From NCBI GenBank assembly GCA_022749295.1, contig CP062007.1:1116001-1180000 (forward strand): a DNA stretch of 64,000 nucleotides, in the 5' to 3' direction. This DNA is from Flavobacteriaceae bacterium GSB9 (lineage in GTDB: Bacteria; Bacteroidota; Bacteroidia; Flavobacteriales; Flavobacteriaceae). Of the stretch, positions 1-64,000 are shown in pieces. The position numbers and the translations under genes are program-made. Position 1 is the stretch's first letter, and every line of letters begins with the position of its first letter. Under the pieces are notes generated by a model. It worked only from the letters and a program-made list of their open reading frames with translations, was not told the origin of the DNA and ran no database searches.

Positions 1-1
1 C

Positions 2-463
2 GTAAACCTACGTGAAATTAACACCTCACCAGAACAAGTTAAGGAGCGCCAAATCATCAAGGAAAAGCAAATTGTTGATGGCAAAAAATTGCTATTGGAC
101 GAACGTGGCAACCAGGTTAAAGATAGTTTGGGCAATGCCATTGAGGTTGACAACCTAAAAACAGTTAGGTGCGAGTTTTACGAGTTTACACAATTTAAAG
201 CCGTACAGGTAACCGGAAATGTTGAATACTACAATTTAAACACCAAACAACTAACCGATGCCTTTCCAGTAGATAGCGAATTTGTATTCGAACATATTTA
301 CGCCGATGCCCGTGGCGATCGCCGTGCTTTGGAAACCACATTACTCCCTTTTTTACAACGCCGTGCCGTGCCCTTCCCAACCGAAGAGCAAATGATTTAC
401 GACTCCGGAGAAGACCTTAAGCTCCAGCTTAAAAATATTATGAATTCGTATTCTTTGAATTGA
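2..463 (+). CDS. C-terminal part of an unrecognised protein (5' end outside window)
   Basis: An open frame enters from the left edge with no stop and runs 153 codons to TGA at 461-463. A TTG at 89 is possible but the frame is open and protein-like upstream of it, so the gene probably starts outside the window. The piece is mixed and soluble, with no membrane segment. It has a charged lysine-rich beginning, a central stretch around VTGNVEYYN and a GDRRALE segment, and an acidic end. I do not recognise the family. A hairpin terminator follows directly, so this is the last gene of its unit. Confidence 0.75.
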   Translation, partial: VNLREINTSPEQVKERQIIKEKQIVDGKKLLLDERGNQVKDSLGNAIEVDNLKTVRCEFYEFTQFKAVQVTGNVEYYNLNTKQLTDAFPVDSEFVFEHIYADARGDRRALETTLLPFLQRRAVPFPTEEQMIYDSGEDLKLQLKNIMNSYSLN

Positions 464-479
464 TAAACACATAAAAAAA

Positions 480-503
480 GCCCAACTTAGGTTGGGCGTT
501 TTA
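480..503 (+). terminator. Rho-independent terminator after the first gene
   Basis: CCCAAC-TTAG-GTTGGG forms a six-pair perfect stem 17 bases after the stop codon, followed by CGTTTTATG. It is preceded by an A-run, so it could also act weakly on the other strand. Confidence 0.75.
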
Positions 504-810
504 TGTGCTTTTGTTATTCTTTACATTTAAAACATCATAGATTCCTTTATTCTAAATTCACCTATACTTAACATGAAATTTGTATTGCTTAACATCAATT
601 CAATGTTATAGTGTCATTACCAAAAGATGTCTCCATATATTCCTCGATTTTTTTGTATGTTTCCTATTTCTTGGTATAGTTTTACAGATTTCCCATTATG
701 ATTTCGGCTTGTAAAAAATGGTTTGAATAAGCACTATAAACTCAGTTTCTTCCAGTAATGAATTATAATTTATTGGCACCCTTTTTTAACCATAAAATTT
801 GTTATATTCT

Positions 811-1276
811 TCAATGTAGAAATGCTATTGCCCAATGGGGTTGAATGATAGATTTCATGATATTGAATCTTTCCGCACCATAGATGCCATAATAAGGTTT
901 ATTCCACCCATATAAATGCGTGATTGACATTCGTAACGAATTATCAGATATGACCTCAACCCCTTTAGATTCCAATAATTTGTAACTACTCTTAAATGAG
1001 ACAAGATGAGGACTCATTTAAGCGACATGGAGAAGTGCACCTATGGAATCGGTGTATGGGTAATTAGATTGAAAATGGTTAATAAGGATAGAATCAGTCT
1101 CCATTATTTTCCGAAAACCGTTCATGTCATCCTCTAATGTAATAATGTCATTCTTAAGATTATTATGAATTTCAAGAAGTATCTCTTTTCAAGTTCCCTT
1201 TATTGTTGATGCTTATTCCAGTTATTCACTTGCAGTACAATTAAAATCCCTATCACCACTAAGGTAATCTCTCCTG
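811..1276 (-). pseudogene. Degraded DUF6090-family gene
   Basis: Minus-strand translation gives a recognisable DUF6090 start, GEITLVVIGILIVLQVNNWN, the membrane segment typical of this Bacteroidota family. It is then interrupted by TAA. The homology resumes in another frame as LLEIHNNLKNDIITLEDDM. A second TAA follows, then the open piece at 811-1017 with LLESKGVEVISDNSLRMSI, which matches the family's central region. The usual first 20 or so residues and the C-terminal third are missing. At least one frameshift and two internal stops mean this is a relic. The 300 bases below it (504-810) hold nothing I can assign. Confidence 0.72.
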
Positions 1277-1367
1277 TAGGACAAATAAACTAAGTTAGAT
1301 TTTTCTTACTAAAAAATTCAAAAGTAGCACTACTCAAAATTAGAAAATCAGTTAACTCTGAATAATT

Positions 1368-2846
1368 TCAATTCACCGGAACCATCTGAAGAAGCCTCGC
1401 CGGATCATCAGTTAATATATAAATTGTACCGTCTGGCCCTGTTCTAACATCTCGAATACGCCCCATACCCTTCAGAATAATTTCTTGTTCCACTACTTGA
1501 CCATCATTAATGCGTATCCTACGGAGTTCTTCGGCTTTTAGGCTTCCAGCAAAAAAATCATTATCCCAGTCTGGAAATACTTCTCCTTGATATTGAGTTA
1601 ATCCGCAAGGTGCAATTGAAGGCGTCCACTGTATCAGTGGTTGCTCCATACCTTCTTGTTCTGTCTTAGAAGTTATAGGTTGACCATTGTAGTTAATTCC
1701 ATGAGTAATTACTGGCCAGCCATAATTTTTGCCCTTAATTATTAGATTAAACTCATCACCTCCTCTCGCTCCATGTTCTGTGGCATAAAGCTCATCTTTT
1801 GAACTTACAACCAGACCCTGCGGGTTTCTGTGACCATAACTCCATATAGCGTCTAGTATTCTATCATCATTAATAAACGGGTTGTCGGTTGGTATCTTGC
1901 CATCATCATGAAGCCTCATGATTTTTCCGTTTGGTCTTGTTAAATCCTGTGCTTGGCCCATAGCTCCCCTCTCGCCAATTACAAAATACAAATAACCATT
2001 TTTAAAGGCTATACGCGTGCCATAGTGAGCACCAGACCTCATATAAAATTTAGAATCTGCTTTATAAATCCATTCCTGGTCAATCCATTTATGGTTCTTT
2101 ATTCTACCTCTAACTATTGCCGTTTGCGACCATGACTTACCATCTGTATCCCGCCATCCATCTGCAAATGCTAAATAAATCCATCCATTATTTTTATACT
2201 CAGGGTGAAGAGCAATATCCATCATGCCTCCTTCTGGACCATCAAAAATCACCTTAGGAGTGTTTTCAATCGGAATTGTATCAAGCTCATTATCTGCATT
2301 AATAAGATATACAGGACCCAATCTTTCCGTCACCAACTTTCCACCATTTGGAAGAAAAGCAATAGACCATGGCGTTCTAAAACCTTCTACCAATTTATTA
2401 ACCTTATAAGTGTGATACTGTGTACGAATGATACCATTGGCACCACTATAATTTTTTTTATTGGCTGGATTATTTTCACCCATGGCTTCCAGCTCTCTTA
2501 TATAAACCACAATAGCCCTTAATTGTTCATCTGTAAGAGTATTATTGAAGGCTACCATTCCTTTTTCAGGAATACCATATTTGATGGACTTTAATATGGC
2601 ATAGTCGCTATTTTCGCTTTTCCAAATACCATCAGTTAAACTACCACCTATAGCACCTGAATCATGACAACTGGAACAAAGATTCTTGTAAATATCCGCT
2701 ACCTTCATTTTGGAAAAGTCTTGGGAAGATAAAGACAGATTAAAAAGCACCAAAATAGAAAATAGAAAAAATCGTTGAACACGTGAATGACTGTAGTGAG
2801 AATTCATATTCATAGCAGTTAATTCATATAGATACAATAGATACAA
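1368..2846 (-). CDS. Cytochrome c / PQQ-dependent sugar dehydrogenase fusion
   Basis: A secreted fusion protein. A hydrophobic signal lies at about residues 24-41. A small monohaem cytochrome c domain follows with haem motif CSSCH at 57-61 and a probable axial Met in the GIPEKGMVAF segment. From about 155 to the end is a six-bladed glucose/sorbosone-dehydrogenase propeller (starting TPWSIAFLP, with GARGGDEFN and SYGHRNPQG motifs). Soluble aldose dehydrogenases of this family oxidise sugars with PQQ and pass electrons to a carrier; here the carrier is likely the attached haem. Substrate is unknown and no pqq genes are in the window. The start may instead be the ATG at 2813 or 2807, which would shorten the N-terminus to a more normal signal peptide. 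It stands alone, next to the pseudogene. Confidence 0.85.
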   Translation of the reverse strand: MYLLYLYELTAMNMNSHYSHSRVQRFFLFSILVLFNLSLSSQDFSKMKVADIYKNLCSSCHDSGAIGGSLTDGIWKSENSDYAILKSIKYGIPEKGMVAFNNTLTDEQLRAIVVYIRELEAMGENNPANKKNYSGANGIIRTQYHTYKVNKLVEGFRTPWSIAFLPNGGKLVTERLGPVYLINADNELDTIPIENTPKVIFDGPEGGMMDIALHPEYKNNGWIYLAFADGWRDTDGKSWSQTAIVRGRIKNHKWIDQEWIYKADSKFYMRSGAHYGTRIAFKNGYLYFVIGERGAMGQAQDLTRPNGKIMRLHDDGKIPTDNPFINDDRILDAIWSYGHRNPQGLVVSSKDELYATEHGARGGDEFNLIIKGKNYGWPVITHGINYNGQPITSKTEQEGMEQPLIQWTPSIAPCGLTQYQGEVFPDWDNDFFAGSLKAEELRRIRINDGQVVEQEIILKGMGRIRDVRTGPDGTIYILTDDPARLLQMVPVN

Positions 2847-3051
2847 AAGACTAATATAAAGAATAATTATTGACCCATTTATAAAAACAGACTTATTACA
2901 CAGAAGAAAAATGAAATTTAGCCTACATTCATTTTATTAATAAATACTATAACCAATTAAGTACAATTAAGCGGAGTTACAGTTTTCTAGCTAAAATTAA
3001 ATACGTAGCGCTATTAAGAATTAGGTGCTTGGAATCTTATTTGCTATACAT

Positions 3052-3690
3052 TTAATGCAATGCCCCAGCTATTAAACTATCAATATAAACTTGGGAAGCA
3101 CGTACAAAATCATTGCCAGAATTTTCTTTTAAAATATAACTATAATGGATAGAATCACCTTGAAACAGATACGTTCCGTAGATTCTATAAGTACCCATCC
3201 AAGAATCTGGTGGCACAACCCGTAAATCTTGTTTTGAAGCTAATGATTTACCCAAGTGGACGATGTTAGCATCCTCTATAAGGCGCTCCCTTCCTAAAAG
3301 GCCCTTTTTACTAAATTTATCTAAACTTTTTTCATCGGTATCAAACAGTACCAGTATATAGTCTTCGGTGGTAGAAACCCGCACATTGGTATATACATTG
3401 TTATAGCTATGCACAAAGTAACCGGCTAAAGCAATAATAACCAGAACTACCAATTCTGAAATCAGTAATTTGTAATAGGCCATCTTTTTTACCAGAATTC
3501 TGTCTACTGCGTATAAACTCATAATAAAAATAGTAATTGGAACGGCAAAAACAGCATAAATAATAGCTGGGCTTTCGTGAGTAAAACCGATGTATATCGC
3601 GTCTATGCTAACAACAAAACTTAAAAACGTAATGCCAGTTAACAACGTAACGGGATAAACAAGGTTTTTAAGTGTTTTTAAAAATGCCAT
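3052..3690 (-). CDS. Hypothetical membrane protein
   Basis: Not a family I recognise. The first 110 residues contain four hydrophobic segments (about 10-30, 38-58, and two between 70 and 112), the last ending AGYFVHSYN. The remaining 100 residues are a soluble domain rich in charged residues with a VSTTEDYILVLFDTDEKSL stretch. The arrangement suggests an inner-membrane anchor with a soluble C-terminal domain. No catalytic motif or cofactor site is visible. It is flanked on both sides by intergenic DNA of about 200 bases, so it is probably a single-gene unit. Confidence 0.7.
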   Translation of the reverse strand: MAFLKTLKNLVYPVTLLTGITFLSFVVSIDAIYIGFTHESPAIIYAVFAVPITIFIMSLYAVDRILVKKMAYYKLLISELVVLVIIALAGYFVHSYNNVYTNVRVSTTEDYILVLFDTDEKSLDKFSKKGLLGRERLIEDANIVHLGKSLASKQDLRVVPPDSWMGTYRIYGTYLFQGDSIHYSYILKENSGNDFVRASQVYIDSLIAGALH

Positions 3691-3802
3691 TGCCAGGTAG
3701 TTTATGGCTCGCTAAGCATAAAAATAATTAATAGTTAGAACCTTAAACATGATAAATATCAGCGTTTTACACCTTTTTGAGCTATGTTTTAATTTTTATC
3801 AA

Positions 3803-3827
3803 TAAAAAAGCGCCCAAAAAGGACGCT
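3803..3827 (-). terminator. Minus-strand terminator after the lipoprotein gene
   Basis: Read on the minus strand, AGCGTCC-TTTTT-GGGCGCT forms a seven-pair stem with one G-T wobble and is followed by a run of T. It lies about 60 bases beyond the stop of the gene at 3887-4507. Confidence 0.65.
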
Positions 3828-3886
3828 AAATATATTTTAAAAAACTGTTGTTGACTATCCGAGCTTTAGTCGGCTCACTAAAAAGT

Positions 3887-4507
3887 TTATTTAATTTTAA
3901 GCTCCAAAGCGTCAAATGAATCCGTCTTTATTCCTATCAAACCATATTTGGTTTCACCCTTTTTAATTAGGGTTCCGTTTATATTATAATTTAGCATCTC
4001 CGACTTAAACTTTTTGTTTCCAGAACCTGCAACAATCATGTTTAAAGCCGTTATCCCAGGCCCAACCACTAGTCCAATGGGCGTTGAGCTGGTTGTTTCT
4101 TCAACTCCATAAGCGTTCGTTTGGTAGGTATATAAGTTTACGGGAGTTAGTAGCAAATACAATAAATACGTTGGCACACTTTGTTTTAACGTTTTAAAGG
4201 CCTTCTCGTTGTCCATAACATAAATTTCCGAGCCATTACCATAAACAAGTACCGCATCTTTACCAAACACCAAATCTCTGTCTGAATTATTAGTAATTTT
4301 AAGCGCAACAATCTTGACGCCTTTTTTTACTTCTTTTTTGGCATACTTTTTTTCCAATAAATCATACTTGTACTGAAGCTTTACATTATCTGTTTCGTGC
4401 GCAGACACATAATTAACAGTTTCTGGCGAAATCATTTTGTAACCTGAGGCACAACTGGTTAAAGAGATAATGGCAATACACAAAAAGGCAGCTTTAATAA
4501 TTTTCAT
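3887..4507 (-). CDS. Hypothetical lipoprotein
   Basis: The first 19 residues are a lipoprotein signal ending in the lipobox LTSC, with Cys19 as the lipidation site, so the protein is probably anchored to a membrane of the cell envelope. The mature part has a basic segment (KKYAKKEVKKG), then IVALKITNNSDRDLVFGKDAV, a beta pattern seen in immunoglobulin-like or DUF4352-like folds that handle 'non-bonded' surface strands. A hydrophobic stretch VPTYLLYLLLTPVNLYTY lies near residue 120. I do not recognise a named family and assign no function. Confidence 0.7.
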   Translation of the reverse strand: MKIIKAAFLCIAIISLTSCASGYKMISPETVNYVSAHETDNVKLQYKYDLLEKKYAKKEVKKGVKIVALKITNNSDRDLVFGKDAVLVYGNGSEIYVMDNEKAFKTLKQSVPTYLLYLLLTPVNLYTYQTNAYGVEETTSSTPIGLVVGPGITALNMIVAGSGNKKFKSEMLNYNINGTLIKKGETKYGLIGIKTDSFDALELKIK

Positions 4508-4746
4508 TCGTTTTGTTTAGTGGTTATTATTTTATTTTTTTACTTTACATACAGTCGCTTTTTGAGCGTTTACATGATAAAGGCCACTAAACTAAAATTT
4601 TCTTACTAAAAACATTTATAAATCTTACAAAACACCGTTTTATTAGATATGATGTACAGTCGTTTTTTTTGAAATAACAGCTAAAATGACGAATGGATTA
4701 CTCAAACATCTGAACTTCAATATTTAGAACAAATCGTTTATATTAA

Positions 4747-5142
4747 TCATTCAAAAAATTTCCCTGAAGCAATTTGTTTCAAATTAGAAACGCTTAAATT
4801 ATAAATGTAAACCCAAGCTGCAAGTTCTGACCCATCGCTTAAATAAGCGGTCACCCGCTCCTTACGGTATAGGTTAGGCTCCGGATAGTGTTCCCCGACA
4901 CCTTCGTAATCATTTAGCGCTTCAAAAATACTAGGGTCTTTATTCAACTTAAACACTCTTCCGTAAACCTTTTCGGATGGGTTATCACTCAAAACAGCTC
5001 CTGGAAACCATGACACCATATATAATTTCCCGTTGAAATAAGCATCACCCAAACATTCGGAATGTGCTTCCAGGAATTGGGCCATGTCGTGCTTGGAATC
5101 CTTAAGAAGCGTACCGTAAACAAACAGGTAATCGATTGCCAT
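4747..5142 (-). CDS. Gamma-glutamylcyclotransferase-like (AIG2/BtrG) protein
   Basis: 131 residues, the usual size for the family. It begins with the diagnostic YGTL motif (residues 9-12), which forms the substrate-binding loop, and continues with GRVFKL, the NDYEGVG segment and an LYRKERV strand, ending in AWVYIYN. Proteins of this fold release 5-oxoproline from gamma-glutamyl amines or amino acids. The 5-oxoprolinase genes pxpABC, which consume that product, are 4 kb away, but this is not strong evidence of a shared pathway. It starts one base after the stop of the YtxJ gene, so the two form an operon. Confidence 0.82.
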   Translation of the reverse strand: MAIDYLFVYGTLLKDSKHDMAQFLEAHSECLGDAYFNGKLYMVSWFPGAVLSDNPSEKVYGRVFKLNKDPSIFEALNDYEGVGEHYPEPNLYRKERVTAYLSDGSELAAWVYIYNLSVSNLKQIASGKFFE

Positions 5143-5143
5143 T

Positions 5144-5533
5144 TTATATATGTTGGCTTAAATCAATATTGTTAATTGCACCATGGCTGTCGTGAACTGT
5201 TACCGTACCATTTTTAATGACCAACAATTGCGGTGATTCATGTCTTACTTGAAATTTATTGGCTATATCGTTGGAAATATCTCGGTAGGAAATCAAATCC
5301 AAATAATATAAATCGGCTTCATTTTCGCTGAATTTGTAATCGCCTTCAAATTGCTTTTTTACCATACGGCTTATTCCGCAACGTGTAGAATGCTTAAAAA
5401 TGACTTGTGTTTTGGCAGTTGATTTTTGCTGAATATCCTCCAATTGAGTTAAGTCGTTCAAGGCAATCCAAGACAATGTTTTTTCTTCTTTAGACGTCTC
5501 AGAATTACCGAATAATTTATTTAATAATCCCAT
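5144..5533 (-). CDS. ytxJ: YtxJ, bacillithiol-system redox-active protein
   Basis: 129 residues with a thioredoxin-like fold and the single-cysteine motif STRCGISR (Cys52), which defines the YtxJ family of monothiol bacilliredoxin-like proteins. A later SPQLLVIKNG segment supplies the cis-proline (Ser-Pro) expected after the central helix. YtxJ is found in bacteria that make bacillithiol, including many Bacteroidota, and is thought to de-bacillithiolate proteins. It is cytoplasmic, with no signal peptide. It is the first gene of a two-gene unit with the cyclotransferase. Confidence 0.85.
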   Translation of the reverse strand: MGLLNKLFGNSETSKEEKTLSWIALNDLTQLEDIQQKSTAKTQVIFKHSTRCGISRMVKKQFEGDYKFSENEADLYYLDLISYRDISNDIANKFQVRHESPQLLVIKNGTVTVHDSHGAINNIDLSQHI

Positions 5534-5772
5534 TAATTTTAATTTCTATTTTCTTTTCCGCAAAAGCGGCAATCTCTTTTAATAATATACTAAGTCGGAA
5601 CAAATACCCAAACTTACAAACCGACAAAAAGTCACTATAAATCAGCAATTAGCAGACATTTTGTCTTCTTGATTGAGTTGGTAAGATAATTGACTTATTC
5701 ATGTTGTAAATGTAAAACAATAAAAATAGTCCTGTTTAAAACGCAGGAATAAAAACATAAAAAAACAAAGAT

Positions 5773-8379
5773 ATGAACCTGAATAATTATACTATAAAAT
5801 CGCAAGAAGCGATTCAGCAAGCGCAGCAAATTGCGCAAGGCTTTGGGCATCAGCAAATTGAAAACGAACACCTTTTTAAAGGAATATTCGAGGTTGATGA
5901 AAACGTTTTACCGTTCCTCTTAAAAAAGTTGAATGTTAACGTTTCTATACTGCAACAAGCTTTGGATAAACAGCTAGAAAGTTTCTCGAAAGTTTCTGGT
6001 GGTGAACTCATGCTATCTCGTGAAGCCGGAAAAACACTTAACGAAGCATCTATCATCGCTAAAAAAATGAAAGATGATTATGTGTCTATCGAGCATTTGA
6101 TTTTAGCTGTTTTTAAATCGAACAGTAAAATAGCGCAGATGCTAAAAGACCAAGGGGTAACTGAAAAAACCCTTACAGCCGCCATTAATGAGCTAAGACA
6201 AGGCGAACGTGTTACTTCGCAAAGCCAAGAAGACACTTATAATTCATTGAATAAATACGCTAAAAATCTAAACCAATTGGCTAAAGATGGTAAGTTGGAT
6301 CCTGTGATTGGTCGTGATGAAGAAATCCGTAGGATTCTCCAAATTTTATCACGTCGTACCAAAAACAATCCCATTTTGGTGGGTGAGCCCGGTACAGGTA
6401 AAACAGCCATTGCCGAAGGTTTGGCGCATCGTATAATTGATGGCGACATTCCAGAAAACCTAAAGGACAAGCAAATTTTTGCCCTTGATATGGGCGCATT
6501 AATTGCTGGTGCGAAATATAAAGGTGAATTTGAAGAACGCCTAAAAGCCGTAATTAAAGAAGTAACAAGCAGCAATGGCGACATTGTGCTGTTTATAGAC
6601 GAAATCCACACCTTGGTTGGTGCTGGTGGCGGACAAGGCGCTATGGATGCCGCCAATATATTAAAACCGGCTCTGGCCCGTGGTGAGTTACGCGCTATTG
6701 GAGCGACTACTTTAGACGAATACCAAAAGTATTTTGAAAAAGATAAGGCACTTGAGCGTCGTTTCCAAAAGGTAACCGTTAACGAACCCGATACCGAAAG
6801 TGCAATTTCAATTTTGCGAGGTATTAAAGAGAAATACGAAACACACCACAAAGTACGTATTAAAGATGATGCCATTATTGGTGCGGTTGAATTGTCGCAA
6901 CGCTACATTACCAACCGTTTTTTGCCCGATAAAGCCATCGACTTGATGGATGAAGCGGCCTCAAAAATGCGTATGGAAATCAACTCCAAACCCGAAGAAC
7001 TGGATGTTTTGGATAGAAAAATCATGCAGCTTGAAATTGAAATTGAAGCCATTAAACGTGAAAAGGATGAAGCGAAGCTTAAAAGTTTACGTTCCGATTT
7101 GGCGAACTTAAAAGAAGAGCGCAACGAAATCAATGCCAAGTGGAAAAGTGAAAAAGAAGTCGTTGACAACATCCAAAACACAAAACAGGATATTGAAAAC
7201 TATAAATTGGAAGCTGAAAAAGCAGAACGCGAAGGCGATTACGGTAAAGTTGCCGAACTGCGATACGGTAAAATAAAACAAGCGCAAGAGCAGTTGGAAG
7301 TTTATCAAAAGCAGCTACAGGAGCAAAGTGAAAATTCACTGATAAAAGAAGAAGTGACCTATGATGATATCGCCGAAGTTGTTGCCAAATGGACAGGTAT
7401 CCCTGTAACCAAAATGCTTCAAAGCGAACGCGAAAAGCTATTAAAGCTTGAAGACGAACTTCATAAACGAGTAGTTGGACAAGAAGAAGCTATTGAAGCC
7501 GTGAGTGATTCTGTACGTAGAAGTCGGGCCGGTTTACAAAACCCTCAAAAACCCATCGGAACATTTTTGTTCTTGGGTACTACAGGTGTTGGTAAAACCG
7601 AATTGGCAAAAGCCTTGGCCGAATATTTGTTCGACGACGAAAACGCCATGACCCGAATAGACATGAGTGAATACCAAGAACGTCATGCGGTAAGCAGATT
7701 GGTTGGTGCGCCCCCAGGATACGTAGGATATGATGAAGGTGGCCAGTTAACCGAAGCGGTAAGAAGAAAACCATATTCGGTGGTGCTACTCGACGAGATT
7801 GAAAAAGCGCATCCCGATGCTTTCAACATCTTGTTACAAGTATTGGATGAAGGTCGATTAACAGATAACAAAGGACGTGTGGCCGATTTTAAAAACACCA
7901 TCATTATCATGACCTCCAATATCGGAAGTGAATTGATACAGCAACATTTCGACAACACAAAAGATATTGAAACGGCCACAGAAGGTGCGAAAGTTGATGT
8001 TTTAGGCTTGTTGAAAAAATCGGTTCGTCCAGAATTTTTAAACCGTATTGACGACACAATCATGTTCACACCATTAAGCAAGGAAAACATTATTGACATT
8101 GTTGGTCTACAGCTTAAAAACGTAACCAAAATGATTGCAAAACAAGGTATTACTTTTGATGCTACCCAGGAAGCCATAAGCTATTTAGCCGAAAAAGGGT
8201 ACAACCCAGAGTATGGTGCCAGACCCGTAAAACGCGTTATCCAGAAAGAAGTGCTCAATGCATTAAGCAAAGAGATACTCTCTGGAAAAGTAACCACAGA
8301 CAGCATCATTTTATTGGATGCGTTTGACGATAAATTGGTTTTTAGAAACCAAGGCGACCTTGTAGAAGAAGAACTTTAA
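5773..8379 (+). CDS. clpB: ClpB, ATP-dependent disaggregase
   Basis: Full-length Hsp100 chaperone of 868 residues that rescues aggregated proteins with DnaK. Domains in order: Clp N-domain (1-145), first AAA+ module with Walker A GEPGTGKTAIAEG near 200 and GATTLDEYQKYFEKD, the long coiled-coil middle domain (about 400-530, with IEAIKREKDEAKLKSL), second AAA+ module with Walker A GTTGVGKTELAKAL near 605 and arginine-finger region, and the C-terminal D2-small domain. The coiled coil distinguishes it from ClpA and ClpC. It is transcribed alone; no CIRCE element is visible in the 240 bases upstream. A strong terminator follows. Confidence 0.97.
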   Translation: MNLNNYTIKSQEAIQQAQQIAQGFGHQQIENEHLFKGIFEVDENVLPFLLKKLNVNVSILQQALDKQLESFSKVSGGELMLSREAGKTLNEASIIAKKMKDDYVSIEHLILAVFKSNSKIAQMLKDQGVTEKTLTAAINELRQGERVTSQSQEDTYNSLNKYAKNLNQLAKDGKLDPVIGRDEEIRRILQILSRRTKNNPILVGEPGTGKTAIAEGLAHRIIDGDIPENLKDKQIFALDMGALIAGAKYKGEFEERLKAVIKEVTSSNGDIVLFIDEIHTLVGAGGGQGAMDAANILKPALARGELRAIGATTLDEYQKYFEKDKALERRFQKVTVNEPDTESAISILRGIKEKYETHHKVRIKDDAIIGAVELSQRYITNRFLPDKAIDLMDEAASKMRMEINSKPEELDVLDRKIMQLEIEIEAIKREKDEAKLKSLRSDLANLKEERNEINAKWKSEKEVVDNIQNTKQDIENYKLEAEKAEREGDYGKVAELRYGKIKQAQEQLEVYQKQLQEQSENSLIKEEVTYDDIAEVVAKWTGIPVTKMLQSEREKLLKLEDELHKRVVGQEEAIEAVSDSVRRSRAGLQNPQKPIGTFLFLGTTGVGKTELAKALAEYLFDDENAMTRIDMSEYQERHAVSRLVGAPPGYVGYDEGGQLTEAVRRKPYSVVLLDEIEKAHPDAFNILLQVLDEGRLTDNKGRVADFKNTIIIMTSNIGSELIQQHFDNTKDIETATEGAKVDVLGLLKKSVRPEFLNRIDDTIMFTPLSKENIIDIVGLQLKNVTKMIAKQGITFDATQEAISYLAEKGYNPEYGARPVKRVIQKEVLNALSKEILSGKVTTDSIILLDAFDDKLVFRNQGDLVEEEL

Positions 8380-8447
8380 AATTTAATAGCACATTTTGTA
8401 ACATTTTAAGTTATAAGACGTCTATTAGTTTGGTTGGTTAGTTGAAA

Positions 8448-8486
8448 AGCAACACAAATCCATTTATGGATGCGTGTTGCTTTTTG
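8448..8486 (+). terminator. Rho-independent terminator after clpB
   Basis: AGCAACAC pairs with GTGTTGCT around an 18-base loop and is followed by TTTTTGTTTTATT, 68 bases after the clpB stop. Confidence 0.8.
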
Positions 8487-8716
8487 TTTTATTATTAGTC
8501 AATAAAAAAAATTGCCTAATTATAAAATAATTTTCCATTAAATCTGTTAAATACATTGTTTGGCAACCGTTAATCTAAAAATTAAAAGTTCATTCAAAAC
8601 TTAAACAAAAATTACATAATTTAGTTTCTATGTTAGTTGTCTAACTAATTTAATTAATAGCAACAGTAGACACCCTTTCTCTACTGTAACCAATCAAATT
8701 AAAAAATCCCTAAAAA

Positions 8717-9454
8717 ATGACAATTTCAAGTTACATTGATTATACCCTATTAAAACCAACGGCCACAAGCCGAGACATCATTCAATTATGCGAAACTGCC
8801 AAAGAACAAAATTATTACAGTGTTTGCGTGAGCAGCTGTTATGTCGCGTTAGCTAGCCAAATGCTAGAACCAACTTCAGTAAAAGTCTGCTCTACCGTAG
8901 GATTCCCTTTAGGCACTATGGCCACCGCTTCAAAAGTTTTCGAAGCAGAAAAAGCTATTGAGGATGGCGCCGATGAAATAGACATGGTTATCAACTTAAG
9001 CTATCTTAAAAGCAAAAATTACATGGCAGTATTAAAAGATATCACTGATGTGAAATTGGCTGCCGGCAACATCCCCTTAAAGGTTATTATTGAAGTTTCT
9101 GAATTGAGTAAAAACGAAATCATCAAAGCTTGCGAAATCTGTTTGGATGCCAATGTTGATTTTATAAAAACCTCAACAGGGTTTTCTAAAAGCGGCGCCA
9201 CTTTAACCGCTGTAAAAATTATTAAAAAGACAATAAAAAACAGAGCTAAAATAAAAGCTTCTGGTGGTATTAGAGACTTTGAAACAGCACTTAAATATAT
9301 TGATGCTGGTGCCGACAGAATTGGCACTTCGGCTACAATAGCACCTAATGATGATGGTGTTAGCTTAAGAAACACCGAGGTTTTTAAACACTACATTGAA
9401 AAGACAAACCCTACAAGCAATAACAAAAAAGACGCTACGACAAAAACCATATAG
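8717..9454 (+). CDS. deoC: Deoxyribose-phosphate aldolase
   Basis: 245 residues, class I aldolase that cleaves 2-deoxyribose-5-phosphate to acetaldehyde and glyceraldehyde-3-phosphate in deoxynucleoside catabolism. The IDYTLLKP start, DEIDMVINL, the Schiff-base segment DFIKTSTGF and the KASGGIRDF segment with the second catalytic Lys are all present. A low-complexity basic tail (NNKKDATTKTI) is unusual but harmless. The gene stands alone and converges on pxpC, whose stop is two bases away. The 330 bases upstream hold the clpB terminator and otherwise AT-rich DNA. Confidence 0.95.
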   Translation: MTISSYIDYTLLKPTATSRDIIQLCETAKEQNYYSVCVSSCYVALASQMLEPTSVKVCSTVGFPLGTMATASKVFEAEKAIEDGADEIDMVINLSYLKSKNYMAVLKDITDVKLAAGNIPLKVIIEVSELSKNEIIKACEICLDANVDFIKTSTGFSKSGATLTAVKIIKKTIKNRAKIKASGGIRDFETALKYIDAGADRIGTSATIAPNDDGVSLRNTEVFKHYIEKTNPTSNNKKDATTKTI

Positions 9455-9456
9455 CT

Positions 9457-10308
9457 TTATTCGATAATTTTAAATTTAATGTTTTGCCCAGTAAACTTTT
9501 GCGATAAAACATTAATGGCATTTTCGGTTAACTGCAACACCCTTGGATAACCGCCCGTTGTCTGGCAATCGCGCATTAAAACAATAAGTTTGCCCGACGG
9601 TGTTAACTGAACACTACCCGGCATTACGGCAGAAGTAATTATGGGTTTTAAATCATTTTCGAGTGGTTCTACCAATTGGTAGGCCATTCGATTATTTTCT
9701 TTTGAAATAGAAAATCCTGTTTTCATCAACAGGTTTTGTTGCTTTTTAGACAGCATACCGAACTCAGGACCTTTAAAAACTTCAACAGTATCAGTTTTTA
9801 AATAATCTTGATTAACTTTTAAATGGGCATATTTATTCAAATTGCTTATAGTTTTGTGTTCTACAGGCAACTCTTCTCCTTTTTGTAGTCTTGAAACCGA
9901 AGTAATGCCTTCGTACATACTTCTGCTCTGCATAATGGCTTCTGTTTTAAACCCGCCCGAAACACCCAAATAAGACCTAAAACCTAATTTCAATTTACCA
10001 AAAGACAACACATCGCCTTTATAAACTTCCATAACTTCATTTTTTGAAACAGCCTTTTTATTTAATTTTGGGCTCATTTCCGCACCAGAAATACAGATTA
10101 AAGTATCGCTTTTAAATTCTAAAGTAGGCCCCATCATAGTCATTTCAATAACAGCTGCATTTTCATGATTACCTAGAAGCAGATTCACCATTTTAGCCGC
10201 GTAATTATCCATAACACCCGAATACGGTACGCCAAACTCTTGATAGCCAAAGCGCCCTAAATCTTGAACAGACGAATATATGCCTGGTTTTAAAACCTTA
10301 ACCATCAA
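9457..10308 (-). CDS. pxpC: 5-oxoprolinase subunit PxpC (biotin-dependent carboxyltransferase-like)
   Basis: 283 residues of the KipA/PxpC family, with the typical beginning VLKPGIYSSVQDLGRFGYQEFGV and a late SAVMPGSVQLTPSGKLIVLMRDCQTTGGYPR segment. PxpABC hydrolyses 5-oxoproline to glutamate with ATP; PxpB and PxpC form the phosphorylating complex. Its start overlaps the end of pxpB by 11 bases, consistent with translational coupling. It is cytoplasmic and is the last gene of the pxpABC unit. Confidence 0.92.
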   Translation of the reverse strand: MMVKVLKPGIYSSVQDLGRFGYQEFGVPYSGVMDNYAAKMVNLLLGNHENAAVIEMTMMGPTLEFKSDTLICISGAEMSPKLNKKAVSKNEVMEVYKGDVLSFGKLKLGFRSYLGVSGGFKTEAIMQSRSMYEGITSVSRLQKGEELPVEHKTISNLNKYAHLKVNQDYLKTDTVEVFKGPEFGMLSKKQQNLLMKTGFSISKENNRMAYQLVEPLENDLKPIITSAVMPGSVQLTPSGKLIVLMRDCQTTGGYPRVLQLTENAINVLSQKFTGQNIKFKIIE

Positions 10309-11029
10309 TCACCTCGCTTTCTATTTGGTAAACATTGGCATCAACCAAAGCTTTAATATCCTGATGTTCTTTAATCGATATGGGGTAGAATTTTATTTGA
10401 TCGCCTGCTGAAGCAAAACAAGGGGTTTCGCTTTCCATATTAAAAAAATTGATGGGTGAATTGCCAATAATATGCCATCCTCCCGGACTTGCACTAGGGT
10501 AAACACCTGTTTGATGACCACCTATAGCTACCGCGCCTTTTTCTATTTTCAACCTAGGCGTTGCCTTTCTGCCTATGCTCAATTTTTCGTTCAAACCGCC
10601 CAAATATAAAAACCCGGGCAAAAACCCGATAAAGTAAACCCTATAAATAGCATCGCTATGCATTTTAATTATATCACTAACAGATAGTTTATTGACTTTT
10701 GAAATAATCTCTAAATCAATGCCAAAAGAAGCATCATAACATACGGGTATTCTCCATAATGTCGCTTTTAAATTTGTCTTATTTCCTTTGGCTGAATAAA
10801 TAGACTTCAATCGCTCAATTTCTTCCTTAAGGCCTGTTTCAAAATGCGAGTACACAACCAAAACAGAGTGATACGCTGTACGTACCTCGGTTATGTTTTC
10901 AATATTTAACCACATTAAATCAGATTTAAAACGCAATAAATCAGTAAGAATATCTTCGCGAATTTCTGCTGGCCATTCCACTAAAATGACGTGCTCCCCG
11001 TAAGGCTTGTAAACAAGTTGAAAATTCAT
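10298..11029 (-). CDS. pxpB: 5-oxoprolinase subunit PxpB (KipI-like)
   Basis: 243 residues of the KipI/PxpB (carboxyltransferase domain 1) family. Recognisable parts are VYRVYFIGFLPGFLYLGGL, the RKATPRLKIEKGAVAIGG segment and GVYPSASPGGWHIIG. It partners PxpC in ATP-dependent cleavage of 5-oxoproline. The older family name, KipI, refers to the Bacillus inhibitor of kinase KinA; with pxpA and pxpC beside it the oxoprolinase role is much more likely here. The start lies three bases beyond the pxpA stop. Confidence 0.92.
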   Translation of the reverse strand: MNFQLVYKPYGEHVILVEWPAEIREDILTDLLRFKSDLMWLNIENITEVRTAYHSVLVVYSHFETGLKEEIERLKSIYSAKGNKTNLKATLWRIPVCYDASFGIDLEIISKVNKLSVSDIIKMHSDAIYRVYFIGFLPGFLYLGGLNEKLSIGRKATPRLKIEKGAVAIGGHQTGVYPSASPGGWHIIGNSPINFFNMESETPCFASAGDQIKFYPISIKEHQDIKALVDANVYQIESEVIDG

Positions 11030-11032
11030 TTA

Positions 11033-11773
11033 TTATCTTATCTTGTACCCCTTGTTCTGTAATTTTTCCGACAACCTTTTTACCATATTTACGGCATTGG
11101 GATGATCGCCATGTAAACAAAATGTGTTGGCTTTTAATGTTGCCCATGCTCCCGAAACTGTTTTTACTTTTTGGTTTTCATGAATATTGAATACTTGCTG
11201 AAACATCGCATCAATATCGTGAATTATTGCATTATCATCGGTTCGCGAAACCAACGACAAGTCGGCATTATAATTCCTGTCTGCAAAAGCTTCATAAAAA
11301 ACAGGTATATTATTTTCAATGGCCACACGTGCCATCACCGAATTATAAGGCACATACAATTCGGCTGGTATTGCCAAGGCTTTCATCACTTCAACAATTA
11401 CGTGCGCTGTTTTTTCATCGGTAGCGGCGAGATTGTAAAGTGCTCCATGCGGTTTAACATGATGCAGCGTTGCGTTTTCTTCCTTTAAAACCGCAACCAA
11501 ATCTTTAATTTGATTTTTTACTGCCGTGTAAAGTGCAACACAGGGTAGTTCCATAACCGTTCTTCCAAAATTTTCCTTATCTGGAAATGACGGATGTGCT
11601 CCTATTTTAACGCGGTACTGCTTGGCCAACTTAACGACATGGCGCATTGTTTTTAAATCCCCTGCATGCCCTCCACAAGCAATGTTACATGATGATACAT
11701 GAGGCAAGAGTTCCGCCTCGTTGCCCATGCCCTCACCCACATCTACATTAATATCGATAATTAGATTTTCCAC
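11033..11773 (-). CDS. pxpA: 5-oxoprolinase subunit PxpA (LamB/YcsF family)
   Basis: 246 residues of the YcsF/LamB family. The start IDINVDVGEGMGNEAELLPHVSSCNIACGGHAGD carries the family signature, followed by IGAHPSFPD, HHVKPHGALYN and the C-terminal CLHGDHPNAV motif. PxpA supplies the hydrolytic step of the three-subunit 5-oxoprolinase. It is the first gene of pxpABC. No transporter gene accompanies the operon, which fits damage control of spontaneously formed 5-oxoproline rather than uptake, though that is inference. Confidence 0.93.
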   Translation of the reverse strand: MENLIIDINVDVGEGMGNEAELLPHVSSCNIACGGHAGDLKTMRHVVKLAKQYRVKIGAHPSFPDKENFGRTVMELPCVALYTAVKNQIKDLVAVLKEENATLHHVKPHGALYNLAATDEKTAHVIVEVMKALAIPAELYVPYNSVMARVAIENNIPVFYEAFADRNYNADLSLVSRTDDNAIIHDIDAMFQQVFNIHENQKVKTVSGAWATLKANTFCLHGDHPNAVNMVKRLSEKLQNKGYKIR

Positions 11774-11912
11774 ATAACTAATTTAGCCATTCTAATGGGA
11801 ATTTCAAGAATTAAAGCAGCAAAACTTATTTTAAGAAAATATTATAAACCTTTTCACGCAACTATTTTTAATTTTCACATCTAATACATGATTTAAAAAA
11901 ATATATTGAATT

Positions 11913-12437
11913 ATGAAAAAAACTATTTTATTAGTAAAAAGTTTAATTGCCATGGGCATTTTGTTTGTAAGTTGTGATACGGGAACGGACGATATTCAGT
12001 GTCCTGAAGCCATTACTGGCGCTTTGTCTGACACAGAAAACACCTTTGCCGGCACATGGACTTTGCAAAGTATTGTATCTGAAGAAGAACTAGACTTGAC
12101 TGACGACAACACAGACAACCCGAGCACCGATATATACAGTCAGTTTAGCGATTGCGAAAACAACTTAGTTTATATTTTTGGAACCGACAGAAGTTACAAT
12201 TATTCGTTAGGAAAAACAGCCACCGACTGCGATAACCAACAGGAAGCTTCGGGCACTTGGCAATTGGGAGAAACCAATAACCTAGTACTTGTAGCTAATT
12301 GTTCCAGACAACTAATATCTCTAGAAATTAACGAAGAAAACACCGAATTTTCTTTTGATGGTACTTATAATTTTACTGATATTAACGGTGTCACCATTAC
12401 AACCAATACCACATTTACTTTTGGTAAATCGCTATAA
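11913..12437 (+). CDS. Lipocalin-like lipoprotein
   Basis: 174 residues beginning with a lipoprotein signal whose lipobox is FVSC (Cys at about 21). The mature domain contains FAGTWTLQSI, DRSYNYSLG, SGTWQLGETNNLVLV and a final FTFGKSL, the pattern of eight-stranded lipocalin-like domains (DUF5004-type) common as small envelope proteins in flavobacteria. Paired cysteines (in DIQCPE, SDCENN, TDCDN, ANCSRQ) may form disulfides. Ligand and role are unknown. It converges on the YifB gene and has its own upstream region. Confidence 0.72.
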   Translation: MKKTILLVKSLIAMGILFVSCDTGTDDIQCPEAITGALSDTENTFAGTWTLQSIVSEEELDLTDDNTDNPSTDIYSQFSDCENNLVYIFGTDRSYNYSLGKTATDCDNQQEASGTWQLGETNNLVLVANCSRQLISLEINEENTEFSFDGTYNFTDINGVTITTNTTFTFGKSL

Positions 12438-12549
12438 AAAGTATTTTTTGGAAGAAAACTAATGAGGTTGTTCTTAAAAGCTAATCATTGAAAACAAATT
12501 AAAGATTACTTTTGAATAGCCTCTTTTCATTTGTTGAATCTTCTTTTAC

Positions 12550-14085
12550 TTACCCCAACCAACCATCTCGGTCCAAACTTCTATATTGAATGGCTTCACT
12601 AATATGCGCGCCGTTTACATTTTCGCTGCCTTCCAAATCGGCAATGGTCCTAGAAACTTTCAAAATACGGTCGTAGGCTCTAGCCGATAAATTCAACCGT
12701 TCCATAGCGGTTTTCAACAAGTCTTTAGAAGCATCGTCCAATTCACAATATTTCCGAATTTGCTTGGTGTTCATTTGCGCATTGTAATGCACATTTTCTG
12801 AATCTTTAAAACGCTCAGTTTGCACTTGTCGTGCGGCGGTTACCCGTTTTCTTATCTCAACAGACGATTCGCTTTTTCGGTCTTCCGAGAGTTTTTCAAA
12901 AGGTACAGGAGTCACTTCAATATGAATATCAATACGATCTAACAAGGGGCCGGATATTTTACTTAAGTAACGTTGCATTTCAGCAGGACTTGATGTTACA
13001 GGTACATTGGGATCGTTAAAATAGCCTCCAGGGCTCGGGTTCATACTAGCCACCAACATAAACGACGATGGGTATGTAACCGTAAATTTTGCTCGCGAAA
13101 TGGTTACTTCACGGTCTTCCAAAGGTTGACGCAACACTTCCAATACATCACGTTTAAATTCAGGTAATTCATCTAAAAACAAAACGCCGTTATGGGATAA
13201 AGATATTTCACCAGGCTGTGGAAAACTACCACCGCCAACAAGGGCAACATTCGATATTGTGTGATGCGGACTCCTAAAAGGGCGTTGTGCCATCAACCCC
13301 GTGTCTTTTACCCTTCCCACTACCGAATGGATTTTTGTAGTTTCCAGCGCTTCGTGTAAGGTCATGGGTGGCAAAATACTTGGCAAACGCTTGGCCAACA
13401 TCGTTTTTCCTGCCCCGGGTGGACCAATCAAAATAATATTATGCCCACCAGCCGCAGCAATTTCCATACAGCGCTTAATGCCCTCTTGACCTTTTACATC
13501 AGAAAAATCAAATTCTGGAAAATCCAAACTTTTGGTAAACTCCTCACGCGTATTGATTATGGTCTGCTCTAGAGGTTCGCTTTTATCAAAATAATTTATG
13601 ACCTGCTTGATATTATCAACACCATAAACCTCTAAATCGTTAACAATAGCTGCTTCTTTGGCGTTCATACTTGGCAGAATAAAACCTTTAAAGCCTTCTT
13701 CGCGGGCTTTAACGGCAATGGGCAATGCGCCTTTTATGGGTTGCAAACTGCCATCAAGCGACAATTCACCCATAATCAGGTATTTTTCTAAATTTTTGGC
13801 TTCAATCTGTTTTGATGCCGCCAAAACACCAATGGCCAAAGTGAGGTCGTAAGCACTGCCTTCCTTTCGTAAATCGGCCGGCGCCATATTGATGGTAATT
13901 TTTTTTCCAGGTATTTTATAACCATTGTTTTGCAAAGCAGCCGCAATACGGTAATTGCTCTCTTTAATCGCATTATCGGGCAACCCGACTAAATGGTATC
14001 CTATACCTCCATCTACATTTACCTCTACAGTAATCGTTGTCGCTTCAACACCAAAAACAGCACTTCCAAAAACTTTTTTAAGCAT
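12550..14085 (-). CDS. YifB/ComM-family AAA ATPase (Mg-chelatase-like)
   Basis: 511 residues, standard length. An N-terminal Lon-protease-like domain ([22 protein letters not shown]) is followed by the magnesium-chelatase-type AAA+ domain with Walker [15 protein letters not shown] near 215, Walker [12 protein letters not shown] and sensor SMNPSPGG, and a C-terminal [16 protein letters not shown] helical domain. In Vibrio and Haemophilus, ComM is a branch-migration helicase that aids natural transformation. The same function here is inferred from family only. It stands alone. Confidence 0.92.
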
Positions 14086-14214
14086 AACATTCCTATTCCT
14101 TTACTGCTTAAATGTAAGAAATGTATTTTAAACGTTGTCATATTATATTCATTAGATTGCCGGATTTCCTTTCTTTTTAGTGTTAAATGTCACGCTTTCT
14201 GTTTAGTTTCGTCC

Positions 14215-14245
14215 CATAAAAGAATCCCACCAATGGTGGGATTCC
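14215..14245 (-). terminator. Terminator after the porin/nitrate-transport operon
   Basis: GAATCCCACC-AAT-GGTGGGATTC is a perfect ten-pair hairpin (14222-14244). On the minus strand it is followed by TTTTATG, about 80 bases beyond the porin stop, so it ends the leftward nitrate-uptake unit. Confidence 0.8.
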
Positions 14246-14322
14246 GTTGAAATTGGATAATCAAACTAATTAACATTAAAATGAAAATGATTTCTCCAAT
14301 TAACCAGATAAACGAATTTTAT

Positions 14323-15567
14323 TTAGTTGGTTCCGTTTAAGAATTTTGGTTTAATAATTAACATGGCCCAAGCCCAGTTTTGAGTAGATTTCACTCCTGG
14401 CACATCAGCTATCTCACTTGGTTCGAAGAAATGAGAATAACCACCAACCAGTTTAAATTCCTTGAATTTTTTTGCTAATACTAAATCTATTTCTGTTCCT
14501 AAATCTTTTCCATCAAAAGCATCAACATCCTCAACTTCCGTAAAGTAATGACCTGTTAAACTAACCGCCACACCTGAGATTTTAGTAGCAAGAGATAATT
14601 GCAAATCATTTAACCCGCCAGCATTCCCGTGGTTTCCAACATAAAATCTATCCATTAAACCATTAAAAGCATGGTTGGTACCGTATAGCGGGAAAAATGC
14701 TGCAGAATCATCTTTTCTTCCGGAAATAGATTCATAACCAGCTCCTAATGTTAATTTATCAGAAAATTTATATTTAGCCAATAAACTTGCCAAAAGTGCA
14801 CCTTTAACATCTACTCCTCCTAATCTTTCTCCGTCTTGAAGATATAGATTTGCGGCTAATGACAAGTCAGCTACATTATAATCTGCATGAACCCCAGCAG
14901 TAATTAAGCTAGACTTATTGGAACCGTCCACATTAGAATCTTGAAAGGTATTAACTAATCCTAAAAAAGAAATATTGAACTTTTCTCCTTTACTATTTGC
15001 TCTCAAGAATACCATATCTCTATAAGAAAATAATGCAGAAGTATTGTATACCTCATCAGCTGTAGTGTTTAAAGCACCACCGATATCTAAACTAAATTTA
15101 TTTTTCATGTATTTATACACAGCAGCATCATGTGTTCTAGCTTGTTGCGCCCAACCTAGGCCTCCTAGTATTCTCTGATCATCATAAGATAATGGCTGAC
15201 GACCAACTTTTAAACTTGAAGACTCTCCTAATTTTAAATCTGCCCAAGCTTCTTGAATTCTAAAGTTACCATTTCCGTTAGTAGCAATTTGAGGCCTATC
15301 TCCAAATACAAATACTTCTTGGAAGCTAGTAAACAAGGTGTAAGTTTCCGATGCATACTGAGCCTTTAAAGCCGCTCTTACAGAGGTTCTTATAAAACCT
15401 TCATCAGCATCTGTAGCTGTTTGGGCCGGAAAACTCCCTCCTGTAAAATTACCACCATTTCCGAAATATTCACTACGCGGTCTAAATTCTCCTTCTAGTG
15501 TAAACTGAGCTTGTGCAAATTGTAAGCACCCCAATAAAAGTGCTAATAATAGATATTGTTTTTTCAT
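14323..15567 (-). CDS. Outer-membrane porin of the alginate-export family
   Basis: 414 residues with a clear signal peptide (about 1-20, ending FAQAQ). The body alternates short beta strands typical of a 16- or 18-stranded barrel: GEFRPRSEYFGN, the conserved RTSVRAALKAQYAS, KVGRQPLSYDDQRILGGLGWAQQ, and LGAGYESISGRKD. The RQ-x-L-xYDDQRILGG segment is characteristic of the alginate_export domain. It is the last gene after the nitrate ABC importer, separated by 200 bases that hold a promoter-like sequence, so it may be both co-transcribed and independently expressed. A role as the outer-membrane gate for nitrate is inferred from position alone. Confidence 0.82.
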   Translation of the reverse strand: MKKQYLLLALLLGCLQFAQAQFTLEGEFRPRSEYFGNGGNFTGGSFPAQTATDADEGFIRTSVRAALKAQYASETYTLFTSFQEVFVFGDRPQIATNGNGNFRIQEAWADLKLGESSSLKVGRQPLSYDDQRILGGLGWAQQARTHDAAVYKYMKNKFSLDIGGALNTTADEVYNTSALFSYRDMVFLRANSKGEKFNISFLGLVNTFQDSNVDGSNKSSLITAGVHADYNVADLSLAANLYLQDGERLGGVDVKGALLASLLAKYKFSDKLTLGAGYESISGRKDDSAAFFPLYGTNHAFNGLMDRFYVGNHGNAGGLNDLQLSLATKISGVAVSLTGHYFTEVEDVDAFDGKDLGTEIDLVLAKKFKEFKLVGGYSHFFEPSEIADVPGVKSTQNWAWAMLIIKPKFLNGTN

Positions 15568-15642
15568 GGTTTTCTCGTTTTAAGTTGTTTTTTTTTGAGT
15601 TTTGTTAATAATTGTGATTGGTTTTTGTTTTTAATTTTTGTA

Positions 15643-15650
15643 CAAATTTA
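15643..15650 (-). promoter_or_regulatory. Possible -7 element of the porin gene
   Basis: On the minus strand, TAAATTTG fits the Bacteroidota TAnnTTTG element, 76 bases before the porin start. A TTG is present 14 bases further upstream, shorter than the usual 17-23 spacing, so this is only a candidate. Confidence 0.35.
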
Positions 15651-15767
15651 TAGCTGTAGTCTACCAATGGCTATGACATTTCTCATGTTTTACAGCCCTA
15701 ATGAACCACTAAATTTGATTTGTATTTTTGACTCCCTATTTACAATATTAGAATCGAAGTCATTTTA

Positions 15768-16595
15768 TTAATGCTCCAGGAAGTCAATTAAATGTTTTCT
15801 GTATTTGTAATAATCGTTATGTTCTAAAACAGCCTTTCTTGTTCTGGGCCTTTCAAAATCGATTTCGAGAACATCACCAATTTTGGCTCGTGGACCACTG
15901 GTCATCATCACCACTCGGTCGGCCAAAAATATGGCCTCATCCACATCATGGGTAATCATAACCGCAGTAATTTTTTCTTTGTTCCAAATTTCGATGAGGA
16001 TATCCTGTAGTTCACCACGGGTTAAAGAATCCAACATTCCGAAAGGCTCATCCAACAATAGTACTTTTGGTTTAATGGCAAATGCTCTTGCAATACCCAC
16101 GCGTTGCTGCATCCCTTGCGATAATTCGGAAGCTCTTTTATGGAACGCATCTTCCAAACCTACTTTTTGAAGATAATATTTGGCAATATCGTTACGCTGT
16201 GCTTTGGTGGCATCAGGGAACACTTGGTTTACTCCTAAAAGCACATTTTGTAGTGACGTCATCCAGGGCATCAAACTTGGCGCCTGAAAAATAACGCCTC
16301 GATCTGGCCCCGGTCCCTTTATATGCTTTCCTAATACTGAAATATTTCCTCCAGATATTTCATTCAATCCAGCAATCATACTTAACATGGTGGTTTTTCC
16401 GCAACCCGAATGCCCGATAATGGTAACAAATTCTTCCTTTTTTATTTGAAGGTTCAAGTTTTCTAAAACCGTGTAATCCCCTTTTGGTGTTGGGTATACT
16501 TTTTTAAGGTTTTTTAAATCCAACATCACATCAGATGCGGGAAACAACCCATTATCAGTAAAATTTTCTGTTTTATTTGCTGCTAAAGTATTCAT
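15768..16595 (-). CDS. Nitrate ABC transporter ATP-binding subunit (NrtD-like)
   Basis: 275 residues, a single nucleotide-binding domain with Walker A GHSGCGKTTMLSM near 60, signature LSQGMQQRVGIARA, Walker B VLLLDEPFGMLD and H-loop MITHDVDEAI. The DxxxxLTRGELQDILIEIW continuation is typical of the nitrate/sulfonate/taurine class. It lacks the extra C-terminal substrate-binding domain found in cyanobacterial NrtC. Its start is 12 bases after the stop of the neighbouring ATPase gene, and the two ATPases probably form a heterodimer on the permease below. Confidence 0.87.
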   Translation of the reverse strand: MNTLAANKTENFTDNGLFPASDVMLDLKNLKKVYPTPKGDYTVLENLNLQIKKEEFVTIIGHSGCGKTTMLSMIAGLNEISGGNISVLGKHIKGPGPDRGVIFQAPSLMPWMTSLQNVLLGVNQVFPDATKAQRNDIAKYYLQKVGLEDAFHKRASELSQGMQQRVGIARAFAIKPKVLLLDEPFGMLDSLTRGELQDILIEIWNKEKITAVMITHDVDEAIFLADRVVMMTSGPRAKIGDVLEIDFERPRTRKAVLEHNDYYKYRKHLIDFLEH

Positions 16596-16606
16596 CTGTT
16601 GTGAGT

Positions 16607-17452
16607 TTAAAATTGATTAACAAAATCTTTTGGTGCCAAATCAGGAAGTTCATAAACGGCCTGTGCTTCCGATTTTCGCTCGTTTCCTATATCCATCAAA
16701 TATTCGATAATAGCATTTCGAGTTTCCTTAAAATTGGCATTATCGTTCAACTCAGTTTTATCCCTTGGGCGCTCGATATCGATCTTGAACTCGGGACCTA
16801 GAGTTGCTTTTGGCCCTGGGCGCAACGGAATAATACGATCTGCCATGTAAATACCTTCATCCACATCATTGGTAATCAACAAAGCCGTACGCTTATCTTT
16901 TCCCCAGATATTTAAAATTTCATCCTGAAGATTTCCGCGTGTTAAAGCATCCAATGCCCCTAACGGTTCGTCCATAATAATCATCTCTGGTTTCATAGAT
17001 AACGCTCTTGCCACGGCCACACGCTGGCGCATACCGCCCGATAATTCTTTTGGGCGCTTATTAATGGCCGGCGTTAAACCTACCATATCTACATAGTTAG
17101 CCACCAATGTATTCAGTTCTTTTTTACTTTTCTTCGGAAAGGCTTCTTTGACTGCCATATACACATTTTGCCCAACGGTTAGCCAAGGTAGCAGTGAGTA
17201 ATTTTGAAAAATCACACCACGCTCGTGGCTGGTTCCGGTTACAGGTTCGCCTTTAAACAAAACCTCGCCTTTGGTTGGTTCTAAAAGTCCGTTTATCAAG
17301 TTCACCAAAGTGGTTTTTCCACTCCCTGTAAAACCTACAATGGCAACAAATTCGCCCTCTTCAATAGATAGGTTGATATTCGATAATACCTCTGTTGCAT
17401 TATCGCCCTGTCCGTAAGTTTTGTGAATATTATTTAATTCTAAGTATGCCAT
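16607..17452 (-). CDS. Nitrate ABC transporter ATP-binding subunit (NrtC/NrtD-like)
   Basis: 281 residues with Walker A GFTGSGKTTLVNLING near 45, signature LSGGMRQRVAVARAL, Walker B MIIMDEPLGALDALTRG. The usual H-loop reads LLITNDVDEG: the switch histidine is replaced by asparagine, unlike the partner ATPase, which has ITHD. This suggests one of the two ATP sites of the heterodimer may be degenerate. It is second-from-last of the importer genes and 77 bases downstream of the permease gene. Confidence 0.87.
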   Translation of the reverse strand: MAYLELNNIHKTYGQGDNATEVLSNINLSIEEGEFVAIVGFTGSGKTTLVNLINGLLEPTKGEVLFKGEPVTGTSHERGVIFQNYSLLPWLTVGQNVYMAVKEAFPKKSKKELNTLVANYVDMVGLTPAINKRPKELSGGMRQRVAVARALSMKPEMIIMDEPLGALDALTRGNLQDEILNIWGKDKRTALLITNDVDEGIYMADRIIPLRPGPKATLGPEFKIDIERPRDKTELNDNANFKETRNAIIEYLMDIGNERKSEAQAVYELPDLAPKDFVNQF

Positions 17453-17529
17453 TTCTTTTGTATTTTATTGTTTTTTGTTGAGGCGTTTATTCGCTTGCAC
17501 GATTAAACCCTTAAACAAATCCACATTAT

Positions 17530-18636
17530 TTATATCGCATCGGTTTTATCAAACGATACCGTGTTTTGGATGGTTAGCATCAATCGGTCTAAAAGGAAAC
17601 CAATGATACCGATAACAAACATCGCCACGATAATTTTTGCGTTTGAGTCGTTCGCACCGTTTTGGAATTCCTCCCAAACAAACAATCCTAAACCTGGGCT
17701 CTGTGCCAATAATTCAATGGCTATTAATACCATCCATGCTACTGATAAGGTAATTTTCAACCCTGTAAAAATCAACGGTAATGATGATGGCAATACCACC
17801 TTAAATATTTTTTGGAACGACCCCAGCTTCAATACTTTGGCCACATTTATATAATCTTTATCTACCGAGGACACGCCCATAGCCGTATTAACTAAAGTGG
17901 CCCACATAGAACACAACCCCACACTAATGAATGAAATGGTGAACGAACTATCTTCGCTAGAATCAATAAGTAGCGTTTTTACAATCATAAATACCAACAA
18001 ATACCAAACTACCGGAGACACTGGCTTGAATATTTGGATGAACCAATTGAACGCACTTTTTAAAGTAGGGCTCAATCCGATAAAAACACCTAATGGAACA
18101 GCAATAATCAACGCCAATAAAAAACCTGCGAATACTGTTTTTAGACTTCGGAAAATTTGATCGACAAATGAGGGTCTTCCCGTGTAAGTAATAGGGTCTT
18201 TTCCTTCTGCTATACGTTTTTCATTAAGCGCTGCTGTTTTTTCGACGAATGCCGCTTTATCTGCTGCAATAATGTTATGGTCTCTCAATAAAGACTGAAA
18301 AGATTCCCACACCTTTGCTGGCGATGGTAATGTATTGGGTTGACAACTTACATCTCCCGATGCTATGCATTCGCGCATAGCATCGGCAGCTGCTGGACCT
18401 TGGTCTGTAAGTGCTTTTTCAATTTTATATTCTGCTTCTATGTTGTACAAAGATCTTGCACCTAAGTGCCACAGGCCTAAAAATAATAGGACGGAAGCAA
18501 GCGGCACGACTACTTTGCGCAAGAAATTTCTATAATCTTCCTTCCCTAGATTCCCTGTGAATAGGTCTTTAATAGAGGTTAAAAACCCCAATCCTACAAA
18601 TTTGGTTACTCTTCCTAATGTTATACTTTGCTTCAT
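17530..18636 (-). CDS. nrtB: Nitrate ABC transporter permease (NrtB-like) with an enlarged periplasmic loop
   Basis: 368 residues, about 90 longer than usual NrtB. One membrane segment (VVVPLASVLLFLGLWHLGA, about 46-64) is followed by a roughly 95-residue hydrophilic loop containing two cysteines (MRECIASGDVSC). The normal binding-protein-dependent permease domain then has FAGFLLALIIAVPLGVFIGL and the coupling EAA-type segment near VAKVLKLGSFQKIFKVVLPSSLPLIFTGLKI. It moves nitrate (possibly nitrite) across the inner membrane with the NrtA-like binding protein immediately upstream. The loop may dock the binding protein, but that is inference. Confidence 0.85.
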   Translation of the reverse strand: MKQSITLGRVTKFVGLGFLTSIKDLFTGNLGKEDYRNFLRKVVVPLASVLLFLGLWHLGARSLYNIEAEYKIEKALTDQGPAAADAMRECIASGDVSCQPNTLPSPAKVWESFQSLLRDHNIIAADKAAFVEKTAALNEKRIAEGKDPITYTGRPSFVDQIFRSLKTVFAGFLLALIIAVPLGVFIGLSPTLKSAFNWFIQIFKPVSPVVWYLLVFMIVKTLLIDSSEDSSFTISFISVGLCSMWATLVNTAMGVSSVDKDYINVAKVLKLGSFQKIFKVVLPSSLPLIFTGLKITLSVAWMVLIAIELLAQSPGLGLFVWEEFQNGANDSNAKIIVAMFVIGIIGFLLDRLMLTIQNTVSFDKTDAI

Positions 18637-18664
18637 GACTTATAATTTTTATGCCCTATTTTTA

Positions 18665-20059
18665 TTATTGTACAGCTTCTTCTTTATTTCCTATTTTAAA
18701 ACTGTTGATGTATCCAATTGGGTCTTTGGCATCGTATGTAGTGCCGTCTATAAAATCTGATGTTGGTGCTTTGTAGCCATCAGTCGTTGGAATATCTTCT
18801 TGAGGGATGTGCCCTTCTTCAACTAAAAGCTTAGCTGCTTTTTTCCAAATATCTGGACGGTATATGTCCTTAATAGTTTCTGAATACCACTCCGCTGGCT
18901 TAGAGTCTGGAATTTGCCCCCACCTTCTCATTTGGGTTAAGAACCAAATACCGTCTGAATAGAATGGATATGTGGCATTGTACTTGTAAAACACATTGAA
19001 ATCAGGCATTTCTCTTTTATCACCTTTTTCAAATTCGAAGGTTCCCGTCATAGAGTTGGCCAATACCGCTTCATCGGCACCAACGTATTGAGACATTGAC
19101 AATATTTTTACAGCCTCTGGTCTGTTTGATGGTTCATCCAACCATTTACCTGCTCTAATCAATGCTTTAGTAACAGCGATAGCTGTATTTGGGTTTTCTT
19201 CAACAAATTTTTTGGTCATTACAAATACTTTTTCCGGATTATTTTTCCAGATATCGTAGTTTGTGGTTACCGGCACTCCAATACCTTTAAATACGGCTTG
19301 TTGGTTCCATGGCTCACCCACACAATAACCATAAATAGTACCTGCTTCAAGTGTTGCTGGCATTTGTGGCGGAGGCGTTACAGACAGTAAAACTTCAGCA
19401 TCGATTTGCCCCTGTACGTTTTCAGCAGTATACATACCTGGGTGGATGCCTGCAGCTGCCAACCAATATCTTATTTCGTAGTTGTGCGTAGATACCGGAA
19501 ACACCATTCCCATTTTGAAGGCTTTACCGCTAGTTTTATATTCATTAATTACAGGCTTTAAAGCATCTGCTTTAATGGGGTGAATGGGTTTTCCATCTTC
19601 ATCGGCAGGCACGTTAGGCTTCATTTTAGACCAAACGTCGTTAGAAACGGTAATACCATTTCCGTTTAGGTCCATTGAAAACGGTGTAACCAATTGGGCT
19701 TGGCGACCAAAACCAGCACCAGCCGCAATGGGTTGGCCAGCCAACATGTGCGAACCATCCAACTGACCATCAATTACACGATCTAATACGTTTTTCCAAT
19801 TCGATTGCGCTTCAACAGAAACAAACAAGCCTTCATCTTCAAAAAAACCTTTTTCTTTTGCAATGGCCAAAGGCGCCATATCGGTTAATTTGATAAAACC
19901 GAAAGTTAATTGTGGCTTTTCAATATCCAATGTTTTTGTTTTTGAAGTTTCAGCCACAACAGTTTCTGCTATGTCTTTCTTTTCCTTCTTACCACCACAC
20001 GCAAATAGCAATATGGCTACCGGTAAAATTAAAGTTGTTCTTTTTAGTAGAGATTTCAT
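18665..20059 (-). CDS. nrtA: Nitrate-binding lipoprotein (NrtA/CmpA-like)
   Basis: 464 residues. The lipoprotein signal ends in LFAC (Cys21). The mature protein follows the NrtA/CmpA fold: [81 protein letters not shown]. These match the anion-binding pocket region of nitrate and bicarbonate receptors. The presence of nitrate reductase genes favours nitrate. It is the first gene of the importer operon, with an AAGTA-type palindrome just upstream. Confidence 0.9.
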
Positions 20060-20082
20060 AATTATCGTTTTTTGTTTTAATT

Positions 20083-20096
20083 ACGTAGTAATACTT
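20083..20096 (-). promoter_or_regulatory. AAGTA-N4-TACTT palindrome ahead of nrtA (one mismatch)
   Basis: ACGTA-GTAA-TACTT lies 23 bases before the nrtA start. It shares arm sequence and spacing with five other sites in the window. About 250 bases further up a separate palindrome ACTACGTAGT occurs at 20349-20358. The 290-base gap has no other feature. Confidence 0.5.
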
Positions 20097-20388
20097 ATTT
20101 TTTGACAAAGATATACGTAGACGACCTTCTGTTCTATGACATTACCCATGTACACACGTCTTTTTACAACACAAGTAAACCTGCTAAAAAACATAAAAAC
20201 TACACAAAATACTTGTTTACAGCAACTTAAAACACTTATTTATAGTATTTTAAACTACTTAAACAGGCAAAAAACTACTTAGATTTATAACTATTATTGG
20301 AAAATAATGAGGTATTAACAAAAATTCCTTTGTAACTACGCTGGAATTACTACGTAGTTTACTAAGGAACAACACTAGGAGAGTTAGT

Positions 20389-21096
20389 TTAATCTTCCAA
20401 CGTCTTTAGCCACTCGTCTTGAGATAAGGCTATGTACTTCTTTTCATTTCCGTAAGGGTCTTCACCTCCGTCAAAATAATTTTGAATTACACGCATGGGT
20501 ATAGTATCCGCCATTTTATTCGGAACCTTATATTTATGGTTACCGTGGAAATCGTGGCACTGAATGCAGGTAAACCATTCTTCTTTTGCAATTAAGTCTT
20601 TATGGGATATATCCAATGGATCGCCCTCCACCTCCAAATCCTGATGGCAATTCATACAGTAATTAATGGAGGCCACAGAAACGCGTTCTTCCTGATGTTC
20701 GGTATGGCAGGTAATACATGTGGTAGCATCAATATGCTGTACAGCCTCTTTAAAGCGTGGCTCCGAAAAACGATACGTAGGGTGCCGATCGTTTGGACGG
20801 TCGTGGCATTGCAAACAATTGTCTACAGTAACATCTTGGGTCCCAAAATCCACCCCGTGTTCTCGCATTCCGACAGCATGCGAAATATTAGATTGCACCT
20901 GCTGAACCAAATTACCCTTGGCATCGGCATGACAAGCAAAACACGACAAATCTTGGTGGCCAGTGTTCATTGGTCCGATGGAAACATATTGCTCTGTGGC
21001 ATCCCATGTTAATACATAAAACAGGGAAACGCCCAGAAAAACACCTATCAAACCACCCCAAAACTGCCTTTTACGTAACGGACTAACTTTAAACAT
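20389..21096 (-). CDS. Membrane-anchored pentahaem cytochrome c
   Basis: 235 residues. One N-terminal membrane segment (about 13-31) anchors a periplasmic domain with five CxxCH motifs: CFACH (52-56), CLQCH (94-98), CITCH (127-131), CMNCH (147-151) and CIQCH (177-181). The spacing resembles NapC/NrfH-type and cytochrome c3-like folds, but it is not a standard four-haem NapC. It is the last gene of the globin operon, following the flavin reductase by 12 bases. A role in carrying electrons into or out of the periplasm is inferred. Partner and reaction are not known. Confidence 0.85.
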   Translation of the reverse strand: MFKVSPLRKRQFWGGLIGVFLGVSLFYVLTWDATEQYVSIGPMNTGHQDLSCFACHADAKGNLVQQVQSNISHAVGMREHGVDFGTQDVTVDNCLQCHDRPNDRHPTYRFSEPRFKEAVQHIDATTCITCHTEHQEERVSVASINYCMNCHQDLEVEGDPLDISHKDLIAKEEWFTCIQCHDFHGNHKYKVPNKMADTIPMRVIQNYFDGGEDPYGNEKKYIALSQDEWLKTLED

Positions 21097-21108
21097 TAAA
21101 ATTGAATC

Positions 21109-22137
21109 TTAAATTTCTAAAACCACTTTTTCACTTACTGGGTAACTAATACAGGTAAGTACCGCACCTTTATCAACTTCAGTTTCAGGAAGAAAATGAC
21201 CTTCCGTCATTTTCACTTCTCCCTCTACACATGTTGCTTTACAAGTTGAACACATGCCAGACCTGCACGAATAGGGTATAACAACATTTTGTGACATGGC
21301 CTCCTGTAAAATAGACTTGTCACCCCGAACCTTTAACTCGTGCTGTTGCCCGTCTAATTTTATAGTAACATCGCTTATTAATTTACCGCCAGTTAATTTT
21401 ACAACGGCCGGCTTGAATACCTCTACCTTAATATTTTCTCGTGCTACGCCACTGTCACAAAGAATACTTTTAACCGTTTCCATATAGCCAAAAGGCCCAC
21501 AAATCATGTAAACATCATCTTTATAGTCCAAATCATGCTTTAGAAAGATTTTATCTACCAACTCCTTGGTTGCTAAACCGGCGTGATAATTATCTTTATT
21601 CGCTTTACCGGACGCGACAATGTGCTCAACAAAACACCTTTCGGGATATGATTTTTCTAAAGATTTAATCTCATCATGAAAAATAATTGAATCCATATTT
21701 TGATTCGCATATACCAATAACACTTTAGAACCAGGCTCTTCAGTTAAAACAGATTTTAAAATAGAAAATACCGGAGTAATCCCACTACCTCCCGCAAACA
21801 GAACGTATTGCTTCGCGGAATTTTTTTCTGGTGCAACGTAAAAAGACCCAGCTGGCCCCTCTACCTTAAGCTTGGCGCCTTTGTTTAAAACATCGTGCAC
21901 ATAATTTGAAACCAAACCGTTTTCAACACGCTTTATGGTTATTTTTAAATCTTTATCGGTGTAAGGATTGCTACTAAATGAATACGCTCTTTTGTGAACT
22001 ACCTTATCTATAGTAACATGAATGGTTATAAACTGACCCGGTTTGTATTTTATTTTCCTAAATAAATTTCCATTCTTAAAACAGATACTTACTGCATCCT
22101 TGGTTTCCTCTATAATCTCCTTAATCTCTAACTTCAT
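21109..22137 (-). CDS. FAD/NAD(P)H reductase with C-terminal 2Fe-2S domain (PaaE-like)
   Basis: 342 residues. Order: ferredoxin-reductase FAD domain with RAYSFSSNP near 50, NAD(P)-binding domain with LFAGGSGITPVFSIL near 115, and a C-terminal plant-type ferredoxin domain with YSCRSGMCSTCKATC and a distant Cys in LTCISYP giving the C-x4-C-x2-C...C ligand set. Such proteins move electrons from NAD(P)H through flavin to a 2Fe-2S centre for an oxygenase, globin or other acceptor. The globin three genes upstream and the haem-b-like membrane protein directly upstream are the obvious partners. It is cytoplasmic. Confidence 0.9.
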   Translation of the reverse strand: MKLEIKEIIEETKDAVSICFKNGNLFRKIKYKPGQFITIHVTIDKVVHKRAYSFSSNPYTDKDLKITIKRVENGLVSNYVHDVLNKGAKLKVEGPAGSFYVAPEKNSAKQYVLFAGGSGITPVFSILKSVLTEEPGSKVLLVYANQNMDSIIFHDEIKSLEKSYPERCFVEHIVASGKANKDNYHAGLATKELVDKIFLKHDLDYKDDVYMICGPFGYMETVKSILCDSGVARENIKVEVFKPAVVKLTGGKLISDVTIKLDGQQHELKVRGDKSILQEAMSQNVVIPYSCRSGMCSTCKATCVEGEVKMTEGHFLPETEVDKGAVLTCISYPVSEKVVLEI

Positions 22138-22145
22138 TCATTGAA

Positions 22146-22625
22146 CTATTTATAGTAAAACACCATCGAAACATGAAACACTAACATGATAGTAACGATT
22201 ATTGACAATGCCACATGTGAAATCATCCATCCTTTAAAAAAGGCGTCGCTACTATTTTTCACGACATCTAGGTTGAAATATCCCAATATGGTGTTCGAAA
22301 AAAATATATAAGAAAGCAGCAATAAGTACCCATACCCTAAAGAGATACTGTGTATGTAGAAAAGCAGCGGACTGAGCGCTCCCACCCATTTGTGAATGGT
22401 TTGCATAGACATGGCGTGTTTTCTAAACTTTTTGAGCACTCTAGTAAGCGTTAGCACCCATTGGAAAACAATAAACAATGCCAGCCCTAACCCCGACCAA
22501 CGTTTATACATTTCTTCCTGCTGTAGCTGAAACAGCCAGTCCCATTGAAGGGTTAAAAAAAACTGTAAAAAGAACGCCGAAAGCAATATCAATCCAACAA
22601 GTGAAGACTTATTATTGATTATCAT
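22146..22625 (-). CDS. Four-helix membrane protein, probably haem b-binding
   Basis: 159 residues with four membrane helices (about 10-27, 45-62, 80-115 in one or two parts, 130-155). Histidines sit at helix positions in HKWVG, LFYIHSIS, MISHVALS and VFHVSM, suggesting two histidine pairs as in cytochrome b561 or ferric-reductase-like domains. No named family was recognised with certainty. It lies eight bases before the flavin reductase gene, so it may accept electrons from that protein and pass them across the membrane to the pentahaem cytochrome. That is inference. Confidence 0.7.
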   Translation of the reverse strand: MIINNKSSLVGLILLSAFFLQFFLTLQWDWLFQLQQEEMYKRWSGLGLALFIVFQWVLTLTRVLKKFRKHAMSMQTIHKWVGALSPLLFYIHSISLGYGYLLLLSYIFFSNTILGYFNLDVVKNSSDAFFKGWMISHVALSIIVTIMLVFHVSMVFYYK

Positions 22626-22712
22626 AAATATTTTAAGATTTCTTTTTTGAAGGTTTGGTTTTAAACCGGAATTGTATTCATGATTCCTTTAAGGTCAAAC
22701 ATCGAAACACCA

Positions 22713-23525
22713 CTATTTTGTGGCCACCAAGTGCTTCATGGTTTCATAAGACGACAGTTTCTTTACGCTATCAAGAAAGACTTCGGCCGTTGGCAAATAC
22801 TTACCCTCTTCTGGCCACTTATCGCCCACAACCGGTTTTTCACTTTCCTCGAATTTCGACACTTCATCTAAATATTCCATATAAATATCTACCGTCCCTT
22901 TTGCATAAGAACTTAAAACAGCGACGGTCTCTTTATAAGTCAATGAATCTTTTGGGTATTGCCAGGTAGTAGCTCCCATAACGTCGCCCAATTTCCAATC
23001 AGACTTAGTTGTTTGCGGATGCTTATTATGGCAAGACACGCATGCCCCAGCACTAGCTAAATCGGCAAACATAGCCGTGTGCAGTTTTTGGTCTTCATCA
23101 TAAAAATACTGTGGTTTTTGGTCTTTTTTAATCTGCTTGAACAAGTCAGCCTGTTTTCCTTCAAATTTATTGGCTGCATTTACTGGAAAATCAGAACCCA
23201 AATATAAACCTAGTGGCACTGGGCTTTTTCTAATACTTGTCGCAACCCCTCTTAAAAATAAAGCCGGCAAAGGTCCCGCCTCAACATCGTCCTTCCTCCA
23301 GTCTTCGTCAAACTTCATGCCTTGTGCTTTTCCTTTTCCAACAATGGCCTTGGTATATAGAGTTCTGGTGACGTCATTTTCTTTGGCTACCATTTCTAAA
23401 ACTTCTTCCACAGAAAACACTTTCTCAGCTGTATTGGCTTCCGATTTTTCCTCCGGAACACCTCCGCATGAGTTTAAAATAATTGAACTTAACGCTATGA
23501 TAGATAAATTGTAAAAATATTTCAT
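22713..23525 (-). CDS. DUF3365 (Tll0287-like) haem-binding lipoprotein
   Basis: 270 residues. A lipoprotein signal ends in LNSC (Cys near 20). The mature part is a Tll0287-like/DUF3365 domain with LFLRGVATSIRKSPVPLGLYLGS, FKQIKKDQKPQYFYDEDQ and one haem motif CVSCHNKHP. This PAS-like domain binds c-type haem in the periplasm and is usually seen in redox or gas sensors. Here it stands as a separate protein in the globin operon, 20 bases after the globin stop. A sensor or electron-carrier role is possible. Confidence 0.85.
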   Translation of the reverse strand: MKYFYNLSIIALSSIILNSCGGVPEEKSEANTAEKVFSVEEVLEMVAKENDVTRTLYTKAIVGKGKAQGMKFDEDWRKDDVEAGPLPALFLRGVATSIRKSPVPLGLYLGSDFPVNAANKFEGKQADLFKQIKKDQKPQYFYDEDQKLHTAMFADLASAGACVSCHNKHPQTTKSDWKLGDVMGATTWQYPKDSLTYKETVAVLSSYAKGTVDIYMEYLDEVSKFEESEKPVVGDKWPEEGKYLPTAEVFLDSVKKLSSYETMKHLVATK

Positions 23526-23545
23526 TGTAATTGCAGTTTTAATTA

Positions 23546-23959
23546 TTAATAAGACGCCTTTATCATTACTCCAGACATTACTCCATAAACATCAATCCAG
23601 GCTCCTTTCACTTCTGGCGTAAAATCTTCGCCTAAACCCGCTTCAAGTGTTCCAATCAATGCAGCCCCAACAGTATCGTAATGGGAAGGTTCAACCTTAT
23701 AAGCCACATGGCGTTTTCCCAAATCCTGCAATACGGGTATTAGCGCATCCAAATTACTCAACCCAGCAACTGCAGCCGCCAACATGGTCATGAGTTTATT
23801 ACCCTGGGTTTTCATAGCTTCATCTCCTGTTGGAAATAAAGGTTTCAATTTAGGGTCCAATTCAAACAACTTGGAATAAAATATTTGTGCCGCTGTAGGC
23901 GCAATAGGCTTAACTTTTTCGAACGAATCTTGTACTAAGGCAATTGTTTTCTGCTCCAT
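23546..23959 (-). CDS. Single-domain bacterial globin (Vitreoscilla haemoglobin-like)
   Basis: 137 residues, full globin length. Proximal histidine His84 in GKRHVAYKV, distal Tyr28 (B10) in IFYSKLFELDP, Phe42 (CD1) in PLFPTG and Gln52 (E7) in KTQGNKLM match flavohaemoglobin and Vitreoscilla-type globins rather than truncated globins. It lacks the fused reductase domain of flavohaemoglobins, but a reductase is encoded three genes downstream. NO dioxygenation or O2/NO handling during nitrate metabolism is likely by family. It is the first gene of the operon and carries an exact AAGTA palindrome 38 bases before its start. Confidence 0.92.
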   Translation of the reverse strand: MEQKTIALVQDSFEKVKPIAPTAAQIFYSKLFELDPKLKPLFPTGDEAMKTQGNKLMTMLAAAVAGLSNLDALIPVLQDLGKRHVAYKVEPSHYDTVGAALIGTLEAGLGEDFTPEVKGAWIDVYGVMSGVMIKASY

Positions 23960-23997
23960 AGGTTTTATGTATTAAATTTATGCTTTCTTTTTTAATT

Positions 23998-24011
23998 AAG
24001 TATTAATACTT
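23998..24011 (-). promoter_or_regulatory. AAGTATTAATACTT operator ahead of the globin operon
   Basis: A perfect 14-base palindrome. Its right flank makes TACTTAT, which fits the NarL heptamer consensus TACYYMT. See the findings for the full set. Confidence 0.65.
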
Positions 24012-24160
24012 ATTGTGGAGACAAAATTAAAAGATGCACAACTAACTAAGTATGAAATAAGATAGCCCGAAATAATCTTTTTGCACACACTAAATTCTGC
24101 CAAAACACAGGTTTTACATATAAACAAATGTTTATCAGGGTACTAAAATTTTATTGCAAC

Positions 24161-24188
24161 AAAAAAACCATACGTAGAATACGTATGG
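24161..24188 (-). terminator. Terminator after the Crp/Fnr gene
   Basis: CCATACGTA-GAA-TACGTATGG is a perfect nine-pair hairpin. On the minus strand it is followed by TTTTTTTGTTGC, 40 bases after the regulator stop, and separates it from the globin promoter. Confidence 0.85.
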
Positions 24189-24227
24189 CTTAAAGAAAAA
24201 TTAACTTAAAAAAGAAGTTTAAGCGGG

Positions 24228-24986
24228 CTAACTATCTAAAAAAAAGTTATGCTCACTAATTTCATTCTTAAGAAGTTGAATGTCGTTAATACCTATTTTT
24301 TTTCCTTTTGTTACAATGAGTTTTTCCTTTTTAAGTGCCGAAAACATTCTGATGACCTGCTCTTCTGTAGTACCGGCATATTCGGCATATTCACGTCGGC
24401 TTAAAGGAACATCCAAAAAACCTTTATTGCTTCCAAACTTTCTATTAATGTACAATAACGTGTCGATAACACGCTCACGTACCGCCATTTGGGAAATTGA
24501 CTTTACTTTTGATTCACTCTTATTCAATTCATTAGCATAAAATAGCATCAAATCGTACGCAAATTTCGGGTTGTTTTGAAGGGCGTTTTGAAGATAAGCC
24601 TTCGAAAAATAGCACAATACGCTATCCTCGAGTGCCACAGCACCTATAGAGTAACATTCTTCGGTACCGAAACCGCGATGCCCAATAATTTCGCCTTCTT
24701 TGGCAAAACGAACAATCTGCTCTCTACCATTTATCCCAGTCCGAAACACCTTAACCTTTCCTTTTAACACAAAGAACAATCCGTTTACGGGAGCACCTTC
24801 CATAATAAACTGTTGTCCTTTTTTGCATCGCAAATTGTTTTTTTCTACGTTTAAACCGCTTTCTTCCAACGAAGCTAAGTTTCTTTTTATAAGACAATTA
24901 TTGTTTTCACAAACATCGCAAGTCACCTCCAGAGAATTTCGCTTTCTGGTGGATGAAGAAACGGTATGTAAACGGCTTGCTTGCAA
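24228..24986 (-). CDS. Crp/Fnr-family regulator with an N-terminal cysteine cluster
   Basis: 252 residues. An N-terminal motif CDVCENNNC (Cys23, 26, 31) with a further Cys54 resembles the cysteine set that binds 4Fe-4S in FNR. It is followed by a cyclic-nucleotide-binding-like beta roll (KKGQQFIMEGAPVNGLFFVLKGKVKVF) and a winged helix with recognition segment LSRREYAEYAGTTEEQVIRMFSALKKE. It may sense O2 or NO. It lies between the globin operon and the nap operon, ends with its own terminator, and has an exact AAGTA palindrome 28 bases before its start. Autoregulation is therefore likely. Confidence 0.9.
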   Translation of the reverse strand: MQASRLHTVSSSTRKRNSLEVTCDVCENNNCLIKRNLASLEESGLNVEKNNLRCKKGQQFIMEGAPVNGLFFVLKGKVKVFRTGINGREQIVRFAKEGEIIGHRGFGTEECYSIGAVALEDSVLCYFSKAYLQNALQNNPKFAYDLMLFYANELNKSESKVKSISQMAVRERVIDTLLYINRKFGSNKGFLDVPLSRREYAEYAGTTEEQVIRMFSALKKEKLIVTKGKKIGINDIQLLKNEISEHNFFLDS

Positions 24987-25014
24987 TTAAAGAAATATTA
25001 CCTGCAGCAAATAT

Positions 25015-25028
25015 AAGTATTAATACTT
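25015..25028 (-). promoter_or_regulatory. AAGTATTAATACTT operator ahead of the Crp/Fnr gene
   Basis: Perfect palindrome identical to the globin site, flanked on the left by AT to give ATAAGTA. A further half-site TACTTAT lies at 25045-25051. The rest of 25029-25187 shows nothing assignable. Confidence 0.6.
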
Positions 25029-25187
25029 AATTCAAAGAAACAAATACTTATTTTTAGTAGCTTCACAAAATAAGCATCATATAATTTGTAGAATCTAAAT
25101 TTTACGGCTTATAAATTCCGTTTATAAAAATGCTCCCGAAAATTCAGAAATACCCAATAGAACTAATTATAACACTTGCGAATAAAT

Positions 25188-25328
25188 TTATTTGCTTAAA
25201 GTTTCCGTTAGATTACGTTTTCTAATAAAGGCCACAATCGCCACAAAAACCATAAAAATCATGAGTACATACACAAACGAAGGGATTGGTAACGGGTCTC
25301 CAGCTGCATAACTATGCAACCCTGCCAT
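25188..25328 (-). CDS. Small single-span membrane protein overlapping the NrfH-like gene
   Basis: With ATG at 25328 this frame gives 46 residues: a short LHSYAAGDPLPIPSFVY segment, one hydrophobic helix (VLMIFMVFVAIVAF) and a basic tail RKRN. Its start overlaps the end of the NrfH-like frame by 17 bases. The same frame is open up to 25385, so a frameshifted C-terminal end of the NrfH-like gene is an alternative; AGLHS there faintly resembles the KDGxxHS of NrfH. I do not recognise it. Confidence 0.45.
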   Translation of the reverse strand: MAGLHSYAAGDPLPIPSFVYVLMIFMVFVAIVAFIRKRNLTETLSK

Positions 25329-25617
25329 ATAATAGTTGACGCCAAATGAAGTCATAATTATTAAACACATTATTGTGCGGTACATGGCAGTCGTTACAAT
25401 TCGCCCATTCTCGATGTGAACTGTGCATCCAACTATTGTAAACAGGCGTCATAACGTGGCAATTCACACAAGCTTGCGGATTATCGGACATATACGACAC
25501 CAATTCAGCTTCTTTAGCCATAAAAAAACCTAATCCAGTAATAACAGCAATTAAAAAAACAGCTACAGTTCTCCACCTTGATGTTTTGTCGGGAAGTATG
25601 TTTTTTTGAAGGTTCAC
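25312..25617 (-). CDS. Short NrfH/NapC-like dihaem cytochrome c
   Basis: 101 residues with an N-terminal membrane anchor (about 17-34) and two haem motifs, CVNCHVMTP and CNDCHVPH, in a strongly NrfH-like context (DNPQACVNCHVMTPVYNSW, then SSHREWANCNDCHVPHNN). NrfH proteins normally have four haems and 150-180 residues. Here the frame stops after the second haem at LLYGRVA. Either it is a genuinely short quinol-oxidising protein or a frameshift has cut it. No nrfA is present. It follows the NrfD gene by 147 bases and probably closes the nap operon. Confidence 0.7.
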   Translation of the reverse strand: MNLQKNILPDKTSRWRTVAVFLIAVITGLGFFMAKEAELVSYMSDNPQACVNCHVMTPVYNSWMHSSHREWANCNDCHVPHNNVFNNYDFIWRQLLYGRVA

Positions 25618-25764
25618 AATTTATATTATTTAATATATTCCTATCACTTGCAATATTTCAAGGCTCGACCGCAAACAAAAATCCAGTATTTTTACTTTAA
25701 AAATGCTGATATTTATCATTTTTTAAAGATAAAAAAATCACCTTTCCTTAATGTTATGCACACA

Positions 25765-26994
25765 TTAAACTTTGTTATTTTTCTTATATTTTATTGCCCC
25801 CAATTCAATGCCAATAGCCGTTTTAGCTAAAATAGTAAACACCAAAGCCCCTAATGCCCAAATGCCCAAAGTCACACCAATTTCAATTGATGTAGGCGTG
25901 TATTCGGCAATTTTACCATAAGGCCCTGGGATAAACCCAGGAACAATTAGTCCGAAACCTTTCTCAATCCAAATAGCCACGAACAAAATAAAACAAGCAA
26001 AGAAAAGCACTTTAAAATTGTTACGCAGTTTATGAAAAGTTAACAAAACTGTCGCTAAAACATTCAAAGGAATGGCAGTCCAAATCCAAGGTAATAAAGC
26101 GTCTTTTCCGTGAAGCCCAAAAAATAGATAGTAAGCACTTTCACTGTGATGGGTGGGAGCATAAAACTCCTTAAACAATTCAGAAATAAGCATAATCAAA
26201 TTAATCTGTGCCGCTACGGTCACCACCATGGCTATTTTCTTTATGGTCTTATCTTCAATTTTAAACGCCGTGAAATTTCTTATAATGGCTAAAACCAAAA
26301 TTATCAACGCGGGACCTGCCGCAAAGGCCGAAGCTAAAAACCGAGGGCCCAAAAGCGCATTGTTCCAAAACGGACGAGCTTGTAACCCTTGATACAAAAA
26401 CGCCGTTACCAAGTGGATACCAACCGCCCAAAATACCGATAAAATAGCACCAGGCACATATACACCAGATTTGGCTTCCTTGCCTTGATAGTGTCTAAAC
26501 AGAATATAAAACGGGATAGTAATATTTAGAAATAGGTAGCCATTAAGCACAATAACATCCCAGGTTAACATCGAATTCGGGAAATTAAATACTCCAACAC
26601 CTGGAATCATGTGCCACAACACCGACGGTCCTCCCATATCGGCTACCACAAAAGCCAAACACATAATTAATGCCGCAACAGCTAATCCCTCTCCGATTAA
26701 AACGGCTTGCTTAAAATCAATATCTTTAAGGACATAAGTGGGCATTACCAACATAACAGCGGCAGCTGCCACACCTACCAAAAAGGTAAAATTAGAAATG
26801 TACAAACCCCAACTCACTCTATCGGTCATACCAGTTACACTAAGCCCCTCTTCCAACTGAATGGAATAGCAATACATGCCCACCAACATAATAAAGGTGA
26901 GCGCCCCCATCCAAATATGGTATTTTAAAGACCCACGGGTAACGGTGTCTAAACTATCTTTTACCAAACTTTTAAAAACCTTTAACTGTTTCAT
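25765..26994 (-). CDS. NrfD/PsrC-family membrane subunit
   Basis: 409 residues with about nine or ten membrane helices. NrfD-family features include RVSWGLYISNFTFLVGVAAAA, ADMGGPSVLWHMIPGVGVFNFPNSMLTWDV and SAFAAGPALIILVLAI. These proteins bind quinol in the membrane and pass electrons to a 4Fe-4S subunit. Gene order (nap catalytic subunits, tetrahaem lipoprotein, 4Fe-4S protein, NrfD) suggests it takes the place of NapC or NapGH as quinol dehydrogenase for periplasmic nitrate reduction. Confidence 0.88.
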   Translation of the reverse strand: MKQLKVFKSLVKDSLDTVTRGSLKYHIWMGALTFIMLVGMYCYSIQLEEGLSVTGMTDRVSWGLYISNFTFLVGVAAAAVMLVMPTYVLKDIDFKQAVLIGEGLAVAALIMCLAFVVADMGGPSVLWHMIPGVGVFNFPNSMLTWDVIVLNGYLFLNITIPFYILFRHYQGKEAKSGVYVPGAILSVFWAVGIHLVTAFLYQGLQARPFWNNALLGPRFLASAFAAGPALIILVLAIIRNFTAFKIEDKTIKKIAMVVTVAAQINLIMLISELFKEFYAPTHHSESAYYLFFGLHGKDALLPWIWTAIPLNVLATVLLTFHKLRNNFKVLFFACFILFVAIWIEKGFGLIVPGFIPGPYGKIAEYTPTSIEIGVTLGIWALGALVFTILAKTAIGIELGAIKYKKNNKV

Positions 26995-27003
26995 GTGTTC
27001 GTT

Positions 27004-27108
27004 TTAATTACTTTTAAAAGGCCATATACAACATGCATTTAATCCAACCTTTACTTTTACTAATCGAATTTCATCTATGGGTGTTCCATATAAATTCTTA
27101 TAATCCAT
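27004..27108 (-). CDS. Possible 34-residue peptide in the NrfC-NrfD gap
   Basis: The 229-base gap between the 4Fe-4S and NrfD genes contains one short frame starting MDYKNLYGTPIDEIRLVKV and ending CCIWPFKSN. Composition is plausible for a peptide but there is no homology that I recognise, no signal and no start context. It may be chance or the remnant of a longer gene. Confidence 0.2.
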   Translation of the reverse strand: MDYKNLYGTPIDEIRLVKVKVGLNACCIWPFKSN

Positions 27109-27223
27109 TTCTTTTAGTGCGTTTCCTCTTTATGCATTTTACCTTAAGCTTGCAGTAAGACTATCCACCACAAACACTCACTGCGCTTAGAACTTCCAAC
27201 CCTATAACAAACGCCATACAGCC

Positions 27224-28351
27224 TTAATCCATAAAATACCAAAACTTAGGTTCGGTGCCCAAATCTTCTTTTAACCTAAATACCTTTTTATTTTCAAGCA
27301 CCCACCTTATCGTACTATTGGGATCCAAGAGATTACCAAAAATACGAGCCCCTGTTGGACAAGCCTCAACACACGCAGGGTTTTTACCTGCTCTGGACCG
27401 CTGTACACAAAAAGTACATTTTTCCATCACGCCTTTTTTACGCATGCGATTGCCCAAATAATGCTGATTTTTATTTATTTCTTCCTCGGGTACTTCGGGC
27501 TTACTCCAATTGAACCGTCTCCCATCATAAGGGCATGCTGCCATACAATAGCGGCAGCCTACACACCAATCATAATCTACTACCACCAAACCGTCATCTT
27601 CTCGCCAAGTAGCCTGTACAGGACAAACCTCCACGCAAGGCGGGTTATCGCAATGGAAACATTGCGTACCCATATAAAAATGACCCTCCGCAGGCACTTC
27701 ATGATAATAATTATCGTCAGCCTCATTAAAATTAAAGCCCTTGCCATCCTTCATTTCGTGAATACGAATGTACTGCATCTGCGAATTTCTATCTTGGTTG
27801 TTCTCCTCAACACAGGCACTTACACAATCCATATATCCTTGGCACTTCGATATATTGAATGCATAGCCATACAACACATCCTCTTCTGCGTTTTTGGAAG
27901 ACATACTAATGTTCTTTCCGGTCCTCAACTCATAGGACCGCATCAAGCGCTCTACCGTTGCTTTTTTTTCATCATCATTCATCAGTTTATAGTTTCCCTT
28001 AAACTGTTCTTCCCAATCAATTTGTGCTTTTTCCTTGGTATCGTCGCCAGTAATAATACTGCACGACGTACTTACTGCCCCAGCACCTACCAACAAACTA
28101 GCGGTGAGTTTTTTAAAGGCTGAACGACGACTCATTTTAACATCAAAAACTTGGTCGAATCCGTCTTTAACCCGTTCCTCTCCAATAGAAGCGTTAATAG
28201 CAGCTTCGTTAAATTCTTCTTCAGACATTTGATGCTCAACAGAATTTGAACCGCAACCTCCCGAAGTTTTTCCACAGCTGCAAGCTGAGTACAACTCTTC
28301 CTTTTTTCTTCCAAGATTTAACGAAAACCATTTTTTCCTTTCATTGCTCAT
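27224..28351 (-). CDS. NrfC/DmsB-like protein with four 4Fe-4S clusters
   Basis: 375 residues. A hydrophilic N-terminus with CSCGKTSGGCGS is followed by a Tat-like segment SRRSAFKKLTASLLVGAGAV at about 74-93 and then a DmsB-type ferredoxin core with four cysteine groups: CVSACVEEN, CFHCDNPPCVEVCP, CVGCRYCMAACPYDGRRF, CTFCVQRSRAG with CVEACPTGAR. It carries electrons between the NrfD quinol subunit and haem partners. The internal position of the Tat-like stretch, after about 70 residues, is unusual and recalls ActB-type subunits. It lies 38 bases after the tetrahaem lipoprotein gene. Confidence 0.88.
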   Translation of the reverse strand: MSNERKKWFSLNLGRKKEELYSACSCGKTSGGCGSNSVEHQMSEEEFNEAAINASIGEERVKDGFDQVFDVKMSRRSAFKKLTASLLVGAGAVSTSCSIITGDDTKEKAQIDWEEQFKGNYKLMNDDEKKATVERLMRSYELRTGKNISMSSKNAEEDVLYGYAFNISKCQGYMDCVSACVEENNQDRNSQMQYIRIHEMKDGKGFNFNEADDNYYHEVPAEGHFYMGTQCFHCDNPPCVEVCPVQATWREDDGLVVVDYDWCVGCRYCMAACPYDGRRFNWSKPEVPEEEINKNQHYLGNRMRKKGVMEKCTFCVQRSRAGKNPACVEACPTGARIFGNLLDPNSTIRWVLENKKVFRLKEDLGTEPKFWYFMD

Positions 28352-28389
28352 ACCTATATTTTTAAAATCGTTAAAGGCATTTTACCTAG

Positions 28390-29019
28390 CTATTCTCTTT
28401 CTTTTACTTTTTGCGTATTGAAACGTGCCGGCCATCTAGACTCAAAGTGAGGCTTGTGTGGATTGTGGCAATTCACACAGGTCATCGATGCTCTTGGTGG
28501 TGCCCAGCCACCAATACGTTTTCCATGTGCACCACCCTTCCAGTCTTCAAACTGTTTGGTGTGGCACTGGTTGCATAAATTATAACTGTTGTTAAAGTCG
28601 ATATGGTTGCCCGTTAAACTTTTTAAATCATCCATATTACCAGGGTTGTGGCAGGTAATACAATTCATCGTGTTTTGATTGGCATGGTCCAACTTGATAT
28701 CCCAGTGTGCTTTTTGGAAATCACCATTCTTCATTTGTTCCAATGGTTTGGTGTGGCACTCGGCACATGCAAACATGTTCATTTCACCTTTACGCTCAGG
28801 GATTAGGAATGTGTGCTCGCCTTCGGTAATTTCAATCATTTCAACACCTTCAAAATAGGGTTCAGAAGTCAACGACGTACCATGATAATTTTGGCTTTCA
28901 GCTTCAATTTTGTCCATAACACCATGATATTCACCTTCACCATGCTTGCACGACAAGCATCCTAAAACAACCATAAAAAGGCATACTTTTTTTATTGTAA
29001 AAAATTTGCTACTGTACAT
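28390..29019 (-). CDS. Tetrahaem cytochrome c lipoprotein
   Basis: 209 residues. The signal ends VVLGCLSC, so a lipidated cysteine near 20-24 anchors it in the envelope. Four CxxCH motifs follow: CAECHTKPLEQM, CITCHNPGNM, CNQCHTKQF and CVNCHNPHKPH. The spacing fits cytochrome c3/c7-like multihaem carriers. It overlaps the end of napB by 11 bases and precedes the 4Fe-4S gene, so it is best placed as the electron carrier from the NrfCD-like module to NapB. Confidence 0.85.
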   Translation of the reverse strand: MYSSKFFTIKKVCLFMVVLGCLSCKHGEGEYHGVMDKIEAESQNYHGTSLTSEPYFEGVEMIEITEGEHTFLIPERKGEMNMFACAECHTKPLEQMKNGDFQKAHWDIKLDHANQNTMNCITCHNPGNMDDLKSLTGNHIDFNNSYNLCNQCHTKQFEDWKGGAHGKRIGGWAPPRASMTCVNCHNPHKPHFESRWPARFNTQKVKERE

Positions 29020-29701
29020 AATCGCTCACCCTTTTAAAAGTTCCAATATCTGTTGTTTCTTTATTGTTTGGCACATGGCATTGCCTACAGTTTACCCGTT
29101 CGGGGTGTATTACCCTTATTTCTTTTGGTGCACTTGGCCCTGCATGGCAAGACAAACAATTTTCGTGCATTTGTATTTGGTGCGGAATTACAGGTGGACT
29201 ACCCAACATGGCATTATTCACACCTACCTCTGGCGCTTTTATTTTTTCGAAATTTGTCTTTTTAAATAATCCAGATGATACTTGAGCTACGTGGCATTGG
29301 CGGCAGTTAATCATTTCGGGGTGCGGCGTTACTGGAGCATAAGCGTCAAACTTTGCAACAAACCCTCCATTTTGGTGACATTTTAAGCACACATCTTCAC
29401 CCATGCTTCTCTCATTGGCCACGGGATGCGGAATACTTGGTGGTGCCCCATGGAACGCTCTATTTTTATAATAAGTTTTCAAACTACGTTGGTGGATTTC
29501 GTCTACTGGCATATTAGCATAGTCCAAAGCATGTTCTGAACGTTTGAACACTCCTGTTTCAGAAGGGATTAAAGTTATCGGATTCTTGTTTTCTATGGGA
29601 ATATAAGCTTCTTCTTTTCCCGTTTGATAACTGATGTTCCAAACTAGAATAAAAGCGACAAACAAAATGATAAATAAGGATATAATTCCGAGTCTCTTCA
29701 T
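29009..29701 (-). CDS. napB: NapB-like cytochrome with four haems (duplicated dihaem module)
   Basis: 230 residues with an N-terminal membrane anchor (about 4-24). Two similar halves each carry two haem motifs. First: GAPPSIPHPVANERSM, CLKCH, then HPEMINCRQCHVAQ. Second: GSPPVIPHQIQ, CLSCH, then HPERVNCRQCHVPN. The PPxIPH...CLxCH...CxQCHVpQ order is that of NapB, which has two haems and about 120-150 residues. An internal duplication is therefore visible. It follows napA by two bases and is the direct electron donor to NapA by family. Confidence 0.85.
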   Translation of the reverse strand: MKRLGIISLFIILFVAFILVWNISYQTGKEEAYIPIENKNPITLIPSETGVFKRSEHALDYANMPVDEIHQRSLKTYYKNRAFHGAPPSIPHPVANERSMGEDVCLKCHQNGGFVAKFDAYAPVTPHPEMINCRQCHVAQVSSGLFKKTNFEKIKAPEVGVNNAMLGSPPVIPHQIQMHENCLSCHAGPSAPKEIRVIHPERVNCRQCHVPNNKETTDIGTFKRVSDYVQ

Positions 29702-29703
29702 AA

Positions 29704-32031
29704 TTACACCTTTTCTACTTTAACGGCACATTTTTTATAATCAGGTTGTTTCGAAATAGGACAGAAAGCATCGAGTGTAACTTGATTAATCAACATATTT
29801 TCATCAAAAAACGGCACAAAAACCTGGTTTTTTTCGGGCACCCCTCTTTCGTTTACCGATGCCGGCAAGGTAATTTCACCTCGTCTTGACGATATTCTTA
29901 CCTTATCTCCCGTTTTTATCCCCATATCCTTAGCCTGTTCGGGGTTCAACTCCACATAACCATGGGGCATGGCTTTGTGCAACACAGGAATCCTTCGTGT
30001 CATTGAACCTGTGTGCCAATGCTCTACTACACGACCAGTACATAACCAGAATGGGTATTCCACATCAGGTTCTTCGGGAGCAGGTTCGTAAGGACGCTGC
30101 CAAATTACGGCCTTACCGTCTGGTTTTCCGTAGAAATGGAATTTTTCACCGTTGCTACAAGCCGGATCGTATTCGGCATTAAAACGCCATTGTGTTGATT
30201 TGCCATCAACGTAAGGCCACTGTGCTCCAGGTTGTGATTTTAATACTTCCAAAGGTGCCATGGCGTGCTTTTTGCCTTCGTGGTGCCTTCTATATTCGTT
30301 ATAAATTTCTTCAATGTGGGTTTCTTCTTTATAAGCAAACTGTTCTTCGAACCCTAAACGTTTAGCCACTTCAATAAGCTGCCACGTATCACTCATGGAT
30401 TCTCCAGCGGGTTCTATCATTTTCTCAAAATATTGTGTACGGCGTTCTGAGTTACCATACATCCCCTCACGCTCAATCCACATTGCAGAAGGCAAAATAA
30501 CATCTGCTATATCAGTAGTTGGTGTTGGATATACATCCGAAACGACAATAAAGCGACCTTCTTTTTTGGTAGCATTGCGATAACGCTTTAGTTTGGGCAT
30601 AGTAACCATAGGATTGGTAACCTGAATCCACATAAATTTAATATCGCCTCTATCTAAAGCCCTGAACATTTCAACGGTGTGGTATGTGGGCTTTGGCGAA
30701 ATGTTTTCGACGGGAACATTCCATATTTCAGCAGCATGCTTACGGTGTTCCTCATTCATCACCACCCCATGTGGCAATTTATGGGTTAATGTTCCTACTT
30801 CTCTAACAGTACCGCAGGCACTAGGCTGCCCCGTTAATGAAAACGGACTATTTCCAGGGGTTGAAATTTTTCCAGTAAGTAAATGGATATTATAGATAAG
30901 GTTGTTCATCCAGGTGCCACGGGTGTGCTGATTAGGACCCATACACCATAGTGACATTACTTTGGTGTTTGGGTTGCCATAATGTGCGGCCATATATTTA
31001 ATGTCCTTGGCAGAAACCCCTGAAATTTTTTCTACTTTTTCAGGAGTATAATCACTCAAGAAGTTTTTAAAACCTTCAAACGAAATACCTTCGGGCTTAT
31101 CGCTAAACTTATAATTGTCTTCCATACCATACCCCATATCTGTAAGCCCTTTGCAGAAATTACAATGTTTTTCTACAAAGGATTTGTTCACCCACCTATT
31201 TTTTATGATTTCGTAACAAATGGCATTAGCCACTGCCAAATCGGTTTGCGGCCTAAAAATAATGGACTTATCGGCCGCCATGCTGGTACGTGTTGTACGT
31301 GTAGCAAAATCTATAATTTTAACCCCTCTTTTCAAACGTTGATCTAACAGTCTTGAAAAAAGAACTGGATGCATTTCTGCCATGTTATTTCCCCATAGCA
31401 CAAATACATTTGCATGGTCTATATCTTCGTAACATCCCATTGGCTCGTCTATTCCAAATGAAGTTAAAAAGCCCGTTACCGCACTAGCCATGCACAAACG
31501 GGCATTCGCCTCGACATTATTAGTACCGATACAACCTTTAAAAAATTTTGAAGCGACATAACCATCTGGAATCGTCCACTGTCCAGAACCGTAAATTGAA
31601 ACAGCGTCTTTGCCGTGATTGGTAATTGTTTCCTTCATTTTAGAAGCAATCAAATCTAAGGCCTCTTTCATGGACGTTTCTACGTACTTACCGTTCTTTT
31701 TTACGAGCGGTTTAGTTAATCGGTCCTTTCCGTAAAGCGCCATTACCGAGTGATAACCTTTAACACAGCATAGCCCTTTGTTTACAGGCGATTTGGGATC
31801 ACCTTTTACCGCTACAGCCTTACCGTTTTCAATTCCTACTAAAACACCGCAACCTACACCACAAAAACGGCATGGTGTTTTTTTCCAATCTAAGTTCCCA
31901 CCTTTCGGAAGATTTTTTTCCTGTTCATCGGCAAACAATATGCCCGGAAACATGCTGGCAGCAGCCGTCATGGCCGACATTATGGCCATTTTTTTTATAA
32001 AACTCCTTCTATTGGTCAATGAAGTGTACAT
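29704..32031 (-). CDS. napA: Periplasmic nitrate reductase catalytic subunit NapA
   Basis: 775 residues, slightly shorter than the usual 820. Twin-arginine signal NRRSFIKK at 7-14. 4Fe-4S ligands Cys54, Cys57, Cys61 and Cys88 or Cys89, followed by the Mo-ligand Cys180 in NARLCMASAV, and a C-terminal MGD-binding domain with MTRRIPVLHKAMPHGYVEL. This set identifies a periplasmic, Tat-exported bis-MGD nitrate reductase; the Mo-Cys separates it from formate dehydrogenases. It begins two bases after napD and is cofactor-dependent on the moe/moa operon that faces it. Confidence 0.94.
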   Translation of the reverse strand: MYTSLTNRRSFIKKMAIMSAMTAAASMFPGILFADEQEKNLPKGGNLDWKKTPCRFCGVGCGVLVGIENGKAVAVKGDPKSPVNKGLCCVKGYHSVMALYGKDRLTKPLVKKNGKYVETSMKEALDLIASKMKETITNHGKDAVSIYGSGQWTIPDGYVASKFFKGCIGTNNVEANARLCMASAVTGFLTSFGIDEPMGCYEDIDHANVFVLWGNNMAEMHPVLFSRLLDQRLKRGVKIIDFATRTTRTSMAADKSIIFRPQTDLAVANAICYEIIKNRWVNKSFVEKHCNFCKGLTDMGYGMEDNYKFSDKPEGISFEGFKNFLSDYTPEKVEKISGVSAKDIKYMAAHYGNPNTKVMSLWCMGPNQHTRGTWMNNLIYNIHLLTGKISTPGNSPFSLTGQPSACGTVREVGTLTHKLPHGVVMNEEHRKHAAEIWNVPVENISPKPTYHTVEMFRALDRGDIKFMWIQVTNPMVTMPKLKRYRNATKKEGRFIVVSDVYPTPTTDIADVILPSAMWIEREGMYGNSERRTQYFEKMIEPAGESMSDTWQLIEVAKRLGFEEQFAYKEETHIEEIYNEYRRHHEGKKHAMAPLEVLKSQPGAQWPYVDGKSTQWRFNAEYDPACSNGEKFHFYGKPDGKAVIWQRPYEPAPEEPDVEYPFWLCTGRVVEHWHTGSMTRRIPVLHKAMPHGYVELNPEQAKDMGIKTGDKVRISSRRGEITLPASVNERGVPEKNQVFVPFFDENMLINQVTLDAFCPISKQPDYKKCAVKVEKV

Positions 32032-32033
32032 AA

Positions 32034-32273
32034 TTAATTTTCTTTTGTTGTGGAAAAACCAGAAACCATAGCCAGTAGTTTTAAGTCATCAAGACTTTCT
32101 ATGGTCTGTTTTAATTTATCTTCTTGTTCTTTATTATCAGTTTCGGTAACAACAATGAGTAAATCTTCGTTTTCGGCTGGGATAACTTCACAATTACGTA
32201 AAGCACTCAAAGCTTTAACAAGACTATGCTTTCTTCCTAACTGAGGGTGAGCTAAATAACTTGTAATTGGCAT
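32034..32273 (-). CDS. napD: NapD chaperone
   Basis: 79 residues, the usual size. ISG/TSY-type start followed by the ferredoxin-like fold with NCEVIPAENEDLLIVVTETDN and a final LLAMVSGFSTTKE. NapD binds the NapA twin-arginine signal and holds back export until the cofactor is inserted. First gene of the nap operon. Confidence 0.82.
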   Translation of the reverse strand: MPITSYLAHPQLGRKHSLVKALSALRNCEVIPAENEDLLIVVTETDNKEQEDKLKQTIESLDDLKLLAMVSGFSTTKEN

Positions 32274-32292
32274 AAATTTTATTTAATAAAGA

Positions 32293-32300
32293 CAAATCTA
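32293..32300 (-). promoter_or_regulatory. Probable -7 element of the nap operon
   Basis: On the minus strand, TAGATTTG fits TAnnTTTG, 20 bases ahead of the napD start. A TTG lies 26 bases further upstream, slightly too far for the standard spacing. Confidence 0.45.
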
Positions 32301-32323
32301 TCTTACTTAAAAAACCTAAAACC

Positions 32324-32335
32324 TGACAATTGTCA
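32324..32335. promoter_or_regulatory. TGACAATTGTCA palindrome between nap and moeA
   Basis: A perfect 12-base palindrome in the 171-base divergent region, about 30 bases upstream of the nap -7 element. Its TGACA arms differ from the AAGTA sites elsewhere. A Crp/Fnr-type operator is possible. Confidence 0.45.
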
Positions 32336-32408
32336 TATTTAGACTATTTACAATAAATCTAAATAAGATGAAATTCCAATACTTTAAAATACAAAAAAAC
32401 CTTAAATT

Positions 32409-32432
32409 CGTTATATTTGCAAAGACATAACG
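32409..32432 (+). promoter_or_regulatory. ModE-type operator overlapping the moeA promoter
   Basis: CGTTAT-N12-ATAACG, with the left arm extended to CGTTATATT and the right to ACATAACG. Arm sequence and spacing match the enterobacterial ModE box as I recall it. The operator contains the -7 element, so binding would block transcription. Confidence 0.65.
32412..32419 (+). promoter_or_regulatory. -7 element of the Mo-cofactor operon
   Basis: TATATTTG is an exact TAnnTTTG match, 25 bases ahead of the moeA start. No convincing -33 TTG was found. Confidence 0.5.
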
Positions 32433-32444
32433 ATAAGCCCACTC

Positions 32445-33623
32445 ATGATTTCTATTGAAAAAGCCATACAACTAGTAAAGCAACATATAGAACCGCTATT
32501 ACGAGTAACAACAAAACCTATTGAAAAAGCAGGTGGCTACCAATTAATGGAAGACATACAATCGCCTATTAATATGCCTCCGTTTAGGCAATCGGCAATG
32601 GATGGCTATGCTTTAAACCTTCATGACCACTTAGACTATCATTTGATAGGTGAAATAAAAGCAGGTGATGAAAAACAACTTTTTCTAAAGCCAGGAGAAG
32701 CTATTAGAATTTTCACGGGAGCTGCCGTACCCGACTCTGCCAATGCCGTTATAATGCAGGAAAAAGTTTTGGTAAACGGTTCGAAAATTAACATTGGACA
32801 ACAAATTGTACCAGAATACAATATACGTCCGTTAGGCGAGCAAGTAAAAAAAGGAGCCTTAGCTTTAAGAAAAGACACGAAGTTAACTCCCGCAGCCATT
32901 GGTTATCTATCATCACTGGGCATTTCAGAAGTTTCGGTATATAAAAAACCGTCCATTGCTATTGTTTCAACTGGTAACGAACTTGTGAACCTCGGTTTTG
33001 ATTTGCCTTTCGGAAAAATTTACGAAAGCAACTCAAAAATGTTATTGAGCGCCTTATACAGCTTAAAATTTTACGATGTTTCAATACACAAAGTTCCAGA
33101 CGATTACGCAAAAACCCTCTCAAAACTAAAAACCATCATTGAGCAAAACGATATGGTCATGATAACTGGGGGGATTTCGGTTGGCGATTATGATTATGTG
33201 GGAAAAGCTTTGAAAGAACTAGCTGTTGAAGAAGTTTTTTACAAAGTAAAACAAAAACCCGGCAAACCTTTATTCTTTGGAAAAAAAGAGGGCACCAATA
33301 TCTTTGCTTTGCCCGGAAACCCAGCCGCTGCCCTCACCTGTTTTTATGTTTACGTATATATCGCTTTACAAAACATGATGGGTCGCGAGAACAATCAATT
33401 ACCCTATATGAAAGCAAAATCGCTTTCAAATTTTGAGAAAAAGGGAGACCGCCCGCAATTTTTAAAGGCTATTTATATTAAAGGAAATGTTGAGATATTG
33501 GAAGGCCAAAGTTCGGCCACACAACATACTTTTGCCTTGTCGAACGCACTGGTTTTTATTCCAGAGCATGTCACTAAAATAGAAATTAACGATAGCGTTG
33601 AAACCATATTATTACCCGTCTAA
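32445..33623 (+). CDS. moeA: Molybdopterin molybdenumtransferase MoeA
   Basis: 392 residues. MoeA inserts molybdate into adenylylated molybdopterin. Recognisable parts: PPFRQSAMDGYALN near the start, RIFTGAAVPDSANAVIMQE, IVSTGNEL, MVMITGGISVGDYDYV and KPGKPLFFG with FALPGNPAAALTCF. First gene of the cofactor operon, divergent from nap. The next gene starts one base after its stop. Confidence 0.95.
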   Translation: MISIEKAIQLVKQHIEPLLRVTTKPIEKAGGYQLMEDIQSPINMPPFRQSAMDGYALNLHDHLDYHLIGEIKAGDEKQLFLKPGEAIRIFTGAAVPDSANAVIMQEKVLVNGSKINIGQQIVPEYNIRPLGEQVKKGALALRKDTKLTPAAIGYLSSLGISEVSVYKKPSIAIVSTGNELVNLGFDLPFGKIYESNSKMLLSALYSLKFYDVSIHKVPDDYAKTLSKLKTIIEQNDMVMITGGISVGDYDYVGKALKELAVEEVFYKVKQKPGKPLFFGKKEGTNIFALPGNPAAALTCFYVYVYIALQNMMGRENNQLPYMKAKSLSNFEKKGDRPQFLKAIYIKGNVEILEGQSSATQHTFALSNALVFIPEHVTKIEINDSVETILLPV

Positions 33624-33624
33624 C

Positions 33625-33963
33625 ATGGATTACAAAATAAAAAGCAGAATATGGATTGAGTCTGATAGCAACGTATTATTAGGCGAAGGCCGTGTAAAAT
33701 TATTGAAAGCTATCGATGAAACAGGATCACTTTCAAAAGCTGCAAAGTCCCTTAACCTATCCTATAAAAAAGCTTGGCACTTAATAGATTCGGTTAACAA
33801 ATCTGCAAAAAAACCGGTAACCATAAATAGTATTGGCGGTAAAGGTGGCGGCGGTGCTGAATTAACCGATTACGGAAAATCGCTAATTGTTGCGTTTGAC
33901 GATATCAACAAAAACTGTTGGGAATTTTTAGACCAACAATTAACTAAAATAAAAGAACTGTAA
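33625..33963 (+). CDS. ModE-like winged-helix regulator lacking the molybdate domain
   Basis: 112 residues from ATG at 33625, the base after the moeA stop; an in-frame start at 33598 inside moeA is less likely. The fold is the N-terminal domain of ModE: VKLLKAIDETGSLSKAAKSLNLSYKKAWHLIDSVN, then GGKGGGGAELTDYGKSLI. The C-terminal molbindin domains of E. coli ModE are absent. Its likely target, a ModE-type inverted repeat, lies at the head of its own operon. Without molbindin domains, how it senses molybdate is unclear. Confidence 0.88.
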   Translation: MDYKIKSRIWIESDSNVLLGEGRVKLLKAIDETGSLSKAAKSLNLSYKKAWHLIDSVNKSAKKPVTINSIGGKGGGGAELTDYGKSLIVAFDDINKNCWEFLDQQLTKIKEL

Positions 33964-33964
33964 A

Positions 33965-34705
33965 ATGCTCCAAACCGAAAACTTATACGGCTTTTTGTTT
34001 ATGCTGCCCGTTGTTGCTTTTTTATATTCTAGCGTTGGACATGGCGGAGCTAGTGGCTATTTAGCACTAATGGCTCTGTTTTCATTTCCTCCTGAAACCA
34101 TGAAACCCACGGCATTACTACTTAATTTATTTGTTGCCGGCATATCGTTTTTCTATTATTATAAAGGCGGTTTTTTCAATAAAAAACTTTTTCTGCCATT
34201 CGCGCTAACTTCCATTCCATTAGCATTTCTAGGTGGAACCTTAGAAATCGAGGCCGCTTTTTACAAAAAAATACTAGCGGTTCTATTGGTGTTCGCCATT
34301 TTAAAAATGTTGAATGTCTTTGGAAAAGAAAGCAAAGCCATAAGAGAGGTTAAACTCTGGCAAGGTATTTTGGTTGGTGGTATCATCGGATTTTTTTCGG
34401 GACTCATTGGTATTGGTGGCGGCATCATTTTAACACCAATCATTTTACTCTTTCACTGGGGGAAAATGAAAGAAGCCGCAGCCGTTTCGGCACTTTTTAT
34501 CTGGGTGAATTCTGCCGCTGGACTTATTGGTCAAATAAGTAGCGGAGTGCAATTGGAAAGTGCTTCATTCATTATGGTTGGCATTGCCTTAATTGGCGGA
34601 ATTTTAGGTGGCTACTTCGGAAGCAAAAAAATAAACAACAAAAACCTAAGATATATTTTGGCGTTCGTTTTAATTATAGCATGCATAAAATTAGCTTTCA
34701 CTTAA
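33965..34705 (+). CDS. TSUP (TauE/SafE) family membrane transporter
   Basis: 246 residues with seven or eight hydrophobic helices, including GHGGASGYLALMALFSFPPETMKPTA and the second repeat GFFSGLIGIGGGIILTPIILL, the duplicated signature of TSUP transporters. Members export sulfite or move organosulfur compounds and other small anions. Its place in a Mo-cofactor operon between the regulator and mobA suggests an oxyanion or a sulfur-containing substrate, but the substrate cannot be read from sequence. Start overlaps tightly with neighbours (1-base gaps). Confidence 0.87.
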   Translation: MLQTENLYGFLFMLPVVAFLYSSVGHGGASGYLALMALFSFPPETMKPTALLLNLFVAGISFFYYYKGGFFNKKLFLPFALTSIPLAFLGGTLEIEAAFYKKILAVLLVFAILKMLNVFGKESKAIREVKLWQGILVGGIIGFFSGLIGIGGGIILTPIILLFHWGKMKEAAAVSALFIWVNSAAGLIGQISSGVQLESASFIMVGIALIGGILGGYFGSKKINNKNLRYILAFVLIIACIKLAFT

Positions 34706-35290
34706 ATGATTGATAAAAACGACATAACAGGTATTATTTTGGCGGGGGGAAAAAGCTCAAGAATGGGTACGGACAAAGGTTTTCTGTCTCACAACGGTAA
34801 ACATTTTGTTCAGCACAGTATTGATGCCCTAAAGTCTTTAACTTCTGAAATTATTATTGTTTCAGACCACGAAGCCTATGATATTTTCGGATTAAAACGA
34901 GTAACAGACAATATAAAAAATGCAGGTCCCTTAGCTGGAATTTGCTCTGGTTTGCAACATTCAAAAACCGAGTACAATTTGATTTTGAGCTGCGATATTC
35001 CGTTAATCACTTCCGAAGTCTTAAAAAAATTGGTTGATGCGGTTGATAGCACCTCGGATATAGTTCAAACGGAAAGCAACGGAAAATCGATGCCTTTAGT
35101 CGCCCTGTACAAAACAGCTTGTGCCAGAAAACTGAACGCGCTTTTTCAAACCGATGAAAGGCGATTACGGGTGGCTGTTTCCCATTTTAATGTTAAAACG
35201 GTGTCATTAAATATTGAAGAACAAAAAACTACCATGAACGTGAACACCAAAGAAGAATTCAAACAAATTGAAAATGAACATAACCATTAA
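34706..35290 (+). CDS. mobA: Molybdenum cofactor guanylyltransferase MobA
   Basis: 194 residues. GTP-binding start ILAGGKSSRMGTDKGFL and the LSCDIPLIT motif define MobA, which adds GMP to make MGD for NapA, the NasA fusion and FdhF/YdeP. It begins on the base after the TSUP stop, and its end overlaps moaD by 17 bases. Confidence 0.92.
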   Translation: MIDKNDITGIILAGGKSSRMGTDKGFLSHNGKHFVQHSIDALKSLTSEIIIVSDHEAYDIFGLKRVTDNIKNAGPLAGICSGLQHSKTEYNLILSCDIPLITSEVLKKLVDAVDSTSDIVQTESNGKSMPLVALYKTACARKLNALFQTDERRLRVAVSHFNVKTVSLNIEEQKTTMNVNTKEEFKQIENEHNH

Positions 35291-35507
35291 ATATTTCGGA
35301 CAAATTGTTGAAGTCACCCAGCAAAACGAGGAACAATTGGAGTTTTCAGGAAACTTAGTTGGCGAACTTCTGGATGTGCTCCATTCAAAATACGGTGCTT
35401 TGAAAACCAAAGATTTTCAAGTGGCCCAAAACCAAGAATTGGTTTCAAAAAATGAAAAACTAACGGGGCAGGATATTGCCTTATTACCACCTTTTGCAGG
35501 GGGGTAG
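35274..35507 (+). CDS. moaD: MoaD, molybdopterin synthase small subunit
   Basis: 77 residues from ATG at 35274, inside the mobA end. Ubiquitin-like fold ending in PPFAGG, the diglycine tail that is activated by adenylylation and carries the thiocarboxylate sulfur for molybdopterin synthesis. MoaE is three genes down. Confidence 0.92.
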   Translation: MNITIKYFGQIVEVTQQNEEQLEFSGNLVGELLDVLHSKYGALKTKDFQVAQNQELVSKNEKLTGQDIALLPPFAGG

Positions 35508-35531
35508 AAACATTTGGACGCAATACTTAAT

Positions 35532-35619
35532 TGTCATTACGAGGAGGAAACGACGAAGCAACCTTTCAAAAAGATTGCTATCATAACAATAAGATTGCTT
35601 CACTGCGCTAGTAATGACG
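35532..35619. repeat. REP-like imperfect inverted repeat
   Basis: TGTCATTAC... and ...GTAATGACG form the outer arms. Inside, GAGGAGGAAACGACGAAGCAACC pairs imperfectly with AGATTGCTTCACTGCGC. This GTCATTRC-gaggag...GAAGCAATCT type is a known interspersed palindrome in Bacteroidota. It lies between moaD and moeB and could fold in the operon mRNA. Confidence 0.7.
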
Positions 35620-35632
35620 AAAATTTATAAGA

Positions 35633-36709
35633 ATGACAAATAGATACAACAGACATATTATTTTATCGGAAATTGGTGAAGCGGGCCAAAATAAAATTTC
35701 AAACGCCAAAGTTTTAGTCGTTGGTGCTGGCGGTTTGGGCTGTCCTATCTTACAGTATTTAGCAGCAGCGGGTGTTGGTACTTTGGGCATTATTGATTTC
35801 GATGTGGTTGAAACATCGAATTTACAACGTCAAATTTTGTTCGGCAACGCCACTTTAGGTCAGAATAAAGCCTTGGCAGCCAAGCAACGTTTGGAAGATT
35901 TAAATCCTGAAATTTCCATTACTGCTTACGCGGAACAATTAACCTACCAAAATGCTGTCGGTTTGTTTAAAAATTACGATATTATAGTAGATGGCTCCGA
36001 TAATTTCGAAACCCGATATTTAGTGAACGATGCCTGCGTTATCACCAACAAGCCATTGGTATTTGGTGCGATATTTAAGTTTGAAGGTCAGCTTTCGGTG
36101 TTTAATTATAGTAATGGGCCGAGCTATCGTTGTTTGTTCCCCAGCGCACCAAAAAAAGGTAGCGTACCCAACTGTTCTGAAATTGGTGTTTTAGGTGTCC
36201 TTCCCGGTATTATTGGAAGCATGCAAGCCAACGAAGCCCTGAAAATTATTTTAGGAATAGGTCATCCGCTTTCCGGAAAACTACTTTGCTACAATGCGTT
36301 GACAGCACAATCACATGTTTTGAAAATCAGTAAGTCGGAAAATGAAATTTCAAAAGTTTTAAATGAAAAGGACCATTTCAGCCAAAAGCGAATGGAAGAA
36401 AATTGTGCCATCCCAAATGTTGAATTTTCAATTCAGAATATTTTAGAAAAAAACAACATTCAGGTTATTGACGTCCGAGAACCGCATGAACTTCCAAAAG
36501 TCGCAAAGTTAGAAGTGACCAACATTCCGTTAAGCGAATTAGAGCACAGCCTTGAAAAATTAGATTTAAACAAAGAAAAGTTTATTTTTTGCCAATCGGG
36601 CATTCGCAGTAAAAAAGCGGTTTCGATGCTAAAAACTTTGGAAATAGACCATTGTTTCAGCATAAAAGAAGGCGCACCAGAAATCAATAATTATTTAAAA
36701 ACACAGTAA
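35633..36709 (+). CDS. moeB: MoeB/ThiF-type adenylyltransferase with C-terminal rhodanese domain
   Basis: 358 residues. The E1-like domain has GAGGLGCPILQYLAAAGVG near 30, DFDVVETSNLQRQ and the PNCSEIGVLGVLPGIIGSMQANEAL segment. A rhodanese domain (about 270-358) contains the active cysteine in IFCQSGIRSKKA. It adenylylates the MoaD C-terminus and, through the rhodanese half, can supply sulfur. The bacterial fused form resembles eukaryotic MOCS3. It starts 126 bases after moaD, across the REP-like element. Confidence 0.9.
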   Translation: MTNRYNRHIILSEIGEAGQNKISNAKVLVVGAGGLGCPILQYLAAAGVGTLGIIDFDVVETSNLQRQILFGNATLGQNKALAAKQRLEDLNPEISITAYAEQLTYQNAVGLFKNYDIIVDGSDNFETRYLVNDACVITNKPLVFGAIFKFEGQLSVFNYSNGPSYRCLFPSAPKKGSVPNCSEIGVLGVLPGIIGSMQANEALKIILGIGHPLSGKLLCYNALTAQSHVLKISKSENEISKVLNEKDHFSQKRMEENCAIPNVEFSIQNILEKNNIQVIDVREPHELPKVAKLEVTNIPLSELEHSLEKLDLNKEKFIFCQSGIRSKKAVSMLKTLEIDHCFSIKEGAPEINNYLKTQ

Positions 36710-36722
36710 AAAACCACGACAA

Positions 36723-37166
36723 ATGTCAGATAAAAAACCAAAAAACGTATTTAAAGAAGGCGCTATTTCTTCAACATTTATTGGAGAATCCATTGCCAAA
36801 CACCAAACCAAAACCAGTATTGGTGCCCACAACATATTTTTAGGCCAGGTTCGTGCTGATGATATTGACGGCAAAACCGTTTCCGCTATAGAATATACAG
36901 CTTATGAAGACATGGCCAATAAGAAATTCCACGAAATCAGAGAAGCTGCTTTCGATAAATTCGATATGACATGCATGCACATATACCATAGTTTAGGTAC
37001 GGTAAAAGCTGGAGAAATTTGCCTGTTTGTTTTTGTGTCGTCACCACGTCGCAAAGTCGTTTTTAATGCTTTGGAATATATAGTAGAGGAAATTAAAGCA
37101 CACGTTCCCGTTTTTGGCAAGGAAATTTTTGAGGATGAAACACATCAATGGAAGAAAAACACATAA
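36723..37166 (+). CDS. moaE: MoaE, molybdopterin synthase large subunit
   Basis: 147 residues with IGAHNIFLGQVRADDIDGKTVSAIEYTAYEDMA, YHSLGTVKAGEICLFVFVSSPRRK and KAHVPVFGKEIFED, the last holding the conserved catalytic Lys region. With MoaD it converts cyclic pyranopterin to molybdopterin. Confidence 0.93.
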   Translation: MSDKKPKNVFKEGAISSTFIGESIAKHQTKTSIGAHNIFLGQVRADDIDGKTVSAIEYTAYEDMANKKFHEIREAAFDKFDMTCMHIYHSLGTVKAGEICLFVFVSSPRRKVVFNALEYIVEEIKAHVPVFGKEIFEDETHQWKKNT

Positions 37167-37214
37167 GTTTTTTTGTTTAATCGAGGAATTGTTTAATAGT
37201 TGAACTGAAAGCAA

Positions 37215-37580
37215 ATGGCATATAAATTTTCATTTGAAAAATTGAATGTTTGGATAGATTCTAAAGAGTTTATAAAGCAAATATACCTTATTACGAAAAC
37301 CTTTCCTGACGAAGAAAAATTTGGCCTAATCAACCAACTAAGACGTGCTTCAGTTTCCATTGCTTCGAATTTAGCAGAGGGTACCTCCAGAAATACAAAC
37401 AAGGACAAAGCACATTTTACAACCTTAGCATTTAGTTCCTTAATGGAAGTATTAAACCAAATAATCATCTCAAAAGACCTAGGCTTTATAAAGGAAAGTG
37501 TTTATCAAGAATTAAGAAGTGAAATTGAAAAAATTTCCAATAAGCTAAATGCTTTACGAAAATCTCAGTTAAACAATTAA
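37215..37580 (+). CDS. Four-helix-bundle protein (S23/IVP family)
   Basis: 121 residues of the 23S rRNA intervening-sequence/S23 family: FEKLNVWIDSKEFIKQIY, FGLINQLRRASVSIASNLAEGTSR and LMEVLNQI. The fold is a four-helix bundle that forms pentamers in solved members. The function is unknown. It sits inside the molybdopterin operon between moaE and moaCB in the same orientation, which is an odd place for it. Insertion into the operon is likely. Confidence 0.85.
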   Translation: MAYKFSFEKLNVWIDSKEFIKQIYLITKTFPDEEKFGLINQLRRASVSIASNLAEGTSRNTNKDKAHFTTLAFSSLMEVLNQIIISKDLGFIKESVYQELRSEIEKISNKLNALRKSQLNN

Positions 37581-37604
37581 ACGATTCATCAAATCCACAC
37601 AATT

Positions 37605-38516
37605 ATGGTAGATATTACACATAAAAACACAACATTACGAATTGCCTTAGCGCAAGCAGTCATCAAGGTGAGCAAACCCGAAACCATCGAGGCGATACAG
37701 AATGACACCGTACCCAAAGGCAATGTTTTTGCCATGAGCAAAGCCGCTGGACTTTTGGGTGTAAAGCGCACTCCTGATATTTTGCCCGACTGCCACCCCT
37801 TACCTATCGAATTTACGGGTGTGGAATATGAAATAAATGGTTTGGAAATTGCCGTGCTATTCACAGTAAAAACGATTTACAAAACAGGCGTTGAAGTTGA
37901 AGCTATGCACGGCGCCAGTGTTGTCGCACTGAATATGTATGATATGCTGAAACCCATCGACAAAGGCATTGAAATACACAGCATAAAATTACTCAACAAA
38001 AAAGGTGGCAAGTCTGATTTTAAAGACAGTTTTAGAAAAGATTTAACTGCTGCCGTTGTAGTTTGCAGCGACACCATTTCTGCGGGCCACAAAGAAGACA
38101 AGGCTGGGAAAGCCATTATAAAAAAATTGGAAGAATGCGATGTGAAAGCTTTAGAATACGTTATTATTCCTGATGAAAAAGACGTCATTACCCAAAAAGC
38201 AAAAGCTTATAAAGAACAGGGTGTCGATATGGTAATTTATACGGGCGGAACTGGGCTTTCTGTTCGGGATGTTACGCCAGAAGCCTTATTGCCACTTTTA
38301 GACAGACGCGTTCCTGGCATTGAGGAAGCTATAAGAAACTACGGCCAACAACGCATACCCTACTCGATGCTGTCGCGTAGCATTGCCGGCACCATGGGCA
38401 ACACACTGGTTTTAGCTCTACCGGGTTCAACCAACGGAGCCAAAGAGTCAATGGATGCCATTTTTCCATCGGTTTTGCATCTATTTAGGATTTTAAAGGG
38501 TGCAAGACATGATTAG
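37605..38516 (+). CDS. MoaC-MoaB bifunctional fusion
   Basis: 303 residues. Residues 1-145 are MoaC (cyclic pyranopterin monophosphate synthase): MVDITHKNTTLRIALA, the KGNVFAMSKAAGLLGVKRTPDILPDCHPL signature and EVEAMHGASVVALNMYDM. Residues 150-303 are MoaB/MogA-like (AAVVVCSDTISAGHKEDKAG, IYTGGTGLSVRDVTPEA, LALPGSTNGAKESM), which adenylylates molybdopterin before molybdate insertion. The fusion is known in Bacteroidota. It ends inside a short tandem repeat ahead of moaA. Confidence 0.93.
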   Translation: MVDITHKNTTLRIALAQAVIKVSKPETIEAIQNDTVPKGNVFAMSKAAGLLGVKRTPDILPDCHPLPIEFTGVEYEINGLEIAVLFTVKTIYKTGVEVEAMHGASVVALNMYDMLKPIDKGIEIHSIKLLNKKGGKSDFKDSFRKDLTAAVVVCSDTISAGHKEDKAGKAIIKKLEECDVKALEYVIIPDEKDVITQKAKAYKEQGVDMVIYTGGTGLSVRDVTPEALLPLLDRRVPGIEEAIRNYGQQRIPYSMLSRSIAGTMGNTLVLALPGSTNGAKESMDAIFPSVLHLFRILKGARHD

Positions 38517-38544
38517 TTGTTAGTTGTTAGTTGTTAGTTGTTAG
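38513..38544 (+). repeat. TTAGTTG tandem repeat between moaCB and moaA
   Basis: Four full copies of the seven-base unit plus TTAG. The moaCB stop TAG is in the first unit. It lies 12 bases before the moaA start, so copy-number change could alter the moaA leader. Confidence 0.9.
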
Positions 38545-38555
38545 AACGAAAATAA

Positions 38556-39563
38556 ATGAAGAAGGATTTAAAAATATTAGAAGATAAATTTGGCAGGGAG
38601 CACACCTATTTGCGTATTTCGCTTACCGAACGTTGCAACCTGCGATGCACCTATTGCATGCCCGAGGAAGGCATTCCGTTGTCACCAAAAAGTCACTTAA
38701 TGACTTACGAGGAAATTTACGATATCGCCAAAACCTTTGTAAAACACGGTGTTAATAAAATTAGATTGACAGGCGGAGAACCCTTGGTTAGAAAAGACCT
38801 TCCCGTTATTTTAGAAAAATTGGCCACCCTTCCCGTGGAGCTTTCCATAACTTCGAATGCGGTGATTATCGATAAATTTATTGATGTTTTAAAAACGACC
38901 GGTGTCAATAAAATTAACGTTAGCCTAGATTCGCTCGATATAAATAAATTTAAACACATTACCCGCCGCAACGATTTTAAAAAAGTTTATGACAATATTT
39001 TACTATTGGTAAAAGAAGGCTTTACTGTTAAAGTGAATGCCGTTTTAATGAAAAGCTTCAACGATAATGAAATTATCAATTTTATAAAATTCACTAAAGA
39101 TTTACCCGTTTCGGTTCGCTTTATTGAATTTATGCCTTTTGATGGCAATAAATGGGATATGAGCAAAATGGTGAGCTATGCTGAAGTTATGAAGCATGTG
39201 AACAGTGCATTCTCTAAAAACGATATTGTCCGATTGCAAGACGCTCCAAACGACACATCAAAAAACTATAAAATAAAAGGTTATAAGGGCAGTTTTGCAG
39301 TTATCAGCTCCGTTACCAATCCGTTTTGCGATTCCTGCAACAGACTGCGTTTAACGGCCAACGGACAATTAAAAAACTGTTTGTTTTCTTCTTCAGAATC
39401 TGATTTATTGACATCTTTCAGAACAGGAAAACCCATTGAGCCCATCATTAAAAAAGCGGTTCTAGCTAAATTAAAAATGCGTGGGGGCATGGATACACTT
39501 AAGAAATTAAAAGAACCCAAGCGTCATAACAACAACCGTAGCATGATTGCTATTGGAGGCTAA
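38556..39563 (+). CDS. moaA: GTP 3',8-cyclase MoaA
   Basis: 335 residues. Radical-SAM motif RCNLRCTYCMP near 27-37 and the second 4Fe-4S site NPFCDSCNRLRLTANGQLKNC toward the C-terminus, plus LTGGEPLVRKDL. It forms the cyclase product that MoaC processes. The tail ends SMIAIGG, the conserved Gly-Gly. It is the last gene of the operon and converges on the rubredoxin fusion gene, whose end is one base away. Confidence 0.95.
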   Translation: MKKDLKILEDKFGREHTYLRISLTERCNLRCTYCMPEEGIPLSPKSHLMTYEEIYDIAKTFVKHGVNKIRLTGGEPLVRKDLPVILEKLATLPVELSITSNAVIIDKFIDVLKTTGVNKINVSLDSLDINKFKHITRRNDFKKVYDNILLLVKEGFTVKVNAVLMKSFNDNEIINFIKFTKDLPVSVRFIEFMPFDGNKWDMSKMVSYAEVMKHVNSAFSKNDIVRLQDAPNDTSKNYKIKGYKGSFAVISSVTNPFCDSCNRLRLTANGQLKNCLFSSSESDLLTSFRTGKPIEPIIKKAVLAKLKMRGGMDTLKKLKEPKRHNNNRSMIAIGG

Positions 39564-41000
39564 CTAAACCTGTTTATTCAATACTTTTTTTTCAAAACTA
39601 CTTTTGGGCGCTTCGCATAGCGAACATTCGTATGTTGCAGGTAAATCTTCAAAAGGCGTGTTAGGTTCTATGCCTTGAGTAACATCGCCATAAGCCTTGT
39701 TATAAACCGTCAAACATTCTGAGCATTGGTGCACTTCTTCTTCAACAATTTCCTTTAGTGGTTTTGAAATTTCCTCTTCAGTACGTTCATTTCCTAATTG
39801 CTCAAAATACAACTGACTTAATTCCATTAACAAACCAGGCAACTCTACCTTATCGACATCCTGAACATGTAAAATATATTTACGGGTATTAGGGTCGAAA
39901 TTTTTGGCATACAAGAGGTTATAAGTATCTCGTATTTTAAAATCGCCAATAGCTTCTGGTTTCTTATTTTTTTCGATAACAATTGATGTAAAATTATAGG
40001 TATCGCTATCAAAACTGGTTATTCCAAAGGTTAGACCGTAAGTACTAATATCATTTTGGTCGAAATTAGTCACTAAGTATTTTTTCAAGTTAAGCGCCTC
40101 TTTGTCGTTCACTGGTAAATGCCAATTCATTTCTAACATAGAATGGCGCACATTGATGCCGAATTTCCCCAAAAACTTTTCCCATTGCAGCTTCGATTTT
40201 AGAGGAATCCCCTTAACAATAAAAGATTTCCAGGGTGTAATGGATATTTTACCAATTTTACTATCTGAACACAAATCGCACATAGCTTTCAAGAACTTTA
40301 AATCATAACGGTTGTTCCGCCAATAAAGCCCAAGCCAATACCTATCGGTTCCAATTCGGTTCATCCCTTCGTAATAAGGAAATGGGTAAAACGGCACATC
40401 TAAAGGTTTATCTACCGTACGGTTGTTGGTGTCAACAGCATCACTAACCAGTTCAAAGAGGGTTTCAATATTTTCTGGTTCTTCTTGCAAAACATCCTCA
40501 ATGGCATGTTCTATTTTGTCCATATCCCAACTGTAAACCAATGCTGGGTACATTACTGTTTTTTTCCACTCAGGTAGCCTAACGTAAAGGTACCAATAGT
40601 CTTCGTGCTCCGAAGCTATAAAATTTACATTTCCTGTAAACAAAGGTACCAAACGCTGCTTGGGATCTGTAACATTAATACGTAATTTAGGTTTGTGCTT
40701 AAACTGCTCGATAACGTACAAATACCTGTCACTGGTAAGCCATGATGTACTGGGTAAAATCTCAGCAGACACATATGACGATGCAATGTTTTCTACACCA
40801 TCTCGTTTGGGTTTTACAAATTTTATTTTGTCGAACTCATCAAACTTACTTTCATCAATTTTTTCCGGGAAAATAATATCTTGGCGAGACCCAAAAGATA
40901 TGGCATCTAAACCAAGTGCCTCTGCCGCTTCACAAATATATTTAAGCTCGCCCGGTGAAAGCACACCGCCGTTTATTCTTAATCTGTATGGTTCTTCCAT
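39564..41000 (-). CDS. Nitrite/sulfite-reductase-like protein with C-terminal rubredoxin
   Basis: 478 residues. The start (RINGGVLSPGELKYICEAAEALGLDAISFGSRQDIIFP) and IVKGIPLKSK segments belong to the ferredoxin-like half of nitrite/sulfite reductases. The four-cysteine set that holds 4Fe-4S and sirohaem (C-x5-C...C-x3-C) is not present; only CDLCSDS is seen. The C-terminus is a rubredoxin: CSECLTVYN and YECSLCEAPKS. Its start overlaps the stop of the NasA fusion by one base (TAATG). A role as electron carrier or assembly partner to the NasA fusion is inferred, not enzymatic nitrite reduction. Confidence 0.8.
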   Translation of the reverse strand: MEEPYRLRINGGVLSPGELKYICEAAEALGLDAISFGSRQDIIFPEKIDESKFDEFDKIKFVKPKRDGVENIASSYVSAEILPSTSWLTSDRYLYVIEQFKHKPKLRINVTDPKQRLVPLFTGNVNFIASEHEDYWYLYVRLPEWKKTVMYPALVYSWDMDKIEHAIEDVLQEEPENIETLFELVSDAVDTNNRTVDKPLDVPFYPFPYYEGMNRIGTDRYWLGLYWRNNRYDLKFLKAMCDLCSDSKIGKISITPWKSFIVKGIPLKSKLQWEKFLGKFGINVRHSMLEMNWHLPVNDKEALNLKKYLVTNFDQNDISTYGLTFGITSFDSDTYNFTSIVIEKNKKPEAIGDFKIRDTYNLLYAKNFDPNTRKYILHVQDVDKVELPGLLMELSQLYFEQLGNERTEEEISKPLKEIVEEEVHQCSECLTVYNKAYGDVTQGIEPNTPFEDLPATYECSLCEAPKSSFEKKVLNKQV

Positions 41001-44000
41001 TATGCTAATACTTTTGAATTATGAAGGATTTCCCTAACCTCTGTTTTACAACTTCCACAGCCTAATCCGGCGCCCGTTTTATTACACAACTCTGTAAAAT
41101 CGGTACAGCCCTTTGCTATGGCTTCTTCAATATTTCCGGCCCCGACTTGGCTACACGAACATACCAATTTACCTATTACGGGTTCGTTATTTGAAGCGCC
41201 CCTCAATAAGGTGTTTCGCTTTTCGGCCATTTCAATTTTACTCTCTATCATGGTTTTAAATTCGGCAAACTCGTTTTTATCGCCCATTAAAACCGCTCCA
41301 ACCAATAAGTCGTCTTTTACGATGCACTTCTTATAATAGCGCTTTTTAATATCGGTAAATATGATTTCTTCATAACTATCGTCATTCTCAGGAACATTTA
41401 TTTCACCAATGCTACATAGATTTAAATCATTGAATTTTAAAATGTTCATCAATACTGAACCATTATACGAGCAACTGATGTCGCCTGCAATAAAGTTAGC
41501 TAAGATATTGGCCTGTTCTTCGGCAGCCGATGTAATGCCGAACAATTGATTATTAAATTCAGCGATTTCACCTATGGCAAAAATATTGGGGTGCGACGAT
41601 TGCAAATGTTGGTTAACCTTAACGCCCCTACTACAAACAATACCATTTTCTCTGGCTATTTCAACATTTGGAATGGTTCCAATAGCATAAACAATAGCAT
41701 TAGCGGTTATAAACTTTCCACTCTTTAAGGTGATATTTAATTCGCCAGTATCCTCATCGTCAAAAACCGTACTCACCTCATTATCGAAGTAAATTTGGAT
41801 ACCGCGTTCTTGAACATCCAAGGCCAATAATTTACTAGAAACCTTGTCTAACTGCCGCTCCATTAAACGCGAACCACGCTGCACAATCGTTATCTTAACG
41901 TTTTTATGTTTCATGGCCGCTGCCAACTCTAGCCCGAGTAAACCACCTCCAACAATAACTACATGTTGCTCTTCGGGCGGTAATCCGGTAGCATCTAAAT
42001 ATGCTTTAAATTCATCAGCATCTCGTTTGTTTCGCATCGTGAAACGCCCCGGTAAATCAATCTGAACGTCTTTTGGGATAAAAGCCCGACTTCCCGTAGC
42101 AAGAATCAGTTTATCGAAACTATGAGATTTGTTGTTACTATCGGTAACGCTTTTGCTCTGCTTATCTATCTCGGTAATGTAAGTTTCTGGATGACAATGG
42201 ATATTAAGCTTGGCCAACTCCATTTGTTTAATCTTCAACAACTGCTCCCAACTTAATTCTTCTGTTACATACTCGGGCAACAATACGCGGTTATAAAACA
42301 AATTGGGTTCTTTTGAAAACACATGTATTTCATCGGTTTCATTATACTCCCTATAGTTCTGAACAAATCTAAAAGCCGCCGCGCCAGCTCCAGCAATGAT
42401 TATTTTTTCTGCCTCTTTTTTATATTTTGAAACCGAAACCCGTGTAAACTTAAAATCTGGTTCTTTTGAAGTTGGGTCTACATGCGTATTGGTTAAATTG
42501 TTAGCCCTATTTAAATCGCTTTGAAGCTGTTTGCCCCAATGCATGGGCAAAAACACCACGCCCTTTTTAATATCGTCGGTGACTTTTGCACGTACTCTAA
42601 CTATACCATTTTCACTTTTTATTTCGGTAATATCGCCGTCTTTTATCTTGTTCAAATACGCATCAACAGGGTTGATTTCGAGAACAGGCGTAGGGTAATG
42701 TGTTTTTAGCCGTGATACTTTACCTGTTTTGGTCATGGTATGCCATTGGTCGCGAATTCTTCCGGTTGTCAATACCAAAGGAAAATCATCATTAGGCTGT
42801 ACTGATGTATTTTTTATATGGCTAGGTAAATTGAACTGTGCTTTTTTTGACGGCGTATAAAACTGTTTATCTTCAAAAAGCCTCGGCGTTCCTTTGTGTC
42901 TATATTCCGGTACTGGCCATTGGAACGTTCCTTCGGTTTTTAACCGTTCATAATTCAAAAAAGAAACATCAATGTTTGTTCCCTTTGTCATCGAGGCATA
43001 CTCATCATATATTTCTTCCGAACTGTTATAGTTGAACCCCCTAAAGCCCATTCTACGAGCGAAATCGCAGAATATTTCAACATCCGGTCTTGCCTCTCCC
43101 GGTGCGTTTATTTCTTTGGGTAAATATGAAATTCTACGTTCCGAATTCGTCATAGTACCTTCTTTTTCCAACCATGCAGCAGCCGGTAAAACCAAGTCGG
43201 CATGAACGACCGTATCCGATTTATGGGAAATATCCTGAACTACGACAAACTTGGCGTTTTTCATGGCCTGTTCAATACGGTGTGAATTTGGCATGCTTAC
43301 CAATGGGTTGGTACAAGCTATCCAAACAGCTTTCATTTTACCGCTTTCAAGTGCATCGAACATTTCGGTTGCTGTCAATCCTGGCTTTGGGTTAATTTTA
43401 TCAACCCCCCAAAACTGAGCAACTTCGCGACGGTGCTCTTCATTCATCAAATCTTTATGTACCGCTAAAAGATTCGCCATCCCTCCTACTTCACGACCGC
43501 CCATGGCATTGGGCTGCCCGGTCAATGAAAACGGCCCCGAACCTGGTTTTCCAATTTTCCCAGTAATCAACGAAAGGTTGAGCAACGACACATTTTTATC
43601 GGTACCCACAACACTCTGGTTAAGTCCCATGGCCCACATACTGATAAACCCTTTTGAAAGCCCTATAATATCCGCCGCCTTTCTAATATCCTTTTCAGGA
43701 ACACCACATAATTTTGAGGCTTGCTTTAAAGAAGTTTTAAAAATCAACTCTTTGTAATTGTCAAAGCCCTCAGTATGTTTATTTATAAAATCTTCATCAA
43801 TCAAACCACGCTTATACAAGCATCTTCCTATGGCATTGTAAAGTATAACATCAGTTCCTGGAAGTAATTGCAAGTGTAAATCTGCAAAGTTCGCCGAATC
43901 TGTTTTACGGGGATCTACCACAATAATTTTCACATCGGGATTTTCCTCTTTGCGCTTTTCTATTCTTCTGAATAAAATAGGGTGACACCATGCGGGGTTT

Positions 44001-44521
44001 GCTCCAGTTATCAAAAAACAATCGGCCAATTCAATATCTTCGTATGAAATAGGCACACTATCTTCCCCAAATGTTTTCTTGTAACCTACAACGGCCGAAC
44101 TCATACATAAGCGCGAGTTGGTATCGATATTATTAGTGCCCAAAAACCCTTTAGTAAGTTTATTAGCTATATAATATTCTTCGGTTAAACTCTGTCCAGA
44201 TACATAAAAACCTACGCTATCAGGACCATGTTTTTTTATAATGGATTTAAAAACACTTGCCGCTCTATCTAAGGCATCGTCCCAGCTCACACGCTCACGC
44301 GGGTGCGAACGACTCCAACGCATTTCGGGATATAAAATCCTATCGGAAACGTCATTGGCCACATAATGCAGGTTCATGCCTTTTGAGCATAGCATGCCCT
44401 TGTTTACAGGGTGGTCTTTGTCGCCTTCAACAAAAATTTTGTCATTATTGTCTTTTTTAACCACAATACCACAACCTACACCACAATAAGAACATGTTGT
44501 TTTTACTTCGTTTTTTACCAT
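41000..44521 (-). CDS. NasA nitrate reductase fused to a flavoprotein and BFD domain
   Basis: 1173 residues. Residues 1-680: molybdopterin oxidoreductase with Cys10, Cys13, Cys17 and Cys45 for 4Fe-4S and Mo-ligand Cys139 in SRLCMSSAVV, and a C-terminal MGD domain. About 690-1090: FAD/NAD-dependent reductase (IIAGAGAAAFRFVQNY, ILATGSRAF, VIVGGGLLGLELAAAM), NasB-like. From 1115: BFD-type 2Fe-2S domain (CSCSQVGAGNIEEA, CNKTGAGLGCGSCKTEV). The whole is a self-contained NAD(P)H-dependent assimilatory nitrate reductase. It is cytoplasmic (no signal). An AAGTA palindrome lies 91 bases before the start. Confidence 0.92.
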   Translation of the reverse strand: MVKNEVKTTCSYCGVGCGIVVKKDNNDKIFVEGDKDHPVNKGMLCSKGMNLHYVANDVSDRILYPEMRWSRSHPRERVSWDDALDRAASVFKSIIKKHGPDSVGFYVSGQSLTEEYYIANKLTKGFLGTNNIDTNSRLCMSSAVVGYKKTFGEDSVPISYEDIELADCFLITGANPAWCHPILFRRIEKRKEENPDVKIIVVDPRKTDSANFADLHLQLLPGTDVILYNAIGRCLYKRGLIDEDFINKHTEGFDNYKELIFKTSLKQASKLCGVPEKDIRKAADIIGLSKGFISMWAMGLNQSVVGTDKNVSLLNLSLITGKIGKPGSGPFSLTGQPNAMGGREVGGMANLLAVHKDLMNEEHRREVAQFWGVDKINPKPGLTATEMFDALESGKMKAVWIACTNPLVSMPNSHRIEQAMKNAKFVVVQDISHKSDTVVHADLVLPAAAWLEKEGTMTNSERRISYLPKEINAPGEARPDVEIFCDFARRMGFRGFNYNSSEEIYDEYASMTKGTNIDVSFLNYERLKTEGTFQWPVPEYRHKGTPRLFEDKQFYTPSKKAQFNLPSHIKNTSVQPNDDFPLVLTTGRIRDQWHTMTKTGKVSRLKTHYPTPVLEINPVDAYLNKIKDGDITEIKSENGIVRVRAKVTDDIKKGVVFLPMHWGKQLQSDLNRANNLTNTHVDPTSKEPDFKFTRVSVSKYKKEAEKIIIAGAGAAAFRFVQNYREYNETDEIHVFSKEPNLFYNRVLLPEYVTEELSWEQLLKIKQMELAKLNIHCHPETYITEIDKQSKSVTDSNNKSHSFDKLILATGSRAFIPKDVQIDLPGRFTMRNKRDADEFKAYLDATGLPPEEQHVVIVGGGLLGLELAAAMKHKNVKITIVQRGSRLMERQLDKVSSKLLALDVQERGIQIYFDNEVSTVFDDEDTGELNITLKSGKFITANAIVYAIGTIPNVEIARENGIVCSRGVKVNQHLQSSHPNIFAIGEIAEFNNQLFGITSAAEEQANILANFIAGDISCSYNGSVLMNILKFNDLNLCSIGEINVPENDDSYEEIIFTDIKKRYYKKCIVKDDLLVGAVLMGDKNEFAEFKTMIESKIEMAEKRNTLLRGASNNEPVIGKLVCSCSQVGAGNIEEAIAKGCTDFTELCNKTGAGLGCGSCKTEVREILHNSKVLA

Positions 44522-44612
44522 TTAGACAAACATTTTAAATAAAAAGATTCTTTAACTAACATTAAAAAATCAATAATTGTATTAACGTCCCCATTTTCTT
44601 TATTGTAAAATT

Positions 44613-44626
44613 AAGTATTTATACTT
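44613..44626 (-). promoter_or_regulatory. AAGTATTTATACTT site ahead of the NasA fusion
   Basis: AAGTA-TTTA-TACTT, extended to TTAAGTA...TACTTAA. The other bases of the 250-base gap, which ends at the transporter gene, show nothing else. Confidence 0.6.
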
Positions 44627-44772
44627 AATTTTTATACATATAAATAAGCAACCATTGAAAAATACAGTATTAATAATTACACATGAATGATTTTATCGAT
44701 TTACCAAAAAAAAGCGAAATATTCATTTCGTTTTTTATCACAAAATTCATTTTTTACGACATAAACCACTTT

Positions 44773-46263
44773 TTAATCTATACTTTTCTCAAATTTATTG
44801 ACCAATTGAGGTGTTGCTTTATTAACCATTCTTTGTACAACCCTATGCATCCAGATTAAACAAATTGCCGATAGTAAAAACATTAAAATCCAACAACTCG
44901 ACCAAAGGCCCGTACCCTCTAAAAGGTAACCGAATATTATTGGACAAAAGAAGCCTCCCAATCCACCTAGAACACCAACCATACCACCTACAACACCAAC
45001 TTCTTCCGGAAAGTAATCCGGAATATGTTTATAAACTGCGGCTTTACCTATCCCCCAAACAGAGCCTATAATAATGGCTATAATTGCAAATATCCAAAGG
45101 TTTGCTTGAAAATATATATGCGTTTTTCCCTCTGCAATCAATTCTTTCTTTTTAACCATATCACCTTTTTTCACTACGGCTTGTTGCCAAGATTCTTTAA
45201 CAGGAAAAATATTGAAATCGTTTTCAAGAGATGCCAACTTATCGGTTTTACCTTTAAGCGGATACTTTTTTCCTTCCAATTCAATATAAGTTGATGTTAC
45301 ATCGGTAACCACTCCAGAAGATTTAGCCATTACACCTTTGCCAGCAGCATAAATATCCATCCTTGGAATAATTAGAGTAGCACTAAAAACTAATGAAGCT
45401 CCAAGCACCCAATACATCACTTTTCGAGCTCCGAATTTATCGGACAACCACCCACCAAAAGCTCTAATAACACCGGACGGTAAACTAAAACATGATGCCA
45501 AAAGTCCTGCGGTAGCTAAATCCAATGCATATACATTAGTGTAATATGGCACCAACCAACCAGCAAAAGCAACAAAACACCCAAAAACCAAAAAGTAATA
45601 TAATCCAAATCTCCAAACACGCACACTCTTTAGCGGCTGCATCATACCAGCTAAACTCTTGGTACTTGATGCTGGTTTTTTATTTTTTGTTGAAAAGAAA
45701 AACACTATAGCCATGAGCACTAAAAAAGCAGCATAAATCTTAGGCATATCCCTCCATCCTTCAAGGTTCGTCTTTCCATCGGTTAGAACATCTAAAAGTT
45801 TAGGTCCAATTAAAGTCGTAATGGCCGCACCGGCATTCCCGGCACCAAAAATGCCTAAAGCTAAGCCCTGCTTTTCTTTAGGAAACCAAATTGATGAAAA
45901 AGCTATACCTACTGCAAAACTAGCCCCCGCAATACCAAATCCTAAACTACAGAGCGCGAACGACCAAAATCCATTAGCAAAAGACAACAAGTACATAGGG
46001 ACAGCACAGAGTAGTAAAAGTCCCGTGAAAACAGGTTTACCACCCAATTTATCGGTTAAAACACCTGCTGGTAATCTAAAAATTGCACCGGTTAACACGG
46101 GGATACCTATTAGCCAACCTATTTCTACAGCACTCCAGTTAAATACTTGATTGTCTACTAAAAAAGTTACCAATATTCCGTTCAATAGCCATGCAGCAAA
46201 ACAAAACGTAAAAGATAATGTATTAATAAACAACGTTTTGTTAGCTCCTTTTGTCACTTTCAT
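44773..46263 (-). CDS. NarK-type nitrate/nitrite MFS transporter with a soluble insert
   Basis: 496 residues. NarK/NasA-class features: FSSIWFPKEKQGLALGIFGAGNAGAAITTL and a second nitrate-signature helix FPEEVGVVGGMVGVLGGLGGFFCPIIFG. Between the eighth and ninth helices an insert of about 90 residues (STYIELEGKKYPLKGK, then VVKKGDMVKKKELIAEG) is hydrophilic and looks like a barrel-sandwich or lipoyl-like beta domain. The insert is absent from E. coli NarK. Transport direction cannot be read. It follows the NasA promoter and has its own palindrome upstream. Confidence 0.9.
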   Translation of the reverse strand: MKVTKGANKTLFINTLSFTFCFAAWLLNGILVTFLVDNQVFNWSAVEIGWLIGIPVLTGAIFRLPAGVLTDKLGGKPVFTGLLLLCAVPMYLLSFANGFWSFALCSLGFGIAGASFAVGIAFSSIWFPKEKQGLALGIFGAGNAGAAITTLIGPKLLDVLTDGKTNLEGWRDMPKIYAAFLVLMAIVFFFSTKNKKPASSTKSLAGMMQPLKSVRVWRFGLYYFLVFGCFVAFAGWLVPYYTNVYALDLATAGLLASCFSLPSGVIRAFGGWLSDKFGARKVMYWVLGASLVFSATLIIPRMDIYAAGKGVMAKSSGVVTDVTSTYIELEGKKYPLKGKTDKLASLENDFNIFPVKESWQQAVVKKGDMVKKKELIAEGKTHIYFQANLWIFAIIAIIIGSVWGIGKAAVYKHIPDYFPEEVGVVGGMVGVLGGLGGFFCPIIFGYLLEGTGLWSSCWILMFLLSAICLIWMHRVVQRMVNKATPQLVNKFEKSID

Positions 46264-46331
46264 TACTATATAATTTTTAGGTTTATAAATTTTAAAAAGA
46301 CAGAAACCCTATGTTTTCCTAGAGCAAAACT

Positions 46332-46345
46332 AAGTATTTATACTT
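46332..46345 (-). promoter_or_regulatory. AAGTATTTATACTT site ahead of the NarK gene
   Basis: AAGTA-TTTA-TACTT, 68 bases before the transporter start. A weaker second version, AAGTATCTACGTATT, is at 46366-46380. The rest of the 294-base gap shows nothing. Confidence 0.55.
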
Positions 46346-46557
46346 AATTTTAAACCTAAAAAATTAAGTATCTACGTATTTATATCAGATTGATAATTTC
46401 GAGTGATAATTTTTGAATATTTAATAAAAAATGAAAGAATTACATCCAAAAATAAATGAAAAAAAGACAAATACTACATAGCAAAGCACAGCGTAACTTA
46501 AAACAAAAGCTTTTTAAATAATATCACACCTGTTTACTTAAGCAAGTTGGCATAAAA

Positions 46558-47232
46558 CTAGACCAAATCGTACTCTTTTGCTTTATTAGTGAGTTCCATT
46601 AAATTTTTCACCTCAAGCTTTTTCATGAGATTAAAGCGATGCACTTCGGCGGTTCTCTTGCTGATTTGTAGCTCTTCGGCTATATCTTTATTATTTTTCA
46701 ATTGAAGTACTAAATCAAGAATTTGCTTTTCTCGCCTCGTTAACTTAAAAGGCATTTCTTTAGGCTCCTTTTTGGAGATTTGGGTGGTCGCGGTATTTGT
46801 ATTTCCATTTACAAAGTTATTCATGATTATGGCAGACACGTCTCCTGTAAAATATTTACCACCCGAAGCCACATTGTTCAGAGCTTTTAAAAATTCTTCC
46901 TTGCTAGCCCCCTTTAGCAAATAACCATCAGCCCCAGCTTCAATGGCCTTAACAACATATTCTTCAGAATCGTGCATGGACAATACTAACGTTTTTACAT
47001 CCTTATGACGTTTATTAATTTCACCAACAACTTCGATTCCATTCATCTCTGGCATTCTAATATCGACAATCAACACGTTTGGCTTGTTCTTTTCCACTAT
47101 CTCTAAAGCCTCTTTTCCATTGGAAGCCTCATCGATTACAACAATACCTGATTGATCCTCTAGAAGCGCCCGAATACCATCCCTAACCAAAACGTGGTCA
47201 TCAGCAAGAATTACATTAATAACGTCTTTCAT
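46558..47232 (-). CDS. NarL/FixJ-family response regulator
   Basis: 224 residues. Receiver domain with phospho-acceptor Asp57 in VLIVDIRMPEMNG and a LuxR-type HTH at about 160-224 (LTRREKQILDLVLQLKNNKDIAEELQISKRTAEVHRF). It pairs with the histidine kinase 97 bases upstream. Position between NarK and nirBD suggests nitrate or nitrite control. It is a candidate to bind the AAGTA/TACTT sites, since their TACTTAT half matches the NarL heptamer. Confidence 0.92.
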   Translation of the reverse strand: MKDVINVILADDHVLVRDGIRALLEDQSGIVVIDEASNGKEALEIVEKNKPNVLIVDIRMPEMNGIEVVGEINKRHKDVKTLVLSMHDSEEYVVKAIEAGADGYLLKGASKEEFLKALNNVASGGKYFTGDVSAIIMNNFVNGNTNTATTQISKKEPKEMPFKLTRREKQILDLVLQLKNNKDIAEELQISKRTAEVHRFNLMKKLEVKNLMELTNKAKEYDLV

Positions 47233-47301
47233 AATATTTTAATTTTATTTAAAGTGCTGCCATTACCAACACATGAAATTTTTATTTCCGTAAAACAAAA
47301 A

Positions 47302-47329
47302 TAAGTATTTTCTAAAAAAGTAAGTATTT
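47302..47329 (-). promoter_or_regulatory. Two direct TAAGTATTT half-sites between kinase and regulator genes
   Basis: TAAGTATTT at 47302-47310 and TAAGTATTT at 47321-47329, the same half-site as the palindromes elsewhere but in direct order. Confidence 0.35.
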
Positions 47330-49144
47330 TTAATTTATTGGGATATTAAGAGTTACACGCGTCCCACTACCTACCTCAGAATTAAGGAACAAGCGCCCTC
47401 CAATATAGTTTATACGTTCGCGCATAAAAGTCATTCCCATGCCGCCATCGCCATTCTTTATTTTTTTCACTTTTGAAGGCTCAAAGCCCTTCCCATTATC
47501 GTCAATTACAATGCTCAATATGTTTTGGCTATGGGACAATGCCACGATAATATGCGTTGAATCGGCATATTTTATGGCGTTATTTATGGCCTCCTGAACA
47601 ATCCTATAAATATTTATTTCGGCTAACGAATCTAACCTTTGATTGAAATCCGTTTTATTAAAAACCACAATTTCTTTTCCAGTAAGCCTGGTCAACTCCT
47701 GGGTCAATTTGGCTATTGCAGGTACAATACCGTGGTCTGTTAACTCTGGCGGTGTTAAATTAAAAGTAGCCGTACGTACGCCTTTTATTATATTTGATGT
47801 AAGCGCTTTTAAGTGCTCTATTTTAGCGGTTGCCTTTTCTACATCTTTGGCATCGATACTTTCCAAATTATATTTTAACCCCGTTAGCATTTGCCCAATA
47901 CCGTCATGGACATCTTTGGCAATTCTATTTTGTTCTTTTTCTTGGTTTTCAATTATTTTACTGGAAATTATTTTTTGTTGGCTCATTTTCTCCTCAAAGC
48001 TCTGTTTTGTAAGCCGTTCTATTTCCAATTGCGCTTTTTTACGCTCTGTAATTTCCGATGCTATTATTAGCAACTGTGACTTATCTTCTGTTGGGCTAAA
48101 TGGAATTATAGCCATTTCTAGCCATACATCTTCGCCATTTTTGGTTGTTGCCTTAACCTCACCTTGCCAACCTGTTTTTTTATTTTTGGAAATGATGTCT
48201 TCAACGGCTAGTTGTTCGTTTTCAACCGTTGAGAGCACATTCCAAATCAGTGTATTTTTACCAAATTTTGAAAACTTAAACAATCTTGAAAACTTGTTAC
48301 CCATGTGTACCAATTGGCCATTGGGCAAAATTCTAGCGAACAACAAGGTTTCGTCCATCGCATGACTTAAAGCCCGCAATTCTTTAATGGATTTCTCTTT
48401 TGAAATACTTAGTTCATCAGCATCCTTGGCCATTTTTTTGGCACGCTGTTCTGCAGATAACAACTCAGCCAATGTATTTTTTACACTTTTAGCCGTAGGC
48501 CAGAAAATAAACATAAATTCACCCAACAGGATGAGTAACGTAAAGCCCATTAGCCAAATCTCGAGGTCTCGGAGCCAATCCACTTTTTTATCAGCTTCAA
48601 AATCATATTGATTTACAATATCATCCATCATGGCAAGAAAATCGTCTTCGTTAGCCTTTACCTTTTCTATGTCAGATTGAAAAGCACTAACAGGCAAAGG
48701 TGGTACATTCTCGATTTTTTCTATAATGGACTTTGTTGCATTAGAAATGGTATCGAAAACCGGGTTTAAAGCCTTAAACTTTTGTGTAACCACTTTACTA
48801 TTTTCTTTTGGCAGCCCCAAACTGTCGTTGCCATGTTGAAGTGCATGATGCGAAACTTCCCAAATATGTAGGGTTTCCTTAATCTTATCTTTTAGCAGCA
48901 ACCTTTTTTCTGAGACAGGTTCTGCTGAAAGAGAAACCACATCTTTTGTTAGTTTTTGGCTTAGCATACGCTGCCTACCGGCCACATTAATTACCGAAGA
49001 ATCGCTCTGTTGGTCGTTTAGGTGATTTCGTATAAGAATTTGACTAGCAATAACCGAAACAGCAATGGCACTTAAAGCTATTACGTATAAACGGCTTAAT
49101 TTATTAAACGTACGTTGGTCTAATGAATTACCGCTTTTTGCCAT
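47330..49144 (-). CDS. Sensor histidine kinase with PilJ/NarX-like sensor and PAS domain
   Basis: 604 residues. A first membrane helix (about 17-35), a periplasmic PilJ-type domain with the P-box-like segment VINVAGRQRMLSQKL that in NarX/NarQ-like sensors contacts nitrate, a second helix near 193-210, a PAS domain (about 260-370), a HisKA_3 dimerisation helix with KDVHDGIGQMLTGL (phospho-His), and a HATPase domain with VQEAINNAIKYAD and DDNGKGF. The combination predicts a nitrate/nitrite sensor partner of the NarL-type regulator. DUF4202 and nirBD lie just upstream. Confidence 0.9.
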   Translation of the reverse strand: MAKSGNSLDQRTFNKLSRLYVIALSAIAVSVIASQILIRNHLNDQQSDSSVINVAGRQRMLSQKLTKDVVSLSAEPVSEKRLLLKDKIKETLHIWEVSHHALQHGNDSLGLPKENSKVVTQKFKALNPVFDTISNATKSIIEKIENVPPLPVSAFQSDIEKVKANEDDFLAMMDDIVNQYDFEADKKVDWLRDLEIWLMGFTLLILLGEFMFIFWPTAKSVKNTLAELLSAEQRAKKMAKDADELSISKEKSIKELRALSHAMDETLLFARILPNGQLVHMGNKFSRLFKFSKFGKNTLIWNVLSTVENEQLAVEDIISKNKKTGWQGEVKATTKNGEDVWLEMAIIPFSPTEDKSQLLIIASEITERKKAQLEIERLTKQSFEEKMSQQKIISSKIIENQEKEQNRIAKDVHDGIGQMLTGLKYNLESIDAKDVEKATAKIEHLKALTSNIIKGVRTATFNLTPPELTDHGIVPAIAKLTQELTRLTGKEIVVFNKTDFNQRLDSLAEINIYRIVQEAINNAIKYADSTHIIVALSHSQNILSIVIDDNGKGFEPSKVKKIKNGDGGMGMTFMRERINYIGGRLFLNSEVGSGTRVTLNIPIN

Positions 49145-49156
49145 TTGTTTTACTAT

Positions 49157-49741
49157 TTAGGATATCGCCTGTTTTACGAGTGCCAAACCTTTTTCCGAAA
49201 AGGGCAATTTTAGCGCTTCCGCATGCCCCTTATCAGACATTTTAACCCAGGTTTTTTTTAAAATATCAATTACTTTTTCGTCTTCGTGTTTTTGGGCAAA
49301 CTCCTCAAAATAATAATCTAAAAAAACCAAACAAATGGTATCTTCCAACGCTTGGGACTCTTCATTTTTCTTTATGAGTTTTTTGTTTATTAAAAACGAA
49401 ACACGCTCTATAAACTGATCGTCATAACCAACTTGATTCAATATCTCGGCAGTTAATTCAGCATGCATTTTTTTTAAGGTTTCTCGCCATTTTAAATACC
49501 CCACGCGGTCCATTGGATATTCATCCCTGGCAATTTTCCAACGACAAATATGCTGTGCGCGTGCTGCAATTTGCAATGCTTTTGAAGCGTTAGGCTCAAA
49601 CCGCAAAAGCTTCCGGGTCATACGCTGCGAATACAACAGTTCTTTTGGATATTTTATACCAAAAACATCGTAAGTATTGGTATCTTGACGGTTTTTTTCA
49701 TCTATTAAAGCTATGGCGGTTTCAAATCTGGTTGGTTTCAT
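49157..49741 (-). CDS. DUF4202 protein
   Basis: 194 residues of the DUF4202 family (RARAQHICRWKIARDEYPMDRVGYLKWRETLKKMHA segment with several conserved His and Asp that resemble an HD-like metal site, and EDTICLVFLDYYFEEFA). The family is found next to nirBD in several phyla, but its reaction is not known. It begins 23 bases after nirD and precedes the kinase gene. Confidence 0.85.
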   Translation of the reverse strand: MKPTRFETAIALIDEKNRQDTNTYDVFGIKYPKELLYSQRMTRKLLRFEPNASKALQIAARAQHICRWKIARDEYPMDRVGYLKWRETLKKMHAELTAEILNQVGYDDQFIERVSFLINKKLIKKNEESQALEDTICLVFLDYYFEEFAQKHEDEKVIDILKKTWVKMSDKGHAEALKLPFSEKGLALVKQAIS

Positions 49742-49764
49742 AATGCTGTATTTTGTACTAATCG

Positions 49765-50142
49765 TTAATCCGAAAAGCCAATATACACATTTCCTTTTTC
49801 AATTTTAACAGGATAAGTTGCAATTTTTAAATCCTCGCCACCAAGGTTACTTCCGTCTTCCAACGAAAAATTCTTTTTGTGCATGGGACAGGCCACTTTA
49901 GGAATACCATCTTTATCGCCTATCATACCTAAGGACAGAACCATTTCCATTTTATGCGGACACAAATTTTGCGTGGCGTACCACTTGCCCGTTCTGGTAA
50001 AATTATAAACCGCTATCTGCTTGGTTTTGTACTTTATACAAGCCCCGCTATTTTGTGGAAAATCTTCAATCAAACCTACTTTAAACCACTCTTTTACATC
50101 TGGTTCGGCCACCGTTTTGTACTGTTCTAAAATATCTTGCAT
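49765..50142 (-). CDS. nirD: Nitrite reductase small subunit NirD
   Basis: 125 residues with a Rieske-like fold: NLCPHKMEMVLSLG and VACPMHKKNFSLEDGS carry the C-x-H and C-x2-H positions of a Rieske pair, here both pairs are recognisable. NirD assists NirB in NADH-dependent nitrite reduction to ammonium. It follows nirB by 62 bases. Confidence 0.92.
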   Translation of the reverse strand: MQDILEQYKTVAEPDVKEWFKVGLIEDFPQNSGACIKYKTKQIAVYNFTRTGKWYATQNLCPHKMEMVLSLGMIGDKDGIPKVACPMHKKNFSLEDGSNLGGEDLKIATYPVKIEKGNVYIGFSD

Positions 50143-50204
50143 AATTACAATGTGTTGTTTTTTTAAACTTTTTTGTGTGCTACCTTAGGGTCAGGCTTTA
50201 TTTT

Positions 50205-52724
50205 TTAATTCCAAGCTTTAGGCATTTTTTGCTCTCGCAATGGTACAAACTCCAAGTTGTCATCAGTATCATCTGAGTTCACAAAATGCTTAAAGCGCTT
50301 CATCATTTCAGGGTTTTCAATGGCTTGTTTCCATTCACACTCATATTTCCCAATAAGGCCTTGCATTTCTTTTTCAAGATCTTCAGCAATACCTAATGAG
50401 TCCTCAATAACCACTTCTTTTAAGTACTCAATACCGCCTTCCAATTTATCTAACCAAGGGGCCGTTCTTACCAAAGGTCCGGCGGTTTTAATATAATACA
50501 TCAAGAACCTATCTAAGTATTTTATGGCAGTTTCGTCATCCAATTGCTCTGCAAAAAGCACGGCATGTTTTGGCGTGGCACCACCATTTCCGCATACATA
50601 TAAATTCCATCCACCCTCAACGGCTATCAATCCAAAATCTTTACCTCTGGCCTCAGCACATTCCCTGATACACCCTGAAACTCCACCTTTTAATTTATGT
50701 GGCGAGCGCAATCCTTTGTACCTGTTTTCAATCTCTATGGCAAATGATACACTTTCGTGCATACCATAGCGACACCATGTAGAGCCTACACAACTTTTAA
50801 CCGTACGCAACGATTTTCCGTAGGCATGGCCACTTTCAAAACCGGCATCAATCAATTCTTTCCAAATTACTGGTAATTGGTGTATTTGTGCTCCGAATAA
50901 GTCAATACGTTGTCCGCCAGTAATTTTTGTATATAAATCGTATTTTTTGGCAACTTCACCAAGAACAATTAAATGCTCTGGAGTAATTTCGCCACCCGCA
51001 ACCCTTGGCACTATTGAATACGTACCGTTGCGTTGGATATTGGCCAAAAATCGATCATTGGTATCTTGTATAACCGGTTGTTTATTTGGCGTCTCCATAG
51101 TAATGGTTGCAAATATAGAGGCCAATGCCGGTTTACAAATCTCGCAACCATGCCCTTCACCAAATAAATCAAGTGCCTCTTCGTAATCGGCCACGCCATT
51201 GACTTTTATCAAATCGTAAAGTTCTTGACGGCTAAAGCTAAAATGTTCACAAAGTTCTTCTTTAACTTCCTGCCCAAGTGATTTAAGCGTTTCGTTAACC
51301 AAATCGACCACCATAGGTTTACAACCGCCACAACCCGTAGTTGCTTTGGTTTTTTGGATAACATCCCCCAAGTTTTTGCTATCGCCATCGGTTATCGAGC
51401 AGCAAATATCGCCCTTGGTAACACTCTCGCAAGAACAAACCTGCGCAACATCTGGAATATCCAACACACTTCCAAACGAAGAATCGCCCTCGCCGCGTGT
51501 ACCAATCACTAATTCCTCAGCATCTTCTGGTATGGGTAATCCATTTAGATAAATTTGATGGAACATATTATAATCACTGGCATCACCTATTAGTATTCCT
51601 CCAAGCAATTTTTTTCCATCATGACTAACATTTATACGCTTGTAAAGGTTTTTGGTTTTATTCTCAAAAATGATTGAGTACCCTTTCTCAACAGGCATAA
51701 ACGGCACACCATAACTTGCTACATCAACACCAATCAACTTCAGTTTTGTTGACATATCGATATCATCATCCATCACCACATCCGTATTACCTATAATTTG
51801 GTTGACTGCAACATCGGCCATATCGTAACCCGGTGCCACTAAACCGTAAATCATCTGGTTGAACAAGGCTACCTCACCAATTGCAAAAATTTCCGGGTCT
51901 GAAGTTTGCATCTTATTGTTTACCACAATACCACCTCGCGTACCCATTTCAAGACTACAGGTTTTTGCCAACTCATCTCTTGGCCTAATACCAGCAGAAA
52001 CAACAAGCATTTCAACATCTATCTTGTCATACTCGCCAAACTCCATTCCAGTAATAGCCCCATCTCCCAAAATTTTATTGGTAGCTTTTGAAAGGTGAAC
52101 GTTTATCCCAATAGACTCTATCTTTTCCTGAAGTACTTTACTACCTCGTGTATCTAATTGCCTAGGCATCAATTTAGGAGCAAACTCAACAACATGAGGC
52201 TCAAAGCCCATATCCATAACTGCTTTCGCTGCTTCTAAACCTAATAAACCACCACCTAAAACAGCCGCTTTAATTTTTTCGTCGCGTCCCTGTTGAATTT
52301 TATCGGCATAGGCTAACATGTCTTCCAAATCCTCGATTGTTCTGTAAACAAAAACACCTTTTTTCTCAATGCCATCAATGTTTGGAACAAAAGGCGAAGA
52401 CCCTGTAGCCAAGACCAAATAATCATATTTATAATTGATATCTTTTGAAGATGTAACTTTTTTGGAAGACCTATGGATATCGGTAATCCGCTCGTTGGTT
52501 ATAAGCTCAATACCGTGCTCCTCATACCACTCTCGTGGCGCCATTTCCAGCGCTTTGGCATCTTTATTCCCAAAGTATTCACTTAAATGAACCCTATCAT
52601 AAGCTGGCCTTGGCTCCTCACCAAAAACAGTAATTTTAAAATTCTTACTTTCTGGTTGCTCTACTAATTTTTCGCAGAATTTGTAGCCAACCATACCGTT
52701 TCCAACTACAATAATTTTTTGCAT
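50205..52724 (-). CDS. nirB: NADH-dependent nitrite reductase large subunit NirB
   Basis: 839 residues from ATG at 52724; an upstream ATG at 52745 exists but lies almost on the palindrome, and the MQKIIVVGNGMVG start fits the family. Order: FAD/NAD reductase, one CSCESVTKGDICCSI and a GCGGCKPMV BFD-type 2Fe-2S domain, a second partial C...C segment (EGHGCEICKPA), then the sirohaem domain with the CVGSTWC and CIRECAEARG cysteines that ligate 4Fe-4S/sirohaem. It reduces nitrite to ammonium in the cytoplasm with NADH. First gene of nirBD-DUF4202-kinase. Confidence 0.95.
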   Translation of the reverse strand: MQKIIVVGNGMVGYKFCEKLVEQPESKNFKITVFGEEPRPAYDRVHLSEYFGNKDAKALEMAPREWYEEHGIELITNERITDIHRSSKKVTSSKDINYKYDYLVLATGSSPFVPNIDGIEKKGVFVYRTIEDLEDMLAYADKIQQGRDEKIKAAVLGGGLLGLEAAKAVMDMGFEPHVVEFAPKLMPRQLDTRGSKVLQEKIESIGINVHLSKATNKILGDGAITGMEFGEYDKIDVEMLVVSAGIRPRDELAKTCSLEMGTRGGIVVNNKMQTSDPEIFAIGEVALFNQMIYGLVAPGYDMADVAVNQIIGNTDVVMDDDIDMSTKLKLIGVDVASYGVPFMPVEKGYSIIFENKTKNLYKRINVSHDGKKLLGGILIGDASDYNMFHQIYLNGLPIPEDAEELVIGTRGEGDSSFGSVLDIPDVAQVCSCESVTKGDICCSITDGDSKNLGDVIQKTKATTGCGGCKPMVVDLVNETLKSLGQEVKEELCEHFSFSRQELYDLIKVNGVADYEEALDLFGEGHGCEICKPALASIFATITMETPNKQPVIQDTNDRFLANIQRNGTYSIVPRVAGGEITPEHLIVLGEVAKKYDLYTKITGGQRIDLFGAQIHQLPVIWKELIDAGFESGHAYGKSLRTVKSCVGSTWCRYGMHESVSFAIEIENRYKGLRSPHKLKGGVSGCIRECAEARGKDFGLIAVEGGWNLYVCGNGGATPKHAVLFAEQLDDETAIKYLDRFLMYYIKTAGPLVRTAPWLDKLEGGIEYLKEVVIEDSLGIAEDLEKEMQGLIGKYECEWKQAIENPEMMKRFKHFVNSDDTDDNLEFVPLREQKMPKAWN

Positions 52725-52749
52725 ATCTAAGTATTTATTAAGCAAATCT

Positions 52750-52763
52750 AAGTATTTATACTT
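52750..52763 (-). promoter_or_regulatory. AAGTATTTATACTT site ahead of nirB
   Basis: AAGTA-TTTA-TACTT, 25 bases before the chosen nirB start. A half-site AAGTATTTA follows at 52730-52738, within the alternative N-terminal codons. The close spacing is a further reason to choose the 52724 start. Confidence 0.6.
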
Positions 52764-52883
52764 AATTTAATATGCGTTTTGCTTATAAATTTTACTAAGT
52801 AGTCAAATTATTGTCATTTTCTCAAATTGAAATAAAGATAATTGCTTTTTAATAAATTAAACGGTTTGGATTTTACCGAAACC

Positions 52884-55178
52884 CTAAATAACCTCAATAC
52901 TTATAGCCACACTCTTTGACGCAGGAGTTTTAGCGGTATGTGCAAAACTATTTAACGGAACCAAAGGGTTGGTTTCTGGAAAGTACGTGGCGCAGCAATT
53001 TTTGGGAATGTCGTAGCCAACAACTTTAAAATTCTTAACAAATCTTGTTTCGCCATCATAAACCGATTTTAAATGAACCGCTTGACGTTCTTCCAATCCA
53101 CGGACTTTCATATCTTCAGGATTCATTAAAACAACACGTCTTTCATTAAAAATTCCACGATACCTATCGTTTAAGCCATAAATAGTCGTATTAAATTGGT
53201 CGTGGCTTCGGATGGTCATCATCATTAATTCATTTTTCTTTAGCTTCCAATCGGGTAATTTATTGATAGAAAAGTTAGCCTTTCCCGTTTTGGTCTTAAA
53301 TTTTCTAACACGGGCTCCGTTAGGCAAATAAAACCCTGCTGGTTCTTTAATACGTTCGTTAAAATTATTGAAACCATCAACAACATCGGCAATATCGTCG
53401 CGTACTAAATTATAATCGTCCTTATAAGCCAACCAATTTATTTTAGAACGCCCCTTTAAAGTAGCACTCGCCACACCACAGACCACTGCCACCTCGCTAA
53501 GCAATGATTTTGAACACGGCTCTAAAACCCCATTAGTGGAGGATACGATGCCCATAGAATTCTCCACAGATTGAATTTGAAGTCCTGTTTTTTGATAATC
53601 TTTTTCTGTGCGCCCTAAACAAGGTAGAATGAGCGCCTCTTTACCCGTTACTAAATGCGACCGGTTTAATTTTGTACTAACGTGTACCGTTAACTTACAA
53701 TTGGCCAAAGCTTGTGCCGAATAATACGTATCGGGAACCGCTGAAATAAAGTTTCCACCCAAACCAAAAAAGACTTTGGCCTTGTTTTCATACATCGCCT
53801 TTATGGCATCAATCACCGAATATCCATGATTATTACTGGGTTTAAATCCGTATTTGGTTTCAATTTTATCTAAAAAAGCCTGCGGAGCGGCTTCCCAAAT
53901 CCCAACTGTTCTGTCTCCCTGCACATTAGAATGGCCGCGCACCGGGCAAGTACCTGCCCCCTCCTTGCCAATGCTCCCTTTTAAAAGCAATAAATTTACG
54001 AGCTCCCGTATGTTATCCACAGCGTTTTCGTGCTGTGTCAAGCCCATAGCCCAGCAGCAAATAATTTTGTTGTTATTCAGTATTAAATTGAAAACCTCAT
54101 CAAAAATTTCGCTTGAAACTCCCGATGATTTCAGACAGTCTTCAAAATTATAAGTTTTTAAATCTGAAATAAAAGCATCCAAACCATGCGTATGCTCTTC
54201 AATAAAATCCTTATCGAAAACATTCCCCAATCGTTCTTCCTTTTCTAAAAGCTTCAACAAAATAGCTTTTGTAAAAGCCACATCACCATTAATTGTAATT
54301 GGCACATGCACATCGGCTATTTGTGTTCCTCCTGTCACCATCTTTAACGGGCTTTGCGGGTTGGTGAATTTTATTAAACCAGCTTCGGGCAAAGGATTTA
54401 TGGCTATAATTTTACCACCGTTTTTTTTACATTTCTCCAAAGCTGTGAGCATTCTAGGGTGGTTGGTTCCGGGGTTTTGCCCAATAACCATAACCACTTC
54501 GGCTTTGTGCAAATCGTCCAATGTTACCGACCCTTTACCTATGCCTAAAGTCTCTGAAAGCGCCTTGCCACTCGCTTCGTGACACATATTGGAACAATCG
54601 GGTAAATTAGATGTACCATATTCGCGCACAAACAACTGATATAAAAAAGCGGCTTCGTTGGTTGTTCTTCCTGAGGTATAAAATACAGCCTCATCGGGAG
54701 AGTTGAGCGCAATTAAATGCTCTCCAACCTTTTTAAATGCTGATTCCCAAGAAATGGGTTGGTAATGTGTAGCTCCTTTTGCTAAAAACATGGGCGCTGC
54801 CAATCGCCCAGATTTCCCTATTTCGAAATCGGACCAACCGGCTATTTCATCTACTGAATGTTTTTTAAAAAAATCGGCTCCAATAGTTTTGTTCTGGGCT
54901 TCCTCGGCAATTGCCTTTATACCGTTTTCACAATATTCGCCCAATGACGACCGTTCATCATCGGGGTCTGGCCATGCACAACCTGGACAATCGAAACCAC
55001 CTTTCTGATTGATTTTCGTTGATAATTTAAAAGCGGCGGCTGGATTCATGTATTTAGAAACGTGTCCGGCAGCAGATTTTATAGCCTTGAAACCTGCAGT
55101 ATTTTCAGCAGGTTTGGTAATCCTTAAATCTAAAAAGACTTCGGGTGTTTTGGCTTTATCTTTAGAGGACAAACTCAT
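52884..55178 (-). CDS. FdhF/YdeP-family molybdopterin oxidoreductase
   Basis: 764 residues. YdeP-class features: GGFDCPGCAWPDPDDERSSLGEYCENG for an atypical iron-sulfur site, TSGRTTNEAAFLYQLFVREYGTSNLPDCSNMCHEAS with Cys at the Mo position, and an MGD-binding C-terminal domain starting near LMMMTIRSHDQFNTTIYGL. YdeP-type enzymes have been linked to acid tolerance and formate-type chemistry, but the substrate is not established. Cytoplasmic, overlaps the start of the MocA gene by four bases. Confidence 0.88.
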   Translation of the reverse strand: MSLSSKDKAKTPEVFLDLRITKPAENTAGFKAIKSAAGHVSKYMNPAAAFKLSTKINQKGGFDCPGCAWPDPDDERSSLGEYCENGIKAIAEEAQNKTIGADFFKKHSVDEIAGWSDFEIGKSGRLAAPMFLAKGATHYQPISWESAFKKVGEHLIALNSPDEAVFYTSGRTTNEAAFLYQLFVREYGTSNLPDCSNMCHEASGKALSETLGIGKGSVTLDDLHKAEVVMVIGQNPGTNHPRMLTALEKCKKNGGKIIAINPLPEAGLIKFTNPQSPLKMVTGGTQIADVHVPITINGDVAFTKAILLKLLEKEERLGNVFDKDFIEEHTHGLDAFISDLKTYNFEDCLKSSGVSSEIFDEVFNLILNNNKIICCWAMGLTQHENAVDNIRELVNLLLLKGSIGKEGAGTCPVRGHSNVQGDRTVGIWEAAPQAFLDKIETKYGFKPSNNHGYSVIDAIKAMYENKAKVFFGLGGNFISAVPDTYYSAQALANCKLTVHVSTKLNRSHLVTGKEALILPCLGRTEKDYQKTGLQIQSVENSMGIVSSTNGVLEPCSKSLLSEVAVVCGVASATLKGRSKINWLAYKDDYNLVRDDIADVVDGFNNFNERIKEPAGFYLPNGARVRKFKTKTGKANFSINKLPDWKLKKNELMMMTIRSHDQFNTTIYGLNDRYRGIFNERRVVLMNPEDMKVRGLEERQAVHLKSVYDGETRFVKNFKVVGYDIPKNCCATYFPETNPLVPLNSFAHTAKTPASKSVAISIEVI

Positions 55179-55822
55179 GCTTTATCTTTTTTGTTTTTGG
55201 TTTCTATGGCCTTTTCGTAATCTTCTTTTAAATCGATGTCCATGTTAACAAAAGGAGCGTCCAAAATTTGAACGCATACGTTATGCGCTTCCAAAACTAT
55301 TTTTGCTCCCTTGTCGCCTTTTAAATCTGCTAATTCTTTAAAATAATACTTATCAAAAACCACAGGCACTCCTTTTTTTCCATCTTTATAACGAGTCGCC
55401 AAAATTTGCTTTTTATTAGGCGTAAAAGAATTTATCATCTCACTCAAATACGTTGATGTTACAAAAGGTTGATCTGCTAAAATAAACATTATGCCATCTG
55501 GCCTAGGCTTCCTATCCAAAAAAAATAAAGTCGCCTTAGATATTGACTTACTCATCCCTTCTTTCCAGCGCTCGTTCTTAATAATAGTTATTGGGTATTC
55601 TTTAAGTTGGGGGTTAACAATATCGCTATTAGCGCCTAAAACTACTGCACTGGTATTAGCCTTAACACTTAAAACTGTACGAATAACATGTTCAACGAGG
55701 GTAACATCGCCCCAAGGGAGCAACTGCTTGACTTTTTCCATACGACGGGAAGCACCAGCCGCCAAAACAACTATGGCTATGTTAGGGGATGGTTTTTTCA
55801 TGAAGTGAGTTTTAACTTTCAT
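55175..55822 (-). CDS. MocA-like molybdenum cofactor cytidylyltransferase
   Basis: 215 residues of the nucleotidyltransferase fold: VVLAAGASRRMEKVKQLLPWG and the FILADQPFVTS segment. This is the MocA/MobA-like group that transfers CMP to molybdopterin, making the MCD cofactor required by xanthine-dehydrogenase-type enzymes, which are encoded directly upstream. An internal ATG at 55801 is a possible alternative start; the chosen start overlaps xdhC by 11 bases. Confidence 0.82.
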   Translation of the reverse strand: MKVKTHFMKKPSPNIAIVVLAAGASRRMEKVKQLLPWGDVTLVEHVIRTVLSVKANTSAVVLGANSDIVNPQLKEYPITIIKNERWKEGMSKSISKATLFFLDRKPRPDGIMFILADQPFVTSTYLSEMINSFTPNKKQILATRYKDGKKGVPVVFDKYYFKELADLKGDKGAKIVLEAHNVCVQILDAPFVNMDIDLKEDYEKAIETKNKKDKA

Positions 55823-56834
55823 GAATCTTTCCCGATTTTTTACTCAAAGAAATCGTATCTCGTTTTCGAGTAACCGCCAGTATTTCTGAAATGATAGAAA
55901 CAGCAATTTCTTGTGGTGTTTCGGAGCCTATATCAATACCTGCAGGTCCGTGGATATTATCTAAAAAACCACTATTTATTTCAGGACAATATTCAATAAA
56001 CTGGGACAATAACTCTTCCTTACGTTTTGTTGGACCAAGAATACCAATATAAACCGGCACAGTATTTTTCAAGGTTACCAAATAACGAAGATCCTTGGCA
56101 AAATTATGGGTCATTACCACCAAAGCGGTTTGATTATCTATTAACAATTCAGAGGCTTCCTCTGGCGAGATAGTAAAAAATTCATTGGCACCAGGAAAAT
56201 TTTTAATGCTTTTACTTTCATTATAACCAGAGACTACTGTTACTTCCCAACCTGTTAATGCTGCATATTTACATAGCTGAACAGCGTCGTGCTCTGCCCC
56301 AAGAATCACAAGTTTAAAACAAGGTGGCATATGCTGTTCAAAAACTGATAAATTTGGTTGCTCTACATATTTTAAATCTATCCCTTGTACTGAAAATATT
56401 TTATTATTTAAAGTAACGAACGACCCTATTCCAGAAACACATCCAGCCGTTTTACTAAAAAAAGAGCGAACGTGAAATCCATTTCGCTTTTTTAGACTCT
56501 CGAAAAACATTTCTTCGAAATCAGGGTTTGGTTGGAACAGTTCCAAGAGTATATACAATACGCCTTCGCACCCCAAACGATACTTACCATCATAAGTCAT
56601 TATTTTAGGGTTTCCCGTTTTAAAAACTTCTTCCGATTGTAATACTATTTCTTTCTCCACACAACCTCCACTAACAGCTCCAACCATATCTCCGTTTTCA
56701 AGAACTAGCATTCTTACACCCGGCCTTCTGTATGATGAACCATCTAAAGCCACCACAGTTGCAAGCACAGAGCGAAGTTTATTTTTTTGGGCTTTGAATG
56801 CTTTGGAAACAATTTTTTTAAATTCGTGCGTCAT
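55812..56834 (-). CDS. XdhC-family maturation protein
   Basis: 340 residues. XdhC_CoxI domain with GAVSGGCVEKEIV near 52-64, then a Rossmann-type domain with LVILGAEHDAVQLCKYAALTGWEV and VVMTHNFAKDLRYL. XdhC proteins bind the sulfurated cofactor and insert it into xanthine-dehydrogenase-type enzymes. It starts 14 bases after the large-subunit gene. Confidence 0.9.
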   Translation of the reverse strand: MTHEFKKIVSKAFKAQKNKLRSVLATVVALDGSSYRRPGVRMLVLENGDMVGAVSGGCVEKEIVLQSEEVFKTGNPKIMTYDGKYRLGCEGVLYILLELFQPNPDFEEMFFESLKKRNGFHVRSFFSKTAGCVSGIGSFVTLNNKIFSVQGIDLKYVEQPNLSVFEQHMPPCFKLVILGAEHDAVQLCKYAALTGWEVTVVSGYNESKSIKNFPGANEFFTISPEEASELLIDNQTALVVMTHNFAKDLRYLVTLKNTVPVYIGILGPTKRKEELLSQFIEYCPEINSGFLDNIHGPAGIDIGSETPQEIAVSIISEILAVTRKRDTISLSKKSGKIHES

Positions 56835-56848
56835 TTATTCGTTGCATT

Positions 56849-59044
56849 TTAACCTAAAATAGGTTCAGACACCATAAATGGCTGATTGTAATATCGCTTT
56901 CCAGTAGCTTTATAAAGTGCATTTGCTAAAGCTGCTATGGCGGGCGGAAGTCCAGGCTCACCCAATCCTGTTGGATCAATTTCGTTTTCTACAAAAAACA
57001 CCTCTATTTCTTCAGGAGCTTGTGAATGACGTATCATTTGATAACTATCAAAATTATTTTGTACCGGCGAACCTTTTTCAAAAGTTAACTGACTATACAT
57101 AGCATGACCAATACCATCAATAACACCTCCTTGAATCATGTTTTTTGCCGCATCAGGGTTTATTACAATACCACAATCAACGGCGCACCAAACTTTTTTT
57201 ACTTTGGGTTGATTATCCTTTAAAACAACATCTACCACCTCAGCAACATAAGAATTATGACAAAAATAGGCGGCAACTCCTCGGTAAACCCCAGGTTTAA
57301 CTTCGCCCCAATTCGATTTTTCTTTAACCAATTTTAATACACCTTCATAACGCTGAGCATCGTAATCGTTCTTTTCGCCTACAGGATTATTTTTTGCTTG
57401 CTCAAACAACTCTAACCTAAAGTCAATAGGGTCTTTTCCCGCCAATTCAGCAACCTCATCTAAAAATGCCTGCTCTGCTGCAGCCGCAAAATGAGATCTT
57501 GGTGCACGCCAGGCTCCTGTTGTAATGTTGGTATTTCCTTTTATTGATGCTGCTTGATAATTCTCAACAGTACCCGCAGGAAATCGATTTGAAAATATGG
57601 CAGGTGATGGCAAACCGGTTCCCTTAACCGAAAAAGCAATCAATCTATTATTTTCATCCAAACCTGCCTTGTAAGTTGATAAATAAGCAGGGCGATATAT
57701 TCCCTTAGTCATATCATCTTCTCTAGTATAGATAAGTTTTACAGGAGCACCTATCTTTTTTGAAATGGCCGCAGCTTCGACACCAAAATCCGTATATAAC
57801 CTTCTACCAAACCCACCTCCTATTCTAGTCATATTTACGCTAATATTTTCAACTGGTAAATCAAGTAATTTAGAAACCGCATTTTCTAAACCTCCGGGAG
57901 TTTGTGTAGGTCCTATTAATTCAGCAGAGCCCTCTGTTACGTTGGCAAAGAAATTCATAGGCTCCATGGTATTGTGAGCCAAAAACGGGGAACTATAAGT
58001 GCGCTCAATCACTTTTTGGGCTTTACTGAATGCAGCATCTGGGTTACCATCTTTTCTGTCTATTTTAATCTTTTTTGATGACAAACCCTCTTCCATTTGC
58101 ACCCTATGCATTTCGGAATTTTCCAGTTCATTAACCACTTCCCAATTGGCCTTTAAGGCTTTTTTGGCCTTTATGAGCTGCCATGTAGAATCTCCAATAA
58201 TAGCAATATGTTGATGATAACCGTTTTTACCAGAGTCGTTTGAGTTATTAATTGAAGTATCTATAATAAATGCATCACTAACTCCAGGCATTCTTTTTAT
58301 TTCCTCCTCATTAAAACTCTTGATTTTCAATCCAAAAGCAGGCGAATGTTCAATCATAGCCAATTTCATGCCCTCTCTTTTAAAATCAATACCAAATTGA
58401 GGTTTTCCTGTTACTATTTTTAAGCCATCAACATTTTTTTTGCTATGACCTATAATCTTAAAATCTTTAATGTTTTTCAATTCAACTTCCTCGGGAATTT
58501 CAACATCAATGGCTTTTGATGCTATATCTCCATAACCTATGGTTCTTTCACCATTTTTTTCTTTTATAATCCCTTGAGAAACCGTTAAATCTGCTACCGG
58601 AACCCCCCATTCTTTTGCCGCAGCTTCCAAAAACATTCTTCTTCCCGTAGCTCCAGCCATGCGCAGTGCATCCCAGCCCCTCCTAATAGATTGGCTTCCT
58701 CCTGCGAACTGATTGTTATAAAAACCGTTATTTAGAGGTGCTTGTTCTACCATTACATTGTTCCAATCTACATCCAACTCTTCGGCAACAATCATGGGCA
58801 TTGATGTTCTAACGTTTTGTCCAATTTCTGGGTTTGGCGAGTAAATAGTCACCAAACCTGTGTCGCCAATCTTTATAAAGCCGTTTATTTCAAACCATTC
58901 ATTTGGAATGGCTATGGTTTCTTTTATATTTTTATCAGAAATGCAACCCGTAAACCAACTAAACCCAATTAGCATACCACCTCCGGCCGCTGCAGATATC
59001 TTCAAAAAAGAACGACGATTATATTGTGTTTTTACTTTTGTCAT
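56849..59044 (-). CDS. Molybdenum hydroxylase large subunit (IorB/aldehyde-oxidoreductase-like)
   Basis: 731 residues. Twin-arginine signal NRRSFLKISAAAGGGMLIG at 9-27 directs it to the periplasm. The molybdopterin domains follow, with VNMTRIGGGFGRRLYTDFG, TGAWRAPRSHFAAAAEQAFLDE and GLGEPGLPPAIAALANAL near the end, which carries the conserved catalytic Glu. This is the single-polypeptide large subunit of the isoquinoline 1-oxidoreductase/aldehyde dehydrogenase group that hydroxylates heterocycles or aldehydes. The real substrate is unknown. Confidence 0.9.
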   Translation of the reverse strand: MTKVKTQYNRRSFLKISAAAGGGMLIGFSWFTGCISDKNIKETIAIPNEWFEINGFIKIGDTGLVTIYSPNPEIGQNVRTSMPMIVAEELDVDWNNVMVEQAPLNNGFYNNQFAGGSQSIRRGWDALRMAGATGRRMFLEAAAKEWGVPVADLTVSQGIIKEKNGERTIGYGDIASKAIDVEIPEEVELKNIKDFKIIGHSKKNVDGLKIVTGKPQFGIDFKREGMKLAMIEHSPAFGLKIKSFNEEEIKRMPGVSDAFIIDTSINNSNDSGKNGYHQHIAIIGDSTWQLIKAKKALKANWEVVNELENSEMHRVQMEEGLSSKKIKIDRKDGNPDAAFSKAQKVIERTYSSPFLAHNTMEPMNFFANVTEGSAELIGPTQTPGGLENAVSKLLDLPVENISVNMTRIGGGFGRRLYTDFGVEAAAISKKIGAPVKLIYTREDDMTKGIYRPAYLSTYKAGLDENNRLIAFSVKGTGLPSPAIFSNRFPAGTVENYQAASIKGNTNITTGAWRAPRSHFAAAAEQAFLDEVAELAGKDPIDFRLELFEQAKNNPVGEKNDYDAQRYEGVLKLVKEKSNWGEVKPGVYRGVAAYFCHNSYVAEVVDVVLKDNQPKVKKVWCAVDCGIVINPDAAKNMIQGGVIDGIGHAMYSQLTFEKGSPVQNNFDSYQMIRHSQAPEEIEVFFVENEIDPTGLGEPGLPPAIAALANALYKATGKRYYNQPFMVSEPILG

Positions 59045-59057
59045 GATTTCTGAAGGT

Positions 59058-59513
59058 TTAAAGTTTAGAAGCCGTTTTGATGGCTTGTTTTATCCTGATG
59101 TACGTGCCGCATCTACAAATATTCCCATTCATTGCAGTATCTATATCCTCATCTGTTGGATTGGGATTATCTTTTAAAAGTGAAGAAGCACTCATCATCT
59201 GACCGCTTTGGCAATACCCACATTGCGGCACATCGTGTTCTAACCAGGCTTGCTGTACAGGATGGCTTCCATCCTCTGAAAGTCCTTCGATTGTGGTTAT
59301 TTTTGAATCTCCAATTGCAGAAATACGCAAGAGGCAACTCCTTACGGCTCTTCCATCGAGATGAACGGTACAGGCACCACACATGCCAATGCCGCAACCA
59401 TATTTGGTCCCCAGAAGGCCTATATGGTCACGTAAAACCCAAAGTATAGGGGTATCTGCATCGACAGTTATAGAATAGGATGTATTGTTAATACTTAAAT
59501 TATAAGAAGGCAT
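59058..59513 (-). CDS. Molybdenum hydroxylase 2Fe-2S subunit (IorA-like)
   Basis: 151 residues with two 2Fe-2S domains: [15 protein letters not shown] (plant-ferredoxin type) and [12 protein letters not shown] ... [11 protein letters not shown]. It has no signal peptide of its own and presumably travels with the large subunit through Tat. First gene of the hydroxylase-XdhC-MocA-YdeP unit. Confidence 0.92.
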
Positions 59514-59618
59514 ATTTATATATATTTATTTAAAGTGTTGGCAACATCAAAAATAGATATCAAAACAATCCCTCTAAAAATACAAAAAAATATAGCTGAT
59601 ATAGTATTTTGAAAATTT

Positions 59619-60575
59619 TTAATGGTTTAGCATAAACTCAAGTGCCTTTTGCTCATTATAATAAACATTATTTTTATCAACAAACCCTGCATGACCACCA
59701 TATTTAGGCATTTCCAAATAAAGATGTTTATTTTTTTTGGCTTCCTTTACAGGGTAACATTCTGGGGATAAAAATGAATCGTTAAGCGCATTAATTATTA
59801 AAGTCGGCACCTTTATATTGTTCAAAAATTGTAAACTACTACTCTTTTGGTAATAGTCTTGTGCGCTTTTAAATCCGTGTGCCTTAGCTGTATAAACTGT
59901 ATCGAAATCGCTCAAGGTTTGTATTGATTTTAAATCTTCAGCCGTGAGTATTTCAGAGTACTTTCCTTGTTTTAATTTCAGTTTTTTAACCAAGTGTTTT
60001 AAAAATCTATCATGATACAGTTTGTTTTTAAAAGTATGTAAAGCTTTTGCCGACCCTGTCAAATAACATGGCACCGAAACAGCAACTGAAGCTTTTACTT
60101 GAGGCGGAACAGCATCACGCTCACCTAAATATTTTAATATAATATTGGCTCCCAAGCTAATACCTTTCAAATAGATTTCGGAATAGTTTTCAGCCTTTAA
60201 AATATGCTGTATTACGGCATCTAAATCCTCAGTAAAGCCAGAATGGTAACTGCTAAATTTTAAGTTATCTTCACCACTGCAACCTCTAAAATTCACACAA
60301 ACGGCATCCACACCATGCTCATTAAAAAGTTTTGCTGTTCCAGTCATATATGGACGTTGACCATTACCTTCCAACCCATGGAGCAGAATGATGAGTTTTG
60401 AGGTTTTCGCTTTGGAATGACTCCAGTCTAAATCCAAAAAATCGCCATCTTCCAAGGTAATACGTTCGCGCTGCTGCTTGATAGAAACCCTTCTTATTAA
60501 TCCAGAATAAACCGTTGATATAAATCCGTTTTTAAAATAAAAACGCGGTTTGTAAGTTGAATCAATTATTGGCAT
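59619..60575 (-). CDS. YheT-family alpha/beta hydrolase
   Basis: 318 residues. ILLHGLEGNGQRPYMTGTAK, the nucleophile elbow GISLGANIILKYLGE, and a late PKYGGHAGFV with the catalytic histidine form a Ser-Asp-His triad of the YheT/EMB8 type. Substrate is unknown; an esterase or lipase-like role is the family guess. Starts four bases before the adenine deaminase stop, on the same strand. Confidence 0.88.
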   Translation of the reverse strand: MPIIDSTYKPRFYFKNGFISTVYSGLIRRVSIKQQRERITLEDGDFLDLDWSHSKAKTSKLIILLHGLEGNGQRPYMTGTAKLFNEHGVDAVCVNFRGCSGEDNLKFSSYHSGFTEDLDAVIQHILKAENYSEIYLKGISLGANIILKYLGERDAVPPQVKASVAVSVPCYLTGSAKALHTFKNKLYHDRFLKHLVKKLKLKQGKYSEILTAEDLKSIQTLSDFDTVYTAKAHGFKSAQDYYQKSSSLQFLNNIKVPTLIINALNDSFLSPECYPVKEAKKNKHLYLEMPKYGGHAGFVDKNNVYYNEQKALEFMLNH

Positions 60576-60578
60576 AAA

Positions 60579-62201
60579 TTAGTTTACTTCTAACGATGTG
60601 AATTTAAAATCGGTTCCGTTAAACACCCCTTTATCGCTGAGTTTTAATGACGGAATAACCAAAAGAGCCATAAACGACAAGGTCATATAAGGTGCATTTA
60701 AAGTACTTCCCATGCGCTTAGCCATGCCATCTAACTCGGCATATGCTTTTGCAACCGTTTTACCGTCTTTATCGCTCATAATTCCGGCCACGGGAAGCGG
60801 AAGTATTTTTTCTTGAGTATTGGAAATGGCGCAAATACCACCTTTGTTTTCAATAACTAAATTAATCGCTTTACAAATGGCTTCATCTGAAACGCCAACC
60901 GCAATAATATTATGAGAGTCGTGGGCTACCGAAGAGGCTATAGCACCTTCCTTCAACCCAAAATTCTTAATAAATGCCAAAGCAGGATTTTGATTTTGAT
61001 ATCGATTTACAACCACTATTTTCAAAATATCAGTTTTTGTATCTGAAACCCAAAATCCGTTTTCAATTCTGGGCCGCGCGATAATGCCGTTTGTCACTAA
61101 TTGCCCATCGAGCGCTTCAATAACACGTAATTTTTTTGAAGTTACCGGAATCTTAAAGTCTGACACCGATTTTTTATTGCAGTTAAAATTATTAGGGGTG
61201 TTAAAGTTTATTTTTTCAAACAAGGTTTCACCATTATCAAAAACTAAATTGCCATTTATATAGGTTTGACGAATTTTGAATTCCTTTAAATCCTCAACCA
61301 CAATACAATCGGCATCATCACCAATGTTTAAATTTCCTATATCTAAATTGTAATGTTTTATCGGGTTGATGCACGCCATTTGGAGCACTTTAAACACATC
61401 AACTCCTTTCGTTAGCGCACGGGCACAAAGCTGATTGATATGCCCTAAGATTAAATCGTCGGGGTGCTTATCGTCACTACAAAACATCATATTTTCAAAG
61501 TGCTCGGGCACCAAATCGATTAGTGCTTCAAAATTTTTGGCGACACTGCCCTCACGAACTAATATATTCATGCCTTTTTGAAGTTTCTCTAAGGCTTCTG
61601 TTTTGGTAAAACATTCATGGTCGGTTGATATTCCTGCTTCAATGTATTTTGAAATATCGTCACCAATAACCCCCGGTGCATGCCCATCGACAGGCTTTTT
61701 AAAGTGTTTAGCCCAAGCTATTTTTTGCATTACTTCAGCATCTTCAAAAAGAACACCGGGATAATTCATCATTTCTGCCAAATATTTGATATCTGGATTT
61801 TGCAGTAATTCTTTAATAGCTTCTGAATTAATCGTTGCCCCAGCCGATTCAAAATGTGTTGCCGGCACACAGGATGGTGCACCAAAATTGAATTTAAATG
61901 GTACTTGTTTTCCGTTTTTAATCATAAATTCCAAACCTTCAACCCCCAATACATTGGCTATTTCATGCGGATCAGAAACCGTTGCCACCGTGCCATGTTT
62001 TACCGCTATTCTAGCAAATTCACTGGGCACAAGCATTGAACTTTCAATATGAATATGGGCATCAATAAAACCAGGCAGGATATAGGTATTGTTGGTGTGA
62101 TTTTTTTCTTCAATAGAAATTATCTTGCCATTTTTAGAAACTATTTCTCCTTTAAAAATGCGTTGGTTTGGTATATCTACAATGTTGCCTTGTAATCTCA
62201 T
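60579..62201 (-). CDS. ade: Adenine deaminase
   Basis: 540 residues. Amidohydrolase metal site [13 protein letters not shown] near 45, [23 protein letters not shown] and the [10 protein letters not shown] aspartate. The C-terminal domain includes [11 protein letters not shown] and [10 protein letters not shown]. It converts adenine to hypoxanthine. The size and motifs match the Bacillus AdeC-type enzyme. It lies 40 bases downstream of tilS. Confidence 0.93.
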
Positions 62202-62240
62202 CCTATTTGTACTTCTCGAACAATCCTCGAGAATAGTGCT

Positions 62241-63554
62241 TTATTTTAGTTCTATTCTTAAAATGCTTTTGGTGTTTTTATCAACCCGAAATCGATGATC
62301 TGCTCGCTGCCCAATCACCCAAACAATAGCATTCCCAGAACAAAGTAACCTTGCATTTTCTTTGTCGAGCAATGAAAATTTTTCATCTTTAAAATACTTG
62401 CTTAATTTCTTCTTTTTTCCGTTCATTCCTAAGGGATAAAACACTTCGCCAACTTGCTTTTTTCTAATTATTAAAGGGTATTGAAGCTTGTCGCTATCCA
62501 CAAAAATTGTTTTAGCATCTTCCTCGAGAACGGCATCTACCTCATCAAAAAACAACACGCCCATTGGCATTTCTACTTCCTTTTGTTTCTTTTCAACTTT
62601 AATTTCTGTGATGTTGTTTTCTTGGTTTTCAACCAGCAAGAGGTATTCCCTATCCTTTATCAATCTGTATTGCGCAGAGAACAGTTGCTTGCCGGGTTGT
62701 GCATCCAAGAGGTTGGCAACATCGTTCCATTCATTAAATCCGTAAGCTTTAAAAACTTCAAAAAGATAGGCTTTAGGATGCTTTAAGGCTTTAAACTCTG
62801 AAATCTTGTAACGCATTTGCCCGTTTTCCATTTTTTCTGCAGCCTTGTCTAAAAACGCTTCTATCGTTTCATGGATGATTATTGAAGCATCGCCCAAGTG
62901 ACTCAAAGTAGATTGAAAACTCTGCAACAAACTCGGGTTGATTTGCTTTAAAATAGGTACGACTTCGTGACGCAATTTGTTGCGTAGGTATTTCACCGAT
63001 TTATTACTGCTATCATCACGCCATTTAATACGGTTTTTTTCGGCAAACCGTTCAATATCATCACTTGAAAACGGCAACAACGGTCTTACAAACCGTCCGT
63101 TTATTTCGGGGATTCCGGTTAAGCCTTCCAAGCCCGTGCCACGGCTAAAGTTGATTAAAAACGTTTCCAGATTATCATCGGCATGATGGGCCGTTAAAAT
63201 ATAATCGTATTTTAATTGCCTTGACAGTTCCTCAAACCAGTTATAGCGTAATTCGCGTGCGGCCATTTGAATAGAACGTTTATTGGCCTCGGCATACAGC
63301 TCAGTATCAAAACGTTGCAAAAAAACTTCTATATTTAAATCTTCGGCCAAGGCTTCTACAAAAGTTTCATCGGCATCACTCTCTGTTCCGCGCAAGCTAA
63401 AATTACAATGTGCCATAGCTATATCTAAATTCAGTTCATGGCACAGATAGGTTAAAACCACACTGTCTATTCCACCGGAAACAGCTATTAAAAGCCTCGA
63501 GTCATTCAAAAAAGGCAAATGGGTTTCAATGTGGGATTTGAGTTGATTTAACAT
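62241..63554 (-). CDS. tilS: tRNA(Ile)-lysidine synthetase TilS
   Basis: 437 residues. PP-loop motif LLIAVSGGIDSVVLTYL near 20 and TAHHADDNLETFLINFSRGTGLEGLTGI, followed by the RNA-binding and C-terminal domains (KKKLSKYFKDEK). It modifies C34 of the AUA-reading tRNA(Ile) and is essential. A TAnnTTTG element lies just upstream. Confidence 0.95.
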   Translation of the reverse strand: MLNQLKSHIETHLPFLNDSRLLIAVSGGIDSVVLTYLCHELNLDIAMAHCNFSLRGTESDADETFVEALAEDLNIEVFLQRFDTELYAEANKRSIQMAARELRYNWFEELSRQLKYDYILTAHHADDNLETFLINFSRGTGLEGLTGIPEINGRFVRPLLPFSSDDIERFAEKNRIKWRDDSSNKSVKYLRNKLRHEVVPILKQINPSLLQSFQSTLSHLGDASIIIHETIEAFLDKAAEKMENGQMRYKISEFKALKHPKAYLFEVFKAYGFNEWNDVANLLDAQPGKQLFSAQYRLIKDREYLLLVENQENNITEIKVEKKQKEVEMPMGVLFFDEVDAVLEEDAKTIFVDSDKLQYPLIIRKKQVGEVFYPLGMNGKKKKLSKYFKDEKFSLLDKENARLLCSGNAIVWVIGQRADHRFRVDKNTKSILRIELK

Positions 63555-63559
63555 GATTT

Positions 63560-63567
63560 CAAATATA
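63560..63567 (-). promoter_or_regulatory. -7 element of tilS
   Basis: On the minus strand, TATATTTG fits TAnnTTTG exactly, but it lies only six bases from the start codon, so the transcript would be nearly leaderless. Confidence 0.35.
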
Positions 63568-63678
63568 CAACTTTGCCTATTTTAAAAATAATGATTCTTG
63601 TTATTATGATTGATTAAAATCATTTTAAGCATTGATAAATTTTGTAACTTTAAAAGGTTAACTTTAATACGCGTGGTT

Positions 63679-64000
63679 ATGAGCTCAATGAAAGAATTAA
63701 ACGATAAAGCAACACAAGAGACCTTTAACAAAAAAGTGGTTTCAATTACGCAACACCTCCAAGCTTATGTAAAGCACAGGCTTTATATTGCTCAATCTAC
63801 AGGAATCATCCCCAAAAACATGTATACTTCCAACGACTTTATTGATGAAGCCATTGCCAAATATTATGAAAGCGGTTATAATATTGATGCCGAACCAAAC
63901 GAAATTAAACTGAAGCTCTTCAAAATAGTTGATGCTGAATTAGACGAACTTTTCACTAAGGAATCTTTCCACAAAAGCACCATGAGCACACATGCCATTT
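63679..64000 (+). CDS. N-terminal part of an unrecognised protein (3' end outside window)
   Basis: 107 codons from ATG at 63679 (an alternative ATG is nine bases on) to the right edge, with no stop. The part seen is helical and soluble, rich in charged residues, with QHLQAYVKHRLYIAQSTGII and SNDFIDEAIAKYYESGYNID. A sigma-factor-like helical region is possible but I cannot establish it. TAACTTTA upstream at 63644-63651 could be a promoter element. Confidence 0.7.
   Translation, partial: MSSMKELNDKATQETFNKKVVSITQHLQAYVKHRLYIAQSTGIIPKNMYTSNDFIDEAIAKYYESGYNIDAEPNEIKLKLFKIVDAELDELFTKESFHKSTMSTHAI

Follow-up and report, generated by a model that had tools for sequence, protein, structure and literature searches.

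How marine flavobacteria use nitrate matters for the nitrogen cycle of the ocean. A class of nitrate-sensing histidine kinases has been described in Bacteroidetes (PMC8199190), and our search of the open-licence literature recognised no operator or regulon of flavobacterial nitrate-sensing kinases. The genome of Flavobacteriaceae bacterium GSB9 carries one kinase that resembles this class, and near-identical palindromes stand before the nitrate-related genes around it. Which protein reads these palindromes, and does it open or close the promoters on which they lie?

Here we analyse a window of 64,000 nucleotides (contig CP062007.1, positions 1,116,001 to 1,180,000) together with the whole GSB9 genome and its relatives. 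The best explanation overall, to which we give a probability of about 0.75, is that the palindrome TAMGTA-N4-TACKTA would be the operator of a response regulator (46558-47232, minus strand) paired with a PilJ-PAS nitrate-type kinase. A candidate 16-bp operator, present in the window at seven predicted promoters (six with the palindrome, one with a pair of half-sites), makes the regulon readable from sequence. It also offers a way to test directly what the nitrate-sensing kinases of the Bacteroidetes class do.

A palindrome at nitrate-related promoters in GSB9

The original prediction held that the element AAGTA-N4-TACTT marks six nitrate-related promoters, and this is borne out: the element is exact at window positions 23998, 25015, 44613, 46332 and 52750 and carries one mismatch at 20083. 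In full the palindrome measures 16 bp and reads TAMGTA-N4-TACKTA, with A or C permitted in the half-site, and with this pattern the nrtA site is exact as well. The gaps from palindrome to start codon at the six sites are 22-90 bp, as predicted.

Specificity depends on the stringency of the search. At up to two mismatches the core is barely enriched in the window (66 matches vs 53 expected, a count reached by 4 of 100 shuffles), and a three-mismatch search over the genome is uninformative (430 vs 470 in the control). The exact core occurs six times genome-wide. Five of these copies are the sites named above, and the sixth (C1:1112124, L001), which overlaps the stop codon of one gene and faces a gene on the opposite strand, looks like chance. 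The 16-bp pattern has eight matches in the 3.63-Mb genome, six of them our six sites within 33 kb, vs two for a reversed-pattern control; the binomial P of 1.5e-11 for six of eight matches inside 32.7 kb flatters the clustering, as the sites themselves set the limits of that stretch. The remaining two matches, 12 bp before a gene read as ferritin (L182) and 46 bp before a gene read as integrase (L020), may be chance. A near-match at 25684 before an NrfH-like gene (CAGTATTTTTACTT) was dropped, as it lacks a half-site of the refined motif.

The genes, palindromes, half-sites and boxes of this paragraph all lie on the minus strand, and the palindromes sit on or beside the predicted core promoter. 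Before nirB (50205-52724, followed by NirD, DUF4202 and the kinase) the palindrome at 52749-52764 is exact and shares its last TA with a TAnnTTTG or -7 box, TAGATTTG (52750-52743); extra half-sites lie at 52801-52796 and 52733-52728. The gene of a NarK-family-like transporter (44773-46263; TIGR00886 at 1.5e-54, below the cut-off) has the same arrangement, with an exact palindrome at 46331-46346, the box TAGTTTTG (46332-46325) and additional half-sites at 46378-46373 and 46370-46365. So has the gene of a Crp/Fnr-type regulator (24228-24986), whose exact palindrome at 25014-25029 ends in the TA that begins TATATTTG (25015-25008). At two further genes the palindrome falls just downstream of the box. 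One is nrtA, read from an NMT1-like substrate-binding protein (family NMT1_2, 18665-20059), where the site TAAGTATTACTACGTA occupies 20082-20097, the box TATCTTTG 20113-20106 and an extra half-site TACGTA 20119-20114. The other encodes a globin domain protein (23546-23959) and is the first gene of a presumed target operon; its exact site is at 23997-24012 and its box, TAATTTTG, at 24029-24022. The exact site at 44612-44627, before the gene of a NasA-type nitrate reductase fused to a NirB-like flavoprotein half (41000-44521), has no consensus -7 box, just a near-match, TAATTTTA, after it. The overlap of sites with the -7 box had escaped the original prediction.

The half-sites predicted between the kinase and regulator genes were found again. 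They are two direct copies of TACTTA before the response-regulator gene (47326-47321 and 47307-47302, minus strand), without a full palindrome, and the second has a TA in common with a TAnnTTTG box, TATTTTTG (47303-47296). It had also been stated that no site lies ahead of nap or moeA. The 160 bp before napA indeed hold neither half-site nor palindrome; the 200 bp before moeA hold no palindrome, with a single half-site at 32304.

Conservation in relatives

In 59 related nirB loci we count 164 sites, vs 1.5 on average for each of 179 palindromes built from permuted half-sites; the two most frequent of these palindromes, with 53 copies each, include part of the same motif. Loci without target genes (L081) or cut by contig ends (L064, L076) were set aside, and a gap from one misplaced start each in L064, L056 and L076 was disregarded as meaningless. 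Of the 164 sites, one lies inside an ORF and one near no ORF; all others are at most 250 bp before an ORF start. The palindrome precedes nirB in 58 of 59 family relatives and, in exact form, 16 of the 17 nrtA genes within the loci fetched from relatives. Before the regulator gene, where GSB9 has half-sites, 30 of 46 relatives carry the full palindrome. The globin layout, palindrome with the -7 box upstream, is repeated in L055, L066, L170 and L175. Other genes of the same loci have no palindrome before them (HK 0/57, DUF4202 0/57, NirD 0/59, NasA2 0/25), of which HK, DUF4202 and NirD lie inside the presumed nirB operon and are therefore an easy control.

Searches of whole genomes are less sharp. 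Exact TAAGTANNNNTACTTA averages 3.2 copies per genome in the 60 nirB genomes among 249 (control 1.4) and 0.5 in the other 189 (control 0.9), a search that undercounts because many relatives use TACGTA. With the degenerate pattern, whole-genome counts in seven relatives were not always above control (G121, 5 vs 5; G143, 5 vs 10), so that a single match outside nitrate loci says little. When other upstream elements were sought as 8-mers, the words returned were mostly uninterpretable.

The motif enrichment appears both in GSB9, with six of eight genome matches at these promoters, and in the 59 loci. The single regulon that had been proposed, which would comprise nitrate assimilation, the globin operon and a regulator gene, is supported by conservation in relatives.

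The candidate reader of the palindrome

The proposed reader (46558-47232) has NarL-family architecture, a receiver followed by a GerE/LuxR helix-turn-helix (Response_reg 1.3e-31, GerE 4.3e-17). Its best full-length solved relative is NarL (1a04, 1.3e-33), and against the NarL equivalog NCBIfam PRK10651 it scores 146.2 bits vs a curated cut-off of 250 bits. By sequence, the nearest solved DNA-binding domains are those of EsrB (7vim, E 1.8e-13) and NarL (1je8, E 3.1e-5).

Its presumed partner (47330-49144, minus strand) is a sensor histidine kinase with profile matches to PilJ (1.8e-14), PAS_9 (2.8e-6), HisKA_3 (1.3e-11) and HATPase_c (1e-15) and none to HAMP or GAF. In Pfam, the NarX-type sensor domain is called PilJ. 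Residues 1-147 match a solved PilJ structure weakly (E 0.004) and matched no structure of NarX or NarQ; nitrate as the signal therefore rests on Pfam, on context and on the review literature. The domain layout fits the Bacteroidetes nitrate-sensing class as outlined in the available text of PMC8199190.

The pair and the motif occur together. Of 249 family genomes, 60 have nirB, and the kinase was found in exactly these 60, the kinase match in G180 and G228 being a short relative elsewhere in the genome. The regulator falls within the fetched stretch at 45 of 59 loci and elsewhere in the genome for all other 14 (48-85% identity); that of G229, incomplete in the alignment at the end of its fetched stretch, has a whole copy in the genome. 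Outside the family the comparison covers 11 mutually related genomes, with four of the nine negatives from one genus: G512 (exact motif) and G452 (one mismatch) have pair and motif, and G357, G340, G361, G474, G403, G432, G259, G487 and G535 have nirB without the exact motif. In these nine the kinase matches reach at most 36% and the regulator matches at most 42%, that is, the orthologous pair is missing. There are exceptions: an exact copy before nirB is missing in G228 and present in G180, which has no PilJ kinase at the locus, and in G403, which lacks the pair, a copy with one mismatch lies 220 bp from nirB. The motif tracks the kinase/regulator pair, if imperfectly, and does not track the Crp/Fnr protein. 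Within the regulator, recognition-helix residues E196, H198, R199 and F200 are shared by all 49 regulators aligned from genomes with the motif and partly changed in the two aligned from nirB loci without it. Judged from these sequences, the most probable reader of the palindrome is the NarL/FixJ-type response regulator encoded next to the PilJ-PAS kinase.

Two binders had been suggested at the outset, this regulator and the Crp/Fnr protein, and the tracking of motif and pair speaks for the regulator. The Crp/Fnr protein has a C-x2-C-x4-C motif and a later Cys, read as an Fnr-like cysteine pattern, and its gene lies beside the targets in GSB9 with a palindrome in front, and in 12 of 59 fetched nirB stretches. 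An FNR site is a 5-N4-5 inverted repeat, TTGAT-N4-ATCAA; the palindrome core equals it in geometry (5-4-5, 14 bp) and differs in sequence, and the 11 FNR-like sites found in the window at up to one mismatch (5.9 expected; 3 of 100 shuffles reach 11) include none of the six sites. An orthologue (E <=1e-80) is present in 44 of the 60 nirB-bearing family genomes, but the 16 without it all keep the exact palindrome before nirB, and G177 also before the globin gene. As sole reader the Crp/Fnr protein fails on these 16 genomes. Site density is independent of the orthologue (mean 2.7 sites per nirB locus with it, 3.0 without), and three of the nine outside-family motif-negative genomes (G357, G361, G474) have a Crp/Fnr relative (35-40%) near nirB. 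Binding by the Crp/Fnr protein, or by both regulators, is therefore very improbable; the protein is a predicted target and unlikely as reader. That some third, unlinked regulator binds the palindrome is also improbable, if a little less so. A second conserved element seen upstream of nirB suggests other factors, and G180 and G228 both lack the PilJ kinase at the locus. However, only NirB, NirD, DUF4202, HK and the regulator occur in at least 45 of 59 fetched stretches (ORFs of at least 90 aa), no other such protein being a constant neighbour, and presence of motif and regulator agrees in nearly all genomes examined (exceptions G228, G180, G403).

Sign of control

The position of the palindrome on the promoter is conserved. 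For 44 of 59 nirB sites and 16 of 28 MFS transporter sites, the first base of TAnnTTTG is position 14 of the palindrome, and 10 of 22 nrtA sites come immediately after the box. With the box set at -12 to -5, following PMC9723704, the position-14 palindromes of nirB and MFS span about -26 to -11. This location suits a repressor best, and we lean slightly towards repression as the main sign.

On this view dimers of the regulator would occupy half-sites spaced by roughly 10, 21 and 33 bp and block RNA polymerase. Nitrate assimilation and the globin operon, along with the gene of the regulator itself and, in GSB9, the Crp/Fnr gene, would stay shut until the kinase reports nitrate. Tentatively, and at less than even odds, we propose control by de-repression, with the NarL-type regulator covering half-site arrays over and around the -7 box and the nitrate kinase lifting it off. 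NarL-family regulators are best known for upstream activation; if the proposal is true, one of them locks the core promoters of assimilation genes, of the globin operon and of its own gene.

Other features of the same promoters point towards activation. TTG at -23 from the box is absent at nirB (0/47), MFS (0/21), regulator (0/23) and nrtA (0/14) boxes and present at 12% of 143 other boxes, not all of which need be promoters; its absence suits activator-dependent promoters. The nirB box offsets form two classes (14 and 24-25) about 11 bp or one helical turn apart, as polymerase contact would require, which counts against plain repression. Extra half-sites lie further upstream (MFS, -23/-24 in 18/28; nirB, -33 in 23/59). 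In NarX, nitrate stimulates phosphorylation; with such polarity an activator would fit, and a phospho-repressor would respond in the opposite sense to the one needed unless nitrate inhibits the kinase. The regulator might then work as a dual NarL-like switch, a nitrate-triggered activator that replaces the missing -33 element and a repressor only at nrtA and globin, where the site lies downstream of the start. We regard this as possible but doubtful: an activator bound where the palindrome overlaps the -7 box must share DNA with sigma, and the nrtA and globin sites lie downstream of the box.

Comparison with known systems

The Bacteroidetes nitrate-sensing kinases share with the GSB9 kinase the sensor domain, PAS, the lack of a HAMP or GAF-like domain and nitrate genes nearby, but the available text of PMC8199190 gives no operator or regulon. 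NreBC of staphylococci, in the available text of PMC8139620, likewise places a two-component regulator on a palindrome at nitrate genes; unlike here, that palindrome is GC-rich and the sensor is different. EsrB/SsrB/FixJ-type domains are nearest in protein sequence among solved DNA-binding domains and belong to different biology.

The NarX/NarQ-NarL/NarP systems of Proteobacteria share more: a PilJ-domain and HisKA_3 sensor kinase, a NarL-family regulator and nitrate-gene targets. NarL recognises the heptamer TACYYMT, arranged as TACYYMT-N2-AKRRGTA. The suggestion that the extended half-site TACTTAT fits this heptamer is unsupported, and one form of the operator, TACCCAT-N2-ATGGGTA, has one match at up to three mismatches in the window vs 2.5 expected. 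The reversed 7-2-7 order that had been noted is a matter of framing. Read from outside, the 16-bp inverted repeat is TAAGTAT-N2-ATACTTA, itself 7-2-7 with a different heptamer, and orientation is therefore no argument against a NarL-type protein. Further differences are that, of four recognition-helix residues aligned with NarL, three are not the same, that the GSB9 kinase has PAS and no HAMP match, that the GSB9 sites lie on the core promoter and that the targets serve assimilation, not respiration. The nearest kind is NarXL-type nitrate signalling with a different DNA word, its half-site being TAAGTAT rather than TACYYMT.

A palindrome shared by nitrate gene promoters

The palindrome AAGTA-N4-TACTT of the original prediction was found at all six places in the window, before the nrtA, globin, Crp/Fnr, NasA fusion, NarK and nirB genes, and 5 of the 6 exact copies of this core in the genome (a single contig of 3.63 Mb) are these sites. 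Because the sequence before nirB in relatives is often TAAGTATAAATACTTA or TACGTATAAATACTTA, we adopted a larger 16 bp unit, TAMGTA-N4-TACKTA, as working consensus. It has 8 exact matches in the genome, including all six predicted sites, versus 2 for the pattern read backwards. A gene of this genome that reads as ferritin-like has TAAGTAACTTTACGTA 12 bp upstream (L182:1501-1516; G000:C1:2570186).

The palindrome recurs in relatives. The family is a group of 249 compared genomes, taken as Flavobacteriaceae because of the relatives that the window's genome has by kinase gene, the closest being Algibacter, Tamlana, Flaviramulus and other Flavobacteriaceae. Its 59 nirB loci (1.157 Mb in total) contain 164 motif sites versus a mean of 1.5 for 179 other palindromes with permuted half-sites, the commonest two of which, at 53 each, contain part of the same motif. 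One site lies inside an ORF and one near none; the rest are at most 250 bp before an ORF start.

Counted by sites, with a site between divergent genes counting for both where applicable, the targets are nirB (59), the regulator gene (30), an MFS transporter read as a nitrate transporter (28), nrtA (22), NasA (15), a tetrapyrrole methylase (15), single ORFs (5), Crp/Fnr (5), NarK (2), porin (2), globin (1) and one other gene (1). The methylase probably serves the synthesis of siroheme, the NirB cofactor. By loci, the palindrome precedes nirB in 58/59, the regulator gene in 30/46, nrtA in 16/17 and 16/34 NasA genes; in the same relatives' loci it is absent before the genes for the kinase (0/57), DUF4202 (0/57), NirD (0/59), NasA2 (0/25) and Rieske-type proteins (0/6). 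NirB, NirD, DUF4202 and kinase genes follow one another unbroken in 55/59 loci, as an operon would show, and the DUF4202 protein (window 49157-49741), thus placed between NirD and kinase, is probably part of nitrate assimilation or of its control. The reach of the regulon varies among species, since two tandem palindromes in G121, a genome without a Crp/Fnr orthologue, lie between genes read as porin-like and moeA-like (L199:4788-4824), whose window counterparts have none.

The candidate reader

Either the Crp/Fnr protein (24228-24986) or the NarL/FixJ-type regulator (46558-47232) had been proposed to bind the palindrome. Three lines of sequence evidence, namely co-occurrence in the family, class-level genomes and helix residues of the regulator, tell them apart and point to the regulator as the likely reader, paired with the PilJ-PAS sensor kinase (47330-49144). 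In the family, nirB and the kinase occur in the same 60/249 genomes. The regulator gene lies within the fetched stretch of 45/59 loci and elsewhere in the genome in the remaining 14/14, where it shows 48-85% identity and no further regulator of the same genome exceeds 42%. Of the 60 nirB-bearing genomes, 44 have an orthologue of Crp/Fnr at an E value of 1e-80 or below; matches in the other 16 reach about 1e-40 at best, and G143, G177, G211 and G218 have none at 1e-20. All 16 keep the exact palindrome before nirB, and G177 also has it before the globin gene. The window Crp/Fnr protein carries Fnr-like cysteines (C-x2-C-x4-C and a later Cys in DSVLCYF) and could sense oxygen or NO through an iron-sulfur cluster and act at a separate site.

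At class level, nirB was found in 15/295 genomes, 11 of them outside the family. G512 has the pair and an exact motif; G452 has the pair, its adjoining regulator matching at 53-55%, and a one-mismatch motif 65 bp from the start. The other nine have no exact motif, and their matches reach at most 36% for the kinase and 42% for the regulator. We regard a one-mismatch copy 220 bp away in G403 and a two-mismatch copy in G487 as chance, which is a judgement because the G452 copy also carries one mismatch. At nirB, G487 and G535 do encode a kinase that matches over the PilJ region, together with a regulator (35-40%) whose recognition helix differs.

In NarL, the corresponding helix contacts DNA. Residues E196, H198, R199 and F200 are identical in 49/49 aligned regulators of motif-bearing genomes, an alignment restricted to regulators within the fetched stretches, whereas sequence alignment places K, H, V and K there in NarL.

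Position on the promoter and proposed mode of control

In Flavobacterium psychrophilum, the available text of PMC9723704 places the -7 box TAnnTTTG at -12 to -5. On that numbering, the palindrome occupies -26 to -11 at window nirB, narK and the Crp/Fnr gene, where its last TA begins the box, and lies downstream of the box, at about +5 to +21, at nrtA and globin. A half-site at the regulator gene likewise shares its TA with a box; the NasA box is near-consensus only. Among relatives, TACKTAnnTTTG is present in 49/59 nirB regions. The box offset is 14 at 44/59 nirB and 16/28 MFS sites, 24-26 at 6 sites of each, 22-26 at 23/30 regulator sites and -15 or -16 at 10/22 nrtA sites. Extra half-sites recur at nirB (-33 in 23/59, +30 to +32 in 27/59), the MFS gene (-23/-24 in 18/28) and nrtA (-21 in 7/22); judged by spacing, most would suit an array of dimers, being near helical-turn multiples, but those at the MFS gene would not.

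Relatives carry a second conserved element upstream of nirB, some 63 bp ahead of the palindrome: an inverted repeat AATTTGnGAAATT followed by AATAAT. A regular expression finds it at 19/59 nirB sites, the window has a near-match at about 52805-52830, and it is possibly the site of a second factor.

We propose that a nitrate signal would lift repression exerted at the palindrome. Repression is favored because positions that overlap the -7 box, or that closely follow the start, are typical of repressors. Two features lean towards activation: the -33 TTG is missing from motif promoters, and the box offsets are one helical turn apart. The regulator may also act as a dual switch. The case for nitrate as the kinase signal comes from the PilJ domain, gene context and the available part of PMC8199190 rather than from similarity to any solved nitrate sensor. 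The kinases of G002, G237 and G082 (loci L136, L133 and L106) have just 457-458 aa and match from residue about 200 on; they apparently lack the PilJ sensor region, with the palindrome retained.

Relation to known systems

In open-licence PMC literature, surveyed by title and start of abstract, the operator word, its regulon and its promoter position were not found described. As far as the available text of the sources goes, these three are what is new here, while the kinase class and two-component palindrome control at nitrate genes are already known: the window kinase fits a published class of Bacteroidetes nitrate-sensing kinases (PMC8199190), and NreBC is a two-component regulator acting on a palindrome at nitrate genes (PMC8139620).
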